The translations under genes were made by a program, and so were the position numbers. Below, one piece after another: positions 1 through 64,000 of a DNA stretch of 64,000 bases (positions are counted from its first letter, which is position 1; every line of letters begins with the position of its first letter). The notes below the pieces were generated by a model. That model was not told the DNA's origin. It searched no databases and saw nothing but the letters and a program-made list of their open reading frames with translations. Origin of the DNA: Ornithinibacillus sp. 4-3 (GTDB taxonomy: Bacteria > Bacillota > Bacilli > Bacillales > Amphibacillaceae); assembly GCF_040958695.1 (NCBI RefSeq), contig NZ_CP162599.1, positions 344,001 through 408,000 of the forward strand, in the 5' to 3' direction.

Positions 1-203
1 TACCTGATCCTGATTTATTTATTCGTACAGGAGGGGAAAAGCGATTGAGTAATTTCTTGCTTTGGCAAGCAGCTGATGCGGAATTATATTTTACAGATCA
101 ATATTTTCCGGATTTTACAAAGGATTTCTTACTCGAGGCCATTTATGAATGGCAACGCAGAAAAAATATCGATCAGTATGATGTGTTGAGAAATACAGTG
201 TGA
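1..203 (+). CDS. uppS: Undecaprenyl diphosphate synthase, C-terminal part (partial)
   Basis: Only the last 67 codons are present; the gene enters from the left edge and stops with TGA at 201-203. The translation carries the conserved C-terminal cis-prenyltransferase signature RTGGE followed by LSNFLLWQ, then a PDF motif before the end. The family adds isopentenyl diphosphate units in cis to farnesyl diphosphate to make the C55 lipid carrier for peptidoglycan and teichoic acid. RTGGE in place of the usual RTSGE is a mild substitution. A hairpin terminator follows. The identification is by motif; the N-terminal catalytic part lies outside the window. Confidence 0.88.
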
Positions 204-245
204 TTGGAAGGGCATGGATTTAATTCCGTGCGTTTCTAAAAAGAT

Positions 246-291
246 AAAGTGTTAAAGTACTTTAAACAAGAAGGAACTTTAACACTTTTTT
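246..291. terminator. Rho-independent terminator after uppS
   Basis: A perfect 13-bp stem, AAAGTGTTAAAGT at 246-258 pairing with ACTTTAACACTTT at 276-288, runs into a T run. It lies between the converging uppS and lipoprotein genes and may serve both directions. Confidence 0.8.
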
Positions 292-295
292 AACA

Positions 296-814
296 TCAAT
301 CCTTGGGAGCTATACGATCGATGTTTTCACACATGGGGTTTTCATGATCCTGAAAAATGTAGCTTTCTTCTTGTGGTTCTTCTGCACCGCGATTCCAAAT
401 AATTTTTAATGTAAATTGATCAAAACAGACTTCCTCTATTATTCTTTGTTGATCTAATTTGACTTGATATTCATCTTGATTTTGGGAAAAGATGGTTTTG
501 TTCAACGGCGTTACAGTATATTTTATAGGATCACCATAAATCATTTCAAAATTAAAACCTATCGAATCATCGACTCCTTTTAGACGATTAAATCTAAAAA
601 TATTTTCCTCCGTAAATATATGTTCTGTTTGATATTCTTTAAGATGTAATCTAACCTCCCAATTCTCTGATTTATCTTGGAATTTTTTTTCATATAATTC
701 AACTTCCTCATTTTCTGACTCCATTTCTCCAACTTCTGGTCCAAGTTCTTTTAGACTGCAGGCGCTTATAACCAATAAAATTATAATGAACGGTAAGGCA
801 ACCCTTTTTTTCAT
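296..814 (-). CDS. Small lipoprotein, unknown function (tandem copy 1)
   Basis: The predicted 172-residue protein starts MKKRVALPF, then has a hydrophobic stretch and a lipobox ending ISAC, so it should be a membrane-anchored surface lipoprotein. I chose the ATG at 812-814 because a GAAAGGA site sits about 10 nt upstream; the open frame runs further, to 907, without a better site. The mature part is acidic and contains WEVRLHL, a CFDQFTLKI segment and FQDHENPMCE near the end. It is clearly a duplicate of the gene just upstream at 921-1469: signal peptide, WEVxLHL, YGDP and the C-terminal FQDxxNPxCE segment are shared. I do not recognise a family and assign no function. Confidence 0.75.
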   Translation of the reverse strand: MKKRVALPFIIILLVISACSLKELGPEVGEMESENEEVELYEKKFQDKSENWEVRLHLKEYQTEHIFTEENIFRFNRLKGVDDSIGFNFEMIYGDPIKYTVTPLNKTIFSQNQDEYQVKLDQQRIIEEVCFDQFTLKIIWNRGAEEPQEESYIFQDHENPMCENIDRIAPKD

Positions 815-920
815 GAAAAGCATTCCTTTCGATGGGTTCTCTTCTTTAGCACTGAATCTTATATTAGAGGATTTTATTGAAGCATCAAAAATATGAAGAA
901 TCCACACAGTTTAGTTGATG

Positions 921-1469
921 TCACCAGTTGAGATTACTTCTAGGGGCCATAATAACGATGTGTTCACACTGTGGATTTTGATCATCTTGAAAAACGAAGC
1001 TTTCCTCTTGTGACTCACCCTCCTGATCTTCCCAATGAATTTTTAAGGTCAATGTACCAAAACATACTTCTTCTATCATTCTTTGTTGAAATGCTGTGTC
1101 TATAAACTCTGCTTGATTCTGCAAGGTAATTCTATACCCTGCCCCTATACCTCCCCTCATAGGGTCTCCATAAATCCAATCATACTGAAAACCTAATCCT
1201 TCATCTATTTTTTTTAAATATTTAATGGTTAAAGTATCTTCTTCATAAGGTGCTTGGTTTCTTCTATAAGAGCTCCAAGTCTCGCTTAATTCTCTAAGAT
1301 GTAATTTAACCTCCCAGTTTTCTGATTGATCTATGAATTCCTTATCATATAATCCAACTTTTTCATCTTCTGGTTTCCTCTCTTCATCTTTTAAACCAAG
1401 TTCTTTTAGACTACAGGCGCTTATAAAAAATAAAATGATAATGAGCGGTAAAACAATCCTTTTTTTCAT
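921..1469 (-). CDS. Small lipoprotein, unknown function (tandem copy 2)
   Basis: The 182-residue lipoprotein has signal peptide MKKRIVLPL and lipobox ISAC. It is paralogous to the neighbour at 296-814 along its whole length, including SLKELG after the lipid-modified Cys, YGDP in the middle and FQDDQNPQCE near the C terminus. The start at 1467-1469 keeps the same GAAAGGA spacing as the paralogue. The two genes are about 100 bp apart on the same strand and probably arose by tandem duplication. Conserved Cys residues near the C terminus in both copies could form a disulfide outside the membrane; that is inference. No known family is recognised. Confidence 0.75.
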   Translation of the reverse strand: MKKRIVLPLIIILFFISACSLKELGLKDEERKPEDEKVGLYDKEFIDQSENWEVKLHLRELSETWSSYRRNQAPYEEDTLTIKYLKKIDEGLGFQYDWIYGDPMRGGIGAGYRITLQNQAEFIDTAFQQRMIEEVCFGTLTLKIHWEDQEGESQEESFVFQDDQNPQCEHIVIMAPRSNLNW

Positions 1470-1552
1470 GAGAAGCATTCCTTTCCATGAATTTTCTCAT
1501 TGGGTACTGAATTGTATATCGGGAGATTTTGTGGAATGTCTGTTGGAGTATT

Positions 1553-2149
1553 TTAAGAGTTATTTTCAATAATATCTTCTGCTAGTGCTTTAGCTTCTTC
1601 CTGAATATTATCAGATTGACCACGATTAAGATATTCTATACTATAACCTACATCGTCAAAATTTATAGTCATTATTACAAAATCAAAATCTCGTCCATCT
1701 CCTTTTTCATAGTATACGTATTGGACGTCGTGTCCTAAAATATCAATGACTTCTCCATCCTGCATATTAATTCCTTCAGGATATATTTCTATGAAAATAA
1801 TCCTACCTTCCAGATACATATCACCATATAGAAATTTTCTATTGAGAGGGTCATTTTCTTCAAATTCTTTTCTCATTTCTTCGTCTAACGTCTCTAACTC
1901 ATCCAAAGACTCAAAGTAACTTATGGTTGCTTTATGAGGTTCTTCATCTCTAACACCTTCGGGAAAATATTCCAATAACACGGTGCCAAGTTCATAATCT
2001 GTCTCTGGAATATACGGTGAAATGCCCAAATGTTCATTGATGATTGCAGATACTTCTGATGTATCCGCGCCCTCGCTGGTACTTCCTGTAGTGCCACAAC
2101 CTGTCACCACAAAAACAAATGCTATAAGTACACCAATCATTTTCTTCAT
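1553..2149 (-). CDS. Lipoprotein, unknown function
   Basis: The 198-residue protein has a clean SpII signal: MKKMIGVL, hydrophobic core, lipobox VTGCG. The mature part starts with a Gly/Ser/Thr linker and is strongly acidic. It ends in a helical segment (EEAKALAEDIIENNS). Its length and arrangement resemble many Bacillus surface lipoproteins of unknown role. It lies upstream of the two duplicated lipoprotein genes on the same strand, so the three may be transcribed together, but I see no sequence similarity to them beyond the signal. A ribosome site (GGAGG) precedes the ATG. Confidence 0.75.
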   Translation of the reverse strand: MKKMIGVLIAFVFVVTGCGTTGSTSEGADTSEVSAIINEHLGISPYIPETDYELGTVLLEYFPEGVRDEEPHKATISYFESLDELETLDEEMRKEFEENDPLNRKFLYGDMYLEGRIIFIEIYPEGINMQDGEVIDILGHDVQYVYYEKGDGRDFDFVIMTINFDDVGYSIEYLNRGQSDNIQEEAKALAEDIIENNS

Positions 2150-2339
2150 AATTCTAAAACCTCCTTTCCATCATTTTATTTATAATGATTATTAAATACT
2201 ATTATTTCATAATTATTAGTCAAATCCAAACATCGCAAATGTTTGAGACAGTCATTTAAGAAGAAATAATATCCATGATTATCAACATAAGATATAATAG
2301 AGAAAAGATTGAATTTTACGAAGAAGAGGAGTGTGGCAT

Positions 2340-3287
2340 TTGATTACGCTACAAGATGTAAAAGCCGCTCAAGAGAATATTGCTGACATTACCCGGGTAA
2401 CACCAATCTTTACTTCGGAACAATTATCAGAAGTATGTGGAATGGAGATGTTTTTAAAATCGGAGCACTTACAAAAGACAGGTTCTTTTAAAATACGTGG
2501 TGCAACAAATAAAGTGAAGCAAGCTGTAAAAGAAGGTGCAAAATATATTACTGCAGCTTCGTCTGGTAATCATGGTCAAGCTGTTGCATATATTGCAAAT
2601 CAATTAGGTGTTCCTGCCACAATTGTTGTTCCAGTGGATGCTAGTGAATGTAAAATTAACGCGATTAAAGCATATAATGGAAAAGTTGAGAAGTGTGGCA
2701 CAACTTCAGCAGAACGCTTGCCAAGGGCAATGGAGCTTGCTGAGGAAATGGAAGGTGTATTTATACCACCATATGATGATCCATTAATTATGGCAGGACA
2801 GGGAACAGTTGGTTTGGAAATCTTAGAACAGGTGAAGGGTGTTGACGCAGTATTGATTCCTGTTGGTGGTGGGGGATTAATTGCTGGAAATTTAGTAGCC
2901 ATTAAGGAATCTAATCCTAATGTGAAGGTTATTGCGGTAGAGCCAGAAATTGCACAGGATACCTATTTATCGATACTAAATCAGAAAATCACAGCAATTC
3001 CAGCGACAAATACAATCGCAGATGGCTTAAGAACAAGCCAACCAGGAGAATTAACTTTTCCAGTATTACAAAAGTATTTAGATGATATTGTGCTTGTTAG
3101 TGAAGAAGAAATTCGCAATGCCTTTTCTTTTGTAATGGAGCGTATGAAGCAGCTGATTGAGCCCTCAAGTGCCACAACGATTGCTGCAGCTATGCATCAT
3201 AAATTAGATTTAAAAGGTAAACGTGTAGTGAGCTTGATCTCAGGTGGAAATGTAGATTTAGAAAAAATATCTGGATTATTGAAGTAG
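2340..3287 (+). CDS. Threonine/serine dehydratase-like PLP enzyme
   Basis: A 315-residue fold-type II PLP enzyme of the threonine ammonia-lyase / serine racemase group. The PLP lysine is in SFKIRGA (Lys51), the substrate loop is SSGNHGQ (about residues 74-80), and the phosphate-binding glycine loop PVGGGGL lies near residue 180. It ends with the SGGNVD motif. There is no C-terminal ACT-like regulatory domain, so it fits the short catabolic (TdcB-like) type that deaminates L-threonine to 2-oxobutanoate, rather than long IlvA. I place the start at TTG 2340 because GAGGAG lies 8 nt upstream; the GTG at 2331 would abut the ribosome site. Serine racemase activity is an alternative. Confidence 0.85.
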   Translation: MITLQDVKAAQENIADITRVTPIFTSEQLSEVCGMEMFLKSEHLQKTGSFKIRGATNKVKQAVKEGAKYITAASSGNHGQAVAYIANQLGVPATIVVPVDASECKINAIKAYNGKVEKCGTTSAERLPRAMELAEEMEGVFIPPYDDPLIMAGQGTVGLEILEQVKGVDAVLIPVGGGGLIAGNLVAIKESNPNVKVIAVEPEIAQDTYLSILNQKITAIPATNTIADGLRTSQPGELTFPVLQKYLDDIVLVSEEEIRNAFSFVMERMKQLIEPSSATTIAAAMHHKLDLKGKRVVSLISGGNVDLEKISGLLK

Positions 3288-3297
3288 AAAATTTAGG

Positions 3298-3338
3298 CTG
3301 TTGTACAATGAGGAAACTTATTGTGCAACAGTTTTTTT
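3298..3338 (+). terminator. Rho-independent terminator
   Basis: A 12-bp stem (CTGTTGTACAAT / ATTGTGCAACAG, one mismatched step) is followed by seven T residues, just after the dehydratase gene. A very similar hairpin follows the MFS gene at 5996-6034. Confidence 0.85.
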
Positions 3339-3460
3339 ATGAACGCAAAAAGCAAGCAGACTCTAAAAGCATGCTTGCTTGTATTCTACAAACTTAATAA
3401 AAGGTCCCTATTTTGATTAGAACGTTTAATTTAAATAAATCTTTAGCTTTAATTCAGTTA

Positions 3461-4333
3461 TTAGTTTGCCTTTAAATAAGTCCAAACCGCATTGGTAAAC
3501 AATTGTACCTGTGCTATAAATGATTCCCCTTCAAATGAGGTTAGAAATGGTTTTAATAGGTTTTGTACAACAACTTTGCGAATAGGCTCTCGTTCTAGTT
3601 CAGATATAATTACGTCAAATAGATTCTGTTGATCCTCATTGAAATCATAATGTGTTTGCAATTCTTTTGCCATAGCTAATAGTTCGGTGTGAGTCATTAA
3701 TTTTTTATACACATTCGTTGTTAGTAAATCGATTGAGAACCTATTCAATATCGTGTATTGAGTTTTTTCCATTTGAGAAATTAATAATTCTACATAAGAT
3801 AATAATGTTTCTATTAACTTGTGTGAAGAGAATTGGCTATTGGTAACATTTAAGGTGAATAACATATGTTGAAGCATTCCAAAATAAAGGATTGTTGCCT
3901 CTGTTGCGTACTCTCTAATATCTTCTCCCATCACATCTACTAAACGGTTTGCCATCCATTCCATTTCAATCACTCTATGCTGCATGACCAGTTTTTTTAA
4001 ATCAGCTTGATCGGAGGATAAAATATTTTCAAATAAGGTACGTAAATTATTTTCCTCATTTAACTTCATGATGATTGTAATTTGCTCGATTAAGACATCA
4101 CGATCTTTTTCGTCCTGACCGATTTGCATCGCAACACGTCGTTGACTGGCATCATAGCGAATATTTTCTAATATTTCTGCGATACAATCATTTTTTGAAG
4201 AAAAATAATTGTAAAAGGTTCCTTTAGATATTTCTGCTTTATCAATAATTTCTTGAATGGATGTATTCTGAAATCCTTTATCAATAAATAGCTTTAATGC
4301 AATATCAGCTACTTTTCTTTTCCGTTCATTCAT
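3461..4333 (-). CDS. TetR-family transcriptional repressor
   Basis: The 290-residue protein has an N-terminal TetR DNA-binding domain (residues about 1-60) ending in the signature KGTFYNYFSSK, with recognition helix NTSIQEIIDKAEISKGT. The long C-terminal part would be the ligand-binding and dimerisation domain; at 290 residues the protein is longer than the typical 190-220. It is divergent from an MFS drug exporter and the shared 180-bp region has two copies of a short operator-like sequence, so it most likely represses the exporter and itself. The ligand cannot be deduced. Confidence 0.88.
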   Translation of the reverse strand: MNERKRKVADIALKLFIDKGFQNTSIQEIIDKAEISKGTFYNYFSSKNDCIAEILENIRYDASQRRVAMQIGQDEKDRDVLIEQITIIMKLNEENNLRTLFENILSSDQADLKKLVMQHRVIEMEWMANRLVDVMGEDIREYATEATILYFGMLQHMLFTLNVTNSQFSSHKLIETLLSYVELLISQMEKTQYTILNRFSIDLLTTNVYKKLMTHTELLAMAKELQTHYDFNEDQQNLFDVIISELEREPIRKVVVQNLLKPFLTSFEGESFIAQVQLFTNAVWTYLKAN

Positions 4334-4354
4334 TTGATCACCCTGTCTTTCTCT

Positions 4355-4440
4355 ACCTATAGTATACGTTTCCGAATGATAAAAAACAATTTTTTGAACT
4401 AATGGTATAAAATAATTGAAATAAATATACTATAGGTATA
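4355..4440. promoter_or_regulatory. Divergent promoter region with two inverted operator-like copies
   Basis: ACCTATAGTAT at 4355-4365 recurs as its exact reverse complement ATACTATAGGT at 4428-4438, one copy near each of the divergent tetR and MFS genes. The second copy lies in TATACTATAGGTATA, which has its own TATAC/GTATA arms. This is the arrangement expected for a TetR dimer controlling both promoters. The assignment to the adjacent TetR is inference. Confidence 0.6.
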
Positions 4441-4483
4441 AAATGTGTAAGTGCGAAACATTTTAGTAAAGATTAGAGGGAAA

Positions 4484-4507
4484 ATGATGACTACACAAAC
4501 AAATTAA
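4484..4507 (+). other. Seven-codon reading frame ending in a stop in the MFS frame
   Basis: AGAGGG lies just upstream of two ATG codons at 4484 and 4487. They open a frame reading MMTTQTN and then a TAA at 4505-4507. After that stop the same frame continues without interruption into the MFS exporter. The sequence MTTQTN-stop-TPYVM looks like the normal N terminus of the exporter with one codon turned into a stop. Either this is a nonsense mutation, or it is a mini-ORF that feeds reinitiation at GTG 4517 or ATG 4520, 9-12 nt downstream. Confidence 0.7.
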
Positions 4508-4516
4508 ACACCATAT

Positions 4517-5989
4517 GTGATGCTTAGTATTTTGTTCGTTGGAGCTTTTGTTTCTTTTTTGAATAATTCATTACTAAACGTAGCTCTTCCATCCATTATG
4601 GTTGATTTAGAGATTGAGAATTATTCGACTGTGCAATGGTTAGCAACAGGTTATATGCTTGTAAGCGGGATTTTAATACCTGCTTCAGCTTTTTTAATTA
4701 CACGCTTTTCGAATCGGAAGTTATTTATTACAGCTATGGCTATATTCAGCTTAGGTACAGCTCTTGCGGCTTTTGCACCTAACTTCGGTATGCTACTGGC
4801 AGGGCGGATGGTTCAAGCGGCAGGTTCTTCTGTAATGGGGCCTTTGTTAATGAATATTATGCTAGTTAGTTTTCCACGTAATAAACGTGGTACAGCGATG
4901 GGTGTGTTCGGTCTGGTTATGATTGTCGCACCAGCAATTGGTCCAACGCTGTCAGGATATATTGTTGAGTACCATAACTGGCGAGTGTTATTTGAAATGA
5001 TTTTACCACTAGCTATTATCAGTTTAGTATTAGCTATTTGGAAGTTCCGTAATGTGATGGAGCAGGATAAACAGGCTTCACTTGATTATTTATCACTTGT
5101 TTTATCCAGTATCGGATTTGGTGGCTTGTTATATGGAGTAAGTAATGCTAGTGCCCATGGATGGAGTGACTCTATTGTTTTGACTACGATAATTGTTGGT
5201 GGGATCGCCTTGATTCTATTTGTGATTCGTCAGTTGAAGCTAGAAAATCCATTATTGGATTTACGTCCATATAAATATCCAATGTTTACTCTAGCTTCAA
5301 TTATTATGGTAGTAAACGCGGTAGCGATGTTTTCAGGGATGATTCTAACACCTGCTTATATACAGGATGTACGTGGAATATCTCCTATGCATTCAGGTCT
5401 AATGTTACTACCAGGTGCTGTAGTTATGGGTATTATGTCACCAATTACAGGGCGATTATTTGATAAATTTGGACCTCGTGCTTTAGCTTTTGTGGGGCTT
5501 ACGATTACAGGTGTATCTACCTTTATGCTGGCCCATCTTCAGGTTGATTCGGGTTATGCGTATATTGTGACTGTATACACTTTAAGAATGTTAGGAATGT
5601 CCATGGTTATGATGCCGATTATGACAAACGGCTTAAATCAATTACCAACTAGTTTAAATCCACATGGAACAGCGATTAACAACACAGCGCAACAAGTTTC
5701 AGGTGCACTAGGTACGGCAGTAATGATAACAATTATGAATTCAGTTACTACAACAAAGGGAGAAACATTAATGCAAGGCGTAGATCCATCTACTTTAAAT
5801 GAAGCGGCCATGATGTCTGTGTCTCAAGAAGCATTACTGGCTGGTATCCAATATTCCTTCTACGTTGCCTTAGCTATTAATATATTAGCATTAATCTTAT
5901 CCTTGTTTATGAAACGAGTCGATACAAGTGATCAGGCAGTGAAGAAAATTGAAAAAGAAGAAGGTGTAGTAAAACCTGCACTAACTTAA
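4517..5989 (+). CDS. MFS multidrug exporter, DHA2 type; N terminus interrupted
   Basis: The 490-codon frame has the features of a 14-helix DHA2 drug:H+ antiporter (EmrB/LmrB/QacA group). It opens with SFLNNSLLNVALPSIM in helix 1, then has an ATGYMLV stretch, a GRMVQAAGSS loop, and an antiporter motif C region (APAIGPTLSGY). The family exports hydrophobic drugs or toxic metabolites from the membrane. The problem is the start. The only good ribosome site serves ATG 4484, which is separated from this frame by an in-frame TAA at 4505. GTG 4517 and ATG 4520 have no visible Shine-Dalgarno sequence. Expression therefore depends on reinitiation or readthrough, or the gene is a recent pseudogene. It is paired with the divergent TetR gene. 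Confidence 0.8.
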   Translation: MMLSILFVGAFVSFLNNSLLNVALPSIMVDLEIENYSTVQWLATGYMLVSGILIPASAFLITRFSNRKLFITAMAIFSLGTALAAFAPNFGMLLAGRMVQAAGSSVMGPLLMNIMLVSFPRNKRGTAMGVFGLVMIVAPAIGPTLSGYIVEYHNWRVLFEMILPLAIISLVLAIWKFRNVMEQDKQASLDYLSLVLSSIGFGGLLYGVSNASAHGWSDSIVLTTIIVGGIALILFVIRQLKLENPLLDLRPYKYPMFTLASIIMVVNAVAMFSGMILTPAYIQDVRGISPMHSGLMLLPGAVVMGIMSPITGRLFDKFGPRALAFVGLTITGVSTFMLAHLQVDSGYAYIVTVYTLRMLGMSMVMMPIMTNGLNQLPTSLNPHGTAINNTAQQVSGALGTAVMITIMNSVTTTKGETLMQGVDPSTLNEAAMMSVSQEALLAGIQYSFYVALAINILALILSLFMKRVDTSDQAVKKIEKEEGVVKPALT

Positions 5990-5995
5990 AACTGG

Positions 5996-6034
5996 CTGTT
6001 GTACCAATCAAAATGGTGCAACAGTTGTTTTTTT
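5996..6034 (+). terminator. Rho-independent terminator after the MFS gene
   Basis: CTGTTGTACCA at 5996-6006 pairs with TGGTGCAACAG at 6014-6024 and is followed by a T-rich tail. Confidence 0.85.
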
Positions 6035-6088
6035 GTAACTTTTTCGATTCCTGATAGTCTAACTAAATATAAAGGGGGAGGGCTTAGG

Positions 6089-6663
6089 ATGAAAAAGTGG
6101 AAGTTATTAAGTTTGTTCAGTGCTTTTCTATTTTTATTTATGATTATTCCAGCTGTTATTTTTGCCTGTGATTGTGCAATATCAGAGAGTCCAACAGAAG
6201 AATTAGAGAGAGTGTCCTCTGTTTTTTCAGGGAAGGTTATTGAGATTTATGATAAGAATAGTTCAAATCCTATCCAGTCGACTGCAGATGAATTAGTAAT
6301 TAAAATAGAAGTCGATCAAATTTGGAAGGGACTAGAACAATCAGAAGTTCTTGTTTATACAGAAAGAGACTCCGCAAGTTGTGGGTATCCTTTTAGCGAG
6401 GGAAAGGAATATTTGATTTATGCAGTAGAGGATCAAGATGGTGATATGCGCGTATCTTTATGCTCGCGTACAGCAGAATTAAAGGATGCCACACTTGACT
6501 TAGAGGAGTTAGGGGAAGGTATAGCGCCAACAGAGGAAGTAAAGGTGGACATTCCAAAATCAGTTGTGGCTGAAAAATATTTTCTCCTATTGTTGTGATA
6601 GTTATCGTAGGAGTACTGATTATCAGTGTATTATTTTTACGTGCAAAACGGAGAAGGAATTAA
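6089..6663 (+). pseudogene. Secreted NTR/TIMP-like domain protein with C-terminal anchor, frameshifted
   Basis: The start ATG 6089 follows an AAAGGGGGAGGG site. A signal peptide (MKKWKLLSLF...) leads to a mature end beginning CDCA, then a domain with Cys residues in SASCGYPF and LCSR. This is the pattern of bacterial netrin/TIMP-like modules. The frame stops at 6596-6598 after YFLLLL. In the +1 frame, sequence from about 6580 encodes SPIVVIVIVGVLIISVLFL then RAKRRRN and a TAA at 6661-6663, which is a textbook membrane anchor with a positive tail. The shift maps to the T run at about 6574-6582. The protein is normally a surface-anchored single-pass protein of unknown role. A sequencing error at the homopolymer is possible. 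Confidence 0.7.
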
Positions 6664-6701
6664 AATTGTTATTTTCTTATAATTTATAATCTTTTACCAT
6701 C

Positions 6702-6883
6702 TTATCCACATCATCCCCAGGGTTATCCACATGAAAAAGGGGATAACATAGCTTTTTTCTTTAGTTTTGCACAGTATCCACAGAAAATGGCAAAGTTATG
6801 CACATATTATACGCACAAAAAGAAGGTTGATTTGATAAGATTTTAAGATTTATTTCCCCAAGATATAAAAGTGCTGTGGATAA
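6702..6883. promoter_or_regulatory. DnaA-box cluster
   Basis: The otherwise gene-free stretch 6664-6915 has TTATCCACA at 6702-6710 and 6723-6731, TTATGCACA at 6796-6804, and TGTGGATAA (the reverse complement) at 6875-6883. A one-mismatch copy, GTATCCACA, lies at 6774-6782. These fit the bacterial DnaA box TTATNCACA. No dnaA or dnaN lies nearby, so this is a non-origin cluster of the type that titrates DnaA or places a gene under DnaA control in Bacillus. The neighbouring genes are a frameshifted secreted protein and a DapA-like gene. Confidence 0.75.
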
Positions 6884-6915
6884 TCTATAGATAAGTTTTG
6901 AACGAGAAAATTGAA

Positions 6916-6966
6916 AAAAATAACTCTGAAATGCATAAGTTTATATACATTTTCAGAGTTATTTTT
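6916..6966. terminator. Terminator of the DapA-like gene
   Basis: AAAAATAACTCTGAAA at 6916-6931 pairs perfectly with TTTCAGAGTTATTTTT at 6951-6966. It lies at the 3' end of the minus-strand DapA-like gene and is symmetrical enough to act in both directions. Confidence 0.8.
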
Positions 6967-7771
6967 AAATATTAGTAATAGGAGCGCGGCAAATACCAGC
7001 ATGAATACTAAGTTGATTAAAATGATTTTTCACAAAAATCACAGCTTGTTTTTCATTTACTTCATTGATAAGTTGGTTAATCGAATCATGATCTACTTGT
7101 CCACTATTTAGTAGCTCGTCCACTGCCTGTTTGATTTCTTGTGGATAGACATTGGCAACAATGCTAGAAAGTCCATTAAATCCATGTGGAAAATTTGTAG
7201 CGAAATTCATGTCTGCGGCATGGAACATTATAAATCCTTCTGGAAAAGAATTTATTTGATGCCGATGAATATCTCCACTTTCTTTTAAACCTAATATATT
7301 AGGGTGCTTTTGGATTAAGGTTTGTACGGAATCTGCTGCTAGGTCAAAGCCTGTTCTTCCGGGATTATTATATAGAGCAACTTCTTTTGTAGAATATTGC
7401 ATTAATGTATCCACATAATGAATAGCTTGTTCTTGAGTAGGACGGATATAAGGTGGGAACCCAAGCATAATAGCATCAAAAATAGTATTTTCTAGAGCTT
7501 GAACGAGACGAATAGCATCTTTTGTCCTTGTTGCAGCTACTCCGAAGATAAGCTCTACATCGTGAAATTCTGCTTGATGACTTTGAAAATAATCAATAAT
7601 CTGTAGCCGTTCGTCGATGCTTAATGAATGTTGTTCTCCTGTAGAACCTGAAACAAGAAAAGATTCAATCCCATTTTGTTTTAGATGTTTAATAATATCT
7701 ATAAAGACAGGGAAATTTATTGTTTCATCTTCATGAAAAGGTGTAGGAATTGCTACATTTAATGCTTTCAA
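6965..7771 (-). CDS. Dihydrodipicolinate synthase/N-acetylneuraminate lyase family protein
   Basis: A 268-residue class I aldolase of the DapA/NanA family. The pyruvate-binding loop reads GSTGEQHSL (normally G-T/S-TGE), the tyrosine is in LYNNPGRTG, and the Schiff-base lysine is in GLKESG. It is somewhat shorter than the usual 290 residues, with a reduced C-terminal helical part. The family condenses or cleaves pyruvate with an aldehyde. Lysine biosynthesis genes are absent around it, so this is more likely a catabolic or orphan paralogue than the housekeeping DapA. It stands alone, with a terminator at its 3' end. Confidence 0.82.
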   Translation of the reverse strand: MKALNVAIPTPFHEDETINFPVFIDIIKHLKQNGIESFLVSGSTGEQHSLSIDERLQIIDYFQSHQAEFHDVELIFGVAATRTKDAIRLVQALENTIFDAIMLGFPPYIRPTQEQAIHYVDTLMQYSTKEVALYNNPGRTGFDLAADSVQTLIQKHPNILGLKESGDIHRHQINSFPEGFIMFHAADMNFATNFPHGFNGLSSIVANVYPQEIKQAVDELLNSGQVDHDSINQLINEVNEKQAVIFVKNHFNQLSIHAGICRAPITNI

Positions 7772-7984
7772 ATCGATATCCCCCTTTAAACTTAGTAGTT
7801 AATAACAGCATATCACGTCAAATAAGAAATGAGTATGAATTTTAGAAAAACTACTTTAAAAATATGAAGGAGCTTGTACTTTCTTCAGCTAGTCAATAAC
7901 GAATTCAATGAACAAACGTACAGATAAGGAAACACTTTATGTTATACTATGGTTAATAAACAACACGTAGAAGGGATGATACAT

Positions 7985-8530
7985 GTGGGATTAATTATTG
8001 GTATTGCAGTAATAGCTATCCTAGTGATTTATGCTATTGTTACATACAATAGTCTAATCAAATTTAGAAACTGGATTCAAGAAGCATGGAGTCAAATTGA
8101 TGTTCAATTAAAAAGAAGACATGATTTAATTCCAAACCTTGTAAATACAGTAAAAGGCTATGCTACTCATGAGAAAGAAACATTAGAAAAAGTAATTCAA
8201 GCGCGTAGTCAATTAGTGAGTGGTAGTGCACAAGATCGAATTGATGCAGATAATGAAATTCAACAAACTTTAAAATCTATTTTTGCCTTAGCAGAATCTT
8301 ATCCAGATTTAAAAGCGAATCAGAATTTCTTAAGTTTACAAGAAGAACTAACATCTACAGAAAATAAGGTTGCTTATTCTCGTCAGTTATACAATAAAAC
8401 AGTAGCAGAATATAATATCAAGCGTGAAACTTTTCCAACAATCATTTTAGCTAATATGATGAATTTTAAGCGACAAGAACAGTTAGAGATTCCTGAAGCA
8501 GAAAGAGAAGTACCAACTGTTGAGTTTTAA
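7985..8530 (+). CDS. lemA: LemA family membrane protein
   Basis: The protein has an N-terminal membrane helix followed by the LemA signature: YNSLIKFRNWIQEAWSQIDVQL, then RRHDLIPNLVNTVKGY and HEKETLEKVIQAR. The C-terminal part continues the long-helix fold (YNKTVAEYN). I place the start at GTG 7985, nine bases after GAAGGG, rather than at the extreme upstream ATG. LemA proteins are single-pass with a helical domain; they are often encoded next to HtpX, as here. Their molecular role is unsettled. Confidence 0.9.
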   Translation: MGLIIGIAVIAILVIYAIVTYNSLIKFRNWIQEAWSQIDVQLKRRHDLIPNLVNTVKGYATHEKETLEKVIQARSQLVSGSAQDRIDADNEIQQTLKSIFALAESYPDLKANQNFLSLQEELTSTENKVAYSRQLYNKTVAEYNIKRETFPTIILANMMNFKRQEQLEIPEAEREVPTVEF

Positions 8531-8663
8531 GCTTTTAAATATCAATTGCTTTTTGAAATGAGTATTTATATTTGGGTAAGTGATCTAGAATATTTCTGTT
8601 TTAATCATAATAATGCTTATAAACAAAACTTCTCATCATATGTGTGTTCAAAAGGAGGGGCAT

Positions 8664-9542
8664 ATGCTTTATAAACAAATTCAAACAAATAAACGAAAGA
8701 CAATGCTCTTGCTCTCATTTTTCACATTAATAGTTGTTGGAGTTGGTTGGGCGATAGGCTATTTAGTCAATAATGATTCTTTAACGGGGATCATTATTGC
8801 GCTTGTTATATTAGCTTTTTATCTGCCGATTACATATTTATCCGCAACATCACAAGTGCTATCCATGTCTGGGGCAAAAGAAGTGACAAGAGAGGAATAT
8901 CCACAGCTGTATGCGGTTGTGGAGGAGCTTTGTATCGCTTCTAGGCTACCAATGCCGAAAATTTATGTGATAAATGATCCATCACCCAATGCTTTTGCTA
9001 CAGGATTAAAGCCTGAAAAAGGTGTTGTTGCTTTTACAACAGGGTTATTGGAGACATTAAATCGCGAAGAATTAGCTGGGGTAGCTGCACATGAGTTAGC
9101 CCATATTCGAAATTATGATATTCGTTTGATGACTATTTGTATTGCGTTAGTTGGTGTGATTGCTATTCTTGCTGATTTCGGTACGCGAATGATGTTTGGA
9201 AGAAGACGTGGTAATCAGAAGTCTCATCCTGCATTACTTATTATTGCACTAGTATTTGTCATATTATTACCATTTGTATCACGATTTGTTCATCTTGCAG
9301 TTTCGCGAAATCGCGAGTACTTAGCTGATGCAACAGCTGTTGAATTTACCCGAAATCCAACAGGACTAATTAACGCATTAGAGAAGATAAGTGCAGATCC
9401 TAGGGATGTAAAAAAAGCGAAATCTGCTACAGCGGCGATGTATATTGATCGACCGACTGGACGTAAATCAAAAAAACGCTCTAGCTGGTTTGCGACACAT
9501 CCCCCAATGGAAAATAGAATTGAAAGATTACAGAATATGTAA
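8664..9542 (+). CDS. htpX: Membrane zinc metalloprotease HtpX
   Basis: The 292-residue M48B protease has two N-terminal membrane helices. A cytoplasmic zinc site HELAH lies at about residues 143-147, with the third ligand Glu in SRNREYLADATA further on and a membrane segment pair between them. The C terminus has the ATHPPMENRI motif. HtpX degrades misfolded or damaged membrane proteins. The start ATG 8664 follows AAAGGAGGGG; the longer frame from 8613 lacks a ribosome site. The lemA gene is about 130 bp upstream on the same strand, a conserved pairing. Confidence 0.93.
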   Translation: MLYKQIQTNKRKTMLLLSFFTLIVVGVGWAIGYLVNNDSLTGIIIALVILAFYLPITYLSATSQVLSMSGAKEVTREEYPQLYAVVEELCIASRLPMPKIYVINDPSPNAFATGLKPEKGVVAFTTGLLETLNREELAGVAAHELAHIRNYDIRLMTICIALVGVIAILADFGTRMMFGRRRGNQKSHPALLIIALVFVILLPFVSRFVHLAVSRNREYLADATAVEFTRNPTGLINALEKISADPRDVKKAKSATAAMYIDRPTGRKSKKRSSWFATHPPMENRIERLQNM

Positions 9543-9590
9543 TAAGGATAAGTAGAGTCCGGAAAAATATTGTATCAGGAGAAGATAATA

Positions 9591-10499
9591 GTGCCTATTA
9601 AGATACCTTTACAATTACCTGCAAATGAGAAATTAAGACAAGAAAGAATATTTGTGATGGATGAGGAACGAGCACGAACTCAGGATATTCGTCCATTAAA
9701 TATCGTGATTGTAAATTTAATGCCAGAAAAAGAAAAAACAGAATTGCAGCTTTTACGATTGTTGGGAAATAGCCCATTACAGGTGAATGTAACCTTTATG
9801 CATGCTGCAACACATCAGTCTAAAAATGTAAGCAAATCACATTTAGATACATTTTATACGACATTTGATCATATCAAGGATCGTCGCTTTGACGGAATGA
9901 TTATTACAGGAGCACCAATTGAGCATTTAGAATTTGAACAAGTGAATTATTGGCCAGAGTTAACGAAGATCATGGATTGGTCTAAGGAAAATGTTACTTC
10001 CGTTCTGCATATTTGTTGGGGAGCACAGGCTGCACTTTATCATCATTATGGTATTAAAAAATATGATTTATCTGCAAAGTGTTTTGGTGTGTACCCACAT
10101 GATGTGAAGGATCCAAAAATAGAGCTTGTTCGTGGCTTCGATGAGCAATATTTTGCACCACATTCACGTCATACCTTTGTATCTAAAGAAGAAATAGAAA
10201 GTAATCCAAATTTAATGATTTTATCGGAATCAGAGGATGCTGGAGTTTTTCTTATCAAATCAGTAGATGATAAGCATGTGATGGTGACAGGTCATTTAGA
10301 GTATGAAGCAACAACTTTAGCAGAAGAGTATCAACGTGATATAGATAAAGGGCTAGAAATTGATGTTCCAGAAAATTATTTTAAGAACAATGATCCAGCT
10401 GTGCGCCCGCTAAATACATGGCGATCACACGCACATTTATTATTTTCAAATTGGTTAAACTATTATGTTTACCAAGAAACACCATATGTTTGGGAATAA
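9591..10499 (+). CDS. metA: Homoserine O-acetyltransferase, MetA family
   Basis: A complete 302-residue MetA with N terminus [11 protein letters not shown] from GTG 9591, nine bases after AGGAG. The catalytic Cys142 is in HICWGAQA, and His/Glu are in GHLEYE. Residue 111 is Glu (GAPIE). In this family Glu111 goes with acetyl-CoA use, as in Bacillus cereus, and Gly111 with succinyl-CoA, as in E. coli, so the enzyme is predicted to be an acetyltransferase despite the MetA name. It activates homoserine for methionine synthesis. It stands alone, with a terminator downstream and no visible SAM riboswitch upstream. Confidence 0.93.
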
Positions 10500-10503
10500 A
10501 AAT

Positions 10504-10548
10504 AAGGATTCAGAAAATCAGTCTATGCTGATTTCTGAATCCTTTTTT
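10504..10548 (+). terminator. Rho-independent terminator after metA
   Basis: A long stem from AAGGATTCAGAAAATCAG (10504-10521) to CTGATTTCTGAATCCTT (from 10528) ends in six T residues. Confidence 0.9.
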
Positions 10549-10599
10549 ACTGAGTAAGAAAAGTATATAAAATTTACGCAAATTAGTGCTTATTCAGAG

Positions 10600-10745
10600 A
10601 TAGAGCTGTCTAGCTCCGAGCGCCAAAAACTAAGAGATTTCGCGTCACGCCCTACAATAAGTCAACATCGGTTCGTGACCTCACCGTGTTTCCTTTATCT
10701 CGGTTGTGCCACTCCAATCCCTACGTTTTCAAACGGGCGCTCTGC
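10600..10745 (-). repeat. Dispersed intergenic repeat, copy A
   Basis: This stretch is richer in GC than its surroundings and contains AGCTGTCTAGCTCCGAGCGC at its left end. On the minus strand, AAAACGTAGGGATTGGAGTG followed by GCACAA recurs at 19088-19113 as AAAACGTAGAGATTGGAGTG followed by TGGCGCAA. It overlaps the 3' end of the modC-like gene. It looks like a small dispersed repeat of the kind found between Bacillaceae genes; I cannot define its full ends from two copies. Confidence 0.6.
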
Positions 10746-11374
10746 GCTTTTCTTATCAGCTTACCGTCTTGCATATAAAGGATGCGATTGGATAGCTTTT
10801 TTGCTTCCTCATGATTATGTGTGACCAAAATAATCGGTATTTGCCATTGTTGATGGATACGAAGTAATTCCTCATGACTTTTGAATCTGTTTGTCTCATC
10901 TAGAGCAGAAAACGGTTCGTCCAATAATAAAATCTCTGGCTCTGTTGCTAACGCGCGAGTAATAGCAACGCGCTGTTTTTCTCCTCCAGATATTTGATGA
11001 GGGTATTTTTCTGTTAAATGTTCAATATGAAGTTCTCTCATTAAATCTTGAGCAAATGCTTCAGACTTCATTCCATAAGCAATGTTTTTCCATACTGTCA
11101 TATGTGGGAACAGGGCATAGTCTTGAAAGAGATAGCCGATTTTTCGATTTTGTGTAGGAAGAAGGACCTTCCCATTTTGAAAGAACACCTCATCATTCCA
11201 TTGAATTACTCCACGCTCGGCTTTACTTAATCCAGCAATGCAATTTAAGATAGTTGTTTTGCCAGAACCAGAAGGGCCAAATAAAGAAATAATTTCATTT
11301 CCAACCGTAAATTCTACATCGATTGAAAAATGGGCTAATGATTTATAAAGTTGAACATGTAACATGCTCTTCAC
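10721..11374 (-). CDS. modC: Molybdate ABC transporter ATPase
   Basis: The 217-residue ABC ATPase has Walker A GPSGSGKTT, signature ISGGEKQRV, Walker B ILLLDEPFSALD and the switch His in LVTHNHEEA. It ends soon after the ATPase core and lacks the C-terminal MOP (molybdate-binding) domain of full-length ModC. Its last residues (KAQSARLKT) are encoded by a dispersed repeat, so the gene may have been truncated by that sequence. It is the last gene of a modA-modB-modC operon on the minus strand. The substrate call rests on the neighbouring ModA-like binding protein. Confidence 0.85.
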   Translation of the reverse strand: MKSMLHVQLYKSLAHFSIDVEFTVGNEIISLFGPSGSGKTTILNCIAGLSKAERGVIQWNDEVFFQNGKVLLPTQNRKIGYLFQDYALFPHMTVWKNIAYGMKSEAFAQDLMRELHIEHLTEKYPHQISGGEKQRVAITRALATEPEILLLDEPFSALDETNRFKSHEELLRIHQQWQIPIILVTHNHEEAKKLSNRILYMQDGKLIRKAQSARLKT

Positions 11375-11387
11375 CTCTTCCTAGCTA

Positions 11388-12080
11388 CTATCGATGATCA
11401 TTGTATTTCATCATATTTCGGCGGCTCCACCAGTTTAACCATAGCATTGTACTAAAACCTAATAAAACAATAATAATGACCCAGAATGTTGCTTTTTCCA
11501 TATTTCCAGACTCTACTGCAAAATAAATGGCGAGTGGAATGGTATCTGTCACATTTGGAATATAGCCAGCAATCATCAAGGTAGCACCGAATTCTCCAAG
11601 TGCTCGGGCAAAGGCTAGGACAAGTCCGGCAAGTAACCCTGGCCAAGCTAGCGGGAAGGAGATTGTCCAGAAAACTTTCCATTTAGAGGCTCCCATCGTG
11701 AGTGCCGCATTTTCAACATTTGGATCATATTTTTGAAAGGCTGCTGCCGCGCTTTGGTACATTAATGGAAAGGATACAACGACAGCAGCAATAATCACAG
11801 CATACCAGGTGAAAACAACTTGAAAATCGAAAAATTTTAATAAGAATTGACCAATAAATCCATTTTTACCAAATAAATAAAGTAGCCCAAATCCAACTAC
11901 AGTTGGCGGAAGAACTAATGGGAGCATAAAGATAGCTTCTAAAATACTTTTTCCACGAAAGGAATTGCGCGCAATAAATCTTGCTAGAAAAACACCTGTG
12001 ATAAAAACAATAATTGTTGCGATTGCCGCTGTTTTAGCGGATAACCATAAAGGGGACAAATTCATATCCAGCATCTGCAA
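11388..12080 (-). CDS. modB: Molybdate ABC transporter permease
   Basis: A 230-residue permease with about five membrane helices, a conserved N-terminal segment (LWLSAKTAAIATI) and the ABC-permease EAA loop AALTMGASKWKVFWTISFP. ARALGEFGATLMIAGYIP is the region typical of ModB/CysT permeases. It forms the membrane channel for oxyanion import with the ModA-like binding protein and the ATPase downstream. Gene order modA-modB-modC with short gaps indicates one transcript. Confidence 0.9.
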   Translation of the reverse strand: MQMLDMNLSPLWLSAKTAAIATIIVFITGVFLARFIARNSFRGKSILEAIFMLPLVLPPTVVGFGLLYLFGKNGFIGQFLLKFFDFQVVFTWYAVIIAAVVVSFPLMYQSAAAAFQKYDPNVENAALTMGASKWKVFWTISFPLAWPGLLAGLVLAFARALGEFGATLMIAGYIPNVTDTIPLAIYFAVESGNMEKATFWVIIIVLLGFSTMLWLNWWSRRNMMKYNDHR

Positions 12081-12098
12081 TCACCTATTTTCTAATAC

Positions 12099-12866
12099 CT
12101 ATTTTCTAAAACCATATTTTGCTAAGATTTCCTGTGCTTCATCAGAATTCATATAGTCTACGAATGCCTTCGCTGCTTCTTCATGCTTGGTCTCTTTAAT
12201 CACTGCAATTGGATAGGTGATCGGTTCATGAGATCCAGCTTCTGCTGTTGCTAAAATCTTAATCTCATCAGACTGTATCGCATCACTCTCGTATACGAAT
12301 CCAATTTCTGCATTACCTGTCTCTACATATGTAAGCACTTGACGAACATCTTTCCCGAATACAAACTTTTCTTTTAGTGTATCCCATATATTTAAGTAAC
12401 GTAAAGCTTCTTCTGTATATTCACCAGCAGGCACACTTTCCGGATTTCCAATAGCTATTTTTTCTACATCATCAGGTGCGATTTCCGTAAATGATTGGTA
12501 TGCTATAGGAGAGGATTCTTCAGCAATGAGGACAAGATTATTTCCAGTTACATCAGATCGTGTATCTGCTAAAATAAATTCTTCCTCTGCTAGTGTATCC
12601 ATCCAAGTTTGATTAGCAGAAATAAATACATCTGCAGGTGCTCCTTGCTGAATTTGCTGAGCAAGTGATCCAGAACCTCCGAGATTAAAGGTAAGTTCTA
12701 CATCATGTTCTTCCTGATAAATTTCTTTAATTTCTTCCAAGGCATCTGTTAAACTGACTGCTGCTGAAATCGTTAAGGAAAATTTTTCTGTTTCCTCATT
12801 TTGATTTGCGCAACCTATTAAGAGAATGATTAGCATGATAAAGATGTAGCTTTTTTTCATATACAA
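12099..12866 (-). CDS. modA: Molybdate-binding lipoprotein
   Basis: The 255-residue lipoprotein has lipobox LLIGCAN and a type II periplasmic-binding fold. It contains ISAAVSLTDALEEI near the mature N terminus, NLGGSGSLAQQIQQGAPADVFISAN, and the C-terminal YPIAVIKE. These are ModA hallmarks, including the Ser and Ala backbone positions that hold the oxyanion. It captures molybdate or tungstate outside the membrane. AGGAGG lies 6 nt upstream of the chosen ATG. It is divergent from a regulator gene at 13019. Confidence 0.9.
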   Translation of the reverse strand: MYMKKSYIFIMLIILLIGCANQNEETEKFSLTISAAVSLTDALEEIKEIYQEEHDVELTFNLGGSGSLAQQIQQGAPADVFISANQTWMDTLAEEEFILADTRSDVTGNNLVLIAEESSPIAYQSFTEIAPDDVEKIAIGNPESVPAGEYTEEALRYLNIWDTLKEKFVFGKDVRQVLTYVETGNAEIGFVYESDAIQSDEIKILATAEAGSHEPITYPIAVIKETKHEEAAKAFVDYMNSDEAQEILAKYGFRK

Positions 12867-12922
12867 AACCTCCTAGAAATATAGTTCTAATCGATTGGGT
12901 GAAGATAAGAAGATAAGCTTAT

Positions 12923-12972
12923 TTATAAAACTAAATATAACTAATTATGTCTATTTATAACTAATTATAACT
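12923..12972. promoter_or_regulatory. Five 10-bp iterated sites between modA and its regulator
   Basis: Read in tens from 12923, the sequence is ttataaaact, aaatataact, aattatgtct, atttataact and aattataact. It contains a 13-bp exact direct repeat TATAACTAATTAT at 12936 and 12956, 20 bp apart. Repeats in phase with the DNA helix between divergent modA and the HTH/PBP-domain gene make a good operator array for that regulator. Function is inferred. Confidence 0.6.
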
Positions 12973-13018
12973 ATTTTATATTTTTTCGTAAATAAAATAA
13001 ATTTTTTGGAGTGTTGAT

Positions 13019-13924
13019 ATGGTACAAAATGAATCATATACACCAGAGGAAATTGCGAATTTACTGAAGGTTTCTAAGTTAACTGTGTACGATTTAATTA
13101 AAAAAGGAGAAATTATTGCTTACCGAGTAGGAAGGCAAATGCGTGTAGAAGCAGAAGAATTACAGCGCTACAAAAATCGTGGGCAAACAGCTAATACGCC
13201 ACCAAAGCAGACAGAAGAAAAATATTCATCCTTTGTAATAAGTGGATTAGATACAAGCTTAGATATTTTAACTCGCGCATTAGAGGGTAAATTATTAGAA
13301 AGACAAGTTCTACGTTCTTATATGGGCAGTATGGATAGCTTGATTGCCATGTATAAGGGGCAGGCTGATATTGTAGGTACACATTTACTGGATGGAGACA
13401 CAATGGAATATAATATTCCATATGTTCGTAAGCTTTTGGTGAGCCAATCATTTGTAGTGATACGCTTTATTCAGAGACAAGTTGGCTTTTATGTAGCAGA
13501 AGGAAATGAAAAGCAAATCAAAACATGGGAAGATTTAAAAAATCCTGGTGTGGTAATGGTCAACCGTGAGCCTGGAGCAGGAGCAAGGGTTTTATTAGAC
13601 GAGAATCTTCGGTTAGCAGGAATAAATCGTCAAGAAGTAAAGGGGTACCATCAAGAATTGACAAGTCATATTGCAGTTGCCTCCGCTGTAGCTAATGGAA
13701 GGGCGGATGTTGGGATTGGTATTGAACAAACAGCCAAGCTAATGCCTGTTGATTTTATTCCACTCACAACAGAAAGCTATGATCTAGTAATGTTAAAAGA
13801 TATGAAAAATACAAAGCTGATGGAATATGTGATTTCGATTTTACAAGATGATTATTTTCAGGAGGAAGTTCGTTCGTTAGGATATGATATCAAAGAGATG
13901 GGAACAATTATTTATGAACAATAA
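13019..13924 (+). CDS. HTH plus periplasmic-binding-domain regulator (molybdate-type)
   Basis: The 301-residue protein fuses an excisionase/MerR-like helix-turn-helix at about residues 1-55 (YTPEEIANLLKVSKLTVYDLIKKG) to a cytoplasmic type II binding domain at about 65-290 (VNREPGAGARVLLDENLRLAGI, then VASAVANGRADVG). There is no signal peptide. Such proteins sense oxyanions or related small ligands and are found next to mod operons. It is divergent from modABC over an operator-like repeat array, so it is probably the molybdate-responsive regulator, replacing ModE. The exact ligand is inferred from location. Confidence 0.85.
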   Translation: MVQNESYTPEEIANLLKVSKLTVYDLIKKGEIIAYRVGRQMRVEAEELQRYKNRGQTANTPPKQTEEKYSSFVISGLDTSLDILTRALEGKLLERQVLRSYMGSMDSLIAMYKGQADIVGTHLLDGDTMEYNIPYVRKLLVSQSFVVIRFIQRQVGFYVAEGNEKQIKTWEDLKNPGVVMVNREPGAGARVLLDENLRLAGINRQEVKGYHQELTSHIAVASAVANGRADVGIGIEQTAKLMPVDFIPLTTESYDLVMLKDMKNTKLMEYVISILQDDYFQEEVRSLGYDIKEMGTIIYEQ

Positions 13925-13999
13925 TTTTCAAGTTTGACGAAAGTAATTTCTTATATTAAAATTAATTCGAGATATACTAATTTAAAGGATTTGATAAAG

Positions 14000-14440
14000 A
14001 TGAGTAATAAAGAAGAGGAGCTTTCCTTAAAGCTATTTGTTGTTCTTTCACGTGCTTATCAGGCGATTCAAAAACAAGTTGCTAAAGATATTAAAAACTA
14101 TGGTTTGAATCAAACTGAATTTGCTGTATTAGAACTGCTTTACCATAAAGGAGAACAACCGATTCAAATGATTGGACAAAAAGTATTACTAGCAAGCAGT
14201 AGTATTACGTATGTTGTAGATAAATTAGAAAAGAAGAATTTTTTAGAGCGTCGTGCATGTCCAACAGATCGTCGAGTGACATTTGCAGTGATTACAGAAG
14301 ATGGAAAAAAACATATGGATCAACATTTTCCGAAACACCGTGAGGCACTGAATGAAATTTTCGGAGGCTTATCAGACGAAGAGAAAGAAACAATGATTAA
14401 ACAGTTAAAAAAATTAGGATTTCACGCAGAATCTTTATAA
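14000..14440 (+). CDS. MarR-family transcriptional regulator
   Basis: A 146-residue MarR protein. Its winged helix-turn-helix covers residues about 35-110, with the recognition helix in LASSSITYVVDKLEKK and the wing signature CPTDRRVTFAVITEDG. The start ATG 14000 has AAAGG upstream; the longer frame from 13934 lacks support. Upstream, at 13965-13974, ATTCGAGATA resembles one arm of the inverted repeat bound by MhqR-type quinone sensors, but I see no matching left arm and do not claim orthology. It lies alone between the molybdate regulator and a Ca2+ ATPase. Confidence 0.85.
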   Translation: MSNKEEELSLKLFVVLSRAYQAIQKQVAKDIKNYGLNQTEFAVLELLYHKGEQPIQMIGQKVLLASSSITYVVDKLEKKNFLERRACPTDRRVTFAVITEDGKKHMDQHFPKHREALNEIFGGLSDEEKETMIKQLKKLGFHAESL

Positions 14441-14467
14441 GACGATGCGTGAAATCCTAATTTTTTT
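14414..14467 (+). terminator. Terminator overlapping the end of the MarR gene
   Basis: TTAGGATTTCACGCA at 14414-14428, inside the coding sequence, pairs perfectly with TGCGTGAAATCCTAA at 14446-14460, then seven T residues follow. The last codons of the gene form one arm of the hairpin. Confidence 0.9.
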
Positions 14468-14549
14468 GTTTTTCATGCTGACAAAACTAACGAAAAAAAC
14501 TTAGCTATGGCATAATATTAAGAAAGAATATCTGAGAAGAGGCGGTAGG

Positions 14550-17195
14550 ATGACGGAGAAAAATGATGAAGTTATCAAGCAACTAGATACCAATCTACAA
14601 ACAGGATTATCTAGTAGTGAAGCCAGAAGAAGATTAGATAAAAATGGACCAAATCAATTTGAAGAAGCAAAGGCTGCATCGATTTTTAAATTAATATGGG
14701 ACCAAATGAATAGCTTGTTGATTTACATACTAATTATTGCTGCAGTAATTTCTGGTGTTGTTGGAGAACTGAGCGATGCTCTCATTATCTTTTTCGTTAT
14801 TGCATTAAATGCTGTTATTGGTGTTATTCAAGAATCAAAAGCTGAAAAAGCATTACAAGAGCTAAAGAAAATGTCAACACCAAAGGCAGTGGTAAAAAGG
14901 GATGGAATTATTCAAGAAATTTTATCCGAAGAGATTGTTGTTGGTGATGTTGTGGTATTAGATGCAGGGCGTTATGTGCCTGCAGATGTATTATTAATAG
15001 AAGCTGCTAATTTACAAATTGAAGAGTCTTCTTTAACAGGAGAATCTATTGCTGTTGAAAAATCTACAGATACAATTTTGGATGAATCTGCACCATTAGG
15101 CGATAGAAAAAATATGGCGTTTATGTCTACTTTAGTTACTTATGGTCGTGGTGTGGGAGTTGTTCTACATACAGCAATGGATACAGAAATTGGAAAAATT
15201 GCTCGAATGCTAGGAGAACAGAAGAAAGAAACAACACCATTGCAGAAAAAACTTGATGAACTAGGGAAAATTTTGGGAATCGCAGCGATTGTAATTTCTA
15301 TTATGATTTTTTTAATTGGTTTTTTCCAGGGACGCGATGTGCTAGATATGTTTCTTATTGCAGTTAGCTTAGCAGTTGCAGCAATTCCTGAGGGTTTACC
15401 TGCTATTGTAACGATTGTGTTAGCACTAGGCGTACAGCGTATGATTAAACGAAATGCCGTTATTCGAAAATTACCTGCTGTAGAGACACTGGGATCTGTA
15501 AGTGTCATTTGTTCAGATAAAACAGGAACATTAACTGAAAATCGTATGACAGTAACTCATGTATATACAAATGGTTTGTACACCCCTTTAAACGAATTAA
15601 ATCAAGATCAACCGACAATATCCCGTTTTCTTACCGCCATGACATTATGTAATGATGCAACCGTGATAGGAGATAAAAAATCAGGTGATCCAACAGAAAT
15701 AGCTCTTATTGAAGCAGCAGGTGCACATGGAGTGAGTAAGGAAGAGGTAGAGAAACAACAGCCGCGTATCGATGAAGCGCCTTTTGATTCTGAGCGAAAA
15801 ATGATGTCTACCGTGCATCAAACAGAAGAAGGGAATTTCGTATATGTAAAAGGAGCAGTAGAAAGTATTTTACCTCGATTAACAGGGATAGATATTGACG
15901 GTGAAATACAGAATTTTACAGAACAAACTCAAGAAGAAATCTTAAAACAAGTAAATGAGATGTCAGAACAAGCATTACGAGTTCTAGCCATTGCTTATAA
16001 GCCTATTGATGTGATAAATCATGAATCTATTGAAGAAAACTTAGTCTTTCTTGGGTTAACAGGAATGATTGATCCGCCACGTGAAGAAGTGAAAGCATCC
16101 ATTGATTCATGTAAAGAAGCAGGTATTCAAGTGATTATGATTACAGGGGATCATCATAAGACTGCTTTAGCGATTGCAAAACAATTGCATATCGCAACGC
16201 ATGAGGATGAAACTATTACTGGTCAGGAATTAAATCAAATGAGTGATTCGAAGCTGAGAGAAAAGGTAGCATCCATTAGCGTGTTTGCTCGTGTATCTCC
16301 AGAGCATAAGGTTCGTATCGTTCAGGCATTAAAGGATAGAGGTAAAATTGTTTCGATGACGGGAGATGGCGTAAATGATGCTCCTTCACTAAAGCAAGCA
16401 GATGTAGGAGTTGCGATGGGAATTACTGGTACAGATGTTGCAAAAGGAGCGGCAGATGTTGTATTAACAGATGATAACTTCTCAACCATTACAGCGGCAG
16501 TGGAGGAAGGCAGAAATATTTATCAAAATATTAAGAAGTCCGTGCTTTTCTTATTGTCTTGTAATTTAGGAGAGTTAGTTGCGTTATTCATCGGGATTCT
16601 AATGGGCTGGCCAGCACCATTAACTGCAGTACAAATTTTATGGGTGAACTTAGTAACAGATACTTTACCAGCAATTTCTTTAGGAGTAGATACACAGGAT
16701 CCTGACATTATGAAAGAAAAGCCACGAAAAGCAAAGGAAAAAATCTTATCACGAAAAAATGTATTCTTTAGCCTTTGGAACGGATTATTAATAGGTTTAT
16801 TAACATTAGTTGCATTTACAGCAGGTCTTAAGGTCTACTCTGGTGCAGATTCATTATTCACGATGAATTTCGCTGACATTTCTGGAGAAGCATTGATCCA
16901 TGCACAAACGATGGCTTTTATCACTCTGAGTGTAGCCCAATTATTCCATGCCTTTAATGTGCGAAGTGAAAATAAATCTATTTTCCAAGTAGGATTATTT
17001 TCAAATCGCTTCTTAGTTGGTTCAGTATTAATCGGACTATTGATTCAGGTGATTCTTGTTCATACACCGTTCTTTAATGATCTATTTGATATCCAGGCAT
17101 TAAGTCTAAAAGATTGGATGTTTATATTAGGGTTATCTATTATCCCAGTAGTAGTGAATGAGGTAGTAAAAGCAGTTCGTCGTATTTCTTTATAA
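14550..17195 (+). CDS. Calcium-transporting P-type ATPase
   Basis: An 881-residue P2A-type (SERCA-like) Ca2+ ATPase. It has an N-terminal cation-ATPase segment, actuator motif LTGES near residue 163, the membrane PEGLP motif near 280, the phosphorylated Asp in [10 protein letters not shown] near 323, and TGDGVNDAP near 610. The C-terminal half has the final membrane helices and the [13 protein letters not shown] segment that contributes calcium ligands in this class. It pumps Ca2+ out of the cytoplasm. GAGGCGG precedes the ATG. The gene is single and ends at a strong terminator. Confidence 0.92.
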
Positions 17196-17202
17196 GACAA
17201 CG

Positions 17203-17244
17203 CCCATTGGAAATCATTGTTTTAGATTTCCAATGGGGGTTTTT
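17203..17244 (+). terminator. Terminator of the Ca2+ ATPase gene
   Basis: CCCATTGGAAATC (17203-17215) pairs perfectly with GATTTCCAATGGG (17225-17237), followed by a T run. It may also serve the converging GNAT gene. Confidence 0.9.
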
Positions 17245-17247
17245 AGA

Positions 17248-17766
17248 CTATATATCTTTAGACATTATAAAATCAACCTGTTCTTCATCACCCATATGGA
17301 AAGTATGCTCGCCAACCTTTGTAAAGCCAAATTTTTGATAAAAGGCAATGGCATTTTCATTCTTTTCCCATACACCGAGCCATAGTTTTTGCTTATTATT
17401 TTCCTTTGCAATATCTAGGGCCTTTTGAAAAAGTAATTTTCCTAAACCGTGCTTTTGGTATTCCTTTTTCACATAGATTCTTTCAATTTCAAATGATTCG
17501 TCACCCATTTCTTCTGATTGGGCATCGTACATATTTACTTTCAAATAACCAGCTAGTTCTGTCTCATTCAAATAAATAAAATAAAATTGGGAATGAGGCT
17601 GATTGAATTCCCGTTCTAGCTTTTCTATAGTGAAAGCTTCTTTTAAGTAATTTTGTAGATTTTCAGGTTTGTTTTGGTCCTTAAAGGTTTCATAAAATGT
17701 ATCATAACTAATATCTTTTAATAAATGTAAATCTTCTAATGTACAAGGTCTGATAGTTGTTGTCAT
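17248..17766 (-). CDS. GNAT N-acetyltransferase, PaiA-like
   Basis: A 172-residue GNAT enzyme with the acetyl-CoA motif A region ERIYVKKEYQKHGLGKLL and the motif B segment WEKNENAIAFYQKFGF. Length and these blocks fit the PaiA spermidine/spermine acetyltransferase type, but many GNATs share them and the substrate is not proved. It follows a MarR gene by 17 bp on the same strand, so the two likely form an operon. Confidence 0.82.
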   Translation of the reverse strand: MTTTIRPCTLEDLHLLKDISYDTFYETFKDQNKPENLQNYLKEAFTIEKLEREFNQPHSQFYFIYLNETELAGYLKVNMYDAQSEEMGDESFEIERIYVKKEYQKHGLGKLLFQKALDIAKENNKQKLWLGVWEKNENAIAFYQKFGFTKVGEHTFHMGDEEQVDFIMSKDI

Positions 17767-17783
17767 AAAATAATGCCACTCCT

Positions 17784-18236
17784 CTAGTAAATTCTGCGAT
17801 TTCCTTTTTTAACATACTCCCAATCCTGCTCGATATTTTCACGCATCTTTTGTAGGAGCTGTGTAGCTATTTCAATCTCTTTTTTAGAGAATCCCTCTAT
17901 GGCAATGCGTTCGGAGTAGTCATTTTCCTTTTTGATAGCAGGATAAATGTTTTTTCCTTTTTCAGTTGGATAAAGCTTTTTAATTTTTTTATTATGCTTA
18001 TCATTTTCTTTTCGAATAAATCCATTTAGTTCAAGTTTTTTCACTGCTCGGGCTACAGTCGTTCGATCAACCTTGATTAATTCCGAAAGCTTCTCTTGAA
18101 TAATCCCTGGATTTTCGTAAATACGCACAAGGTATAAATATTGCCCTTTTGTAAGATTATATTCTTTAAACTCAATATTACTGATAGAATCTAATGCTCT
18201 AGCAATCATACCAATCTCGCGAAGAATTTTCGTCAT
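17784..18236 (-). CDS. MarR-family repressor
   Basis: The 150-residue MarR protein has winged-helix elements IIQEKLSELIKVDRTTVARAVKKLE, an HNKKIKKLYPTEKG wing and a helical dimerisation region. It heads a small operon with the GNAT gene and is divergent from a YczE-like membrane protein gene. Two TTGCA-type palindromes lie in the 150 bp between the divergent genes, so it probably represses both directions. Confidence 0.88.
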   Translation of the reverse strand: MTKILREIGMIARALDSISNIEFKEYNLTKGQYLYLVRIYENPGIIQEKLSELIKVDRTTVARAVKKLELNGFIRKENDKHNKKIKKLYPTEKGKNIYPAIKKENDYSERIAIEGFSKKEIEIATQLLQKMRENIEQDWEYVKKGNRRIY

Positions 18237-18306
18237 CTTTTTATCTCCTCATATTTAATTGGAGTAGCAGAAAACTTTCATGTATTTTTCTGATTTCATT
18301 AAAATA

Positions 18307-18369
18307 TGTTGCAAATACAACAAAATAGAATTATATTTAGTATAGATGACTTTTGTTGCAAATGCAATA
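18307..18369. promoter_or_regulatory. Two MarR-type palindromic operators
   Basis: TGTTGCAAATACAACA at 18307-18322 and TGTTGCAAATGCAATA at 18354-18369 are near-identical inverted repeats, 47 bp apart, between divergent marR and the YczE-like gene. TTGCAA-type arms are typical of MarR dimers. The spacing lets them flank the promoter of the membrane protein gene. Confidence 0.75.
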
Positions 18370-18389
18370 AAAAGATGGGGGAGTATAAA

Positions 18390-19016
18390 ATGAAATATTG
18401 CATTTATGTCATAGGCTTATTCATCTTAACATTAGGTATTTCCTTAACTATTCAATCAAGTATAGGGACCTCACCATTTGATGCTTTACTAGTAGGAATG
18501 TCTAGAAATATCGGTTTAACCGTAGGAAGCTGGGAAATCATTATTGGGGTAGTGTTACTTGGTTGTAATGCACTTTTTAAAAAGCAAAAACCAGAAATAT
18601 TAGGACTAGTGACCGCATTTATTACAGGAATAGGTATCGATATGTGGTTGTTCCTATTTAGTCATATCTTAATCCCTGAATTATGGTATACAAAAGCTAT
18701 ATGTTTTGGAATTGGTTTAATTGTTGTAGGATTAGGTACCGCCATTTATTTGTATACGAATTTTGCAGCGATACCAGTAGATAGATCCACTTTAATATTG
18801 CAAGAAATAACAGGGAAGAGTATCTTCTTCGCAAGAACTACTATTTATTTGATCTTTTTAATCTTAGCTTTAATCTTTGGTGGTCCAATTGGAATAGGAA
18901 CAGTATTAAGTGTTTGTTTCGGAGGAATTATTTTAAATTTCTTTATGCCACTTACGAAGAAAATGCTCAAGCCAATTCTTGTTGTGCCTGTTGCAGCAAG
19001 TGAACAAAAAGCATAG
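18390..19016 (+). CDS. YczE-like integral membrane protein
   Basis: The 208-residue protein has about five or six membrane segments and resembles the YczE/YitT group: SLTIQSSIGTSPFDALLVGM near the N terminus, then VGSWEIIIG and ITGIGIDMWLF. YczE influences surfactin synthesis in Bacillus subtilis; the biochemical role of the group is not established. The start ATG 18390 follows GGGGGAG; the 18306 frame opening falls inside the operator region. It is divergent from a MarR repressor and carries two operator sites upstream. Confidence 0.8.
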   Translation: MKYCIYVIGLFILTLGISLTIQSSIGTSPFDALLVGMSRNIGLTVGSWEIIIGVVLLGCNALFKKQKPEILGLVTAFITGIGIDMWLFLFSHILIPELWYTKAICFGIGLIVVGLGTAIYLYTNFAAIPVDRSTLILQEITGKSIFFARTTIYLIFLILALIFGGPIGIGTVLSVCFGGIILNFFMPLTKKMLKPILVVPVAASEQKA

Positions 19017-19024
19017 AGCATCTG

Positions 19025-19125
19025 TACAAACTAAGAACGCGACGTCATGAGAGCAACATTCGCACTAGTACATCCTATACGTCGAAAAACGTAGAGATTG
19101 GAGTGTGGCGCAATCAACCTTAAAA
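19025..19125 (+). repeat. Dispersed intergenic repeat, copy B
   Basis: AAAACGTAGAGATTGGAGTG at 19088-19107, followed by TGGCGCAATCAACC, matches the minus strand of 10600-10745 with one substitution and a small indel. The stretch lies between the YczE-like gene and the pstB terminator and contains no gene. Confidence 0.55.
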
Positions 19126-19126
19126 T

Positions 19127-19167
19127 AAAAACGCTAGTAGAGTCTATTATGACTTTACTAACGTTTT
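19127..19167 (-). terminator. Terminator of the pst operon
   Basis: On the minus strand a 17-bp nearly perfect stem (arms at 19127-19143 and 19151-19167) runs into a T-rich tail, 15 bp after the pstB stop. Confidence 0.85.
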
Positions 19168-19181
19168 GATAGAGAAAGAGA

Positions 19182-20000
19182 TTAACCAAATTTCCCATTG
19201 ATGTAATCTGATGTACGTTGATCTCTTGGAGAATTGAAGATGATATCTGTATTGTTGTATTCAATAACTTCACCATTTAAGAAATAGGCTGTTTTGTCAG
19301 AGATACGTGCAGCCTGCTGCATATTATGTGTCACAATAACAATAGAGAATTCTTTTTTCAATTCTTGAATAAGCTCTTCGATTTTTAATGTTGATTTTGG
19401 ATCAAGGGCAGAAGTTGGTTCATCCATTAAAATTAATTCAGGTTCAATGGCTAAACAACGCGCAATACATAAGCGTTGCTGTTGACCACCTGATAATCCG
19501 TAAGCGTTAGAATGTAGACGATCTTTTACTTCATCCCAGATATATGCTTTACGAAGACTTGTTTCTACGATTTCATCTAAGACTTTTTTAGAACGGATTC
19601 CATGAATTTTTGGACCGTATGCAATATTGTCATAAATTGATTTAGGGAATGGGTTTGGCTTCTGGAAAACCATCCCTACACGTGTTCTTAAATCTTCCAC
19701 TTTATAAGACTTAGCTAAAATACTTTGATTATTAAAGAGAATATCACCAGTAATTTTCACACCAGGGATAAGCTCAACCATACGGTTTAATGTTTTGATA
19801 TAAGTAGATTTACCACATCCAGAGGGTCCGATAATTGCTGTCACCTCTTTTTCATAAATAGATAGATTAATATCCTTTAAAGCGTGGGTATCTCCGTACC
19901 ACAAATTTAATTTATCCGTATCATAAATGATTTTGTTCACAGGTAGAAAGCTGTTTGTTAATTGAATATCTGGCTGCTCTTTCATTGCTACTGCACTCAT
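19182..20000 (-). CDS. pstB: Phosphate ABC transporter ATPase
   Basis: A 272-residue PstB with Walker [10 protein letters not shown], the PstB-typical [13 protein letters not shown]-loop [16 protein letters not shown], signature [16 protein letters not shown], Walker [14 protein letters not shown] and switch VTHNMQQA. It powers high-affinity phosphate import at the inner face of the membrane. It is the last gene of pstS-pstC-pstA-pstB, with no phoU in the window. A strong AGGAGG site precedes the ATG. Confidence 0.96.
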
Positions 20001-20022
20001 TATTTATTCCTCCTTTTATAAT

Positions 20023-20907
20023 TTAATACCTTGTTTGGTATTTGTTTCGAATTAAAATAGCTGTTAAGTTCAAGATAATTAAAATCGAAAGTAATACAAT
20101 GATTGTTGCTGCTGCTAAGTTGGCATATTCTGCAGTTAGGGACGAGTCAAGTGTCCAGTAATAAATTTGCATTGGTAAAACGGTAAAACGATCAAAGAAT
20201 CCACCAGGGAATGGGATTAGCAATGCAGGGATACCGATCACTACTAATGGTGCTGTTTCACCAATTGCTCGAGAAAGAGATAAAATAGCGCCTGTTAAAA
20301 TCCCAGGTAGGGAAGCGGGTAAAATAATATTTTTAATGGTTTGCCATTTTGTTGCTCCCATTCCATAAGAAGCTTCACTTAGATGATTAGGTACTGCGCG
20401 AATAGCTTCTTGACTTGCTACAATTACAATTGGTAAAACGAGTAGGGACATTGTCAAGCCCCCAGCTAATACGACACTTCCTAAATCCAATGTTCTTACA
20501 AAGACAGTCATCCCCAAAATTCCATATACTACAGATGGAACACCTGCTAAGTTAGCGATATTTGTTTGGATAAAAGATTTAAACCGTCCTTCTTTTAAAT
20601 AAAGCTCTAAATAAATTGCTGTACATACACCTAGAAAAACGGTTACTGGAATTACAACAGCCATAAGCCATAACGTTCCCAGAATAGCTCCCATAATTCC
20701 AGCACGTTCAGGTTGAGTAGAGAGCTTTCCAGTTAGGAAGTCGAAGTTGATCCAACTAAAGCCTTGCTGAAATACTTGTATGAATAATGCTCCAAGCACA
20801 ATTAAGCCAAAAATAGTTGCTAAGAAAAAAATAACTTTTGCGATATGGTTCATAAGGACACGAGGGCCCATTTTCTTCTGAACTTGCGAATGATTCACAT
20901 AGCTCAT
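20023..20907 (-). CDS. pstA: Phosphate ABC transporter permease PstA
   Basis: A membrane permease with the PstA signatures GILGTLWLMAVV, GVPSVVYGILG and an EAA loop EASYGMGATKWQTIKNIILP. I place the start at 20907 (MSYVNHSQ), because an AGGGAGG site inside the end of pstC lies just upstream and the two genes meet in TAAAATG. That keeps PstA at 294 residues. It forms half of the phosphate channel with PstC. Confidence 0.93.
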   Translation of the reverse strand: MSYVNHSQVQKKMGPRVLMNHIAKVIFFLATIFGLIVLGALFIQVFQQGFSWINFDFLTGKLSTQPERAGIMGAILGTLWLMAVVIPVTVFLGVCTAIYLELYLKEGRFKSFIQTNIANLAGVPSVVYGILGMTVFVRTLDLGSVVLAGGLTMSLLVLPIVIVASQEAIRAVPNHLSEASYGMGATKWQTIKNIILPASLPGILTGAILSLSRAIGETAPLVVIGIPALLIPFPGGFFDRFTVLPMQIYYWTLDSSLTAEYANLAAATIIVLLSILIILNLTAILIRNKYQTRY

Positions 20908-20908
20908 T

Positions 20909-21865
20909 TTAATATTCCTCCCTAAATTTACGAGAGATGTATCTAGCAAGTAAATTCATAATTAATGTAAATACAAACAATGTCATTGCAACGGCATATA
21001 GACTGTAATAGATGGTTGAACCAGCTGGAGCATCTCCACCAGTTACCTCAACAATATAAGCAGTCATTGTTTGCATCGATTGAGTTATATCGAAGGTAAA
21101 GTTTTTGGAACTACCACTCGCAATCGTTACAATCATCGTTTCTCCAATCGCACGAGAAACACCTAATACAAATGATGCAATAATTCCTGATAATGCAGCA
21201 GGAATAATAACTCTAAAAGTCACTTCCAATTTTGTCGCTCCTAAGGCTAAAGCTCCTTCACGCATCGAATTAGGAACAGAGCTCATCGCATCCTCTGACA
21301 TCGAAGCAATCATAGGAATAATCATAATTCCCATTACAATTCCTGGACTTAGAATGTTAGTTGCTTCTAAGCTAGGAATCATGTGTTTTAATAATGGTGT
21401 TACAAAAGTAAATGCGAAAAAACCATATACGATAGTAGGGACACCTGCTAAAACCTCTAATAATGGTTTTAACACTTTTCGTACCCTGTCTGAGGCATAT
21501 TCACTTAGGTAAACAGCCGACATAATTCCAATTGGCGCTGCCACAAGCATGGCAATGGCTGTAGAAACCAATGTACCAGTTAATAGTGGGAGCACTCCAA
21601 ATTCAGGATTTTGACTTAACGGCTTTAATACAGTACCTGTGAAGAAGTCTAGAAACGGAACATGTTTAAAGAATGTAATCGTTTCTGTGAATAATGTAAG
21701 AATGATACCAATTGTTGTTAGAATAGATACAGAAGCGATTAATAGTAGGATAGTAGGTATAGATTTTTCCGCTGTTGCTTTGATATTCTTTTTTCTCTTT
21801 TGTTGCTCGATTAGGTTGCGAACATCTAATTTTTTCTTATTGTTCACTGAATTATTCATTTCCAT
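20909..21865 (-). CDS. pstC: Phosphate ABC transporter permease PstC
   Basis: A 318-residue permease with a longer N-terminal cytoplasmic extension than PstA, then six membrane segments. PstC blocks are visible: FGVLPLLTGTLVSTAIAML, LAGVPTIVYGFFA, and EGALALGATKLEVTFRVIIP as the EAA loop. Its stop is 1 bp from the pstA start, so translation is probably coupled. An intercistronic hairpin separates it from pstS. Confidence 0.95.
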   Translation of the reverse strand: MEMNNSVNNKKKLDVRNLIEQQKRKKNIKATAEKSIPTILLLIASVSILTTIGIILTLFTETITFFKHVPFLDFFTGTVLKPLSQNPEFGVLPLLTGTLVSTAIAMLVAAPIGIMSAVYLSEYASDRVRKVLKPLLEVLAGVPTIVYGFFAFTFVTPLLKHMIPSLEATNILSPGIVMGIMIIPMIASMSEDAMSSVPNSMREGALALGATKLEVTFRVIIPAALSGIIASFVLGVSRAIGETMIVTIASGSSKNFTFDITQSMQTMTAYIVEVTGGDAPAGSTIYYSLYAVAMTLFVFTLIMNLLARYISRKFREEY

Positions 21866-21901
21866 TATGTTGAATACACACGCCTTTCAGTGTATAAAAC
21901 T

Positions 21902-21945
21902 GACAATAAGATGAGTACTGACTAAGGTACTCATCTCTCATTGTC
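21902..21945 (-). terminator. Intercistronic hairpin between pstS and pstC
   Basis: GATGAGTAC / GTACTCATC (21910-21918, 21927-21935), extended by GACAAT / ATTGTC, forms a strong hairpin right after pstS. Such attenuators give more binding protein than permease. The T-run is modest, so partial read-through is expected. Confidence 0.65.
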
Positions 21946-21990
21946 TAGTTATATAAAATGGGGGGGAGAACCCGTTAAATAGCTAATTTT

Positions 21991-22998
21991 TTATTTTAAA
22001 CCCTCTAAGAAGCTAATACTTTCTTCTACTTCGGCATCAGGAATTGGAGCAAATCCCACTTCACCAGCAAAGTTATTAATATTGTTCATAGCGAATATTG
22101 CATAATCAAGAACCTGTGGCTTTTCTTTTGCTTGATTTACATTTAAGTAAGTGAACACTGGTCTTGTGAATGGAGCATAATCTCCATCTTCAGCAATTGT
22201 ATCTAGAGTTGGTTCAACTGGACCTTCACCAAAGTCTACATGAACAGCTTGTAATTTATCTGTGTTATTTGTGTAGTAACCAAATCCAAAGAAACCAATA
22301 CTGTTTTCATCCTCAGAGATTAATGTTACAAGTGTAGAATATTCTTGCTGTAAGTTAATTCCTTCAACTAAATCTTGCTCTTCTAAAATCGACTCGTAGA
22401 AGAATTCATATGTTCCGTGGTTTTCATTCGGTCCATATGTTTTAATTTCTTCATCTGGAAAATCAGGGTTAAGGTCAGACCATTTTGTAACTCCACCATC
22501 TGCTAGGAAAATTTTCTTTAAATCCTCTGCTGTTAATTCTTGTGCCCAATCATTATCAGGGTGTGTTACAAAAGTTAATCCATCTAAAGCCACTTTTAAT
22601 TCTTTTACTTCAATGCCAAGCTCATCTGCTTTTGCTTGCTCTTCATCCTTAATATTACGAGAAGCGTCATTGAAATCTGTTCCGTTTTCTACTAGGAATT
22701 TTTCAAATCCAGCACTTGTTCCAGAACGACCTACTTCAACGGAAACTCCTTCTTGTTCTGTAAGCATATATTCTTCAGCTAAACGTGCCATTAATGGGAA
22801 CACTGTTCCAGAACCATCAATTGTTACACTTCCTTCGAGTTCAGCTGTTTCGTTTTCATTTCCACTTTCTGATTCTTGATTCTCTTCATTTTGTGAAGTA
22901 TCCTCTGGATTTTCATCATCTTCATTTGTACCGCATGCTACTGTGAAAATTGCCAATGCAGCAAGTACTAATAATAAGAGATACTTTTTAAACTTCAT
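21991..22998 (-). CDS. pstS: Phosphate-binding lipoprotein PstS
   Basis: The 335-residue lipoprotein has lipobox FTVACG and an acidic Asn/Glu-rich linker at residues about 24-55. The binding domain carries the phosphate-ligand segments DGSGTVFPLM and GRSGTSAGFEKF. It captures phosphate outside the membrane for PstCA-B. It is the first gene of the operon and is preceded by an 11-bp-spaced PhoP box, so expression should rise on phosphate starvation. Confidence 0.95.
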   Translation of the reverse strand: MKFKKYLLLLVLAALAIFTVACGTNEDDENPEDTSQNEENQESESGNENETAELEGSVTIDGSGTVFPLMARLAEEYMLTEQEGVSVEVGRSGTSAGFEKFLVENGTDFNDASRNIKDEEQAKADELGIEVKELKVALDGLTFVTHPDNDWAQELTAEDLKKIFLADGGVTKWSDLNPDFPDEEIKTYGPNENHGTYEFFYESILEEQDLVEGINLQQEYSTLVTLISEDENSIGFFGFGYYTNNTDKLQAVHVDFGEGPVEPTLDTIAEDGDYAPFTRPVFTYLNVNQAKEKPQVLDYAIFAMNNINNFAGEVGFAPIPDAEVEESISFLEGLK

Positions 22999-23066
22999 TC
23001 AATTGCCCCTCCTAGGTTAATCTGTTTTTGTTTTTTTATCTTACAGTTATTACTATAAAAGAGAGT

Positions 23067-23117
23067 TATAAACTGTATATAAATAGAATGTAAACGATTT
23101 GTAAATTATTTTGTAAG
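23067..23117 (-). promoter_or_regulatory. PhoP box upstream of pstS
   Basis: On the minus strand, TTTACA or TTTATA hexamers recur every 11 bp. In plus coordinates their complements begin at 23067, 23078 (TATAAA) and 23089, 23100 (TGTAAA), with a further TGTAAG at 23112. Repeated TT(A/T)ACA-like hexamers with 11-bp periodicity are the established PhoP site in Bacillus. The array lies 70-120 bp upstream of the pstS start. Confidence 0.85.
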
Positions 23118-23151
23118 TATGGAAGGAGAGGGGGGTAAAAGAAATGTTATA

Positions 23152-23199
23152 AATGGAAAAGAACTGAATTTGACTATGCAAATTCAGTTCTTTTCCATT
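23152..23199. terminator. 21-bp inverted repeat between rpoN and pstS
   Basis: Perfect 21-bp arms (23152-23172 and 23179-23199) enclose a 6-base loop, starting 6 bp after the rpoN stop. It is probably the rpoN terminator, although the T run after it is weak. Confidence 0.65.
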
Positions 23200-23204
23200 C
23201 CTTA

Positions 23205-24536
23205 TTAAATGATTAATTTTCTTTTACTAGAAGGAAGTATATTTAATTCATCTCTATATTTTGCAATGGTGCGCCTAGATACTGAAATTCCTTGCTTATC
23301 CTTTAAAAACTGAACTATTTTTTGATCAGAGTATGGTTTTCTTTTATTTTCTTTTTCAATAATTTGCTTTAATAGTATCTTTATCTTCATCGAGGAAATA
23401 TCACTTCCATTATTTTGTTCTAATTTGGAAGTAAACAAGGTACGGAGTTCAAAAGTTCCTATTGGTGTATGAATAAATTTATTATTTGTTGCACGACTGA
23501 CAGTAGATTCATGTATACCTAATTCATCAGCTATTTCCTTTAATGTCATCGGTTTTAAAGCTTCATATCCATATTCTAAAAAGTGCACTTGCTTTTTTAC
23601 AATAACATCCATGATTTTCAATATGGTTAATCGTCTTTGTTCGATGCTCTTAATCAGCCAATTGTATTTTTGCTCTTGCTTTGAAAGGAATTTCTCTGTT
23701 TCATGGTTTTTTGATTTAAGATCGTTGTACTGCTTATTAAAATATATTTTTGGTAAATATGTATCGTTCATAGAAATCGTGTATCCAGCCATCCGCTTTT
23801 CAATGATAATATCAGGAATGATATATGGTGTATTAGCAGATATAAAAGCTGATCCTGGCTTTGGATTTAAAGATTGAATAAGTGTAAAAACATTTTCTAC
23901 TTCATTTAATGAAATATTTAATTCCCCAGCAATTTGCTGCCACTTTCTCTCTCCAAGTAAATCCAAATAATGAGAAATAATAGGCACAATAAAGCCTTCC
24001 TGAGGGAATAGTTCCTCTGCCTGTAAAATAAGACATTCTTTTAATGTTCTGGCACCTACTCCTATTGGCTCTAACCTATGGAGGATATGAATACACTTAT
24101 GAATAAATTGTTCCTCTTCCTTTAAATGGAGCGCAATATCTTCACAAGTAAGAGTTAAATATCCATTTGCATCTAAATTTAAAATTAAATAACGTAGAAC
24201 AGTCAACTGGCGTGGAGTAATATCCAACCATCTAATTTGTTCTAATAAATACTCTGATAAGCTTAAGTCTTTATTAGTTGAAATATGATCAACTAAGTTT
24301 ATTTGTTGCTCATTGTTCGTATTGCTTCTGCTTTTGTGACGATATGTTTGTGATGCTTCCGAAAAATTAACTTCAGGTACTTCTTCTTCCAATTCAATAA
24401 ATGGGTTTTCAAGTGCTTGTTCTTTTATAAACTGCGCTAGTCCAAGAGTTGAATATTGTAATAGATTAATTGCTTGTCTAAGATCAGGAGTCATAACAAT
24501 ATTTAAGGATTGTTTTTGGGAAAGTTCAATGTTCAT
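23205..24536 (-). CDS. rpoN: RNA polymerase sigma-54 factor
   Basis: The 443-residue protein has all sigma-54 regions. A Gln/Leu-rich activator-interacting region comes first (QKQSLNIVMTPDLRQAINLLQ), then an acidic linker. The core-binding region includes EPIGVGARTLKECLILQ. A helix-turn-helix follows (LKEIADELGIHESTVSRATN), and the RpoN box is SRRTIAKYRDEL near the C terminus. It directs polymerase to -24/-12 promoters and needs an enhancer-binding ATPase. The Bacillus name is sigL. Two such activators and two good promoters are in the same window, so this looks like the control centre of the adjacent island. Confidence 0.96.
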   Translation of the reverse strand: MNIELSQKQSLNIVMTPDLRQAINLLQYSTLGLAQFIKEQALENPFIELEEEVPEVNFSEASQTYRHKSRSNTNNEQQINLVDHISTNKDLSLSEYLLEQIRWLDITPRQLTVLRYLILNLDANGYLTLTCEDIALHLKEEEQFIHKCIHILHRLEPIGVGARTLKECLILQAEELFPQEGFIVPIISHYLDLLGERKWQQIAGELNISLNEVENVFTLIQSLNPKPGSAFISANTPYIIPDIIIEKRMAGYTISMNDTYLPKIYFNKQYNDLKSKNHETEKFLSKQEQKYNWLIKSIEQRRLTILKIMDVIVKKQVHFLEYGYEALKPMTLKEIADELGIHESTVSRATNNKFIHTPIGTFELRTLFTSKLEQNNGSDISSMKIKILLKQIIEKENKRKPYSDQKIVQFLKDKQGISVSRRTIAKYRDELNILPSSKRKLII

Positions 24537-24628
24537 TATTTTTCCTCCTTCTCATTACTTTTATGAATCCGCTTACATTTTGGGTTTAGAAAATTAAAAC
24601 TATAATTATTTATATCAAGTATATCATT

Positions 24629-25993
24629 TTATGTTTTTTTAATTTTTTTATAGAGTGTTGCTCGAGACATACCAAGGATTTGAGCAGCTGCAGTTTTATT
24701 ACCATATGTGCTATGAAGCGCTTCAATCATTCGTTTCTCCTCTAAATCTTCCTTTTCATCTAAAAATGTACGTGGTGTAGATGGCGCAGGAGTAGTTTCA
24801 TGAATAGGTAAGACTTGAATAACATCAGAAACATTAATTTCACCAGTTTCATTTAAGATAACAAGTCTTTCTAAAATATTAAGTAATTCCCGAACATTAC
24901 CTGGCCAATGATATGTCATCATATAATCTAAAGCATCCTGATGAAGGATTGGAGGAGTCTTTTGATGCTTTTCACGTAATGTATATAGAAAATCATAAAT
25001 CAAATCTGGTATATCGTTGATTCGTTCGCGTAATGGAGGGATAGAAATTGGAAACACATTAAGACGATAAAATAAATCGGCTCGAAATGTTCCAATGTTT
25101 ACCATCTGTTGCAGGTCTCGATTTGTCGCCGCTATAATGCGAACATTAATGGGTCTTGGAACTGTACCACCAATTCTATATATTTTATTTTCTTGAAGGG
25201 CACGAAGCAATTTTACCTGCATATCAAGTGGTAACTCTCCAACTTCATCTAAAAATAATGTTCCGTTATCTGCTAATTCTATTTTTCCAGGTTTACCATG
25301 CTTGGATGCACCTGTATATGCGCCGCGTTCATAACCAAATAACTCATTCTCAAATAAGGTTTCAGGAATTGCTCCACAATTTATAGGAATAAAGTTATTT
25401 TTCCGTCGTAAGCTTTGCTCATGAATCGCTTGAGCGAAAATTTCCTTTCCTACGCCACTTTCTCCTAAAATAATAACTGTTGCATCCGTCCTGGCCACTT
25501 TTTCTGCTAATTGGATGGTTTGTTTAATTTGAGGACTACTTCCTTTGATACTTGAGAAAGCACTACTTAACCCGTTATTCGAAACTTTCTTTTTTAAAAG
25601 CTGCAATTCCTTTGATGTGTGGGATAATTGTTTATTTAATATAATGGTTTGCGTAATATCTTTATCAACAGTTATAGAACCTATAAGTTTATTGTTTTCA
25701 TCGTAAATAGGGGAGGAACTAATTAGTACATGCTTATCGGGTCGAGGTTGATGATAGACATCTTGGATAGTTTCTTTTGTCGTAAGAGTTCTTAGGATCA
25801 TCAAATCTTCCTTATTAAAAAAATCATAAATTTTCCTTCCAATAATCTCCTCGCTCTTTATGTGATACATCTTCTCTGCACCTTCATTCCAATAGAGTAC
25901 GTCTGCTTCTGCATTGATAACTGCTACAGTATCTTTAATTGTAGATAGCAAAGTATGTAAAATAAGCTCATTTATTGTTGTTTTCTTCTCCAC
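24629..25993 (-). CDS. Sigma-54 activator with PAS sensor, RocR-like
   Basis: An enhancer-binding protein of about 455 residues. The PAS domain is at about 10-115 (VLYWNEGAEKMYHI, FNKEDL), and a linker follows. The AAA+ domain is at about 150-380, with Walker A GESGVGKE near 177 and the sigma-54 contact loop GAYTGA near 224. The C-terminal Fis-type HTH reads KTAAAQILGMSRATLYKKIK. I prefer GTG 25993, with GAGG nine bases upstream, over the GTG at 26008. The layout matches RocR/BkdR-type activators of amino-acid catabolism. It is divergent from a RocA-like gene with a -24/-12 promoter, so it probably activates that gene. Confidence 0.88.
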   Translation of the reverse strand: MEKKTTINELILHTLLSTIKDTVAVINAEADVLYWNEGAEKMYHIKSEEIIGRKIYDFFNKEDLMILRTLTTKETIQDVYHQPRPDKHVLISSSPIYDENNKLIGSITVDKDITQTIILNKQLSHTSKELQLLKKKVSNNGLSSAFSSIKGSSPQIKQTIQLAEKVARTDATVIILGESGVGKEIFAQAIHEQSLRRKNNFIPINCGAIPETLFENELFGYERGAYTGASKHGKPGKIELADNGTLFLDEVGELPLDMQVKLLRALQENKIYRIGGTVPRPINVRIIAATNRDLQQMVNIGTFRADLFYRLNVFPISIPPLRERINDIPDLIYDFLYTLREKHQKTPPILHQDALDYMMTYHWPGNVRELLNILERLVILNETGEINVSDVIQVLPIHETTPAPSTPRTFLDEKEDLEEKRMIEALHSTYGNKTAAAQILGMSRATLYKKIKKT

Positions 25994-26060
25994 TATTCGA
26001 TACCTCACTTCATTATCTATTAATTTTTAATAATAATTGTCAACAAAGAATACATAGAAA

Positions 26061-26089
26061 ATACACAATTGTATAAAAATTATACACAA
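26061..26089. promoter_or_regulatory. Candidate activator-binding direct repeats
   Basis: ATACACAA occurs at 26061-26068 and again at 26082-26089, exactly 21 bp (two helical turns) apart. They lie about 60-90 bp upstream of the -24/-12 promoter, where an enhancer-binding protein would bind. This is inference from position and phasing. Confidence 0.4.
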
Positions 26090-26147
26090 CTATGGATTAA
26101 GTGTAAAATAGATTCCCTTTTTAAAGCAGATATATTGTTAAATAAAG

Positions 26148-26165
26148 TTGGCATGATTAATGCAT
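26148..26165 (+). promoter_or_regulatory. Sigma-54 (-24/-12) promoter
   Basis: TTGGCATGATTAATGCAT has GG at 26150-26151 and GC at 26162-26163, the exact 12-bp GG-to-GC distance, and fits the TGGCAC-N5-TTGCA consensus with small changes. It precedes the RocA-like gene by 77 bp. Its core matches the element at 58363-58380 at 17 of 18 positions. Confidence 0.85.
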
Positions 26166-26241
26166 AGATAAGGATATAGAACATGATATTTCAAATCTGG
26201 TCAAGAATCGCCAACAAGAAAGGGGGATCAGACATAAAACA

Positions 26242-27789
26242 ATGACATATTTATACAAACGCGAACCATTTACAGACTTTACGCTGTCCCAGAACAAAAA
26301 GGAATTTCAAAATACTCTTGAAAAAATCGAAAAAGAGCTAGGTGTGCATCACGATATTTTAATTGATGGAGAACGGATAACAACAATTGATAAAATTACA
26401 TCTTTTAACCCAGCAAATAAATATGAAATTGTTGGCACTGTAGGAAAGGCTGATACAGATCTTGCAGAGACAGCAATCATGTCTGCTAGAAAATCCTTTC
26501 AAGTTTGGAGAGATTGGCAAGTAAAGGATAGGGCAGGCATATTGTTTCGAACAGCAGCGATTATTCGTTATAGAAAACATGAATTTTCCGCTTACCTTGT
26601 CAAAGAGTCAGGAAAATCATGGCAGGAAGCTGATGCAGATGTAGCTCGAGGAATTGACTTTATGGAATATTATGGGAGGCAAATGATTGATTTAGAGGAA
26701 AGAGAAGAAATTAATAGATCTCTGATTAAATACAATCAATACCTTTATCAACCATTAGGGATCGCTGTTACAATTTCTTCAAGTTATTTTCCTTTTTCAA
26801 CTATGGTACAAACTACTGTAGCTCCCCTAGTTACTGGAAACACAGTCATATTAAAACCATCTAGTTCAACACCAATCATAGCTGCGAAATTTGTAGAAGT
26901 GTTAGAAGAAGTTGGAATTCCCAGTGGAGTAATTAGTTTTCTTCCTGGAAGTGGAGAAGAAGTAGGTGATTATCTTGTTAATCATCCTAAAACCAATCTT
27001 ATTATATTTACAGGATCAAGGGATGTAGGAATTCGTATTTGGGAACAAGCTGCAAAGGTACATCCAACACAAGCACATTTAAAACGAGCTATCGTTGAAT
27101 GGGGAGGAAGAGATACGATTATTGTAGATAATGATGTAGATATTGATATGGCTGCTGAAGAACTAATTGCCTCAGCATTTGGATTCTCAGCTCGCAAACG
27201 TTTCACTGGATCTCGCGCGATAATACATCAAGATATTTACAAATCATTATTAGAAAGAGTGATTGACCTTACAAATAAATTAAATGTAGGAGACCCTTTT
27301 TTTCCAGATAACTACATGGGGCCAGTCACCAATCAAAGAGCCTATCTCCATATCATGTCTTATTTGGAAGTCGGAAAAAAAGAAGGACGTTTAGTTGCTG
27401 GAGGTATTGGAGATGATTCTCAAGGCTATTTCGTACGACCAACGATCTTTGCGGATGTTCAACCAGAATCGCGAATTATGCAGGAAGAACTTTTTGGCCC
27501 AGTTATCGTTTTCTGTAAAGCAAATGACTTTGAGCAGGCACTAAGTATCGCAAATAATACAAAATACGGTGTAACGGGCGCGCTTATTACCAATAACCAT
27601 GATCATATGGAACGTGCGAGATATGACTTTCATGTAGAGAATTTATATGTTAATCATAATTGTACGGAGAATGTTTTTGGAAATTATCCATTTGGTAGCT
27701 TCAAATCATCGGGAACAGATTCTAAACTGGGAGAACAAAATTATTTACACCTTCATATGAGAGAGAAGGTTGTGTTGAAGAAGTTGTGA
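26242..27789 (+). CDS. RocA-like aldehyde dehydrogenase homologue lacking the catalytic Cys
   Basis: The 515-residue protein aligns end to end with 1-pyrroline-5-carboxylate dehydrogenase (RocA): REPFTDFT at the N terminus, the cofactor Lys in ILKPSS (Lys205), the base Glu in VEWGG (Glu286), and PFGSFKSSGTDSK near the C terminus. The nucleophile block, normally GQKCSAGSRA, reads ARKRFTGSRA, so Arg320 replaces the catalytic Cys. The oxyanion block PWNF reads SSYF, losing the Asn (Tyr182). Normal aldehyde oxidation is therefore not expected. The frame is intact, which argues against simple decay. It sits behind a sigma-54 promoter and next to a RocR-like activator; a sensing or scaffold role is conceivable but unproved. 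Confidence 0.88.
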   Translation: MTYLYKREPFTDFTLSQNKKEFQNTLEKIEKELGVHHDILIDGERITTIDKITSFNPANKYEIVGTVGKADTDLAETAIMSARKSFQVWRDWQVKDRAGILFRTAAIIRYRKHEFSAYLVKESGKSWQEADADVARGIDFMEYYGRQMIDLEEREEINRSLIKYNQYLYQPLGIAVTISSSYFPFSTMVQTTVAPLVTGNTVILKPSSSTPIIAAKFVEVLEEVGIPSGVISFLPGSGEEVGDYLVNHPKTNLIIFTGSRDVGIRIWEQAAKVHPTQAHLKRAIVEWGGRDTIIVDNDVDIDMAAEELIASAFGFSARKRFTGSRAIIHQDIYKSLLERVIDLTNKLNVGDPFFPDNYMGPVTNQRAYLHIMSYLEVGKKEGRLVAGGIGDDSQGYFVRPTIFADVQPESRIMQEELFGPVIVFCKANDFEQALSIANNTKYGVTGALITNNHDHMERARYDFHVENLYVNHNCTENVFGNYPFGSFKSSGTDSKLGEQNYLHLHMREKVVLKKL

Positions 27790-27946
27790 GGGTAAAAAGT
27801 CATATTGTAGCTTAAAATAGATCATCATGATATGAGAAAATGAATGGTGTTAAGTAAATAATGAGCTTTATTCAGTCATGAAGAACAATGTTGTTAGGAT
27901 ATTTAAGTAACGTCATTAAATATTGGACTATAAGGAGAGGTTCGCA

Positions 27947-28954
27947 GTGAATGAAGTTAGTAAAAATTTACATAAAGATTTAATTGTTATCGACGGTACA
28001 TGCCCGTTAGGTCAAGATGAGAAACATATGTTTAGATGGAAAAAGGGTGGAGTTACTGTAATGGCTCCTACCGTCGCTGTTAATGAGAATGCTCAGGAGA
28101 CAATGTATAAAATAGGAACTTGGTATAAAAGATTTCATACCCATGAATCTCAACTAATGCATATTCGGTCTGTAGATGATATTTATGAGGCAAAACGTTT
28201 AAATAAATTAGGGATTTTGTTTCACTTTCAGAACTCTTTGCCAATAGAACGGAATATAGATCTTCTTGCTATTTATCAAAAATTAGGAGTGCGAATAATT
28301 CAGCTTTGTTACAATCAAAAAAATCATATTGGTGATGGATGTGATGAAAGAACAGACAGTGGATTAAGTGAATTTGGTGTTCAAGCAATAAAAGAAATGA
28401 ATCGTTTAGGAATAGTAGTTGATGTATCACATACAGGATATCAAACAACAATGGAAGCGATTGAAATATCTGAGAAGCCAGTGATTGTAAGTCATGCAAA
28501 TGTACATAAACTTCATCCTGTTGCTAGAAATTTGAAAGATGATCAAATCATTGCTCTAGCCCAAAAAGGTGGAGTTATAGGAATAAATGGATTTCCAGGA
28601 TTTGTATCAAATAAAAAAAATCCAACACTGGATGATTTTGTCGATCATATTGATTATATTGTGGATTTAGTAGGAATCAATCATGTAGCTATAAGTCTCG
28701 ACTTTTATGAAGGTATGTCTAGTATTATGAATGATTCTGAAGCTAATCAAGTCTATAATCAGCAACTTTCTGATGGAAGATGGAAAAAAGAGACTTATCC
28801 TGAACCGCCTTGGAATTACCCTAATGGATTAACATTGCCAGATGAATTTCCTAATTTAACAAAAATATTGTTAGAAAGAGGATATGACGAAGAAGATATT
28901 AGATTAATTATGGGAGAAAATTTTATAAGAGTTTTTAAAGATGTTTGGAATTAA
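27947..28954 (+). CDS. M19 (renal dipeptidase) family protein with altered metal site
   Basis: The 335-residue protein has the M19 barrel with the C-terminal landmarks FGVQAIKEMNRLGIVVDVSH (His162), VSHAN (His183) and a final GENFIRVF. The N-terminal ligand pair HxD reads IDGTCPLG (T18, P20), and the bridging Glu block reads HFQNS (Gln95). Three of the usual five zinc ligands are thus replaced. I recall a subfamily with this Gln, so the protein may bind one metal or do other chemistry. The start GTG 27947 follows AAGGAGAGG. It is followed closely by a binding-protein gene, consistent with one transcript. Confidence 0.85.
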   Translation: MNEVSKNLHKDLIVIDGTCPLGQDEKHMFRWKKGGVTVMAPTVAVNENAQETMYKIGTWYKRFHTHESQLMHIRSVDDIYEAKRLNKLGILFHFQNSLPIERNIDLLAIYQKLGVRIIQLCYNQKNHIGDGCDERTDSGLSEFGVQAIKEMNRLGIVVDVSHTGYQTTMEAIEISEKPVIVSHANVHKLHPVARNLKDDQIIALAQKGGVIGINGFPGFVSNKKNPTLDDFVDHIDYIVDLVGINHVAISLDFYEGMSSIMNDSEANQVYNQQLSDGRWKKETYPEPPWNYPNGLTLPDEFPNLTKILLERGYDEEDIRLIMGENFIRVFKDVWN

Positions 28955-28995
28955 GCTCTAGTTTCTTTGATAACATTAGGAAAGGAGAATTCAAT

Positions 28996-30555
28996 ATGCA
29001 AAATAAAACTATGTTTCTTTTAATGCTAGTAATTACTTTTATAATTTCTGGATGTAGCCAGACTGAAAATCAAGCAACAAATAAACAAAATAATGAACAA
29101 AATTTAAACGTTGCTTTTTCTGGTCAACCTCCATCGCTTGACCCACATATCACAACAGCTACGGAAGCTCTTGAAATTGCAAGGAATATTTTTGAGACCC
29201 TTGTTACATTGAATGAAAATTATGAACCTGTTCCTATGTTGGCAGAGTCGGTTGAAAGCAGTGAAGATGGGAAAGTATACACATTCCATTTGCGTGAAGG
29301 AGTAAATTTCCATAATGGTGAAGAAATGACATCAGAGGATGTTGTTGCTTCGATGAATAGATGGCTGGAAAAAGCCTCTGTAGCTATCACATTTTTACCA
29401 GGAGCAACTTTTGAAGCAGAAGGGTTACATACAGTAGTGTTGAAATTGGAAGAACCTGCAACAGATGTACTGGATATAATGGCTGGAAGAAGTCAATTTC
29501 CTGCTATTATGCCAAAAGATATAATAGATTCTGCCCCTGCTGAAGGTGTTTCAGAAATTGTGGGTACAGGTCCATTCGAGCTTAAGGAGTGGAAGCAAGA
29601 TCAACATATTCATTTAAAGAAATTTGATAATTATTCAATGTTGGATGAAGAACCGAGTGGATTAGCAGGAAGAAAAGAAGTATTTTTCGATAATGTATAT
29701 TTCAAGGTTGTTTCAGATTCTTCTACTAGATTAGCAGGCCTTGAAACAGGGGAATATGATGTTGCTATCCAAATCCCTCATAATAACTTTGAGAAAGTTA
29801 ATAATTTACCAAATGTGAACGTTTACCTTGATTATTCTGGAACAAATAATGTTTACTATAATCGAAAAGAAGGACCTATGGCAAATGAGAAAATGAGACA
29901 AGCAGTGAATATAGCATTAGATCTTGATGAAATTATGTTAGCTGCATTTGCTGATGAAGAATTGTATGAGGTAGATCATAATTATATGAAGCCCGACCAA
30001 ACAAATTGGAACGGTGAATCTGGTAAAGAATCTTTTAATCAAAAGGATACTGAAAGAGCAAAAGAGCTTTTAAAAGAAGCAGAATATAATGGTGAAGAGC
30101 TTATATTGTTAACAAGTAGAACATATGATTATCAATATAATTCTTCAGTAGTATTAAAAGAACAGTTAGAACAGATAGGAGTTAATATTAAATTAGAAGA
30201 TTATGATTGGACAGGGTATCAGGATAGAAGAAATGACTTATCAAAATGGGATCTAGTGTCTGTTGGTGGGCAAGGACTACTTACGACTCCGTCACAATTA
30301 TTAGCATTAGACTCTGCATTTGCTAGTGGTTCAGATCATCCAAAAATCACTGAACTTTTAAAGTTAATAAGAACTGCTGAAACTCAGGATAAAGCAAGAG
30401 AGCATTGGGATGAACTACAAGGGTTTCTGTGGAATGAATATGTACCAATTACAATTTATGGTCATCAAAATTCAATTGTAGGTACAACTAGTAAATTGGA
30501 AGACTTATCTGTTTTGCAGGGTCCGATATTTTGGAATACTAGAATGGCAGAATAG
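28996..30555 (+). CDS. Family-5 peptide-type solute-binding lipoprotein (SBP 1)
   Basis: A 519-residue lipoprotein with lipobox FIISGCS and the family-5 (OppA/DppA/NikA) binding fold: QPPSLDPHITTATEALEIARNIFETL, FHLREGVNFHNGEEMTSEDVVASMNRW, and GTGPFELKEW. Such proteins capture short peptides or similar ligands outside the cell. The start ATG 28996 follows AAAGGAG. It lies 41 bp after an M19 gene and before another M19 gene, which suggests a dipeptide-type ligand. No permease or ATPase is adjacent. Confidence 0.9.
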   Translation: MQNKTMFLLMLVITFIISGCSQTENQATNKQNNEQNLNVAFSGQPPSLDPHITTATEALEIARNIFETLVTLNENYEPVPMLAESVESSEDGKVYTFHLREGVNFHNGEEMTSEDVVASMNRWLEKASVAITFLPGATFEAEGLHTVVLKLEEPATDVLDIMAGRSQFPAIMPKDIIDSAPAEGVSEIVGTGPFELKEWKQDQHIHLKKFDNYSMLDEEPSGLAGRKEVFFDNVYFKVVSDSSTRLAGLETGEYDVAIQIPHNNFEKVNNLPNVNVYLDYSGTNNVYYNRKEGPMANEKMRQAVNIALDLDEIMLAAFADEELYEVDHNYMKPDQTNWNGESGKESFNQKDTERAKELLKEAEYNGEELILLTSRTYDYQYNSSVVLKEQLEQIGVNIKLEDYDWTGYQDRRNDLSKWDLVSVGGQGLLTTPSQLLALDSAFASGSDHPKITELLKLIRTAETQDKAREHWDELQGFLWNEYVPITIYGHQNSIVGTTSKLEDLSVLQGPIFWNTRMAE

Positions 30556-30577
30556 AATATTTTTAACTTCAAATGAT

Positions 30578-30608
30578 GATTCCCATCTAGATATTTAGAT
30601 GGGAATTC
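30578..30608 (+). terminator. Hairpin after SBP 1
   Basis: GATTCCCATCTA pairs with TAGATGGGAATTC across a 6-base loop, 20 bp after the stop. The following sequence is AT-rich without a clean T run, so termination may be partial. Confidence 0.6.
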
Positions 30609-30691
30609 ATATATCTATTTTAGGTGATTTGTGGGTTTTAAATATAAAAGTAACTGTTATTTGATCTGGTTTTAAAAGGAGAAGAAAGTAA

Positions 30692-31705
30692 ATGAATTTA
30701 TTAGAAAAGGAATCTAAGTTATTACATAAAAAAACTTTACTAGCCGAACTTCATTCAGATTATCCAGTAGACCTTATTCGTAGAAAACGATCTGGTGAAG
30801 AAAATGTATTAAGAAGAATATGGTTTCCTAAAATAGCAGAGGGAGGTGTCAATGTATCTAATTTTATAGTGGGTGGCGATACATTGGCATCAGGTAAAAC
30901 AGTAGAAGATGTTTTAGAGGCTATTTCTTATTTAGACTCGGAAATAAGTTTAGATAAGCAAATAGAAATTTCAAAAACAGTAAATGAGATTAGAGACAAC
31001 TTTTCAAAAGGGAAGACTTCAATAATTTTAGGTCTAGAAGGTGTTACCCCTATAGGAACAAAAATAACAAATTTACAGGCTTTTTATAAGCTGGGACTTA
31101 GAATTGCTCAGTTAACTTGGAATAAAAGAAATATGGCTGCTGATGGATTCGCTGAAAGTCGAACAAGAGGAGGGCTAACACATTTCGGAGTGGAGCTAGT
31201 GAAAGAAATGAATAGATTAGGAATTATGATAGACATGTCCCATCTTTCTCCCCAAGGAGTGTCAGATGTTTTGCAGACATCCAGAGATCCTGTGATTTGT
31301 TCACACTCAAATTGCCTTAGTCTATGTAACCATCCTCGTAATATAGATGATGAAACAATAAAAAAGATAGCTGATAAAGGTGGATTAGTTGGAGTTGCTT
31401 TTTATCCTAAATATTTACGTAATGACTGGCAACATACTAGTTTAGATGATGTAATTACACATATAGATTATCTAAAATCGCTTGTTGGTGAAGATTATAT
31501 AGGTTTAGGTCCAGATTTTATTCATTTTTCACCAGAGCTAATTCATGAATCACCTATCCCAAATTATCCTGAGGGTCTTCAAGAGGTTGATCAATTACCC
31601 AATTTGACTGTGGAGTTAGTGAGAAGAGGTTATACGGAAACTTCTATTGAAAAGATATTTGGTGCTAATTTTCTTAGAATTGCAGAAGAGATTTGGGGAG
31701 AATGA
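30692..31705 (+). CDS. M19 dipeptidase with intact metal ligands
   Basis: A 337-residue M19 dipeptidase. All zinc-ligand positions are present: His21 and Asp23 in ELHSDYP, Glu116 in LGLEG, His184 in DMSHLS and His205 in CSHSN. The C terminus has GANFLRI. The family splits dipeptides, including ones with a C-terminal D-residue, and some members act on modified dipeptides. No signal peptide is present, so it acts in the cytoplasm after uptake. It contrasts with the altered homologue at 27947-28954. An IS4 element is inserted 14 bp after its stop, with the target duplication starting 5 bp after it. Confidence 0.92.
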   Translation: MNLLEKESKLLHKKTLLAELHSDYPVDLIRRKRSGEENVLRRIWFPKIAEGGVNVSNFIVGGDTLASGKTVEDVLEAISYLDSEISLDKQIEISKTVNEIRDNFSKGKTSIILGLEGVTPIGTKITNLQAFYKLGLRIAQLTWNKRNMAADGFAESRTRGGLTHFGVELVKEMNRLGIMIDMSHLSPQGVSDVLQTSRDPVICSHSNCLSLCNHPRNIDDETIKKIADKGGLVGVAFYPKYLRNDWQHTSLDDVITHIDYLKSLVGEDYIGLGPDFIHFSPELIHESPIPNYPEGLQEVDQLPNLTVELVRRGYTETSIEKIFGANFLRIAEEIWGE

Positions 31706-31719
31706 CATATAAATAATTT

Positions 31720-33122
31720 CACTAGCGTCGCATTAAAAAACAAAAGTATAAAGTAAAATACTGAATTTTCTTTAACTATATTTTTCCATAAAAAAATCCT
31801 TTATAATGGGGTTTGGTAGTAAACTATCCAAATCCAATATAAAGGACATACACATGGATAAGTTTACACGAAAAACATCATTTGAACAATGGTTTTCACC
31901 GATTTCGACTGAACTTTTTAATGAAATGGTTGGAAACTTTCAATTAGATTACTATACAAAGAAGCTTTATATGGCGCCATTCATGAAGTTACTGCTGTTT
32001 GCGCAACTTCATGGTACCGAAAGTTTACGGGCGTTAGCTGACGCTGTTTTTTCAGATGATCTTCAAAAAGCAGTTGGGTTTGAATCCATTAGCTTTTCAC
32101 AATTAGGCAGAAGACTAAATGAAGTGCCTACTTCTTTTTTTGAAGCCATCTTCTTAAATCTAGTAGCGAAAATTCATGAAAAAACAGACTTTCAGCACAG
32201 AAGAAAAACGTCTACACCTTGGATGTTGATTGATTCTACCACATTACCTTTAAATTTAACGAATCACAGATGGGCTGAATTCCGAAAAACAAAGTCTGGC
32301 GTAAAGCTTCATCTGCGCCTTGTATTTATGGAAAAAGGCCTTTCTTATCCGGACAAAGCAGTCATGACGAACGCAATAGAACACGACCGTGGACAGTTAG
32401 AAGTATTTGTTGACGATAAAGAATGCATGTACGTTTTTGACCGTGGCTACTTGGATTACGAGCGTTTCGATCGCATGACAGATGACGGCTATTTCTTTGT
32501 ATCACGTTTAAGGAAAAACGCTGTCGTTCGGGTAATTAAAACACTTGAAGTTCCATCAAACTCATCTATTTTATCAGATGAAATGGTCGTTCTCGGATCA
32601 ACTCAAAACCGAACAGAACACGTTTTTCGTAAAATAAAAGTACTGGATGATAAAGGGAAAGAACTCACGTTAATTTCAAATCGGTTTGACATTAGCGCAG
32701 TTGAAATCGCCGATGTTTACAAGTCCAGATGGGCAATCGAACTCTTTTTCAAATGGATGAAACAACATCTCTCAATCAAAAAGTTCTACGGGCATAGCGA
32801 ACAAGCAGTCCATAATCAAGTGTACGTAGCGATGATTGTCTATTGTTTAAACGTACTCGCGCAGCTAAGCACAAACAGCTCGCGGACTTATCTCCAAATC
32901 AGTCGTTATTTAAAAGCCGCAATTTGGAAATCTGCCCATATTTGGATTCGTAAAATCAAAGGAAAAGGTGTCCCGTAAAACTTTTTAATTTTTGTCGCAC
33001 TCGTCTTTGGCTATAGTCAAAAAAATGGATGTTTACTACCTTTGTTTAGGTGCTTTCAATTTTTTCTTTAAAACCAGAAATGTAGTTCAGAACATTCTGC
33101 ATTTATTTATGCGACGCTAGTG
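31720..33122 (+). mobile_element. IS4-family insertion sequence with 9-bp target duplication
   Basis: A complete element of 1403 bp. Terminal inverted repeats begin CACTAGCGTCGCAT at both ends (14 bp perfect). The sequence AAATAATTT stands directly outside both ends (31711-31719 and 33123-33131), a clean 9-bp target duplication. One transposase gene fills the element. It separates the intact M19 gene from its probable terminator at 33305. The intact ends and duplication suggest a recent insertion. Confidence 0.93.
31854..32978 (+). CDS. IS4-family transposase
   Basis: A 374-residue DDE transposase with an IS4-type N-terminal domain and the catalytic blocks LIDSTTLPL (first Asp), VFDRGYLDYERF (second Asp, the Y-2 region) and the Y-(2)-R-(3)-E-(6)-K signature YKSRWAIELFFKWMKQ (Glu). 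The start ATG 31854 has AAAGGA upstream; the 31806 frame opening is not needed. The frame is uninterrupted, so the element may be active. Confidence 0.93.
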   Translation: MDKFTRKTSFEQWFSPISTELFNEMVGNFQLDYYTKKLYMAPFMKLLLFAQLHGTESLRALADAVFSDDLQKAVGFESISFSQLGRRLNEVPTSFFEAIFLNLVAKIHEKTDFQHRRKTSTPWMLIDSTTLPLNLTNHRWAEFRKTKSGVKLHLRLVFMEKGLSYPDKAVMTNAIEHDRGQLEVFVDDKECMYVFDRGYLDYERFDRMTDDGYFFVSRLRKNAVVRVIKTLEVPSNSSILSDEMVVLGSTQNRTEHVFRKIKVLDDKGKELTLISNRFDISAVEIADVYKSRWAIELFFKWMKQHLSIKKFYGHSEQAVHNQVYVAMIVYCLNVLAQLSTNSSRTYLQISRYLKAAIWKSAHIWIRKIKGKGVP

Positions 33123-33131
33123 AAATAATTT

Positions 33132-33575
33132 AAATTTATTGAAACTGCAATTTCTTACTAATAGGAAAAGAACAATAACTATATTAATTCTTTTTGAAAA
33201 AAATGGAGCATAATTATTTTATGAAATAAGTGGCGGAAATTAATTAATCAGACTCCGCTGGCAGGTATAAATAATGGCATAAGAAGAAATTGCATTGAAA
33301 GCAAAAACAAGCTATCAGTTTATCTGATAGCTTGTTTCAATTTATCCAATCTGCAAATAATCAAAAATTATTTCATGCAAAACGGAAAATATGTATCATT
33401 TTCATTTTCTTTTCCTGTTTAGTAGAATTAAAATAGTTTGATAATTTATTTAAAAGGAATATTCATGCAATATTAGTACCTAAACAAATAGAAGGAGGAA
33501 AAGATTTGATTAATAAGAGTTAGATAGAAACATTGAATTCCTAGCTCCAAATGAAAATCTGAGAGGAGAACAGAC
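33132..33575 (+). other. Intergenic region between the IS element and SBP 2
   Basis: It holds a terminator hairpin at 33305-33343, which probably ended the upstream M19/SBP transcript before the IS entered. After it, AAGGAGG at 33492-33498 leads to a five-codon frame (TTG 33506 to TAG 33523, MINKS). SBP 2 begins 52 bp later. The mini-frame may be a remnant or a leader. I see no gene, and a TGGCAT...TTGCAT pair near 33276 has the wrong spacing for sigma-54. Confidence 0.5.
33305..33343 (+). terminator. Rho-independent terminator
   Basis: AAACAAGCTATCAG pairs perfectly with CTGATAGCTTGTTT around a 5-base loop, followed by a T-rich tail. Confidence 0.85.
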
Positions 33576-35171
33576 ATGAGGAATAAAATAATAGGATTAC
33601 TTTTTTTAGTGATGTCCGTGTTATTAATTGTTGCGTGTAGTTCTAAATCAAATGATGATTCAAAGGCAGATGATTCTAGTGAAGGAGGGGAAACAGAAAC
33701 GGGCACAGAAACGGGTGGTGAATTGAAGATTGCTGTATCAGCACAACCACCATCATTAGATGCACATATTAGTTCTTCTTCAGCTTCATTAGATATAGGA
33801 CGGATGATCTTTGAGACATTGATGACATTAAATGAAGACCATCAATCAGTACCTATGTTAGCTGAGTCAATAGAGGAAAGTGAAGACGGAAAAACATATA
33901 CTTTTAAATTACGTGAAGGAATCAAATTCCACAATGGAGAGGAAATGATTGCTGAAGATGTGGAAGCATCTATGAATCGTTGGTTGGAAAATTCCCCAAG
34001 AGCATTATTACTTTTAGATCATGCTAATTTCGAAGCAAAGGATAAATATGTAGTCGAATTAACATTAGAAAAACGTGTTTCAGATGTGTTAGATATAATG
34101 GCAGGACAGGGACAATTTGCAGCTATTATGCCAAAAGAGCAAATAGATACTGCAACTCCAGAAGGTGTATCAGAGATTATTGGTACTGGACCATTTAAAT
34201 ATGAGGACTGGAGGCAAGATCAATATGTTCATTTAGTAAAATTTGATGATTACCAATCTCGAGATGAAGAACCGAGTGGATATGCGGGACGTAAAGAAGC
34301 GTTGGTAGATGATTTATATTACTATTTTGTACCGGATTCTTCCACGCGAGTAGCTGGGCTTCAAACTGGAGAATATGATATTGCAGAGCAGATACCTCAA
34401 GATAGTTATGAACGACTTGAAGAGATGGATGGAGTTCAAACACATGTTTATTATTTTGGAACATTGAATATGTTTTATAACAAAAAAGAAGGAATCATGT
34501 CAGATCCCAAAATGAGACAAGCAGTAAATATTGCTTTAAATATGGACGAGATTATGTTAGCCAGTTATGCAAATGAAAATTTATTTAAGGTTGATCATAA
34601 CTACATGAACCCTGATTCGGTTGGATGGGCAAGTGATGCAGGTAAGGATTTTTATAATCAAAATGATATAGAGAAAGCAAAAGAGCTATTAGCAGAATCA
34701 GGCTATAACGGTGAAAAGGTTAGATTATTAACAACACGTGATTACGATGATTATTATAGTGCAGCAGTTGTTGTCCAAGAACAATTAGAGCAAATAGGTA
34801 TGAATGTGGATTTAGAAGTATTTGATTTAGCAACATTATATGATAATAGAGCGGAACCAGATAGATGGGAAATGTTCTTTGGAGGGGTAGGCTATAATAC
34901 CTCGCCGTCACAATTACTAGCTATCAACCCAACATATCCTGGTTGGACAGAAGATCCTAGAATCACAGAATTATTAGCTGAAATGGGAGCTTCTACTTCA
35001 CAGGAAGAAGCAAAACAACATTGGGATGAATTACATGAGTTTCTATGGGCTGAATATTTACCAGCAAGTATATTAGGGCATTATACGAATATTATAGCAG
35101 TGTCTGATAAAGTAGAGAATTTGACCATTTTTCAAGCAACTGTGCCATGGAATACAAGGAAAGCAAAGTAA
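33576..35171 (+). CDS. Family-5 peptide-type solute-binding lipoprotein (SBP 2)
   Basis: A 531-residue lipoprotein with lipobox LLIVACSS, an acidic linker rich in Asp/Ser/Glu/Thr, and the family-5 core (AQPPSLDAHIS, FKLREGIKFHNGEEM, GTGPFKYEDW, MRQAVNIALNMDEIM). It is very close to SBP 1 and SBP 3, so these are local paralogues. GAGAGGAG precedes the ATG. The next gene, 34 bp on, is an S9 peptidase; that pairing suggests uptake of oligopeptides that are then cut inside the cell. Confidence 0.9.
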   Translation: MRNKIIGLLFLVMSVLLIVACSSKSNDDSKADDSSEGGETETGTETGGELKIAVSAQPPSLDAHISSSSASLDIGRMIFETLMTLNEDHQSVPMLAESIEESEDGKTYTFKLREGIKFHNGEEMIAEDVEASMNRWLENSPRALLLLDHANFEAKDKYVVELTLEKRVSDVLDIMAGQGQFAAIMPKEQIDTATPEGVSEIIGTGPFKYEDWRQDQYVHLVKFDDYQSRDEEPSGYAGRKEALVDDLYYYFVPDSSTRVAGLQTGEYDIAEQIPQDSYERLEEMDGVQTHVYYFGTLNMFYNKKEGIMSDPKMRQAVNIALNMDEIMLASYANENLFKVDHNYMNPDSVGWASDAGKDFYNQNDIEKAKELLAESGYNGEKVRLLTTRDYDDYYSAAVVVQEQLEQIGMNVDLEVFDLATLYDNRAEPDRWEMFFGGVGYNTSPSQLLAINPTYPGWTEDPRITELLAEMGASTSQEEAKQHWDELHEFLWAEYLPASILGHYTNIIAVSDKVENLTIFQATVPWNTRKAK

Positions 35172-35205
35172 TACTTAAATAATTTATCAAGGAAGGTTGA
35201 GTTTA

Positions 35206-36984
35206 ATGGATAATAAAATACTAGCTTATATGAATCTAAATACGGCGTATCGACCTAGAGCAATACCTAAATCGGGAAGATTTACTTTTCTGTCCAAAGT
35301 ATCAGGAATGCCGCAAGTGTGGACATTGGATAAGGATAATAAACCGATACCGTATGCTGAATTTGATGATACAGTGATTGGGGTATATCATTCACCTAAT
35401 GGAGATATGTCTGTTGTTGGGAAGGATAATAATGGAAATGAAAAAGTACAACTTTATTTATTATTAAAAGATGGTCAGGAAACAGAAACGCTAGTAGAAT
35501 CCCCTGAACACTTTCATGATTTTGGAGGTTGGTCTCCAGATGGTAAGTATATCGCTTTTTCTAGTAATCGTAGACATCCAGGATTCTTTGATGTATTTAT
35601 TCAAAATGTGATAACTAAAGAAATAACAAAGGTTTTTGAAAACGATGATATTTGTTCTCCTGTTACTTGGCTTCCAGATGGTGAGCATCTGCTCATTGAT
35701 ATTCCTGAGAATAGCCTAGATCAAAATTTGTTTAAATTAAATATCAAGACTGGAGAAACAATAAAAGTTGGAGAGAAAGATGTGCCAGCTCGCTATCAAT
35801 CCTTTACGTTTACAAAGGATAAACAGGCTGGGTATGTCTTAACAGATTTGAATGAGGAAATGATGTATATTAGTAAGTTCTCCTTGAATAATTTAAATAG
35901 TTTTGAAAAAGTTGTCCATGTATCTGAATGGGATATAGAGGAATTTAAATTATTTTCTAATCAACAAAAAATGGTCTATACAATCAATGAAGGGGGCATA
36001 TATAAGCTATGTATATTTGATTTGAATACTCAGGAAAACAAGGAAATAGAAGGGCTTCCTAAAGGTGTTATTGATTCGATTGCATGGGTAAGTGAAGACG
36101 AATTTGTATTTGGTGTTAATACACCTACTTGTCCAGGTGATATTTGGAAATATACGTTGTCTAATGACCAAGTAGAGAGACTAACATATATTAGTCATTC
36201 GGAAGAAGTAACATTAACAGAGCCAAAAATATGTACATATCGTTCTTTTGATGGTTTAGAGGTACCATATTTTTATTATGAGAAGAAGCAGAGCGAGAAC
36301 AAGTCTGCACTTTTGTATGTCCATGGTGGACCAACAGTGCAAACACGTGCAGAGTATAATTACTATATCCAATATTTAGTAGATCAAGGGTTTGCAGTAG
36401 CTGCACCTAATGTTCGGGGAAGTAGTGGATATGGGAGAACCTATATGGGACTTGATGATGTTAGAAACAGAATGGATTCTGTAAAAGATCTTGTTTCTTT
36501 AGTTGATGATTTAGTGAAGACACATAAAGTTAATCCTCACAAAGTTGGAATTATGGGAAGAAGTTATGGAGGATTTATGGTAAATGCTGCGATATCTCAC
36601 TACCCTGACCTATGGGGAGCGGCAGCAAGTATTGTAGGGATATCTAGTTTTAAGACATTTATGAACACAACAGGGCATTGGCGTAGAAAATTAAGAGGAT
36701 CAGAGTATGGAACAATTGAAGAAGATTTAGCATTCTTTGAAGAAATAGATCCATTACTTCATTCGCATAAAATAAAAGCGCCATTATTAGTTTTCCATGG
36801 ATTAAATGATTCACGTGTTCCAGTGACTGAATCTATCCAATTAGTAATGGCAATGAAGGAAAGAAGACAGGATGTAGGCTTAACTATTTTCGAAAATGAA
36901 GGGCACTTTACGGAAAAAATAGAAAACCATATTAAGATGCATGGTAACATTGTAAAATTTATGGAAAAGCATTTACTAGATTAA
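35206..36984 (+). CDS. S9 family (prolyl oligopeptidase-like) peptidase
   Basis: A 592-residue serine peptidase. The N-terminal part is a beta-propeller with TolB/DPP-type repeats (DFGGWSPDGKYIAFSSNRR, SPVTWLPDGEHLLID). The C-terminal alpha/beta-hydrolase has HGGP, the nucleophile in GRSYGG (about Ser453), Asp in GLNDSRVP (about 535) and His in NEGHF (about 566), so the triad is intact. It resembles acylaminoacyl peptidases / dipeptidyl peptidases. It has no signal peptide and acts in the cytoplasm. It follows SBP 2 closely. Confidence 0.9.
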   Translation: MDNKILAYMNLNTAYRPRAIPKSGRFTFLSKVSGMPQVWTLDKDNKPIPYAEFDDTVIGVYHSPNGDMSVVGKDNNGNEKVQLYLLLKDGQETETLVESPEHFHDFGGWSPDGKYIAFSSNRRHPGFFDVFIQNVITKEITKVFENDDICSPVTWLPDGEHLLIDIPENSLDQNLFKLNIKTGETIKVGEKDVPARYQSFTFTKDKQAGYVLTDLNEEMMYISKFSLNNLNSFEKVVHVSEWDIEEFKLFSNQQKMVYTINEGGIYKLCIFDLNTQENKEIEGLPKGVIDSIAWVSEDEFVFGVNTPTCPGDIWKYTLSNDQVERLTYISHSEEVTLTEPKICTYRSFDGLEVPYFYYEKKQSENKSALLYVHGGPTVQTRAEYNYYIQYLVDQGFAVAAPNVRGSSGYGRTYMGLDDVRNRMDSVKDLVSLVDDLVKTHKVNPHKVGIMGRSYGGFMVNAAISHYPDLWGAAASIVGISSFKTFMNTTGHWRRKLRGSEYGTIEEDLAFFEEIDPLLHSHKIKAPLLVFHGLNDSRVPVTESIQLVMAMKERRQDVGLTIFENEGHFTEKIENHIKMHGNIVKFMEKHLLD

Positions 36985-36990
36985 GCTAAT

Positions 36991-37064
36991 AAAAACCAGG
37001 AATAAGCTCTTTCGTTGTTAGAAATACTTTTAACAATTGAAAGTAGGCTTAGTTCCTGGTTTTT
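36991..37064. terminator. Long bidirectional hairpin between the S9 gene and thrB
   Basis: AAAAACCAGGAA at one end and TTCCTGGTTTTT at the other form a long, slightly interrupted stem between converging genes, with T runs in both directions. Confidence 0.8.
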
Positions 37065-37070
37065 AAATGA

Positions 37071-37970
37071 TTAATCCATAAATGAAACACAAAGACCTGT
37101 ATCATCAAGTAGGGCATTAGAAACATCATAGTTTTCTAGTTTAGCTTGCATTGCTTTGGCCAGCTCTGTTCCTTTGTTTTTTTCAACAAAGGAAATCATT
37201 GTAGGTCCAGCACCACTGATGACAGTTCCATATGCTCCAAGTTTTTTTGCTTCGGCTTTTATGAAATCATAATTTGGAATGAGTTTTGCACGATATGGCT
37301 CGTGGAATAAATCTCTTTCCATCATTTTTCCAGCTAGTTCATAGTTTTTTTCCATTAGAGCAGTGAGCATTAAGTTGCTGATTCCACTTGCTGCGGTAGC
37401 GTCACTACGAGAAAAACTATCTGGCAAAACCTTACGTGATTCAGATGTTTTTAGTTCAACATTTGGAATATAAATGACGGTATCTAGTTCTAGTTTAGGT
37501 AATTTAATATAGTCAATATCATCGTTTGAAAACTGAGCAGAGATAACGAAACCACCAAAAATAGCTGGGGCGACATTATCTGGATGCCCTTCAAAAGAAG
37601 TGGCAAGCTTCAGCTTATCTCTATCAGTAAGCCCTAGATCACATAGCTGATTAGCTAGCTCAATACCTGCTACAACCGCTGAAGCACTGCTTCCAAGTCC
37701 ACGTGCTAAAGGAATGTCACTTGTGACAATAACTTTAGCAGGCGGAAGATCTTTATCATATTGTTTTGCAATTTTATTCGCAATAAAGTAAATATAATGT
37801 TTCTCAGCCTGGGGATTTGGTTCTAAATAAGGTGAATCATGTTCAAATACCCAGTGGTTGCTTGGTTCCACATGAAGCTCTAAATAACGGCTAACAGCAA
37901 TACCAGTTGAATCAAATCCTGGTCCATTGTTGGCTGATGTTGCTGGTATAGTTATTGAAAATTTCCTCAT
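37071..37970 (-). CDS. thrB: Homoserine kinase
   Basis: A 299-residue GHMP kinase. It has the N-terminal [17 protein letters not shown], the ATP-binding motif [16 protein letters not shown] (P-x3-G-L-G-S-S-A) and the C-terminal [17 protein letters not shown]. It phosphorylates homoserine for threonine synthesis. It overlaps the end of thrC in ATGA and is the last gene of hom-thrC-thrB. Confidence 0.95.
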
Positions 37971-39031
37971 TGCTCAACAACTTCTTTAATATAGGAAGTA
38001 ATCACATTTTTATCATTTGGTAGTGAAACAGGGTCTACATTATATTGTGCGATTGCAGTATCTGGATCTTTTAGGCCATTACCAGTTAATACAGCAACAA
38101 CTTTTGTTCCAGGTGCAATAGTACCTTTTTTCACTTGCTGAAGGACACCGGCAATAGATGCAGCAGAACCAGGCTCTGCGAATATTCCTTCTTTACGTGC
38201 GATTAAACGGAATGCATGTAAAATTTCTTCATCTGTAACAGATTCAATCATTCCATTTGATTCATCACGAGCACCTGTTGCTAAATGCCAGCTTGCAGGG
38301 TTTCCGATTCGGATTGCTGTAGCAACTGTTTCTGGCTGTTCAATGATTTGATCCTTCGTAATTGCGGCTGCACCTTCTGCTTCAAAGCCAAAAATACGAG
38401 GGAGGCCAGTTTGTTTAGATTCATTATATTCTTTGAAACCTTTCCAATATGCGCTGATATTACCTGCGTTACCTACTGGGATTGCAAGAATATCAGGAGC
38501 TTGACCACCTAATTGATCACAAATTTCAAATGCTGCTGTTTTTTGTCCTTCTAAACGGTACGGGTTTACAGAATTCACTAATGCAATTGGTGAATTTTCA
38601 CTTACGTTTTTAACAACTTCTAAGGCGTCATCAAAGTTTCCGTCGATTTCAACAATTTCTGCTCCATACATGATTGCTTGTGCTAATTTCCCAAGTGCAA
38701 CTTTTCCTTTAGGAATAACGATAATTGCTTTTAGTCCTGCTTTTGCAGCATAGGCAGCTGCTGATGCAGATGTGTTTCCTGTAGATGCACAAATAACAAC
38801 TTTACTTCCTTCTTCTGCTGCTTTAGCAACAGCCATTACCATCCCACGGTCTTTAAAAGAACCTGTTGGGTTAGCTCCTTCTACTTTCGCATATAGCTCA
38901 ATCCCAAGTTCTTTCGATAAATTAGGAAAATGTACAAGAGGGGTGTTTCCTTCTTGTAATGTTAATCTAGGTGTCTGATCTGTTACAGGTAGTAAGGATT
39001 CATATTGCTTAATTAATCCTGGCCAATTCAT
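37967..39031 (-). CDS. thrC: Threonine synthase
   Basis: A 354-residue fold-type II PLP enzyme with [11 protein letters not shown], the PLP Lys in [26 protein letters not shown] and [12 protein letters not shown]. The short form without the long N-terminal domain is usual in Bacillus. It converts phosphohomoserine to threonine. It is translationally coupled to thrB and starts 3 bp after hom. Confidence 0.96.
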
Positions 39032-39034
39032 TAC

Positions 39035-40330
39035 TTATGCATCTCCTTCAACGCGATAATAACTTTTTATTGCTTCAACAACATTTAATGCTTTTAATTG
39101 TGTTAATGCTTCTTCAAAGTTTACTTGAGAAGCCATATGTGTAACCAAAATAATCTCTGCAAGTGAATTTTCATTACTTGGCGCTTGAATAATTTGATCA
39201 AAACTAATATTTAGTTTATTAAATAGATCTGAAATAGTCGCAAATGTCCCAGCTTCATCTTTTGCATGAAGGCGTAAATAATATTTGCTTGTACGCTTTT
39301 CAATAGGCGTAATTTCCTTTTTGAAGCGTGTTTCAATAAATTGTTTCCCGCTTGTTCCGAGCTTCATGTTTTTAATTGCAGATACAACATCAGACATTAC
39401 TGCTGTTGCAGTAGGTAAGCTTCCAGCACCTGGTCCGTAGAACATGGTTTCTCCAACTGCTTCTCCGTTAACATAAACAGCATTATACTCATTATGTACG
39501 CCAGCAAGAGGATGGTTATTAGCTAATAAAGTTGGTTGAACGCTAACTTCAATTTGGTTATCTACACGGTTTGCATAACCAATTAGCTTCATTGTATAGC
39601 CGAGCTTTTTCCCATATTGTATATCTACTAAATCAACAGAAGAGATACCCTTTGTTTCTACATCCTCTAATGGAACATTTGTTAAGAAAGACAGACGTGT
39701 TAAAATAACCATTTTACGTGCAGCATCTAAGCCTTCAACATCAGCAGTAGGATCTGCTTCGGCAAAACCTAACTCTTGTGCTTCTTTTAAAACATCCACA
39801 TAGCTTGCGCCTTCTTGATCCATCTTCGTTAAGATAAAGTTAGTTGTCCCATTTACAATACCCATTACCTTCTGAATACGATCTGAAACAAAGCTACTAG
39901 TAATGTTGCGTAGGAGCGGAATACCTCCACCAACACTTGCTTCATAGAATAAATCACAAAGATTCTCTTTTGCAGCAGCTTCTAATTCTGGTCCATGTAA
40001 AGCAATTAAATCTTTATTTGCTGTAATTACATGTTTCTTCTCTGCAAAAGCTTCTAATAAATATTGAAAAGCTGGTTCAACGCCACCCATTACCTCTACA
40101 ATGACATCAATTTCTGGGTTCTTTAATACATCATCAGGATTTGTCGTTAATAGATTTGCATCGACATCGACTTGACGTGCTTTCTCGATATTACGAACAA
40201 GCACTTTCTCTACCTTTACATTACAATCCAATTGATGTACAAGACTTTCTTGATAATCATTAATTAGTTTGATGACTCCTGACCCAACTACACCTAAACC
40301 TAATAGTCCAATAGAAACGTTATTTTTCAA
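39035..40330 (-). CDS. hom: Homoserine dehydrogenase
   Basis: A 431-residue enzyme with the nucleotide-binding GLGVVGSGVIKLI, the catalytic-domain block KMDQEGASYVDVLKEAQELGFAEADPTADVEG, and a C-terminal ACT domain (about 350-431, YYLRLHAKDEAGTFATISD). It reduces aspartate semialdehyde to homoserine, feeding both ThrB and the MetA encoded elsewhere in the window. The 230-bp upstream region shows no T-box that I can recognise. Confidence 0.96.
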   Translation of the reverse strand: MKNNVSIGLLGLGVVGSGVIKLINDYQESLVHQLDCNVKVEKVLVRNIEKARQVDVDANLLTTNPDDVLKNPEIDVIVEVMGGVEPAFQYLLEAFAEKKHVITANKDLIALHGPELEAAAKENLCDLFYEASVGGGIPLLRNITSSFVSDRIQKVMGIVNGTTNFILTKMDQEGASYVDVLKEAQELGFAEADPTADVEGLDAARKMVILTRLSFLTNVPLEDVETKGISSVDLVDIQYGKKLGYTMKLIGYANRVDNQIEVSVQPTLLANNHPLAGVHNEYNAVYVNGEAVGETMFYGPGAGSLPTATAVMSDVVSAIKNMKLGTSGKQFIETRFKKEITPIEKRTSKYYLRLHAKDEAGTFATISDLFNKLNISFDQIIQAPSNENSLAEIILVTHMASQVNFEEALTQLKALNVVEAIKSYYRVEGDA

Positions 40331-40519
40331 ATCTACACCTCATTTGTATGTTACAAAAATACATTTGTTTTCGCTTAATAGACATTATAAACTTGAACAA
40401 TAGTGGTTAGCAATAGAAAATCCACTTCTTTCAATAAAAAGACATAGATGTTTATAACTATTTTATAAAAAATAAGAACATCATCTATTCTAACATAGTG
40501 ACATTAGGATGACGTAAAT

Positions 40520-40554
40520 AAACTCCACTTTCTCTAAGAGGAAAAGTGGAGTTT
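40520..40554 (-). terminator. Hairpin after queT
   Basis: AAACTCCACTTT pairs perfectly with AAAGTGGAGTTT at the 3' end of the minus-strand queT gene; the T run is weak. Confidence 0.65.
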
Positions 40555-40562
40555 AATAGAAG

Positions 40563-41054
40563 TTAAACCCATTTAGTAAAATTAATTCGTTTATGGATTG
40601 CATACATTAAGAACATTCCTAAGAACATAACTGTAAATTCTTCTAGAGCTAAAATTCCCCATAGAACTACGAAAACATCAGGTACACCAATAGCTAATTT
40701 TAACATCCATGCGATAAGGAACATGTTAATAGAAAACGCTACAGTGTTAATTCCCATAAGTATCCACTTATTTTTAATGTATCGACTGAAAAAGATGGTT
40801 ATTCCTAATGAAATAACAGAATGGGATAATCCAAAGATAAATTCATATGCTCCTAGTGATGAGAAGAATAAATTTGCTAAGAGGACTCCTAATACAATTC
40901 CGAAAAAGTATTTTTTATTAAACACAATGAGATGATTAAACACCTCGGAAATCCGGAATTGTAACTGGTTGAAGGCGAATGGAGCAATCAACCCGGTAAC
41001 TGCAATATACAAAGCAGCTATTAAAGCATTTGTTACTAAAGTTTTTACTTTCAT
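40563..41054 (-). CDS. queT: Queuosine precursor transporter QueT
   Basis: A 163-residue ECF substrate-binding (S) component with about five or six membrane helices and the QueT-family region FAFNQLQFRISEVFNHLIVF. It imports preQ1 or a related queuosine precursor with the shared ECF ATPase module. The start 41054 follows AAGGAGAG. A probable preQ1 riboswitch lies directly upstream and overlaps the ribosome site, which supports the assignment. Confidence 0.9.
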   Translation of the reverse strand: MKVKTLVTNALIAALYIAVTGLIAPFAFNQLQFRISEVFNHLIVFNKKYFFGIVLGVLLANLFFSSLGAYEFIFGLSHSVISLGITIFFSRYIKNKWILMGINTVAFSINMFLIAWMLKLAIGVPDVFVVLWGILALEEFTVMFLGMFLMYAIHKRINFTKWV

Positions 41055-41062
41055 TTTGTTTC

Positions 41063-41104
41063 TCTCCTTAGTTTTTTTACGTTGGATGGTTTCGAACAAC
41101 GTGT
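41063..41104 (-). ncRNA. preQ1-type riboswitch upstream of queT
   Basis: On the minus strand a 6-bp stem (ACGTTG/CAACGT, plus coordinates 41097-41102 and 41079-41084) has a loop starting TTCG. It is followed by an A-rich tail and ACTAAGGAG, the layout of class I preQ1 aptamers, in which the tail folds back and hides the ribosome site. Size, tail and gene context agree; the loop differs in places from the best-known examples. Confidence 0.65.
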
Positions 41105-41253
41105 AACGTTCCCTATTATACAAGCAGAGTTATCAATAAGTAAACTGTAATTTGTGAAACATTTAATAAGTATTTGTTTCTAAGAATATATTAGGTCAAG
41201 ATTATTGAATAATTGCTATTTCTCTATCATAATAAAAAGAAAAGGAGGGATCG

Positions 41254-41708
41254 GATGGCAGAGTTTTATTTTAAGTCTAATGGTAAATTTATTGTTCAAG
41301 TTGAGAACGGTAATGTAAAAATTGCAAGAAAAGGAATACAAAACTTCCTTAATCAAGGTTCTAAAGGAGAGAAAAGTACCGATTAAATCACTTACAGCGA
41401 TCCAACTAAAAGAACCAAGATTAACAACTGGTTTCCTTCAATTTGCATATAGCGGTTCTAATGAAAGTAAGGGGGGAGTTGTCAGTGCAGTAAAAGATGA
41501 GAATACCATTTTATTTACTAAAAAAGAGTTAAATCAAGCGAAAGAATTAAAAGCCTTGATTGAAAAATTACAAAATGAAAGTAAAGTTCCTAATATCTCT
41601 CAAACGAGCGCAGCTGATGAATTGAAGAAATTTAAAGTATTACTTGATGAAGGTATTGTTAACGAGGAAGAATTTCAAGTGAAGAAAAAGCAATTATTAG
41701 GAATTTGA
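41254..41708 (+). pseudogene. DUF4429/SHOCT-domain protein, frameshifted
   Basis: ATG 41254 follows an AAAGGAGG site and encodes MAEFYFKSNGKFIVQVENG up to a stop at 41384. Continuing in the +2 frame from the AAAA run at 41372-41375 restores VPIKSLTAIQ, GFLQFAYSG, GGVVSAVKDENTILFTKKE. The end is a SHOCT domain (ELKKFKVLLDEGIVNEEEFQVKKKQLL). Removing one A joins the two parts into a normal-length protein. The N-terminal part looks like the DUF4429 domain often paired with SHOCT. A homopolymer sequencing error is a real alternative to true loss. Confidence 0.75.
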
Positions 41709-41946
41709 TAGAGGCATCTTTTAAAACTAGTTTTTCTTCTTAGTTTTATGTCAGAATATTCAACCAACTGATTGTGCGGTTAGATTAAAAAGAAATATAA
41801 AGGTAGTTGAACTCTTATTTTCCATTTAGCAGAATTACAAATTAGTAAACATTCATGTATGAAAAAAGCAATGGTGGATTTTAACAGAAAAAAGGACTTT
41901 CTTTTTGTATGTCGAATTACCATGATAGAGAAGGGAGAAGGTCAGA

Positions 41947-42219
41947 TTGATTTCTAAGTTTGAAAGTATACTTTTAGATACTGGAGTCATTCGTAATATG
42001 GACACTGGAATCATGGTCTATGAATCAAATGGAAGAGAAATTAAGGTAAACTATCTAATATTAGAGTATAGTGATACAAAAGAAGTTTACTTATATAAAT
42101 TTGATGATACTAATCCACCTTATCATGATGTTTTGGCTAAAGGAATGTCTGAATGTCTAGAAATCGCTAGAGAGTTAGCAATTTTAGATTTAAATAAACA
42201 AATAAAGAATTATCATTAA
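41947..42219 (+). CDS. Small hypothetical protein
   Basis: A 90-residue soluble protein from TTG 41947, preceded by AGAAGGGAGAAGG. It has no signal peptide or membrane segment. The sequence is mixed charged and aromatic (MVYESNGREIKVNYLILEYSDTKEVYLYKFDDT first, then a helical ECLEIARELAIL). I do not recognise the family. It follows the broken SHOCT gene on the same strand, and the next gene is SBP 3. Confidence 0.55.
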   Translation: MISKFESILLDTGVIRNMDTGIMVYESNGREIKVNYLILEYSDTKEVYLYKFDDTNPPYHDVLAKGMSECLEIARELAILDLNKQIKNYH

Positions 42220-42577
42220 AAATATTTATAGATATAACGCTCGTATGGGCGTTATTCTTATGTGTAATTTTACTTGCATAGCATTGCTGAAATTCCTATC
42301 TCTATAAGTGATAGATAAGTGCGACTAAAATTCACCTAATACAATTCGCCTAATTCGCAGTTTTTATATCGGAAAAGTATGTTATACTAAAAATAGTAAT
42401 GATGTATATAACATATGAGATTAACTAAAATAAAGAGTAAACAAATGCATTTACTTAAAAAGCTAGAAGTATGAAATCCATTAGTAGAAAACCTTAAATA
42501 AAATCAAGCTTATTTTTAATAATGTTAATCAATAGCTAAGCATACATAGATTAAACAACTGGGAGGAGAACAAAATA
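42220..42577 (+). other. Intergenic region upstream of SBP 3
   Basis: A weak hairpin (ATAACGC/GCGTTAT, 42234-42255) follows the small ORF. TATACT at 42383-42388 is a fair -10 element for SBP 3 but I see no convincing -35. No sigma-54 element and no ORF with a ribosome site were found. Confidence 0.4.
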
Positions 42578-44161
42578 ATGAAAAATAGATGGATAGGTAA
42601 TTTAATGATAGTAATAATCCTAGGATCATTACTTGCAGCATGCAGTACAGACTCAAAGGAGCCAGCAAATGAGCAGGATGCTCTAGAGGCAGAGAATGAA
42701 ACTGGTGGAGATTTAAATATTGCTGTTACTGCCCAACCGCCTACACTGGATACACATTTAACGACAGCAACGATTGCATTACAAATAGGGAGAAATATAT
42801 TTGAAACACTTGTAACCCAAAATGAAACATATGAGGCTGTTCCTATGCTAGCAGAATCAATAGAGAATAGTGAAGATGGTTTAACATATACATTTAATTT
42901 AAGGCAAGATGTCAAATTTCATAATGGAAAAGAAATGACTTCTGAGGATGTTGTTGCATCTATGAATAGATGGTTAGAGCAATCATCGCGAGCAAAAATG
43001 TTATTAAGCGGGGCTGTATTTGAAGCTGAAGATTCTTATACAGTCATCTTGACACTAGAAAATCGCGCTTCTGATGTTTTGGATATTATGGCTGGGCAAG
43101 GCCAATTTCCAGCAATTATGCCGAAAGAAGTGATTGAATCTGCAAGCGAAGACGGAATCAATGAATATATTGGCACAGGACCATTTCAATTTGAGGAATG
43201 GAGACAAGATCAATATATTCATTTAGTAAAATATGAAGATTATCAGTCTGTAGATGGGGAGCCAAGTGGTTTGGCTGGGAAAAAGGAAGTACTAGTAGAT
43301 AATCTGTATTATCAGATTGTAACGGATTCTTCCACTCGCATAGCTGGTTTGCAGACAGGAGAATATGATGTTGCAGAAGCAATTGCACCTGATAATTATG
43401 AACAGTTAAAATCGATGTCTAATGTAGATATTCATCTCTATCTTTCTGGATCAAATACTATGTTTTACAACAAAAAAGAAGGAATTATGACAGATAGAAA
43501 AATGAGGCAAGCCATTAATGCAATATTGGATATGGATGAAATTATGTTGGCTAGTTTTGCGAATGAGGACCTATACGTAATGGATCCTGGATATATGAGT
43601 CCTGACCAAACAAATTGGTCTAGTGATGCCGGAAGTGAATCGTTTAATCAAAAGGATCTGGAAAAAGGTAAGAAACTATTAGAGGAAGCTAATTATAATG
43701 GGGAAGAAATTAGATTAGTTTCAACTCGTGACTATGATTATAATTATAACGCTGCTATCGTTGTGAAAGAACAGTTAGAACAGGCTGGAGTAAATGTGAA
43801 TTTAGAAGTGTACGACTGGACATCATTGCTTGAGCATATAGCAGATCCAGAAAATTGGGATATCCGATTTGTTGGAATCGGTTATGTCACAACACCATCG
43901 CAATTATTGCCTTTAAGTGCTAGTAATCCAGGGTGGCCAGACGATGAGAAGGTAACAGCATTGCTTGATGAGATTAGAGGCTCAGCTACACAAGCGGATG
44001 CAGAAAATTTATGGGATGAGCTACAAGCATATTTATGGAATGACTATGTACCAATTAGTTTATTTGGACATTACAGTGCAATTATTGGAGCAGTAGATAA
44101 TCTAGAAGGATTTAAGACATTTCAGGGGTCTATTCCTTGGAATACGAAAGTTATAGAATAA
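42578..44161 (+). CDS. Family-5 peptide-type solute-binding lipoprotein (SBP 3)
   Basis: A 527-residue lipoprotein with lipobox SLLAACST and the same family-5 blocks as its paralogues (AQPPTLDTHLTTATIALQIGRNIFETL, FHNGKEMTSEDVVASMNRW, GTGPFQFEEW, MDEIMLASFAN). GGGAGGAG precedes the ATG. It is a single gene with a terminator after it; the converging neighbour is an Xaa-Pro-dipeptidase-like amidohydrolase. Very close similarity to SBP 1 and SBP 2 points to recent duplication within the island. Confidence 0.9.
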   Translation: MKNRWIGNLMIVIILGSLLAACSTDSKEPANEQDALEAENETGGDLNIAVTAQPPTLDTHLTTATIALQIGRNIFETLVTQNETYEAVPMLAESIENSEDGLTYTFNLRQDVKFHNGKEMTSEDVVASMNRWLEQSSRAKMLLSGAVFEAEDSYTVILTLENRASDVLDIMAGQGQFPAIMPKEVIESASEDGINEYIGTGPFQFEEWRQDQYIHLVKYEDYQSVDGEPSGLAGKKEVLVDNLYYQIVTDSSTRIAGLQTGEYDVAEAIAPDNYEQLKSMSNVDIHLYLSGSNTMFYNKKEGIMTDRKMRQAINAILDMDEIMLASFANEDLYVMDPGYMSPDQTNWSSDAGSESFNQKDLEKGKKLLEEANYNGEEIRLVSTRDYDYNYNAAIVVKEQLEQAGVNVNLEVYDWTSLLEHIADPENWDIRFVGIGYVTTPSQLLPLSASNPGWPDDEKVTALLDEIRGSATQADAENLWDELQAYLWNDYVPISLFGHYSAIIGAVDNLEGFKTFQGSIPWNTKVIE

Positions 44162-44194
44162 GAAGATATGTATAAGTAATGAGTGTAGAAGGGA

Positions 44195-44258
44195 AGAGCC
44201 TGCCACAATGACAAACATTGATGGTAGGCTCTATTGAATTTTATTTTTTTAGATAAAC
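44195..44258 (+). terminator. Terminator after SBP 3
   Basis: AGAGCCTGCCA (44195-44205) pairs with TGGTAGGCTCT (44222-44232) with one G-T step, and a T-rich stretch follows. Confidence 0.75.
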
Positions 44259-44275
44259 GGCTATTTCCAAAAATG

Positions 44276-45448
44276 TCATTGAACGAACTTACCATTTTTT
44301 ATTACTTGATTTCTATTCTTTAGGGTGTGTAGGTTTTCTAATGGATTTTCATTGAGAATTAATAAATCTGCTTTTTGTCCATTAGTTATAGTACCGCGAT
44401 CTTTCAAACCTAGGCATTCAGCTGCAATTTTTGTAGAAGACTTGATTACTTCCATTGGAGTCATACCAGCATCCTCCATGATGGTTAATTCATCAAAGTA
44501 ATATTCAGGCGGGGTTACGGGAGAACCACAATCAGTACCTGTTGCTATTTTTACGCCAATTTTTATTGCCATTTCTAACATTTTTTGATGGGGCTCCACT
44601 ACAGCTTCGGCTTTTTCACGAAGCCATTTAGGTACTGCTTCACTAGTTGCCAGTCTTTGCATAACAATGATGGTAGGCACTAGAAAAATGCCTTTTTCTT
44701 TCATCAAATAAAGAGCCTGTTCATCAGCATAGATTCCATGTTCGATTGTATCAATACCAATGTCAATACAGTTCATTATCCCTTCAAGCCCTTGAGCATG
44801 TGCAGCGATCATTTTGTTCTTCTTATGGGCTTCTTCTTTTGCAGCACTTAATTCTTCTACCGTTAATTGTGAAGAACCAGGTGTTTCACCATGTGTTGCT
44901 ATACCACCAGTGGCCATTACTTTAACGAAGTCTGCACCATCCTTTAATACTTTTCTTGTGGCTTTTCGCACCTCAGCTGATCCATCCGCCTCAATGCCTA
45001 AATAGTGGACATGCCCACCAGTCATGCATACGGCAGGACCTGAAGCAAGAATTGTAGGGCCAACGAGTACATTATCATTTATTGCATCTCTTAAATTTAT
45101 TATCGTGCGACCGGGTGACGCTAAGTCTCGAACGGTTGTTATGCCTAGTCTTAAAGTATCTAAGGCACTTTTATAAGCGTGTAAAGTAACCATTTCATCA
45201 TCAGATGCCATTATCATGGATTGAGGGTCCTTTCCACCATCACAGACTAGATGGACATGACAATCAATTAAACCAGGAATCACATATTTTCCAGTACAAT
45301 TTAAAATCAGATCATCATCACGGACGTTTTCTAAATTCCCTACTGTAACATTTTCTATTTCATCATCTTTAATAAAGATATGAGCATTACGTATCGGATT
45401 GTTTTGAATGCCATCGATTATATTACAATTTTTTATAACCGTCCTCAT
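44276..45448 (-). CDS. Amidohydrolase, Xaa-Pro dipeptidase-like
   Basis: A 390-residue metal-dependent amidohydrolase of the group that includes prolidase-like and imidazolonepropionase-related enzymes. It keeps every catalytic position: HxH in GLIDCHVHL, Lys in DFVKVMATGG, His in IAAHAQG, His in TIEHG and Asp in ATGTDCG. The start 45448 follows AAAGGAATG. No signal peptide, so it acts inside the cell, probably on an imported dipeptide or acylated amino acid. It is the last gene of a long minus-strand series beginning with a GntR gene at 54.7 kb. Confidence 0.86.
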   Translation of the reverse strand: MRTVIKNCNIIDGIQNNPIRNAHIFIKDDEIENVTVGNLENVRDDDLILNCTGKYVIPGLIDCHVHLVCDGGKDPQSMIMASDDEMVTLHAYKSALDTLRLGITTVRDLASPGRTIINLRDAINDNVLVGPTILASGPAVCMTGGHVHYLGIEADGSAEVRKATRKVLKDGADFVKVMATGGIATHGETPGSSQLTVEELSAAKEEAHKKNKMIAAHAQGLEGIMNCIDIGIDTIEHGIYADEQALYLMKEKGIFLVPTIIVMQRLATSEAVPKWLREKAEAVVEPHQKMLEMAIKIGVKIATGTDCGSPVTPPEYYFDELTIMEDAGMTPMEVIKSSTKIAAECLGLKDRGTITNGQKADLLILNENPLENLHTLKNRNQVIKNGKFVQ

Positions 45449-45852
45449 TTTGGTATCATTCCTTTCAAAATGCTCAAGACACAAAATCGTAATGAAAGTA
45501 ATTCCTTTTATATCCAAAATTGCTATAATATAGTTGGATAAGTAGATATACTACAAAGCACGCTAGGGATAAGAGGTCCAATTCTATTGCCCGCGTTTTA
45601 AGTTGTGTTGGTTTGTTATTTTCAATTACAGATAATTGTGCCGCCTGAGCATGTGAACAATTTTTGTTTATTATCTGGCAAAAAAATCAATGTCTGCTTT
45701 ATCCGTTTATAAACTTAGGTAGGGTTCAGTCATCGGATATTCGGTTTGTTTTCTGTATTATTTTTTCAGTCAGATTATTTTCAATTTGCTCTATTTCTGA
45801 TTGGGGGATTAGAAATAAGTGAGCTGTTGAAACAATGAGAAAGTATCTTGAA
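45449..45852 (-). other. Intergenic gap between SBP 4 and the amidohydrolase
   Basis: About 400 bp without a supported gene. It is unusually long for the middle of an operon, so the amidohydrolase may have its own promoter. I found no sigma-54 element and no convincing hairpin. Confidence 0.4.
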
Positions 45853-47442
45853 TTACTCGCTGATAGAAACGTTCCAAAGTACAGGTCTGTTATTAAATTG
45901 AATATTTTTCACTTTTGTGTGTGCAGCGTTCCTAAGTTTATAATCTCCTACTTTTACAACTGGCATATAATCCCAAAACCATGTTTGTAAATCATCGTAT
46001 GCTTCTTGTGCCGCTTCTCTAGATGTTTGACTTCTAAATTCGCTGATAATTTCTTTGAGTTCAGGGCTATTTGTCCAACCTGGATAATCTTCTAATAGGT
46101 ATAAGTTTGAGCTTGGTTCAGGAACAACAATGTCACCTATTACAAACATATCATAAGCATTTTCATCCCTATGTTTTTCTAATGCAGTTGGCCAATCATA
46201 TACTTCTAATTTTATATTCATGCCGATCTTTTCCAGCTGATCCTGAATGACTACGCCTGTATTGTAATGTATCTCGAAATCTCGATCGACTACAAAGACA
46301 ATTTCTTCGCCGTTATAATCTGTTTCGCTTAAAAGCTGCTTTGCCTTTTCTAGATCATTTTGATTGTAGTTCTCTTTTCCAATATCGCTGTACCATTGTT
46401 TGCTTAAATGGGACATCATCATCGTATGGTCAAGTGTATAATCTTCTGGATTTGAAAAGGTTGCTGCTAATATATCATCCATATTTAATGCTGTGGCTAC
46501 TGCCTTACGAGCATTTACATCTTGGAAAAGCCCTTCTTTTTTATTGAAATAAACGTTAAGTGATGCTGCAGAATAAGGAGTCACCTGAATATCTGGATCA
46601 CTTTCAAGCTGATCATCACCTGCATATGGAAGTTGCCAAACCATATCATACTCACCAGACATCATCCCAGCTAATCGAGTCTGTGAATCAGGAACAAATT
46701 GAAAATATATATCATCGAGAAGGGCTTCCTTTTTACCTGCTAGACCATCTGCAGGTTCACTCCGGGCTTGATAGTCATCAAATCGAGTAAGATGGATATG
46801 TTGATCACGTTTCCACTCGTTGAATTGATATGGGCCTGTTCCAATAATCTCTTCAACACCAGTCTCACCAGCACCCTCGATCACTTCTTTTGGCATGATA
46901 GCTGCATAACCAGCTCCTGAAGAAGCAAGTCTATCAAATGCAACTGACAATGGCTCTGGTAATTTTAACACTACCGTATAATCATCTGCCGCTTCAAAGG
47001 TAGCTTCCGTAAATTGTCCACCAGATCCAACTTCATCTTTCCATCTATTCATTGATGCAACAACGTCTTCAGAAGTCATTTCCTTTCCATTATGAAACAG
47101 AACTCCCTTTCTTAAGTGAAAAGTAATTGTTTTACCGTCGTCGCTCTGCTCATAAGATTCAGCTAACATCGGCTCTGGACTATATTCGGAATCAAGTGTT
47201 AATAAGGTTTCAAAGATAAGTCCCATCGTCGGGTCTATGGTAGCACCTGCTCCACTTATGTGTGGATCAAGAGAAGGGGGCTGACTTGCATACGCAATTT
47301 TCAATTCTCCACCTTGATTTGTCACTTCTTCTTTTTCATTGTCATTTTCAGTTGTTTCTGTTGTTTTACCGCTACAACCAAAGAGCGTAATCAATAACAA
47401 AGAGATAACCAAAAAAACTACAATTTTTAAACTGTTCAACAT
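45853..47442 (-). CDS. Family-5 peptide-type solute-binding lipoprotein (SBP 4)
   Basis: A 529-residue lipoprotein with lipobox ITLFGCSG and the family blocks (SQPPSLDPHISGAGATIDPTMGLIFETL, FHLRKGVLFHNGKEM, GTGPYQFNEW). It is more divergent than SBP 1-3 and forms a subgroup with SBP 5 and SBP 7, which share a W-K near FHNGxxM...MxRWK and a C-terminal YWDY/FWDY-type end. AAGGAGG precedes the ATG. It follows SBP 5 on the same strand. Confidence 0.9.
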   Translation of the reverse strand: MLNSLKIVVFLVISLLLITLFGCSGKTTETTENDNEKEEVTNQGGELKIAYASQPPSLDPHISGAGATIDPTMGLIFETLLTLDSEYSPEPMLAESYEQSDDGKTITFHLRKGVLFHNGKEMTSEDVVASMNRWKDEVGSGGQFTEATFEAADDYTVVLKLPEPLSVAFDRLASSGAGYAAIMPKEVIEGAGETGVEEIIGTGPYQFNEWKRDQHIHLTRFDDYQARSEPADGLAGKKEALLDDIYFQFVPDSQTRLAGMMSGEYDMVWQLPYAGDDQLESDPDIQVTPYSAASLNVYFNKKEGLFQDVNARKAVATALNMDDILAATFSNPEDYTLDHTMMMSHLSKQWYSDIGKENYNQNDLEKAKQLLSETDYNGEEIVFVVDRDFEIHYNTGVVIQDQLEKIGMNIKLEVYDWPTALEKHRDENAYDMFVIGDIVVPEPSSNLYLLEDYPGWTNSPELKEIISEFRSQTSREAAQEAYDDLQTWFWDYMPVVKVGDYKLRNAAHTKVKNIQFNNRPVLWNVSISE

Positions 47443-47591
47443 CGTAACCTCCTTATTTTAAATAATAAGTTGATAAGGTTAGTCCACATGAAGGATGGGT
47501 CCCCAAGAATTATGCAGGTACCATTTTATAATGTAGTTAACTCATCATGACATGAATGATCTAGTGTTAATGGTTTCTTACTTGCTAGTAA

Positions 47592-49163
47592 TTACTTTAC
47601 GTTTTTTACATTCCAAATGAGGGGGCCATCTAAATAATTTAATCCCTCCACATCTTTAGAAGTTACAACTAAAGTTGTTTGATCACCAATTTTTATAATT
47701 GGAACACTTTCATAAAGCTCGGTTTGAAGTTCATCAAAGTATTGCTTTGATTCTTCAGGAGAAGTAGAATTTCTTATTTGGTCAAGTAATGAATCAATGG
47801 TAGGGTTGTTTGTCCAACCATCCCAATCGTTTTTTGAATCTAGAAATATAAATTGTGTTGGGTCTGTAAACGGTGCAAAGGTTGTAAGAAAACCTTCGTA
47901 TGCTGACGGATCTGCTCTTCGTTCTCTAAGAGTAGGTGAATCATATACTTCTAATTCTACTTTCATTCCTACCTTTTCTAGTTGCTCTTGAATAATTACA
48001 GCTGCTTTATAACTATACTCAACATCGCGAGTCACAATCAGTCTAATTGGTTCACCGTTATAATCTGTTTCTTCTAATATTTCGCGAGCCTTTTCAGGGT
48101 TATTCTGGTTATATGATTCTTTTCCAGATTCACTGTACCAATCTTTTTGTTCAGGTCTCATTAAACCATGATCTAATCTAAAAAATCCCTCATCTCCAAA
48201 AACCCCATACATAATTTCTTCCATGTTTAATGCAGCAAGTGCTGCCTGTCGCATTTTTACATCAGATAAAGGGCCTTCTTTTTTATTTAAAACCAAGCCG
48301 ATAAATGCATCATTGAAAGTTAAAGGAATCATGCTTTCATCTGTATTAAACTTTTCATAATCATCAAAAGGCATATCTACAGCTACATCATATTCTCCGG
48401 ATTGAATACCAGCTACTCGAGTAGATGGGTCCGTTATCATCATAAAATATAGGTCGTTCACTAAAGCTTCTTTTTTACCTGATAATCCATCACTTGTATC
48501 CGAAAGGGCCTGATAGTCATCAAATTTTGTAAGTTTAATATATTGATCCTGTTTCCATTCTTCAAATTGGAAAGGGCCAGTTCCTACATATTCTTCTACA
48601 CCTTCTTCTGTAGCAGCATCAATAATTTCCTTAGGCATAATAGACGGGGCCTGGGAGGTACCTGCTAACACGGACAAAGCAATTCCCGAAGGCTTCTCTA
48701 ACTTAAGTAACACGGTATAATCATCTTGTGCTTCGAAAACAGAGTTACTAATTGCAGTTTTTGCTCCAAGAGATAGTTCTTTCCATCTATTCATGGATGC
48801 CACTACATCTTCCGCTTTCATTTCTTCGCCATTGTGGAACTTTACTCCTTGTCTAAGATGGAATGTTATCGTTTTTCCATCTTCACTTACATCGTATGAT
48901 TCTGCTAACATTGGCTTAATTTGATAATTAGAGTCAATCGTCAAAAGTGTTTCAAACATTTGCCTACTAATATCTCTAGTTTGATAGGCCGTTGTAATAT
49001 GCGTATCAAGTGTTGGGGGCTGTGCATTAAAAGCCACCCTAAGTTCGCTATTTGTTTCTTCTTTCGTGTCTTTATCGCCTTCATTTGTCTCGCTATTACA
49101 TCCAATTAATGTAACGGCAATTAATACAATCAGTGCTTTGAAGAGCATATTTTTAATGTTCAA
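47592..49163 (-). CDS. Family-5 peptide-type solute-binding lipoprotein (SBP 5)
   Basis: A lipoprotein of about 523 residues with lipobox VTLIGCNS and the family core (AQPPTLDTHITTAYQTRDISRQMFETL, FHNGEEMKAEDVVASMNRW, GTGPFQFEEW). I place the start at TTG 49163, nine bases after AGGGG; the TTG at 49172 would touch the ribosome site. It is downstream of two NHL-repeat genes and upstream of SBP 4 on the same strand. Confidence 0.88.
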   Translation of the reverse strand: MNIKNMLFKALIVLIAVTLIGCNSETNEGDKDTKEETNSELRVAFNAQPPTLDTHITTAYQTRDISRQMFETLLTIDSNYQIKPMLAESYDVSEDGKTITFHLRQGVKFHNGEEMKAEDVVASMNRWKELSLGAKTAISNSVFEAQDDYTVLLKLEKPSGIALSVLAGTSQAPSIMPKEIIDAATEEGVEEYVGTGPFQFEEWKQDQYIKLTKFDDYQALSDTSDGLSGKKEALVNDLYFMMITDPSTRVAGIQSGEYDVAVDMPFDDYEKFNTDESMIPLTFNDAFIGLVLNKKEGPLSDVKMRQAALAALNMEEIMYGVFGDEGFFRLDHGLMRPEQKDWYSESGKESYNQNNPEKAREILEETDYNGEPIRLIVTRDVEYSYKAAVIIQEQLEKVGMKVELEVYDSPTLRERRADPSAYEGFLTTFAPFTDPTQFIFLDSKNDWDGWTNNPTIDSLLDQIRNSTSPEESKQYFDELQTELYESVPIIKIGDQTTLVVTSKDVEGLNYLDGPLIWNVKNVK

Positions 49164-49290
49164 TAGATTCAACCCCTATTCATTGAATTAAAAAGGTAAA
49201 CCTTATTTCTAGTTAGTAAAAAAAGAAAAGCTAGTCCGTATAGGAGTGAGAAACTTTTATGATAGCGCTTACTTTTTGTGCGCTTTTTAA

Positions 49291-50133
49291 TCAGTCCTTT
49301 ATGAGACTTAGCTTTGTAATGTTTCCCTTATCTGGATACATTTCTCCGATATAAATATCCCCTGCTGAGTCAACTGCTAATCCATGACCATATGTTCCAA
49401 AAGTACGGCATCTGCCAAGTAATTCTCCATCAGCATTCAATAGATTTAGTGTTGGAGTTTGATCTGTCACGTAAATTAAGCCGCTTTTGTCTTCATCAAT
49501 AGCCATTGGATGGAAAAAGTTGTTAATTTCCTTGATATATTTCCCATCTTGGTCAAAAATTTGTATCCGATTGTTTTCTCGATCTGAAACAAGCACACGA
49601 TCTTGCTGATCAATAAGTACAGCATGTGGGGTAGAAAATTCACTTTTACCGTTTCCTGGTTCTCCCCATGATTTAATTAATTCTCCATTAGCGTCGAGAT
49701 GATGAACTCTTGTGTTCCCATAGCCATCTGAAATGAAATATTCTCCTTGTGAATTCATGAAAACATCTGTTGGATGACTGAAGGGCATACCTAGTGAACC
49801 AGGTTTGTGTGAGGTTCCTATAATATTTAAGATTTCACCACTATCGTTATACTCGATAATTCTATGATTATCTCTATCGACAACCAAGATTTTATTATCT
49901 GATGTAACGCTAAAATAATGGCCATCAATTACTGTTTCGTCATACCATTTATCAATTAATTCACCTTCTGATGAAAATACCAGCATAAATGGATTACTAC
50001 GTAATAGAGCATAAACTCTATCCTTATTATCAACCGCCACGGAAGAAATATCTTTTAGAGAGATATCCTCCGGGATTTTGGCCCAATTCTTTTCTACTTT
50101 ATATTTTCTGTCACCTAAACCGAATACCAACAA
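49291..50133 (-). CDS. NHL-repeat beta-propeller protein (copy 1)
   Basis: A 280-residue protein made of NHL repeats with no signal peptide. Each repeat has an H-P-T-D or H-A-V core, for example SHPTDVFMNSQGEYFISDGYGNTRVHH and VLVSDRENNRIQIFDQDG. This is the pattern of six-bladed propellers such as the peptidyl-hydroxyglycine lyase fold, but catalytic assignment is not possible here. The start TTG 50133 follows AGGGAGG. It is a tandem duplicate of the gene at 50194-51015 (both begin with a W-A-K-x-P-x-D-I-S-L-K segment). Cytosolic location and position in a scavenging operon suggest a role in ligand handling or lyase chemistry. Confidence 0.82.
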   Translation of the reverse strand: MLVFGLGDRKYKVEKNWAKIPEDISLKDISSVAVDNKDRVYALLRSNPFMLVFSSEGELIDKWYDETVIDGHYFSVTSDNKILVVDRDNHRIIEYNDSGEILNIIGTSHKPGSLGMPFSHPTDVFMNSQGEYFISDGYGNTRVHHLDANGELIKSWGEPGNGKSEFSTPHAVLIDQQDRVLVSDRENNRIQIFDQDGKYIKEINNFFHPMAIDEDKSGLIYVTDQTPTLNLLNADGELLGRCRTFGTYGHGLAVDSAGDIYIGEMYPDKGNITKLSLIKD

Positions 50134-50193
50134 CAGAATTCCTCCCTTGAAGTACCTTTATTAAATAGAACAAGTAATTTTTAAAGCTTTCTT

Positions 50194-51015
50194 TTAAATC
50201 TTAACTAGCTTAGTAATTTTCTCAGTCTTCTTATTGGAAAGATAAACATTCCCATCCCTATCAACTGTTAATCCATGACCATTACTTAGACATCTACCAA
50301 TTAATTTTCCATCAGGATGAAACATACTTAAGCTCGGTACTCGATCAGTTACATAAATAAATCCATAATTATCTTCATAAATAGCTGTTGGAAAATACAG
50401 GTTGTTTATTTCTTCAAGATAAATTCCTTCTTGATTAAATATTTGAATCCGATTATTTTCCCGATCTGACACGAGTACTCGACCTCGTTTATCTACTAAA
50501 ATAGCGTGAGGTGTTGAGAATTCTCCTTGGTCGCTACCTAGTTTTCCCCATGATTTAATCAATTGTCCTGCAGAGTCAAAATGATGCACACAAGCATTGC
50601 CATAACCATCTGAAACGAAATATTCACCATTGGAGTTCATAGCAATATCAGTGGGATGATTAAATGGTTTACCCAGATCACCAGGAGCATTTTCTCTTCC
50701 TATTATTTGAATGATTTCACCTTTATCAGTAAATTCAATAATTCTATGATTATCCCGATCGACTACAAAGGCATGGTTGTCTTCACTTATTGTTAGATAA
50801 TGACCATCAACTACAGTATGATCAGACCATTTGTCGATTAATTCACCGTCTGATGAAAATACCAGCATAAATGGATCACTACGTAACAGTGCAAAGACTC
50901 TGCCTTGTTGATCAACTGATACGGCAGAGATATTTTTTAGGGAAATGTCATCAGGTAACTTCGCCCAATTCCATTGTACTTCGTATTGATTTTCACCCAA
51001 ACCAGAAAATAGCAT
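50194..51015 (-). CDS. NHL-repeat beta-propeller protein (copy 2)
   Basis: A 273-residue NHL propeller without a signal peptide, similar along its whole length to the neighbouring copy at 49291-50133: shared FALLRSDPFMLVFSSDGELIDKW, HPTDIAMNSNGEYF and VLVSDRENNRIQIF blocks. The two are 60 bp apart on the same strand, a clear tandem duplication. It follows the DUF2848 gene by about 30 bp. The enzyme role, if any, is unknown. Confidence 0.82.
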   Translation of the reverse strand: MLFSGLGENQYEVQWNWAKLPDDISLKNISAVSVDQQGRVFALLRSDPFMLVFSSDGELIDKWSDHTVVDGHYLTISEDNHAFVVDRDNHRIIEFTDKGEIIQIIGRENAPGDLGKPFNHPTDIAMNSNGEYFVSDGYGNACVHHFDSAGQLIKSWGKLGSDQGEFSTPHAILVDKRGRVLVSDRENNRIQIFNQEGIYLEEINNLYFPTAIYEDNYGFIYVTDRVPSLSMFHPDGKLIGRCLSNGHGLTVDRDGNVYLSNKKTEKITKLVKI

Positions 51016-51048
51016 TTACAACATCTCCATTTCAAAAATTAGATTCTA

Positions 51049-51738
51049 TTATTCGATTGATTTGGGTAATATCGAAATATTGTAGGAATGTTTAATAGAA
51101 CGTTGTAGAACAGGGTCTCTTAATTCATATTCATAACTTTCTGCAAAAGCTAATGTATTACTCTCTGTGTTTATAGTTGCAGAGTAGAAGACATTCCCAT
51201 CTTCAGTAACATTTAATTGTGCAAAAAGCTCTTTCCATTCTTCTGGCTTCATCAAATCTGCACATGTTCCTTTTTGATAGAGTTCCTTCTTATCACCAGA
51301 TTTCACCCAACAAATAAGCTCCAGCTGTTCCCAATGATTTTTAACCTCTTCATATCTCCAAGCATCTTTTGCAATAAAATTCGGATAAGCTTGCTTTGAC
51401 ATTGGAACACTAAATGTTTCCAACTCACGATCCGTGTGATCACTGCCGACTGTCACATATAAATCACCATTATGCCAAATCAGTACATATTCAATTTCTC
51501 CACTTGTTTTCTTATGCTGTACCTGTATTTCCGAGTCTGTCGTTACTAAATGGTTAGATACTGGAAAAAGAATCGGAGTTGTTTCTGGTGTAGGAACACC
51601 AAGTTTTGCTAACTCATCGATGTGCTCTTGTACTTTTTCTTGGTCACTTCCTGCATATCCCGCATTAAAGACATGGTTTATATTTACATCAATTGTTTTA
51701 TCTGCGCCTTGTACATTTAGACTAATTTTATTTTCCAA
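51049..51738 (-). CDS. DUF2848 family protein
   Basis: About 230 residues from TTG 51738 (GGAG ten bases upstream); the longer open frame overlaps the nitrilase gene and is not needed. The blocks GYAGSDQEKVQEHIDELAKLGVP, FPVSNHL, GSDHTDRELE, VSKQAYP and AWRYEEVKNHW match what I know of DUF2848, a family of unknown function often found near amide or amino-acid catabolism genes. It sits between the split nitrilase and two NHL proteins. No signal peptide. Confidence 0.72.
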   Translation of the reverse strand: MENKISLNVQGADKTIDVNINHVFNAGYAGSDQEKVQEHIDELAKLGVPTPETTPILFPVSNHLVTTDSEIQVQHKKTSGEIEYVLIWHNGDLYVTVGSDHTDRELETFSVPMSKQAYPNFIAKDAWRYEEVKNHWEQLELICWVKSGDKKELYQKGTCADLMKPEEWKELFAQLNVTEDGNVFYSATINTESNTLAFAESYEYELRDPVLQRSIKHSYNISILPKSIE

Positions 51739-51760
51739 TTTATTCACACTCCGGTAATTT

Positions 51761-52492
51761 TTAATATAATTCTGGTACTCTACTAGAAAAAATCGGTACA
51801 TCATTTCGAATCTTGGAAACGCTATCAATTTTAATATCTGCAATAAGTGTCTCTTCTGTATCCTCACTTCCCGTCTTCAACGGACTTCCCCATGGATCAA
51901 TAATCATGGATGTTCCTGCAAATTCTTCATTATTATAAGTGCCTACTATATTAGAAGAAACAACATACATTTGATTTTCAATAGCTCTGGCTATCTGTAG
52001 GTTCTTCCAATGTTCTTTTCTTGTATTAGGCCATTCAGCTACGATGTGCAGTACCTTTGCTCCATCTAAAGCTAATTTCCTTGCTAATTCAGGAAATCTT
52101 AAATCATAGCAGATAATGACTCCCATTTTCACCCCCTCTAATTCAAATGTTTTAACCTTTTCTTTGCCACCAGCAAGATATTTATGTTCATCAAGCATTG
52201 GTACAAGGTGTATTTTGTCATATTGATAGACAATATTGCCCTGACGATCGACTACTAGACTAGTATTATAAATAGAATCGTCTTTTTTATTTGCTATAGA
52301 GCCACCAATGATATTTACTTGATATGTTTTTGCAAGATCTTTCAAAAAGGTAGTAGTCGGCTCTCCATTAACATCGGCAATATCTTTTAATTCAGGCAAT
52401 GCAAAAGCAGTTGTCCACATCTCAGGCAATACAAGCACATCTGGTTTCTCATCTTGAACAACCTTATCAACCCATTTTAAACTGGCACCCAT
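51761..52492 (-). pseudogene. Nitrilase/omega-amidase, C-terminal fragment (IS-disrupted)
   Basis: This frame carries the main part of a C-N hydrolase. Glu is in LVLPEMWTTAF, Lys in YDKIHLVPM and Cys in IICYDLRFPE, so the E-K-C triad is intact. The C terminus is NDVPIFSSRVPELY. PEMW-T-x-x-F and the length resemble YafV-type omega-amidases, which release ammonia from alpha-keto amides. Its true N terminus is missing: codons for the first 24 residues lie on the other side of an IS3-family element, at 53947-54018. The ATG at 52492 falls in the end of the element, so any product would be short and lack the first strand. Confidence 0.82.
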
Positions 52493-52517
52493 GTCAAGGA
52501 CACAATAAAAAAAGAGA

Positions 52518-54014
<1,497 letters not shown>

Positions 54015-54018
<4 letters not shown>

Positions 54019-54701
54019 TATAATCCCTCCATTTTCTCACCGATTCTTTTATAAGATTCCATGGTGTTTTGAAGATGTGTTAGCATGCTATTTTTTGCAT
54101 TTTCAACATCTCCTTTTTCTATTGCTGCAATAATGGTTTCGTGCTCCTTGATTACCCGATCCATTCTGCCATCTTCTCTAATTGCTTGGTGACCAATCAC
54201 GACAGTCAAGTCATGAAGCTCTTTATAAAATTCTCCTATTAGCTCATAATTCGTATGTTGGAGAATGCTATTATGAAATTTTTGATCAAATTGAATAAAT
54301 AATTTTTTGCTATTTTGATCAATAGCTTCTTTTTGCTTCAGCACTATTTCCTTTAAATTATTTATTTGATCATTAGTAACTGTCTTCATGAATTTTTCTA
54401 AAACGATGCTTTCAACGGCTTCACGTAATAAAAAGATTTCATCAATCTCTGATTCAGAGAACTTTCTTATGATGACTCCTTTTCTCGGAACTGAAACGAG
54501 TAATCGTTCATAAACCAATCCCTGAATAGCCTCTCTTACAGGAGTTCTTGAAACACCCAAAACTTCCGCAAATTCCTCTTCCGTATAGTATTGGTAAGAA
54601 TTTAATTCATTAGAGAGGATTGCAGACTTAAGCCGTTTATAGGTCATTTCATATACTGTTTCCTTCTTAATCGTATTTCCAATATTTATTTTCCTTTCAA
54701 T
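54015..54701 (-). CDS. GntR-family (FadR type) regulator, possible AUU start
   Basis: A GntR regulator with winged HTH EEEFAEVLGVSRTPVREAIQGL followed by a helical FCD-type domain containing LREAVESIVLEKF and EHETIIAAIEKGD. The first ATG (54647) lacks a good ribosome site and would cut the usual N-terminal helix. Upstream in the same frame, an ATT codon at 54699-54701 lies exactly 8 nt after a perfect AAGGAGG and adds residues including KKETVYE, normal for the family. I annotate that start tentatively. It heads the minus-strand nitrilase-DUF2848-NHL-SBP series and a long palindrome lies upstream. Confidence 0.8.
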
Positions 54702-54741
54702 GATTAACGCCTCCTTGAATTAATAAAAAAACACCGTATAC

Positions 54742-54774
54742 ATATACTGTATACATTCAATGTATACAGTATAT
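54742..54774. promoter_or_regulatory. 33-bp perfect palindrome, probable GntR operator
   Basis: Arms ATATACTGTATACATT (54742-54757) and AATGTATACAGTATAT (54759-54774) flank one C. GTATAC recurs again at 54736-54741. It lies about 40 bp upstream of the GntR gene, a normal place for autoregulation, and faces the divergent SBP 6 region. Confidence 0.75.
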
Positions 54775-55171
54775 AATATTCTGAAAAAATGCAAACAATT
54801 TTTTATTTTATCTACTATCAGTCATCAAGCTTTGTTGAAGATTAGTAGATAAAGTAATTGGGGGGTGGTTGTGTGGAAGTTCAATTTATCCGTTTTATTT
54901 CATGGTTTTTAGCATTCCCCTCATACTCTATATTGTAATAATTCTGGGAGGGCAAACAGCTATTTTAAATGAGTAATATTAACAGCACTAAAGCAGTATA
55001 AATAGATATAACAAGTGAAAAATCTAGTTCTTACTGAAAATCCTAAAGGACTACGATTGCTATGAAGGAGGGAGTCTTTTCATAAAAAGAGAATTGCAGA
55101 AACGGATAGATTTAGTTATTTCATTTTCGACAGACTAATAAACTTTCGATGTTATCGATAAATATGGAGGG
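54775..55171 (+). other. Intergenic region between the GntR gene and SBP 6
   Basis: About 400 bp upstream of SBP 6. It shows GGGGGGTGG-type G-rich patches and GGAGGGAG (55066-55073) but no ORF of useful length with a start after them. No sigma-54 element was found. The palindrome at 54742-54774 may control this side too. Confidence 0.35.
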
Positions 55172-56794
55172 ATGGATATTAAAAATATAAAAGCTCCATT
55201 ATTGATTGTTTTGTTAATGATGTTCTTTATTATCATCGGGTGTAGCAAAAAAACAGAAGAAACCATTACAGAAGAAAATGAAAAAGAGGATGAAGTAACG
55301 GAGGAAACAAAAGAAGATACAACAACATCTGAAAATTCCGTATTAAATATTGCTATAGATACAACACCGCCTACACTTGACCAACCAATCAGCACATCGG
55401 CATCTACCCGAGATGTTTCTAGATTAATATACGAAAGTCTTGTAACAACGGATGCAGATTTTAAACCAATCCCAATGTTAGCAGAATCTATTGATATTAG
55501 TGATGATAACAAAGTCTATACCTTTCATTTAAGAAAAGGCATCAAATTTCATAATGGAGAAGAAATGATTGCCGAAGACGTGATTGCTTCTATGAAGCGC
55601 TGGGAAGAAAAAACGGCTTTATCAGGAGAAATATTCAATGGAGCAACATGGGAAGAACAGGATGAATATACGGTTGTATTAACATTAACAAATGCTTCCC
55701 CACTTACACTAGATACCATCGCTACCTCAAAGCATGCCCCAGCTATAATGCCGAAAGAAATTGTGGAATCAGCTCCAGCAGAAGGGGTTAACGAATATAT
55801 TGGGACTGGTCCTTATAAACTGACGGAATGGAAAGAAGACCAGTATATTCATTTTACGAAGAATGAGGATTATTTGACTTTAGAAACAGAAACTAACGGG
55901 TTAGGTGGGAAAAAGGAAGCTTTGATAGAAGATATATATTTTCGCCTTGTACCAGATAGTTCTACTCGATTAGCTGGCATATTATCAGGAGAATATGATT
56001 TTGCATATGGAATACCCCAAGATAATTATGATCAATTGATCAATTCAGATAGTGTAGAGCCAGTTCTTGTTCCAGGGTCGAATACAATTATTAAATTTAA
56101 TAATGTAGAAGGAATTGTTTCAGATTTTGAATTTCGAGAAATCATCAATACAGCTTTAGATTATGAACAGATTATGATGGCAGCTTTCGCCAGTGAAGAA
56201 TTTTATGAGCTTGATTCTGGTTATATGCATAAGGATGTGACAGCATGGGCTAGTCAAGCAGGAAGTGAGTACCATAACATTAATGATCCAGAAAAGGCGA
56301 AACAGATGTTAGAGGATTATGGCTATAACGGAGAAGAAGTTGTTATCATGACCACTCGAGATTTCCAATGGATGTACAATATTGGTGTTGCTGTTGATGA
56401 ACAATTGAAAAGACTAGGTATTCAGTCGAGACTAGATGTTTATGATTATCCAACCTTTAGTGATACTGCAAATAAAACTGATTTATGGGATATCGAAATA
56501 CAAGGTGCCACTATGGTAAGTACACCACCACAATTAATTACATTAAGCACAACCTGGTCAGGAGGTGTAAACGACCCTCATATTCCAGAAAGTTTAAAAG
56601 CGATGGAAACTGCTTCTGACCTAGAAGATGCTTATCAAATATGGGATGAACTGCAACAATACGTATGGGAAGAGCATCTGCCTATCATTAACTTAGGGCA
56701 TAGTTACGCATTATATGGAATAAACAAAAAGGTGCAGGGGATTGAAATGTCTACTGTCGGACCTGTGCTGTGGAATGCGACAGTAAGTGAATAA
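55172..56794 (+). CDS. Family-5 peptide-type solute-binding lipoprotein (SBP 6)
   Basis: A 540-residue lipoprotein with lipobox FIIIGCSK, a long Glu/Thr-rich linker and the family core (TTPPTLDQPISTSASTRDVSRLIYESL, FHLRKGIKFHNGEEM, GTGPYKLTEW). GGAGGG directly abuts the ATG at 55172, which is too close. The in-frame ATT at 55178 has ideal 6-nt spacing and would give MKNIKAPLL; either could be used. It is the first gene before a FAD oxidoreductase. Confidence 0.88.
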   Translation: MDIKNIKAPLLIVLLMMFFIIIGCSKKTEETITEENEKEDEVTEETKEDTTTSENSVLNIAIDTTPPTLDQPISTSASTRDVSRLIYESLVTTDADFKPIPMLAESIDISDDNKVYTFHLRKGIKFHNGEEMIAEDVIASMKRWEEKTALSGEIFNGATWEEQDEYTVVLTLTNASPLTLDTIATSKHAPAIMPKEIVESAPAEGVNEYIGTGPYKLTEWKEDQYIHFTKNEDYLTLETETNGLGGKKEALIEDIYFRLVPDSSTRLAGILSGEYDFAYGIPQDNYDQLINSDSVEPVLVPGSNTIIKFNNVEGIVSDFEFREIINTALDYEQIMMAAFASEEFYELDSGYMHKDVTAWASQAGSEYHNINDPEKAKQMLEDYGYNGEEVVIMTTRDFQWMYNIGVAVDEQLKRLGIQSRLDVYDYPTFSDTANKTDLWDIEIQGATMVSTPPQLITLSTTWSGGVNDPHIPESLKAMETASDLEDAYQIWDELQQYVWEEHLPIINLGHSYALYGINKKVQGIEMSTVGPVLWNATVSE

Positions 56795-56900
56795 ATAATA
56801 ATTTGCTGCTTTTAGAATCGGTGGATGAAAAAGGGCGCAGGTTAGAATTCAGAGGATATAAATATTTTTTCAAATCAATTAATTAAGGGGATGAAAGAGA

Positions 56901-58067
56901 ATGGCAGCAGACGTCATTGTTATTGGTGGAGGAATTATTGGATCATCAATAACTTATCATTTAGCTCGTGATGGTGTAAATGTAAAACAATTAGAAAAAG
57001 GGAGTATTGCCAATCAGGGAGCTGCATCTAGAGTAAGTGCTGGTGGAATACGGCTAAATAATCGTGACCCTCGTGAGCTCGATTTAGCAAAGGAGAGCAT
57101 TAAACGCTGGGAATCTCTTGAAGAAGAATTAGAAGCTGATCTGGAATACGGATCGGCAGGCCAAATCATGTTATTTGATGATCGCTACATTATGGATGCT
57201 CTTGAAAAACAGGTAAAAGAAGATCTAGATAATGGGATAGAAGCTAGAATTGTAACTGGTGAAGAATTAAATGAATTAGTTCCATCTCTGTCTCCTTCTA
57301 TTAAGAAAGCAATATATTATCCGAGTGGTGGTCAAGGAAATGGATTATTAACAACAGTTGCTTATACATCTAAAGCACGTCGCTTAGGTGCGGAGATTAT
57401 CACTGGCGTTGAAGTATACTCTATTGTTAAGGAAAATAATAAGGTTGTTGGCGTAGAAACAAGTGCAGGATTTATGAGTGCGAATATCGTTATTAATGCG
57501 GCTGGAGCATGGGCACCTGTATTACATGAAACATTAGGACTCTCACTTCCTCAAGTAACTCCTTATATTCATCAAATGTCTGCAACAGATCCAGCACCTT
57601 TATCAGTTTTGCCAGGACCAACAATTAGTTCTAGAGGAACTAAAATATCTCTCAAACAAACCATCGATGGGCGAATCCGGGCCGGTGGTGGCTATGCAGC
57701 AAAACCAGGTCCGAAAGAATATACAGGCCGTTTTAACGAGATAGATCTTGAAAAACAACGAAAAACGGTGCTATCAATTATTCCATCCATAGAAGAATAT
57801 GATGTTGATTTTACCTATTATGGAATAGAAGCGCATTGTGTTGATAATATTCCCATATTAGGACCAATTCCTGAAGTAGAAGGATATTTAATAGCGGCAG
57901 GGTTTAGTGGGCATGGATTTACCCTATCTCCTGCAATAGGGATGGTTATTGCTGAAGTAGCTCAAGGTAAACAACCTTCCATTTCAATTGATGCGTTTAG
58001 AATTGCCCGCTCCTATGATAATAGAAAAGAAAGTGAAATAGACACTGTACGTAATGTTCCAGGTTGA
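56901..58067 (+). CDS. FAD-dependent amino-acid-type oxidoreductase (DAO family)
   Basis: A 388-residue flavoprotein with N-terminal Rossmann motif VIVIGGGIIGSSITYHLA and the family C-terminal blocks TYYGIEAHCVDNIPILGPI and AAGFSGHGFTLSPAIGMVIAE. It resembles sarcosine/D-amino-acid/glycine oxidases and related dehydrogenases. The substrate is unknown; an N-methyl or D-amino acid released from imported ligands would fit the context. A ribosome site precedes ATG 56901. It follows SBP 6 and is followed by two hairpins. Confidence 0.88.
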   Translation: MAADVIVIGGGIIGSSITYHLARDGVNVKQLEKGSIANQGAASRVSAGGIRLNNRDPRELDLAKESIKRWESLEEELEADLEYGSAGQIMLFDDRYIMDALEKQVKEDLDNGIEARIVTGEELNELVPSLSPSIKKAIYYPSGGQGNGLLTTVAYTSKARRLGAEIITGVEVYSIVKENNKVVGVETSAGFMSANIVINAAGAWAPVLHETLGLSLPQVTPYIHQMSATDPAPLSVLPGPTISSRGTKISLKQTIDGRIRAGGGYAAKPGPKEYTGRFNEIDLEKQRKTVLSIIPSIEEYDVDFTYYGIEAHCVDNIPILGPIPEVEGYLIAAGFSGHGFTLSPAIGMVIAEVAQGKQPSISIDAFRIARSYDNRKESEIDTVRNVPG

Positions 58068-58088
58068 AAAAATATAGGTTAAAATAAG

Positions 58089-58163
58089 AAATCCCTTTTA
58101 GGTAAACGTGAAAGAAAGAGAACATGTGATAATGTTCTTGAACGTTTATCTAGAGGGGTTTTT
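58089..58163 (+). terminator. Branched terminator-like hairpin
   Basis: An outer stem (58089-58109 with 58142-58163, AAATCCC.../...GGGGTTTT) encloses a smaller GAACAT/ATGTTC hairpin and ends in a T run. Confidence 0.65.
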
Positions 58164-58260
58164 ATTATGAAAATTAACCCCAAAATAAAAGGTGTTTCTT
58201 TTAAGAGTGTTCTGATATTGATTAAAGTATAAAATTTTACAGTTTTACAAATCTACAAAT

Positions 58261-58307
58261 AAAAAGGTTTTTAGGTTGTTTAAATCAACCTAAAAACCTT
58301 TTTATTT
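58261..58307 (+). terminator. Strong Rho-independent terminator
   Basis: AAAAAGGTTTTTAGGTTG (58261-58278) pairs perfectly with CAACCTAAAAACCTTTTT (58286-58303), then more T residues follow. Confidence 0.9.
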
Positions 58308-58362
58308 TGAAATTAATTTAGCATAAAAGTAATTTATCAAAGATACGATAACCTTTCAAAAG

Positions 58363-58380
58363 TTGGCATGATTATTGCAT
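58363..58380 (+). promoter_or_regulatory. Sigma-54 (-24/-12) promoter
   Basis: TTGGCATGATTATTGCAT has GG at 58365-58366 and GC at 58377-58378, the exact 12-bp distance, with a TTGCAT -12 block. It matches the element at 26148-26165 at 17 of 18 positions. It should drive the FluG-like gene and perhaps SBP 7. Confidence 0.88.
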
Positions 58381-58420
58381 TAAATATAATGAGTCAACAA
58401 ATAGAGAAATTAAGTTTCTT

Positions 58421-58440
58421 TTTTATTGATATCAATAAAA
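58421..58440. repeat. Perfect 20-bp palindrome
   Basis: TTTTATTGATATCAATAAAA lies about 40 bp downstream of the -12 element. It could be a regulator site or a cruciform; no second copy was seen in the window. Confidence 0.6.
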
Positions 58441-58590
58441 TTGGAGGTGGTGCATTGTAAAATTGAAATTTCTAATACCATCAATATGTAAAAATGGCTT
58501 TTTGAATAGATACTTAAGTTATTTTTTCTATTGAATACTCAGCTTATTTTCTATTAATAAAATTTTTATAATTTGAAAGGATTGAATCTA

Positions 58591-59805
58591 ATGACACTAA
58601 ATTTTGATCACTTACCTTTTTTTGACCACCATACTCATCTACTATTTACTGATAAAACGAAAATTACAGCTAAAGAGCTATCAATGAATTTTCTTCATGG
58701 TTATCAGGACATGGATCCTTTTGAGCAAGGATTAGATGCTACATATGCCCATGGTAGAGCTTCTGAGAGACAGCTAGAAAATATTGAGAATTTGGGTGTA
58801 GTAAAAACAGTTGTTAATTATATGTCTCAGTTTTTAGGTTGTGAACCCACGATTGAAGCAGTTGTTGAAGCAAGGAATGAGCGTATTAAAGATGTAGAAG
58901 GATTAAAAAAATATACAAAAGATCTTTATGAGGATCAAAATATTGTTGGAACATTAGTAGACTGGCCCTTCAATGAAGATGTAGAGAATGAAAGCGTATT
59001 CCCGGTGCCTGTATATAGAATGTACAATTACGAGGATGTGTATTTCGAACAACTAAAAACAGCCTCTTCATTTGAAGAATTAATGACCGTACTTACTAAA
59101 AGTGTTCGAAAAGCTATCAATGAAGATGGTTATATTGCTTTAAAATGTCATGTTGCAGAACATTACACAATGGCAGTGCGTAATGTTACTGATGAAGAAG
59201 CGGCAATTCAGTTTGTTGCTGCTCAAAATGGAGATTACACGGCGCTTGAAAATGTTTATTTTGCGGCTTTCCGTAATCTAATGTTCGAAGCTCAAGACTT
59301 AGATGTTCCTATTCATATTCATGTTGGATCTACCGGGTTTAATCGTCAGTCAGCAGCATTTGTTCCAGAAATGGATCCATTTCAGTTTGCTCCATTTCTT
59401 GTCTCAGATCCACAATATGTAAAAACAAAAATTGTTCTCCTGCATCAAGGGTATCCATATACTCGTCATGCTTCATTAATGGCTTATTCGTTTCCTAATG
59501 TCTATGTTGACATGAGCTGGACACTTCCTTGGGCATCGTCTATTTTTTGCAGTTGTATAGAAGATGTTTTAAGTACAGCACCTCATACTAAAATATTTTT
59601 CGGTACAGGTCAGCATGGACTGCCAGAGATTGCATGGACTGCTTCAAAAGTGGCCAAAACCTGCCTAGCAGAAGTGATGAACAAAATGGTTTCTTTAAAT
59701 TTAATGGCTCCTAGTCAAGCCGAAGAAACTGCAAAAATGCTTTTATACAAAAATGCGGAAGCTCTATATGATTCAAAAAAGAAAGCTTTAAGTAATATCC
59801 GATAA
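58591..59805 (+). CDS. FluG-like amidohydrolase with a changed catalytic Asp
   Basis: A 404-residue amidohydrolase_2 protein similar to the N-terminal domain of FluG and related enzymes. HxH is in FDHHTHL, a Lys/His pair in LKCHVAEH, His in HIHVG and LLHQGYPYTR, and VYVDMSW follows. The usual Asp block (S/T-D-x-H) reads FFGTGQHGLPE, with Gly in the Asp position. The family splits amides or decarboxylates; without this Asp ordinary hydrolysis is doubtful. The start ATG 58591 follows AAAGGA. It lies behind a sigma-54 promoter and next to SBP 7. Confidence 0.82.
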   Translation: MTLNFDHLPFFDHHTHLLFTDKTKITAKELSMNFLHGYQDMDPFEQGLDATYAHGRASERQLENIENLGVVKTVVNYMSQFLGCEPTIEAVVEARNERIKDVEGLKKYTKDLYEDQNIVGTLVDWPFNEDVENESVFPVPVYRMYNYEDVYFEQLKTASSFEELMTVLTKSVRKAINEDGYIALKCHVAEHYTMAVRNVTDEEAAIQFVAAQNGDYTALENVYFAAFRNLMFEAQDLDVPIHIHVGSTGFNRQSAAFVPEMDPFQFAPFLVSDPQYVKTKIVLLHQGYPYTRHASLMAYSFPNVYVDMSWTLPWASSIFCSCIEDVLSTAPHTKIFFGTGQHGLPEIAWTASKVAKTCLAEVMNKMVSLNLMAPSQAEETAKMLLYKNAEALYDSKKKALSNIR

Positions 59806-59822
59806 GAAATTTCTGAAAATGG

Positions 59823-59850
59823 CTGGTTTATGCTTGTTTAGATAAACCAG
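59823..59850 (+). terminator. Hairpin after the FluG-like gene
   Basis: CTGGTTTAT pairs with ATAAACCAG around a 10-base loop. The T run is poor, so some transcripts may continue into SBP 7. Confidence 0.5.
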
Positions 59851-59959
59851 TCTTCACTAAAATAAAAATTCTCCAAATATTTTTACTAGTTTGCTATAAA
59901 AGTTCAATGATACGTATAAGAATCAAAACTAAAAAATTAAACATCTAGGGGGATAATTC

Positions 59960-61540
59960 ATGTATAAAAGGAATCTTGGATTTTTTTTGATAATGTTAAT
60001 TGTAAGTATTGCTCTTATTGGGTGTGCCGATAATACAGATAACTCCAACCAAGAAGAGGGAAATAATAATGATAATGAGGTTAAAGGAGGACAATTAGAT
60101 TTTGCATATCATGTTCAACCAGCAACATTAGATCCTCATCTCACTGTAAATGATGCGACTAGGGATATTTCTGCACATATTTTTGAGGCGCTTCTGACGT
60201 TAGATACAAGCTTAGAAGTACAGCCAATGCTAGCGGAATCTTATGAATTAAGTGATGATCGAAAAATGATTACTTTCAATTTACGTCAAGGTGTTAAGTT
60301 TCATAATGGGGAAGAAATGACAGCTGATGATGTTATCGCATCCATGGAGAGATGGAAAACTTTATCCTCTCAAGCGGAAACATACCTAGAAGAAATGACA
60401 TTTGAAAAGGAAGATGATTATACAGTAATTGCTCATATTCCAAATCCTACTATACAAGATCTATATATTTTAGCAGACACTGCACAATTTGCAGCAATAA
60501 TGCCAGAGGAAATAATAGAGAATGCAAGTATTGAAGGCGTGGAAGACATGATTGGAACTGGCCCATATAAGTTCGTAGAATGGAAAACAGATAATTATAT
60601 TCATGTTGAAAAATTCGATGATTATCAATCTCGTAGTGAAGAACCTAATGGCATGTCTGGACAGAAAAATGCTTATTTGGATGATATATATTTTCATTTA
60701 ATTACTGATCCCTCTACTAGAATCGCAGGTTTGCAATCGGGTGATTATGACATTGCTAGTGATATTCCACCAGATAGTGCATTGAATTTCTTAAATGATG
60801 ATAATTTCCAAACTGCTGTAGATTTTAGTTCATTTACACCTATTAACTTCAATAAAAAAGAAGGGGTGTTTAAGGATAAAAAGATTCGCCAAGCTGCTAA
60901 CGCTGCTATAAATGTTGAAGATTTGCTAGAGGCAGCTTATGTTAATGAAGAATTTTATGAGCTAGACCACGCATTAGTAAAGAAAGAACAAACGGGCTGG
61001 TACAGTGATGTAGGTAGTGATGTATACAATACGTATGATCCTGAATTAGCAAAAGAGTTATTAGATGAAGCAGGATATGACGGTGAAGAAGTGGTTATTA
61101 TTACTTCTCGTGAATATGCAAATTACTATAATATGTCTGTAGTTGTTAAAGAACAATTAGAAGCAGTAGGCATGAAGGTAAAGCTTGATGTAACTGATTG
61201 GGCAAGTGTTAGTCAGAAACGTGAAGACCCAGAGAAATTTGATATATTTTTTAATAGATTTATGATTAGGCCTTTACCTACTCAATATTTATTCATGAGT
61301 AATGAATGGTTTGGATGGACAGATAGTGAAGAGCTTGAAGAATTATCTGAGAAGATTTTATATGCTGATTCTCTTGAGGAAGCACAAAGCTATACAGATG
61401 AACTTCATGAAGTGTATTGGGATTACATTCCAATCCTTAAACCTGGAAATACTGCATTAATTACTACGTATACTAAAAATGTCAAAGGGTTTGATTATAT
61501 GTCGAATCCTATTTTATGGAATGTGCAACTAGAGGAATAA
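59960..61540 (+). CDS. Family-5 peptide-type solute-binding lipoprotein (SBP 7)
   Basis: A 526-residue lipoprotein with lipobox IALIGCAD and the family core (VQPATLDPHLTVNDATRDISAHIFEAL, FNLRQGVKFHNGEEM, GTGPYKFVEW). It groups with SBP 4 and SBP 5 in its middle region. GGGGG precedes the ATG. It is between the FluG-like gene and a sigma-54 activator gene on the same strand. Confidence 0.9.
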   Translation: MYKRNLGFFLIMLIVSIALIGCADNTDNSNQEEGNNNDNEVKGGQLDFAYHVQPATLDPHLTVNDATRDISAHIFEALLTLDTSLEVQPMLAESYELSDDRKMITFNLRQGVKFHNGEEMTADDVIASMERWKTLSSQAETYLEEMTFEKEDDYTVIAHIPNPTIQDLYILADTAQFAAIMPEEIIENASIEGVEDMIGTGPYKFVEWKTDNYIHVEKFDDYQSRSEEPNGMSGQKNAYLDDIYFHLITDPSTRIAGLQSGDYDIASDIPPDSALNFLNDDNFQTAVDFSSFTPINFNKKEGVFKDKKIRQAANAAINVEDLLEAAYVNEEFYELDHALVKKEQTGWYSDVGSDVYNTYDPELAKELLDEAGYDGEEVVIITSREYANYYNMSVVVKEQLEAVGMKVKLDVTDWASVSQKREDPEKFDIFFNRFMIRPLPTQYLFMSNEWFGWTDSEELEELSEKILYADSLEEAQSYTDELHEVYWDYIPILKPGNTALITTYTKNVKGFDYMSNPILWNVQLEE

Positions 61541-61780
61541 GTACTGGCAAAACAAGTAACTTTTTCAAATTATATATTTAAGGTTAAGAATAGCGAAGAA
61601 CAAACGTTTTTCGTTATTCTTGACGTTTACACGAGAAATTTTGTTGTTCGAGGTTCAGCTTTTTAAGTAGTCATATCGTGTATACTTAGGTTGTCTATAA
61701 ATAAGATGATAATGGTATGTTTATGGCGTTTTACGGGAAGAAACTTTTGGCTAGTGACAACAATACGAGGAGTGCGGTGA

Positions 61781-63850
61781 ATGAAAATATATACAATTGG
61801 ACTTGTTTGTCCAGATGAAAAAACTAGATTCCATATCACTAATTTTTTGCAAATCGTTTTTAGAGGCTGGCTAAATGTTGAAGGAGTCAGTCTTCAGCAT
61901 ATTGATAACATAAGAAGAATTAATGCCAAAATAGTCTTATTTAGCGCCCCAGAATTAGTCAATCAAGCTAAAGAGTTTGGAATGATTAATCGAGATACAG
62001 AAGTAATTATTGCCAAACGCATGGTGCACCACCATTCTTTTGAGCAGCTACTAGAATTATATAAAATAAAGGATGGAACAAATATTTATGTTAGTAATAT
62101 CAATTATGAAGCTGAGTTATCTTCTATTAAGCTATTAAAAAGCTTGAAGCTAAACCATTTAAATTACATTCCATATCATCAAGCAAATAAAGCCAAAGAT
62201 AGTGAAGTTCATATATGCGTCACGTTTGGAAACCCAAACGCTCCAACGGATGTAGCAAGAATTCTTGACTTAGGTCCACGTCAAATTGAATATAGTACAA
62301 TTGTAGAAATTGCACAAAGACTTGGAATTTCTGACTACAATATCCATGCCGCAAACAATTCCGCATACATTAAGTCAATTATGAAATCCTCGGACCTTGG
62401 TAATTTTGATGAGTTAATTGAACGAAGTAAATATCTTAATGCTATTTTAGGTTATTCACGAGATGGGATATTATTATTAGATAAGGATTTCAAGATTATT
62501 TGCTTGAATGAAGAAGCTGCAACGATTATAGCATCACAACAAAATTATGATATTTATGGAAAAGAACTGTCTAAATTGATTCCTACTATGGAAGTAATAC
62601 TTTCTGAAAACAATACACAAAAAAATATCCAGTGGAAAAATATAAGAATAAATGGGAAGGTCTACGCTTGTTCAATTGAACATTGGAGAGGAAGAAATGA
62701 TGAATACTTGTTAATTATTCACAGAAAAAAAGAAGAAATTCAACTAGATGAGAATAATGATAAAGGGTTCTATTCCCGATATGAATTTAGTGATATTATT
62801 ACCCAAAATCAGAATATGAAAGAACTGAAGGAGTTTGCTTCTGCAGTAGCAAAAGGTAATTATAATATAGTTATTTATGGGGAAACAGGCACTGGTAAAG
62901 AATTATTTGCGCATTCTATTCACAATGCATCGCTCAGGAGAGGGCGTCCTTTTATTTTTACCAATGTTACAGCATTACCAGATAGTTTAATTGAGAGTGA
63001 ACTGTTTGGATATGAAGAAGGGGCGTTTACGGGTGCAAAAAAGGGAGGAAAGCCAGGATTATTTGAGCTTGCTAATGGAGGAACCATATTTTTGGACGAA
63101 ATTGGTGACCTTTCTCTTTCCTTACAAACAAAATTATTACGAGTAATACAAGAGCGTAGGGTGCAAAGAGTAGGGGGTACCCGGGTTATTTCGCTTGATG
63201 TGAGAATCATTGCTGCAACGAATCGTAATTTATTAGAAATGTGTGCAGAAGGTACCTTTCGAAAGGATTTATATTATCGACTTCATGTAGTACCAATACA
63301 TATTCCGCCACTTCGAGAGCGGAAAGACGATATCCCTTTGCTGATGAATTACTTTTTAAGAGATAATGGTATTGATATAACACTTCTAACACCAAGACTG
63401 TTAAATTATTTGCATGAATATGAATGGGCTGGTAACACGAGGGAATTAGAAAACTTTTGTCAGTATATTACTAGCTTAGTAGATGTTTTTGGGGAAGATC
63501 CAGGAAAGATTGAGCATAAAGGTTTTGACTTCTTACAAGAACGACTAGAGAGCTTCAAAAGATTATTACCGCAGCCAAGTAATTTGGGAATACTTTATCA
63601 GCAGAACCAGGACTATGACCAAGATTTTATTAATATATTACAAATACTGAATCAGGCAGCAAACAACGGGGAAACTATGAGCAGGAATAAAGTGTACGAA
63701 TCTTTAAAAAGTCATCATCCACTTTCCTTACAGCAAACCAGAGATAGATTACAGAAAATGGCAAACAAAGGACTTGTTGTTTCGGGTAAAACAAAGCAAG
63801 GTACCCATATTACAGAAAAAGGGAAAGACTATTTATTTGGGCGAAAATAA
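61781..63850 (+). CDS. Sigma-54 activator with unusual sensor and winged-helix C terminus
   Basis: A 689-residue enhancer-binding protein. The N-terminal 210 residues form a sensor I do not recognise; its start (MKIYTIGLVCPDEKTRFHI) and the VHICVTFGNPNAPTDVARIL stretch recall no standard receiver domain. A PAS-like domain is at about 217-315. The AAA+ domain has Walker A GETGTGKE (367-374) and GAFTGA (414-419), so it can act on sigma-54. The C terminus is not the usual Fis helix; it looks like a winged helix (RNKVYESLKSHHPL, then VVSGKTKQGTHITEKG). It may activate the promoter at 58363 or others. Confidence 0.86.
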   Translation: MKIYTIGLVCPDEKTRFHITNFLQIVFRGWLNVEGVSLQHIDNIRRINAKIVLFSAPELVNQAKEFGMINRDTEVIIAKRMVHHHSFEQLLELYKIKDGTNIYVSNINYEAELSSIKLLKSLKLNHLNYIPYHQANKAKDSEVHICVTFGNPNAPTDVARILDLGPRQIEYSTIVEIAQRLGISDYNIHAANNSAYIKSIMKSSDLGNFDELIERSKYLNAILGYSRDGILLLDKDFKIICLNEEAATIIASQQNYDIYGKELSKLIPTMEVILSENNTQKNIQWKNIRINGKVYACSIEHWRGRNDEYLLIIHRKKEEIQLDENNDKGFYSRYEFSDIITQNQNMKELKEFASAVAKGNYNIVIYGETGTGKELFAHSIHNASLRRGRPFIFTNVTALPDSLIESELFGYEEGAFTGAKKGGKPGLFELANGGTIFLDEIGDLSLSLQTKLLRVIQERRVQRVGGTRVISLDVRIIAATNRNLLEMCAEGTFRKDLYYRLHVVPIHIPPLRERKDDIPLLMNYFLRDNGIDITLLTPRLLNYLHEYEWAGNTRELENFCQYITSLVDVFGEDPGKIEHKGFDFLQERLESFKRLLPQPSNLGILYQQNQDYDQDFINILQILNQAANNGETMSRNKVYESLKSHHPLSLQQTRDRLQKMANKGLVVSGKTKQGTHITEKGKDYLFGRK

Positions 63851-63960
63851 TGATGGTAAAATAATTTAGTACCCTAGCGAAACATTCTAAGAACTATAAA
63901 CTTGATTTACTGATGAATTTATCGGAGAATAATTTTAGTAGTGATTTTGGGGGTATACAA

Positions 63961-64000
63961 GTGAAAAAGATAATAATACTTTTATTTCTAGTATTGGCTG
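63961..64000 (+). CDS. Start of a secreted protein or lipoprotein, probably another SBP (partial)
   Basis: GTG 63961, with GGGGG eight bases upstream, encodes MKKIIILLFLVLA before the window ends. This is the start of a signal peptide. In this setting an eighth solute-binding lipoprotein is likely, but only 13 codons are visible. Confidence 0.5.
   Translation, partial: MKKIIILLFLVLA

Follow-up and report, generated by a model that had tools for sequence, protein, structure and literature searches.

A clade of 92 binding lipoproteins in Ornithinibacillus sp. 4-3 and its single candidate DppBCDF-type translocator

A stretch of 64,000 nucleotides from Ornithinibacillus sp. 4-3 (contig NZ_CP162599.1, positions 344,001 to 408,000; hereafter the window) carries seven complete genes for family-5 solute-binding proteins (SBPs) and raises the question of which transporter these receptors serve. 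The seven lipoproteins are encoded between window positions 28945 and 61540 (Table 1), and PF00496 matches 7/7 of them with E values from 3.2e-64 to 1.5e-77; it is their sole Pfam match at E 0.001, and none belongs to the TctC/Bug (TTT) family. Opp/Dpp permeases and ATPases are absent from the 27 Pfam-scanned ORFs between position 26242, an aldehyde dehydrogenase gene at which the first-pass annotation begins, and the window end (29 ORFs of at least 120 amino acids, the remaining two being antisense to SBP genes; gene calls are naive ORFs with uncertain start codons). Genome-wide searches place the closest OppC_N matches at 182,482 and 466,851, with no oligo_HPY ATPase match between 181,182 and 769,242. 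The annotation's description of seven complete receptors without transport genes nearby therefore holds, and Pfam bears out the enzymes it had named beside them (M19 twice, S9, a FAD oxidase, Amidohydro_2, Amidohydro_1, a nitrilase and two NHL proteins). An eighth SBP suspected at the edge is not present, as the last gene encodes a sigma-54 activator and the next SBP gene starts at genome position 437,389, approximately 29 kb beyond the window end. The region from 26242 onwards also contains queT and three genes with threonine-biosynthesis-type domains.

Table 1. Receptor genes of the window and the features around them (window coordinates)
Feature	Position	Strand	Basis
M19 dipeptidase-family enzyme, adjoins SBP 1	27923..28954	+	Pfam
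Clade SBP 1 (PF00496 lipoprotein), flanked by two M19 genes	28945..30555	+	
Second M19 dipeptidase-family enzyme, adjoins SBP 1	30692..31705	+	Pfam
Transposase (DDE_Tnp_1)	31806..32978	+	Pfam
Clade SBP 2	33576..35171	+	PF00496
S9 prolyl-oligopeptidase-family enzyme, adjoins SBP 2	35197..36984	+	Pfam
Clade SBP 3, no same-strand enzyme gene directly adjoining	42578..44161	+	PF00496
Amidohydro_1 enzyme, downstream of SBPs 5 and 4	44276..45517	-	Pfam
Clade SBP 4	45853..47442	-	PF00496
Clade SBP 5	47592..49172	-	PF00496
NHL-repeat protein, in same-strand group with SBPs 4 and 5	49291..50133	-	Pfam
Second NHL-repeat protein, group of SBPs 4 and 5	50194..51015	-	Pfam
DUF2848 protein, group of SBPs 4 and 5; ORF start probably too far upstream	51049..51867	-	
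Carbon-nitrogen hydrolase (nitrilase family); match starts at profile position 31/256	51761..52492	-	Pfam
Transposase (rve and HTH domains), immediately upstream of nitrilase	52518..53942	-	Pfam
GntR/FCD regulator heading group of SBPs 4 and 5	54015..54647	-	Pfam
Clade SBP 6	55172..56794	+	PF00496
DAO-family FAD oxidase, adjoins SBP 6	56901..58067	+	Pfam
Sigma-54 (-24/-12)-like site, upstream of SBP 7 cassette	58364..58379	+	Pattern match
Amidohydro_2 enzyme, adjoins SBP 7	58573..59805	+	Pfam
Clade SBP 7	59960..61540	+	PF00496
Sigma-54 activator, final gene of SBP 7 group	61781..63850	+	Pfam

The imbalance extends to the whole 3.69 Mb genome, which holds 103 PF00496 genes above the curated cut-off against 9 OppC_N permease matches and 19 oligo_HPY ATPase matches. 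In a tree of these SBPs, 92 of the 103, including the seven of the window, form one clade from which the other 11 branch apart with a support of 100, and a profile built from ten clade members gives the 92 scores of at least about 414 bits and the 11 divergent proteins no more than 211. The window is not the densest part of this set, its seven clade SBPs in 38 kb being exceeded by ten in another stretch of that length. Sixty columns are conserved across the clade, 14 of which are clade-specific, and a lipobox, scored by a pattern of our own, is present in 90/92 members, the exceptions being a truncated gene and one with WGC. Pairwise identity across all 103 SBPs has a median of 41% and a maximum of 81%, which rules out duplication in the assembly. 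Ordinary density for this family is ruled out by the lower counts elsewhere, with 1-32 PF00496 candidates in 99 relatives and no more than 58 in any of 397 further genomes from the class, these being first-look candidates from a step with capped scoring that yields 107 candidates for the 103 matches of the genome itself.

None of the 92 clade SBPs directly adjoins a BCDF operon and no permease lies beside the seven of the window, whereas 9/11 divergent SBPs adjoin a permease gene. A search covering the OppC_N matches and the surroundings of SBPs and oligo_HPY ATPases yields ten DppB/DppC pairs, nine of which have a divergent SBP adjoining. A check for a permease operon without a receptor elsewhere in the genome returns one complete fit, a DppBCDF-type operon at 2,613,349-2,617,292, which is the one BCDF operon with no directly adjoining SBP. 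To say that it lacks an SBP is correct for the adjoining genes only, as the same strand encodes three clade SBPs upstream of it, with an M20 gene as well as an insertion sequence in between; a second copy of the DDE_Tnp_1 transposase of the window is found at 2619679-2620851, between these SBPs and the M20-DppBCDF genes. The DppB of this operon is 34-43% identical to the other nine, and no other DppB above 44% is found by a whole-genome search at E 1e-80 or better. The DppB scoop motif was considered as a mark of the pairing and rejected: the arginine corresponding to E. coli R42 is missing from the 2.61 Mb DppB and kept in 1/78 relatives, and has no discriminating value, as the other nine DppB proteins of the genome lack it too.

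The link between this translocator type and the clade is seen in other genomes. Among the best 80 of 356 loci picked by DppB similarity (50-77% identity, some genomes being represented twice), a clade SBP lies directly beside BCDF in 62 and within three genes of it in 14 more, making 76/80. The SBPs of these 76 loci interleave with the 92 clade SBPs in a tree from which four loci are left out (L101, L106 and L158, where no SBP lies within three genes, and L150, with a divergent SBP), and the 11 divergent proteins fall outside; in L101 and L106 a clade SBP is present four genes away. The named organisms with the nearest DppB relatives are Bacillaceae. When the genome is compared with its 99 relatives, scoring at most 14 SBP candidates per genome, the top 18 DppB scorers among the 100 are the same 18 that carry clade or sister SBPs. 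A DppB of at least 62% identity is found in 8/100 genomes, exactly those with clade SBPs of at least 575 bits, and the ten that follow in DppB score (48-50%) coincide exactly with the ten that have SBPs of 373-453 bits; the remaining 82 have no such SBP at the cut-off used, including G086, G063 and G077, whose DppB is likewise 48-50% identical yet scores more weakly. This co-occurrence in 18/100 genomes by score rank lends support to the earlier suggestion of a shared transporter encoded elsewhere, and the clade apparently has one candidate transporter, no other operon of this genome being a close match to those that carry clade SBPs elsewhere.

The genes beside the receptors give a further indication of function. 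A same-strand non-SBP gene lies within 300 bp of 62/92 clade SBPs and often encodes an amidohydrolase or peptidase, while 30/92 have none. Among the adjacent genes, of which 135/138 were scanned (leaving out one that spans two pieces and two copies of one transposase) and tallied by the 25 commonest families, the M20 family accounts for 13/135 against 3/135 control genes; the controls are a random sample of 232 genes lying three or more genes away and are on average shorter (35,388 residues in total vs 50,487 for the adjacent genes, counted over the 137 that have a reference). Receptors that are alike within the genome share neighbour families above expectation (27/355 pairs vs a permuted mean of 10.2). 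Comparison with other genera shows no conservation of particular SBP-enzyme pairs (2/81, shuffled mean 3.1), so that of the exchangeable cassettes proposed at first, the association among similar receptors stands and its conservation across genera does not. Regulators also lie beside some SBPs, a sigma-54 activator and GntR by Pfam and LysR and PucR types by sequence reading, as do transposase genes. The transposase at 52518..53942, next to the nitrilase gene, we take to be of IS3 type. The window gives no support for a general over-representation of sigma-54 sites, with 35 against an average of 24.5 over 100 shuffles, four of which reached 35; a stricter pattern, composed after two of its sites had already been seen, gives 8 matches in 0.80 Mb, 5 within ORFs, which make up 85% of the sequence, and 3 intergenic.

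Window SBP 1, the one of the seven that was modelled (mean pLDDT 86.6), is predicted to have the family-5 fold, with a TM-score of 0.83 to 8vdx chain A and of 0.70-0.80 to the E. coli DppA chains 1dpp, 1dpe and 8z1z. By both sequence profile and fold, the closest solved relatives include the opine-binding family-5 proteins AgaA (6hlx) and AccA, whose ligands are non-peptide or modified amino-acid compounds. These are only about 20-24% identical to the SBPs described here, and likeness of ligand would be by analogy. In E. coli DppA, D436 binds the peptide amino group (PMC12136057, in excerpt); the equivalent position is aspartate in 0/92 clade SBPs (one gap) and 0/76 SBPs of the relatives, valine being commonest, and the loss does not mark the clade since 11/11 divergent SBPs lack it as well. 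The column of R383, which binds the peptide carboxylate in E. coli DppA, is an alignment gap in every row. Arg 384 of the protein encoded at window position 42578 is kept in 86/92 clade SBPs and 49/76 SBPs of relatives and in 0/11 divergent ones. As a guess, drawn mainly from the neighbouring enzymes, the ligands could be varied amino-acid-derived amides and carboxylates and not ordinary dipeptides, in which case the label 'peptide-binding protein' would mislead for many clade members.

The explanation that we consider likely is that the 92 paralogous lipoproteins share one ABC translocator, the DppBCDF at 2.61 Mb, many of them together with catabolic enzymes. Each clade SBP would capture its own ligand outside the membrane, dock on this translocator and pass the ligand over, whereupon the cytosolic enzymes co-encoded with many SBPs, one or two for each (M20, M19, S9, M81, amidohydrolase, FAD oxidase and others), would begin its breakdown. 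We infer docking, transport and ligands, and extend sharing to all 92 from their relatedness; some may have another docking partner or none at all. The broader reading, held somewhat less firmly though still favoured, is that the cell broadens its range of nutrients through additional receptor-enzyme cassettes, with no new pump ever acquired. If so, a ratio of about 90:1 would to our knowledge be the highest of receptors to translocator for an ABC importer, and literature searches found no such importer with a receptor expansion of comparable scale.

Alternatively, the 92 SBPs could be promiscuous, docking on several of the cell's ten Opp/Dpp permease pairs, nine of which have an SBP of their own. 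The number of pairs and the single fold common to family-5 SBPs of many ligands would allow this, but it is unlikely given that a divergent SBP adjoins nine of the ten pairs, that the remaining nine DppB proteins are so distant from that at 2.61 Mb and that the clade accompanies one DppB type in other genomes. It is rather improbable that many of the 92 serve to sense or hold ligands instead of importing them, a role proposed for orphan TTT receptors (PMC5994714, in excerpt) and one which the regulator genes adjoining some SBPs would suit; the recurrent neighbours are cytosolic catabolic enzymes, which require the ligand inside, and histidine-kinase domains are absent from the 25 listed families of adjacent genes, where fewer than three members would be possible, as against 3/135 controls.

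A mostly horizontal or insertion sequence-driven accumulation of little use to the cell would fit with the transposase genes next to some SBPs, with the lack of any clade SBP in the only other genome of the genus that was searched, and with the interleaving in the tree of SBPs from this genome and other genera, for which the starred branches force at least 15 changes. We regard it as very improbable, as only one of the 92 has an in-frame stop within its match and one is truncated, the divergence of the SBPs is old and the conserved columns have been kept across the clade; base composition gives no sign of recent foreign DNA either (36.2% G+C vs 35.8% in other genes).

The proposed sharing of one translocator by the clade would make testable the question of how it copes with dozens of competing receptors and which SBP features docking requires, for which the 92 natural paralogues with their conserved and clade-specific columns are ready material, and the neighbouring enzymes offer ligand guesses for a large SBP family. 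The E. coli DppABCDF system (sequence NC_000913) is alike in BCDF make-up and SBP fold and has one SBP (PMC12136057, in excerpt). In Pseudomonas aeruginosa several family-5 SBPs use one DppBCDF: this was studied with mutants and complementation for DppA1-A5, which import di- and tripeptides and of which one is encoded apart (PMC4206461, in excerpt). These are five SBPs as opposed to 92, and the clade described here, for which the support for sharing is genomic, is without the aspartate that grips the amino end of the dipeptide in E. coli DppA. Large expansions of paralogous SBP genes are described for the TTT (Bug) receptors of Gram-negative bacteria, with 79-181 in Bordetella, where membrane components number four at most, and 434 in Rhodoplanes; one of the explanations proposed is that the receptors share a membrane component (PMC5994714, in excerpt). 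Unlike these, the receptors here are ABC family-5 lipoproteins for which one ABC translocator matches, many with enzyme genes as neighbours, and if the proposed sharing is correct they would represent for ABC importers what the TTT/Bug receptor expansion is for TTT systems.

Seven complete family-5 solute-binding lipoproteins (SBP 1-7 in coordinate order, PF00496 E-value of 3.2e-64 or better each) are encoded within window 26242-64000, and no Opp/Dpp permease or ATPase was found in 27 of the 29 listed ORFs of this stretch, the two unscanned ORFs being antisense to SBP genes, which bears out the first-pass annotation. The eighth SBP that it suspected at the window edge is absent; the final gene encodes a sigma-54 activator, with approximately 29 kb separating the window from the start of the following SBP gene. 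Enzymes encoded near the SBPs include M19 (twice), S9 (once), a DAO-family oxidase and two amidohydrolases, as well as a carbon-nitrogen hydrolase grouped with DUF2848 and two NHL proteins. At window 51761-53942, profile position 31 is the first one covered by the nitrilase-family match, and 26 bases upstream there is the start of a transposase ORF; the nitrilase-family gene was probably interrupted by this insertion.

The genome is a single contig of 3,694,176 bases, in which the window occupies positions 344,001-408,000. The contig has 103 PF00496 matches over the cut-off but only nine OppC_N and 19 oligo_HPY ATPase matches, and genes were called in the fetched surroundings of all of these. 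Eleven divergent SBPs share a mean identity of 20-26% with the remaining SBPs, the other 92 are more alike, and in a maximum-likelihood tree (quick search) a branch with support of 100 parts the two sets and places all seven window SBPs among the 92, here called the clade. Nine of the 11 divergent SBPs are located at permease genes, and one of those nine is the nearest match to both remaining ones. Within the clade, one SBP has a stop inside the match, one is truncated, and 90 of the 92 match our own lipobox pattern. Clade SBPs are scattered along the chromosome; 32 of them fall in the 3.0-3.5 Mb interval. The most crowded 38 kb of the genome contains ten, versus seven in the window stretch.

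Ten DppB/DppC pairs were found in the genome, nine of which are adjoined by a divergent SBP. The tenth, the DppBCDF operon at 2.61 Mb, has no SBP directly beside it and is the candidate shared translocator of the clade; it is the one complete permease operon without an adjoining SBP found in the search of the genome that the first-pass annotation had proposed. Three clade SBPs lie farther upstream on its strand, beyond a same-strand M20 gene and an intervening opposite-strand insertion sequence. Its DppB shares 34-43% identity with the other nine DppB of the genome and a median of 66% with 78 DppB chosen from other genomes for their likeness to it, and a whole-genome search with it returned no further DppB above 44% at an E-value of 1e-80 or better. 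One transposase gene is present in two copies that both adjoin clade SBPs, at window 31806-32978 and at genome 2619679-2620851, the latter between the three SBPs and the M20-DppBCDF genes. Elsewhere, one SBP-DppB-DppC set has no adjoining oligo_HPY ATPase genes and may belong together with a lone DppD/DppF ATPase pair 2.1 Mb away (genome 464084-467690 and 2590719-2592757; loci L049 and L067).

Coordinates of SBP genes, the candidate translocator operon and putative intergenic sigma-54 sites
Feature	Position	Strand	Context or basis
SBP 1	window, start 28945		PF00496
SBP 2	window, start 33576		PF00496
SBP 3	window, start 42578		PF00496
SBP 4	window, start 45853		PF00496
SBP 5	window, start 47592		PF00496
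SBP 6	window, start 55172		PF00496
SBP 7	window, start 59960		PF00496
DppB	genome 2616342-2617292	minus
DppC	genome 2615429-2616325	minus
DppD	genome 2614370-2615383	minus
DppF	genome 2613349-2614377	minus
Sigma-54 site 1	before window 26242		aldehyde dehydrogenase; strict pattern
Sigma-54 site 2	before window 58573		Amidohydro_2-SBP-activator group; strict pattern
Sigma-54 site 3	genome 3.42 Mb		before histidinol dehydrogenase-like gene, then SBP; strict pattern

A link between this type of transporter and the clade is seen in other genomes. Among the best 80 of 356 foreign loci with a similar DppB (some genomes occurring twice), the nearest by name being Pseudogracilibacillus auburnensis and a Sporosarcina at 77%, BCDF is directly adjoined by a clade SBP in 62, and a further 14 have one within three genes; one of the remaining loci (L150) has a divergent SBP and three have no SBP inside three genes. 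In a FastTree of 179 proteins the 76 SBPs of these relatives are interspersed with the 92 and separated from the 11; own and foreign rows are mixed, starred branches requiring a minimum of 15 changes. Co-occurrence was followed in 100 genomes (Ornithinibacillus sp. 4-3 and 99 relatives) with DppB and a profile built from ten clade SBPs as queries, using cut-offs of our own choice and at most 14 scored SBP candidates per genome; on the genome's own proteins the profile gives approximately 414 bits or more for the clade, the truncated member being lowest, and 211 or less for the divergent SBPs. DppB of at least 62% identity occurs in eight genomes, and clade SBPs scoring at least 575 bits occur in exactly these eight (92 copies here, 12 in G093 alongside a single DppB of 71%, two in G032 and a single copy in the five others). 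Ranked by DppB score, ten further genomes follow at 48-50% identity; precisely these ten carry SBPs scoring 373-453 bits, which probably form a sister group. No SBP reached the profile cut-off among the candidates scored in the other 82 (at most 14 per genome), three of which (G086, G063 and G077) have DppB of 48-50% identity with weaker scores. G001, the only other genome of the genus searched, has no clade SBP, its top match being 219 bits with all candidates scored. Nesterenkonia sedimenti, an actinobacterium, has ten full-length profile matches scoring 459-560 bits, which shows the pattern on a smaller scale in a distant bacterium; several of these surround one DppBCD-type operon (L171, G517), and there are some broken copies.

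A same-strand non-SBP gene lies within 300 bp of 62 of the 92 clade SBPs, 28 are in tandem with another clade SBP, and 81 have one or the other. The 135 adjacent genes scanned (of 138) include M20 (13), Amidohydro_3 and Amidohydro_1 (seven each), S9 (five), M81, DAO and AAT (four each), beta-lactamase (three) and, with two each, M19, gamma-glutamyltranspeptidase, creatininase, histidinol dehydrogenase, nitrilase, DUF1028 and S-Me-THD. The 135 control genes, drawn from 232, include M20 (three), Amidohydro_3 (two) and DAO (two); the 25 families listed for them lack S9, M81 and AAT. The exchangeable capture-plus-hydrolysis cassettes first proposed are upheld only in part: similar SBPs (at least 50% identity, more than 12 kb apart) have a neighbour family in common in 27 of 355 pairs, which are not independent, against a permuted mean of 10.2 (27 being reached in 4 of 2000), but only 2 of 81 SBP-neighbour pairs are kept between genera, which counts against fixed cassettes.

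The predicted model of SBP 1 has the family-5 fold (mean pLDDT 86.6) and its best six matches include AppA, the agropinic-acid protein AgaA and an unassigned Bordetella SBP (8vdx); AgaA also ranks high among solved structures in a sequence-profile comparison. In E. coli DppA, D436 binds the amino end of the dipeptide and R383 the carboxyl end (PMC12136057). Aspartate is found at the D436 position in none of the 92 clade SBPs, 76 relatives' SBPs or 11 divergent SBPs, which is weak evidence because the loop is hard to align, and the R383 column is an alignment gap in the SBPs compared. Taken with the neighbour enzymes, the D436 comparison suggests that clade ligands may be amides, N-acyl amino acids, opines or similar compounds rather than plain dipeptides. 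Sixty columns are conserved across the clade, 14 of which are common to at most one divergent SBP; such residues, retained although the paralogues presumably bind different ligands, are candidate contacts for docking to the translocator that the clade is proposed to share.

A strict sigma-54 pattern, written after two sites had been seen, has eight matches in the 0.80 Mb searched, of which three are intergenic. Each of these three has a sigma-54 activator beside or within its gene group, and the activators concerned account for all three strong sigma-54 activator matches in the genome. Both rpoN, encoding sigma-54, and two of the three strong matches lie inside the window (23205-26008 and 61781-63850).

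Preliminary PF00496 candidates number 107 here versus 1-32 in the 99 relatives, and at most 58 among 397 further genomes sampled from the class (G474, 6.7 Mb, with one clade SBP). The top count in 40 of the genomes behind the 80 loci is 69, in Brevibacillus reuszeri (7.1 Mb). Three genomes of genus g116 in family f65 (G474, G465 and G449) and B. reuszeri (L112) have 52-69 candidates each; this may be another expansion, because G474, the one checked, has a single clade member. The initial observation and its main idea, many SBPs and a proposed shared transporter encoded elsewhere, stand on a scale much larger than first seen.

No account of a comparable expansion of family-5 ABC binding proteins was found in the open-licence literature, subscription papers being mostly outside its scope. 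Large orphan sets with few membrane parts are described for TTT receptors, of which Bordetella has 79-181, alongside four membrane components at most, and Rhodoplanes has 434 (PMC5994714). In Pseudomonas aeruginosa, according to a study that examined mutants, five DppA proteins are linked with one DppBCDF (PMC4206461).
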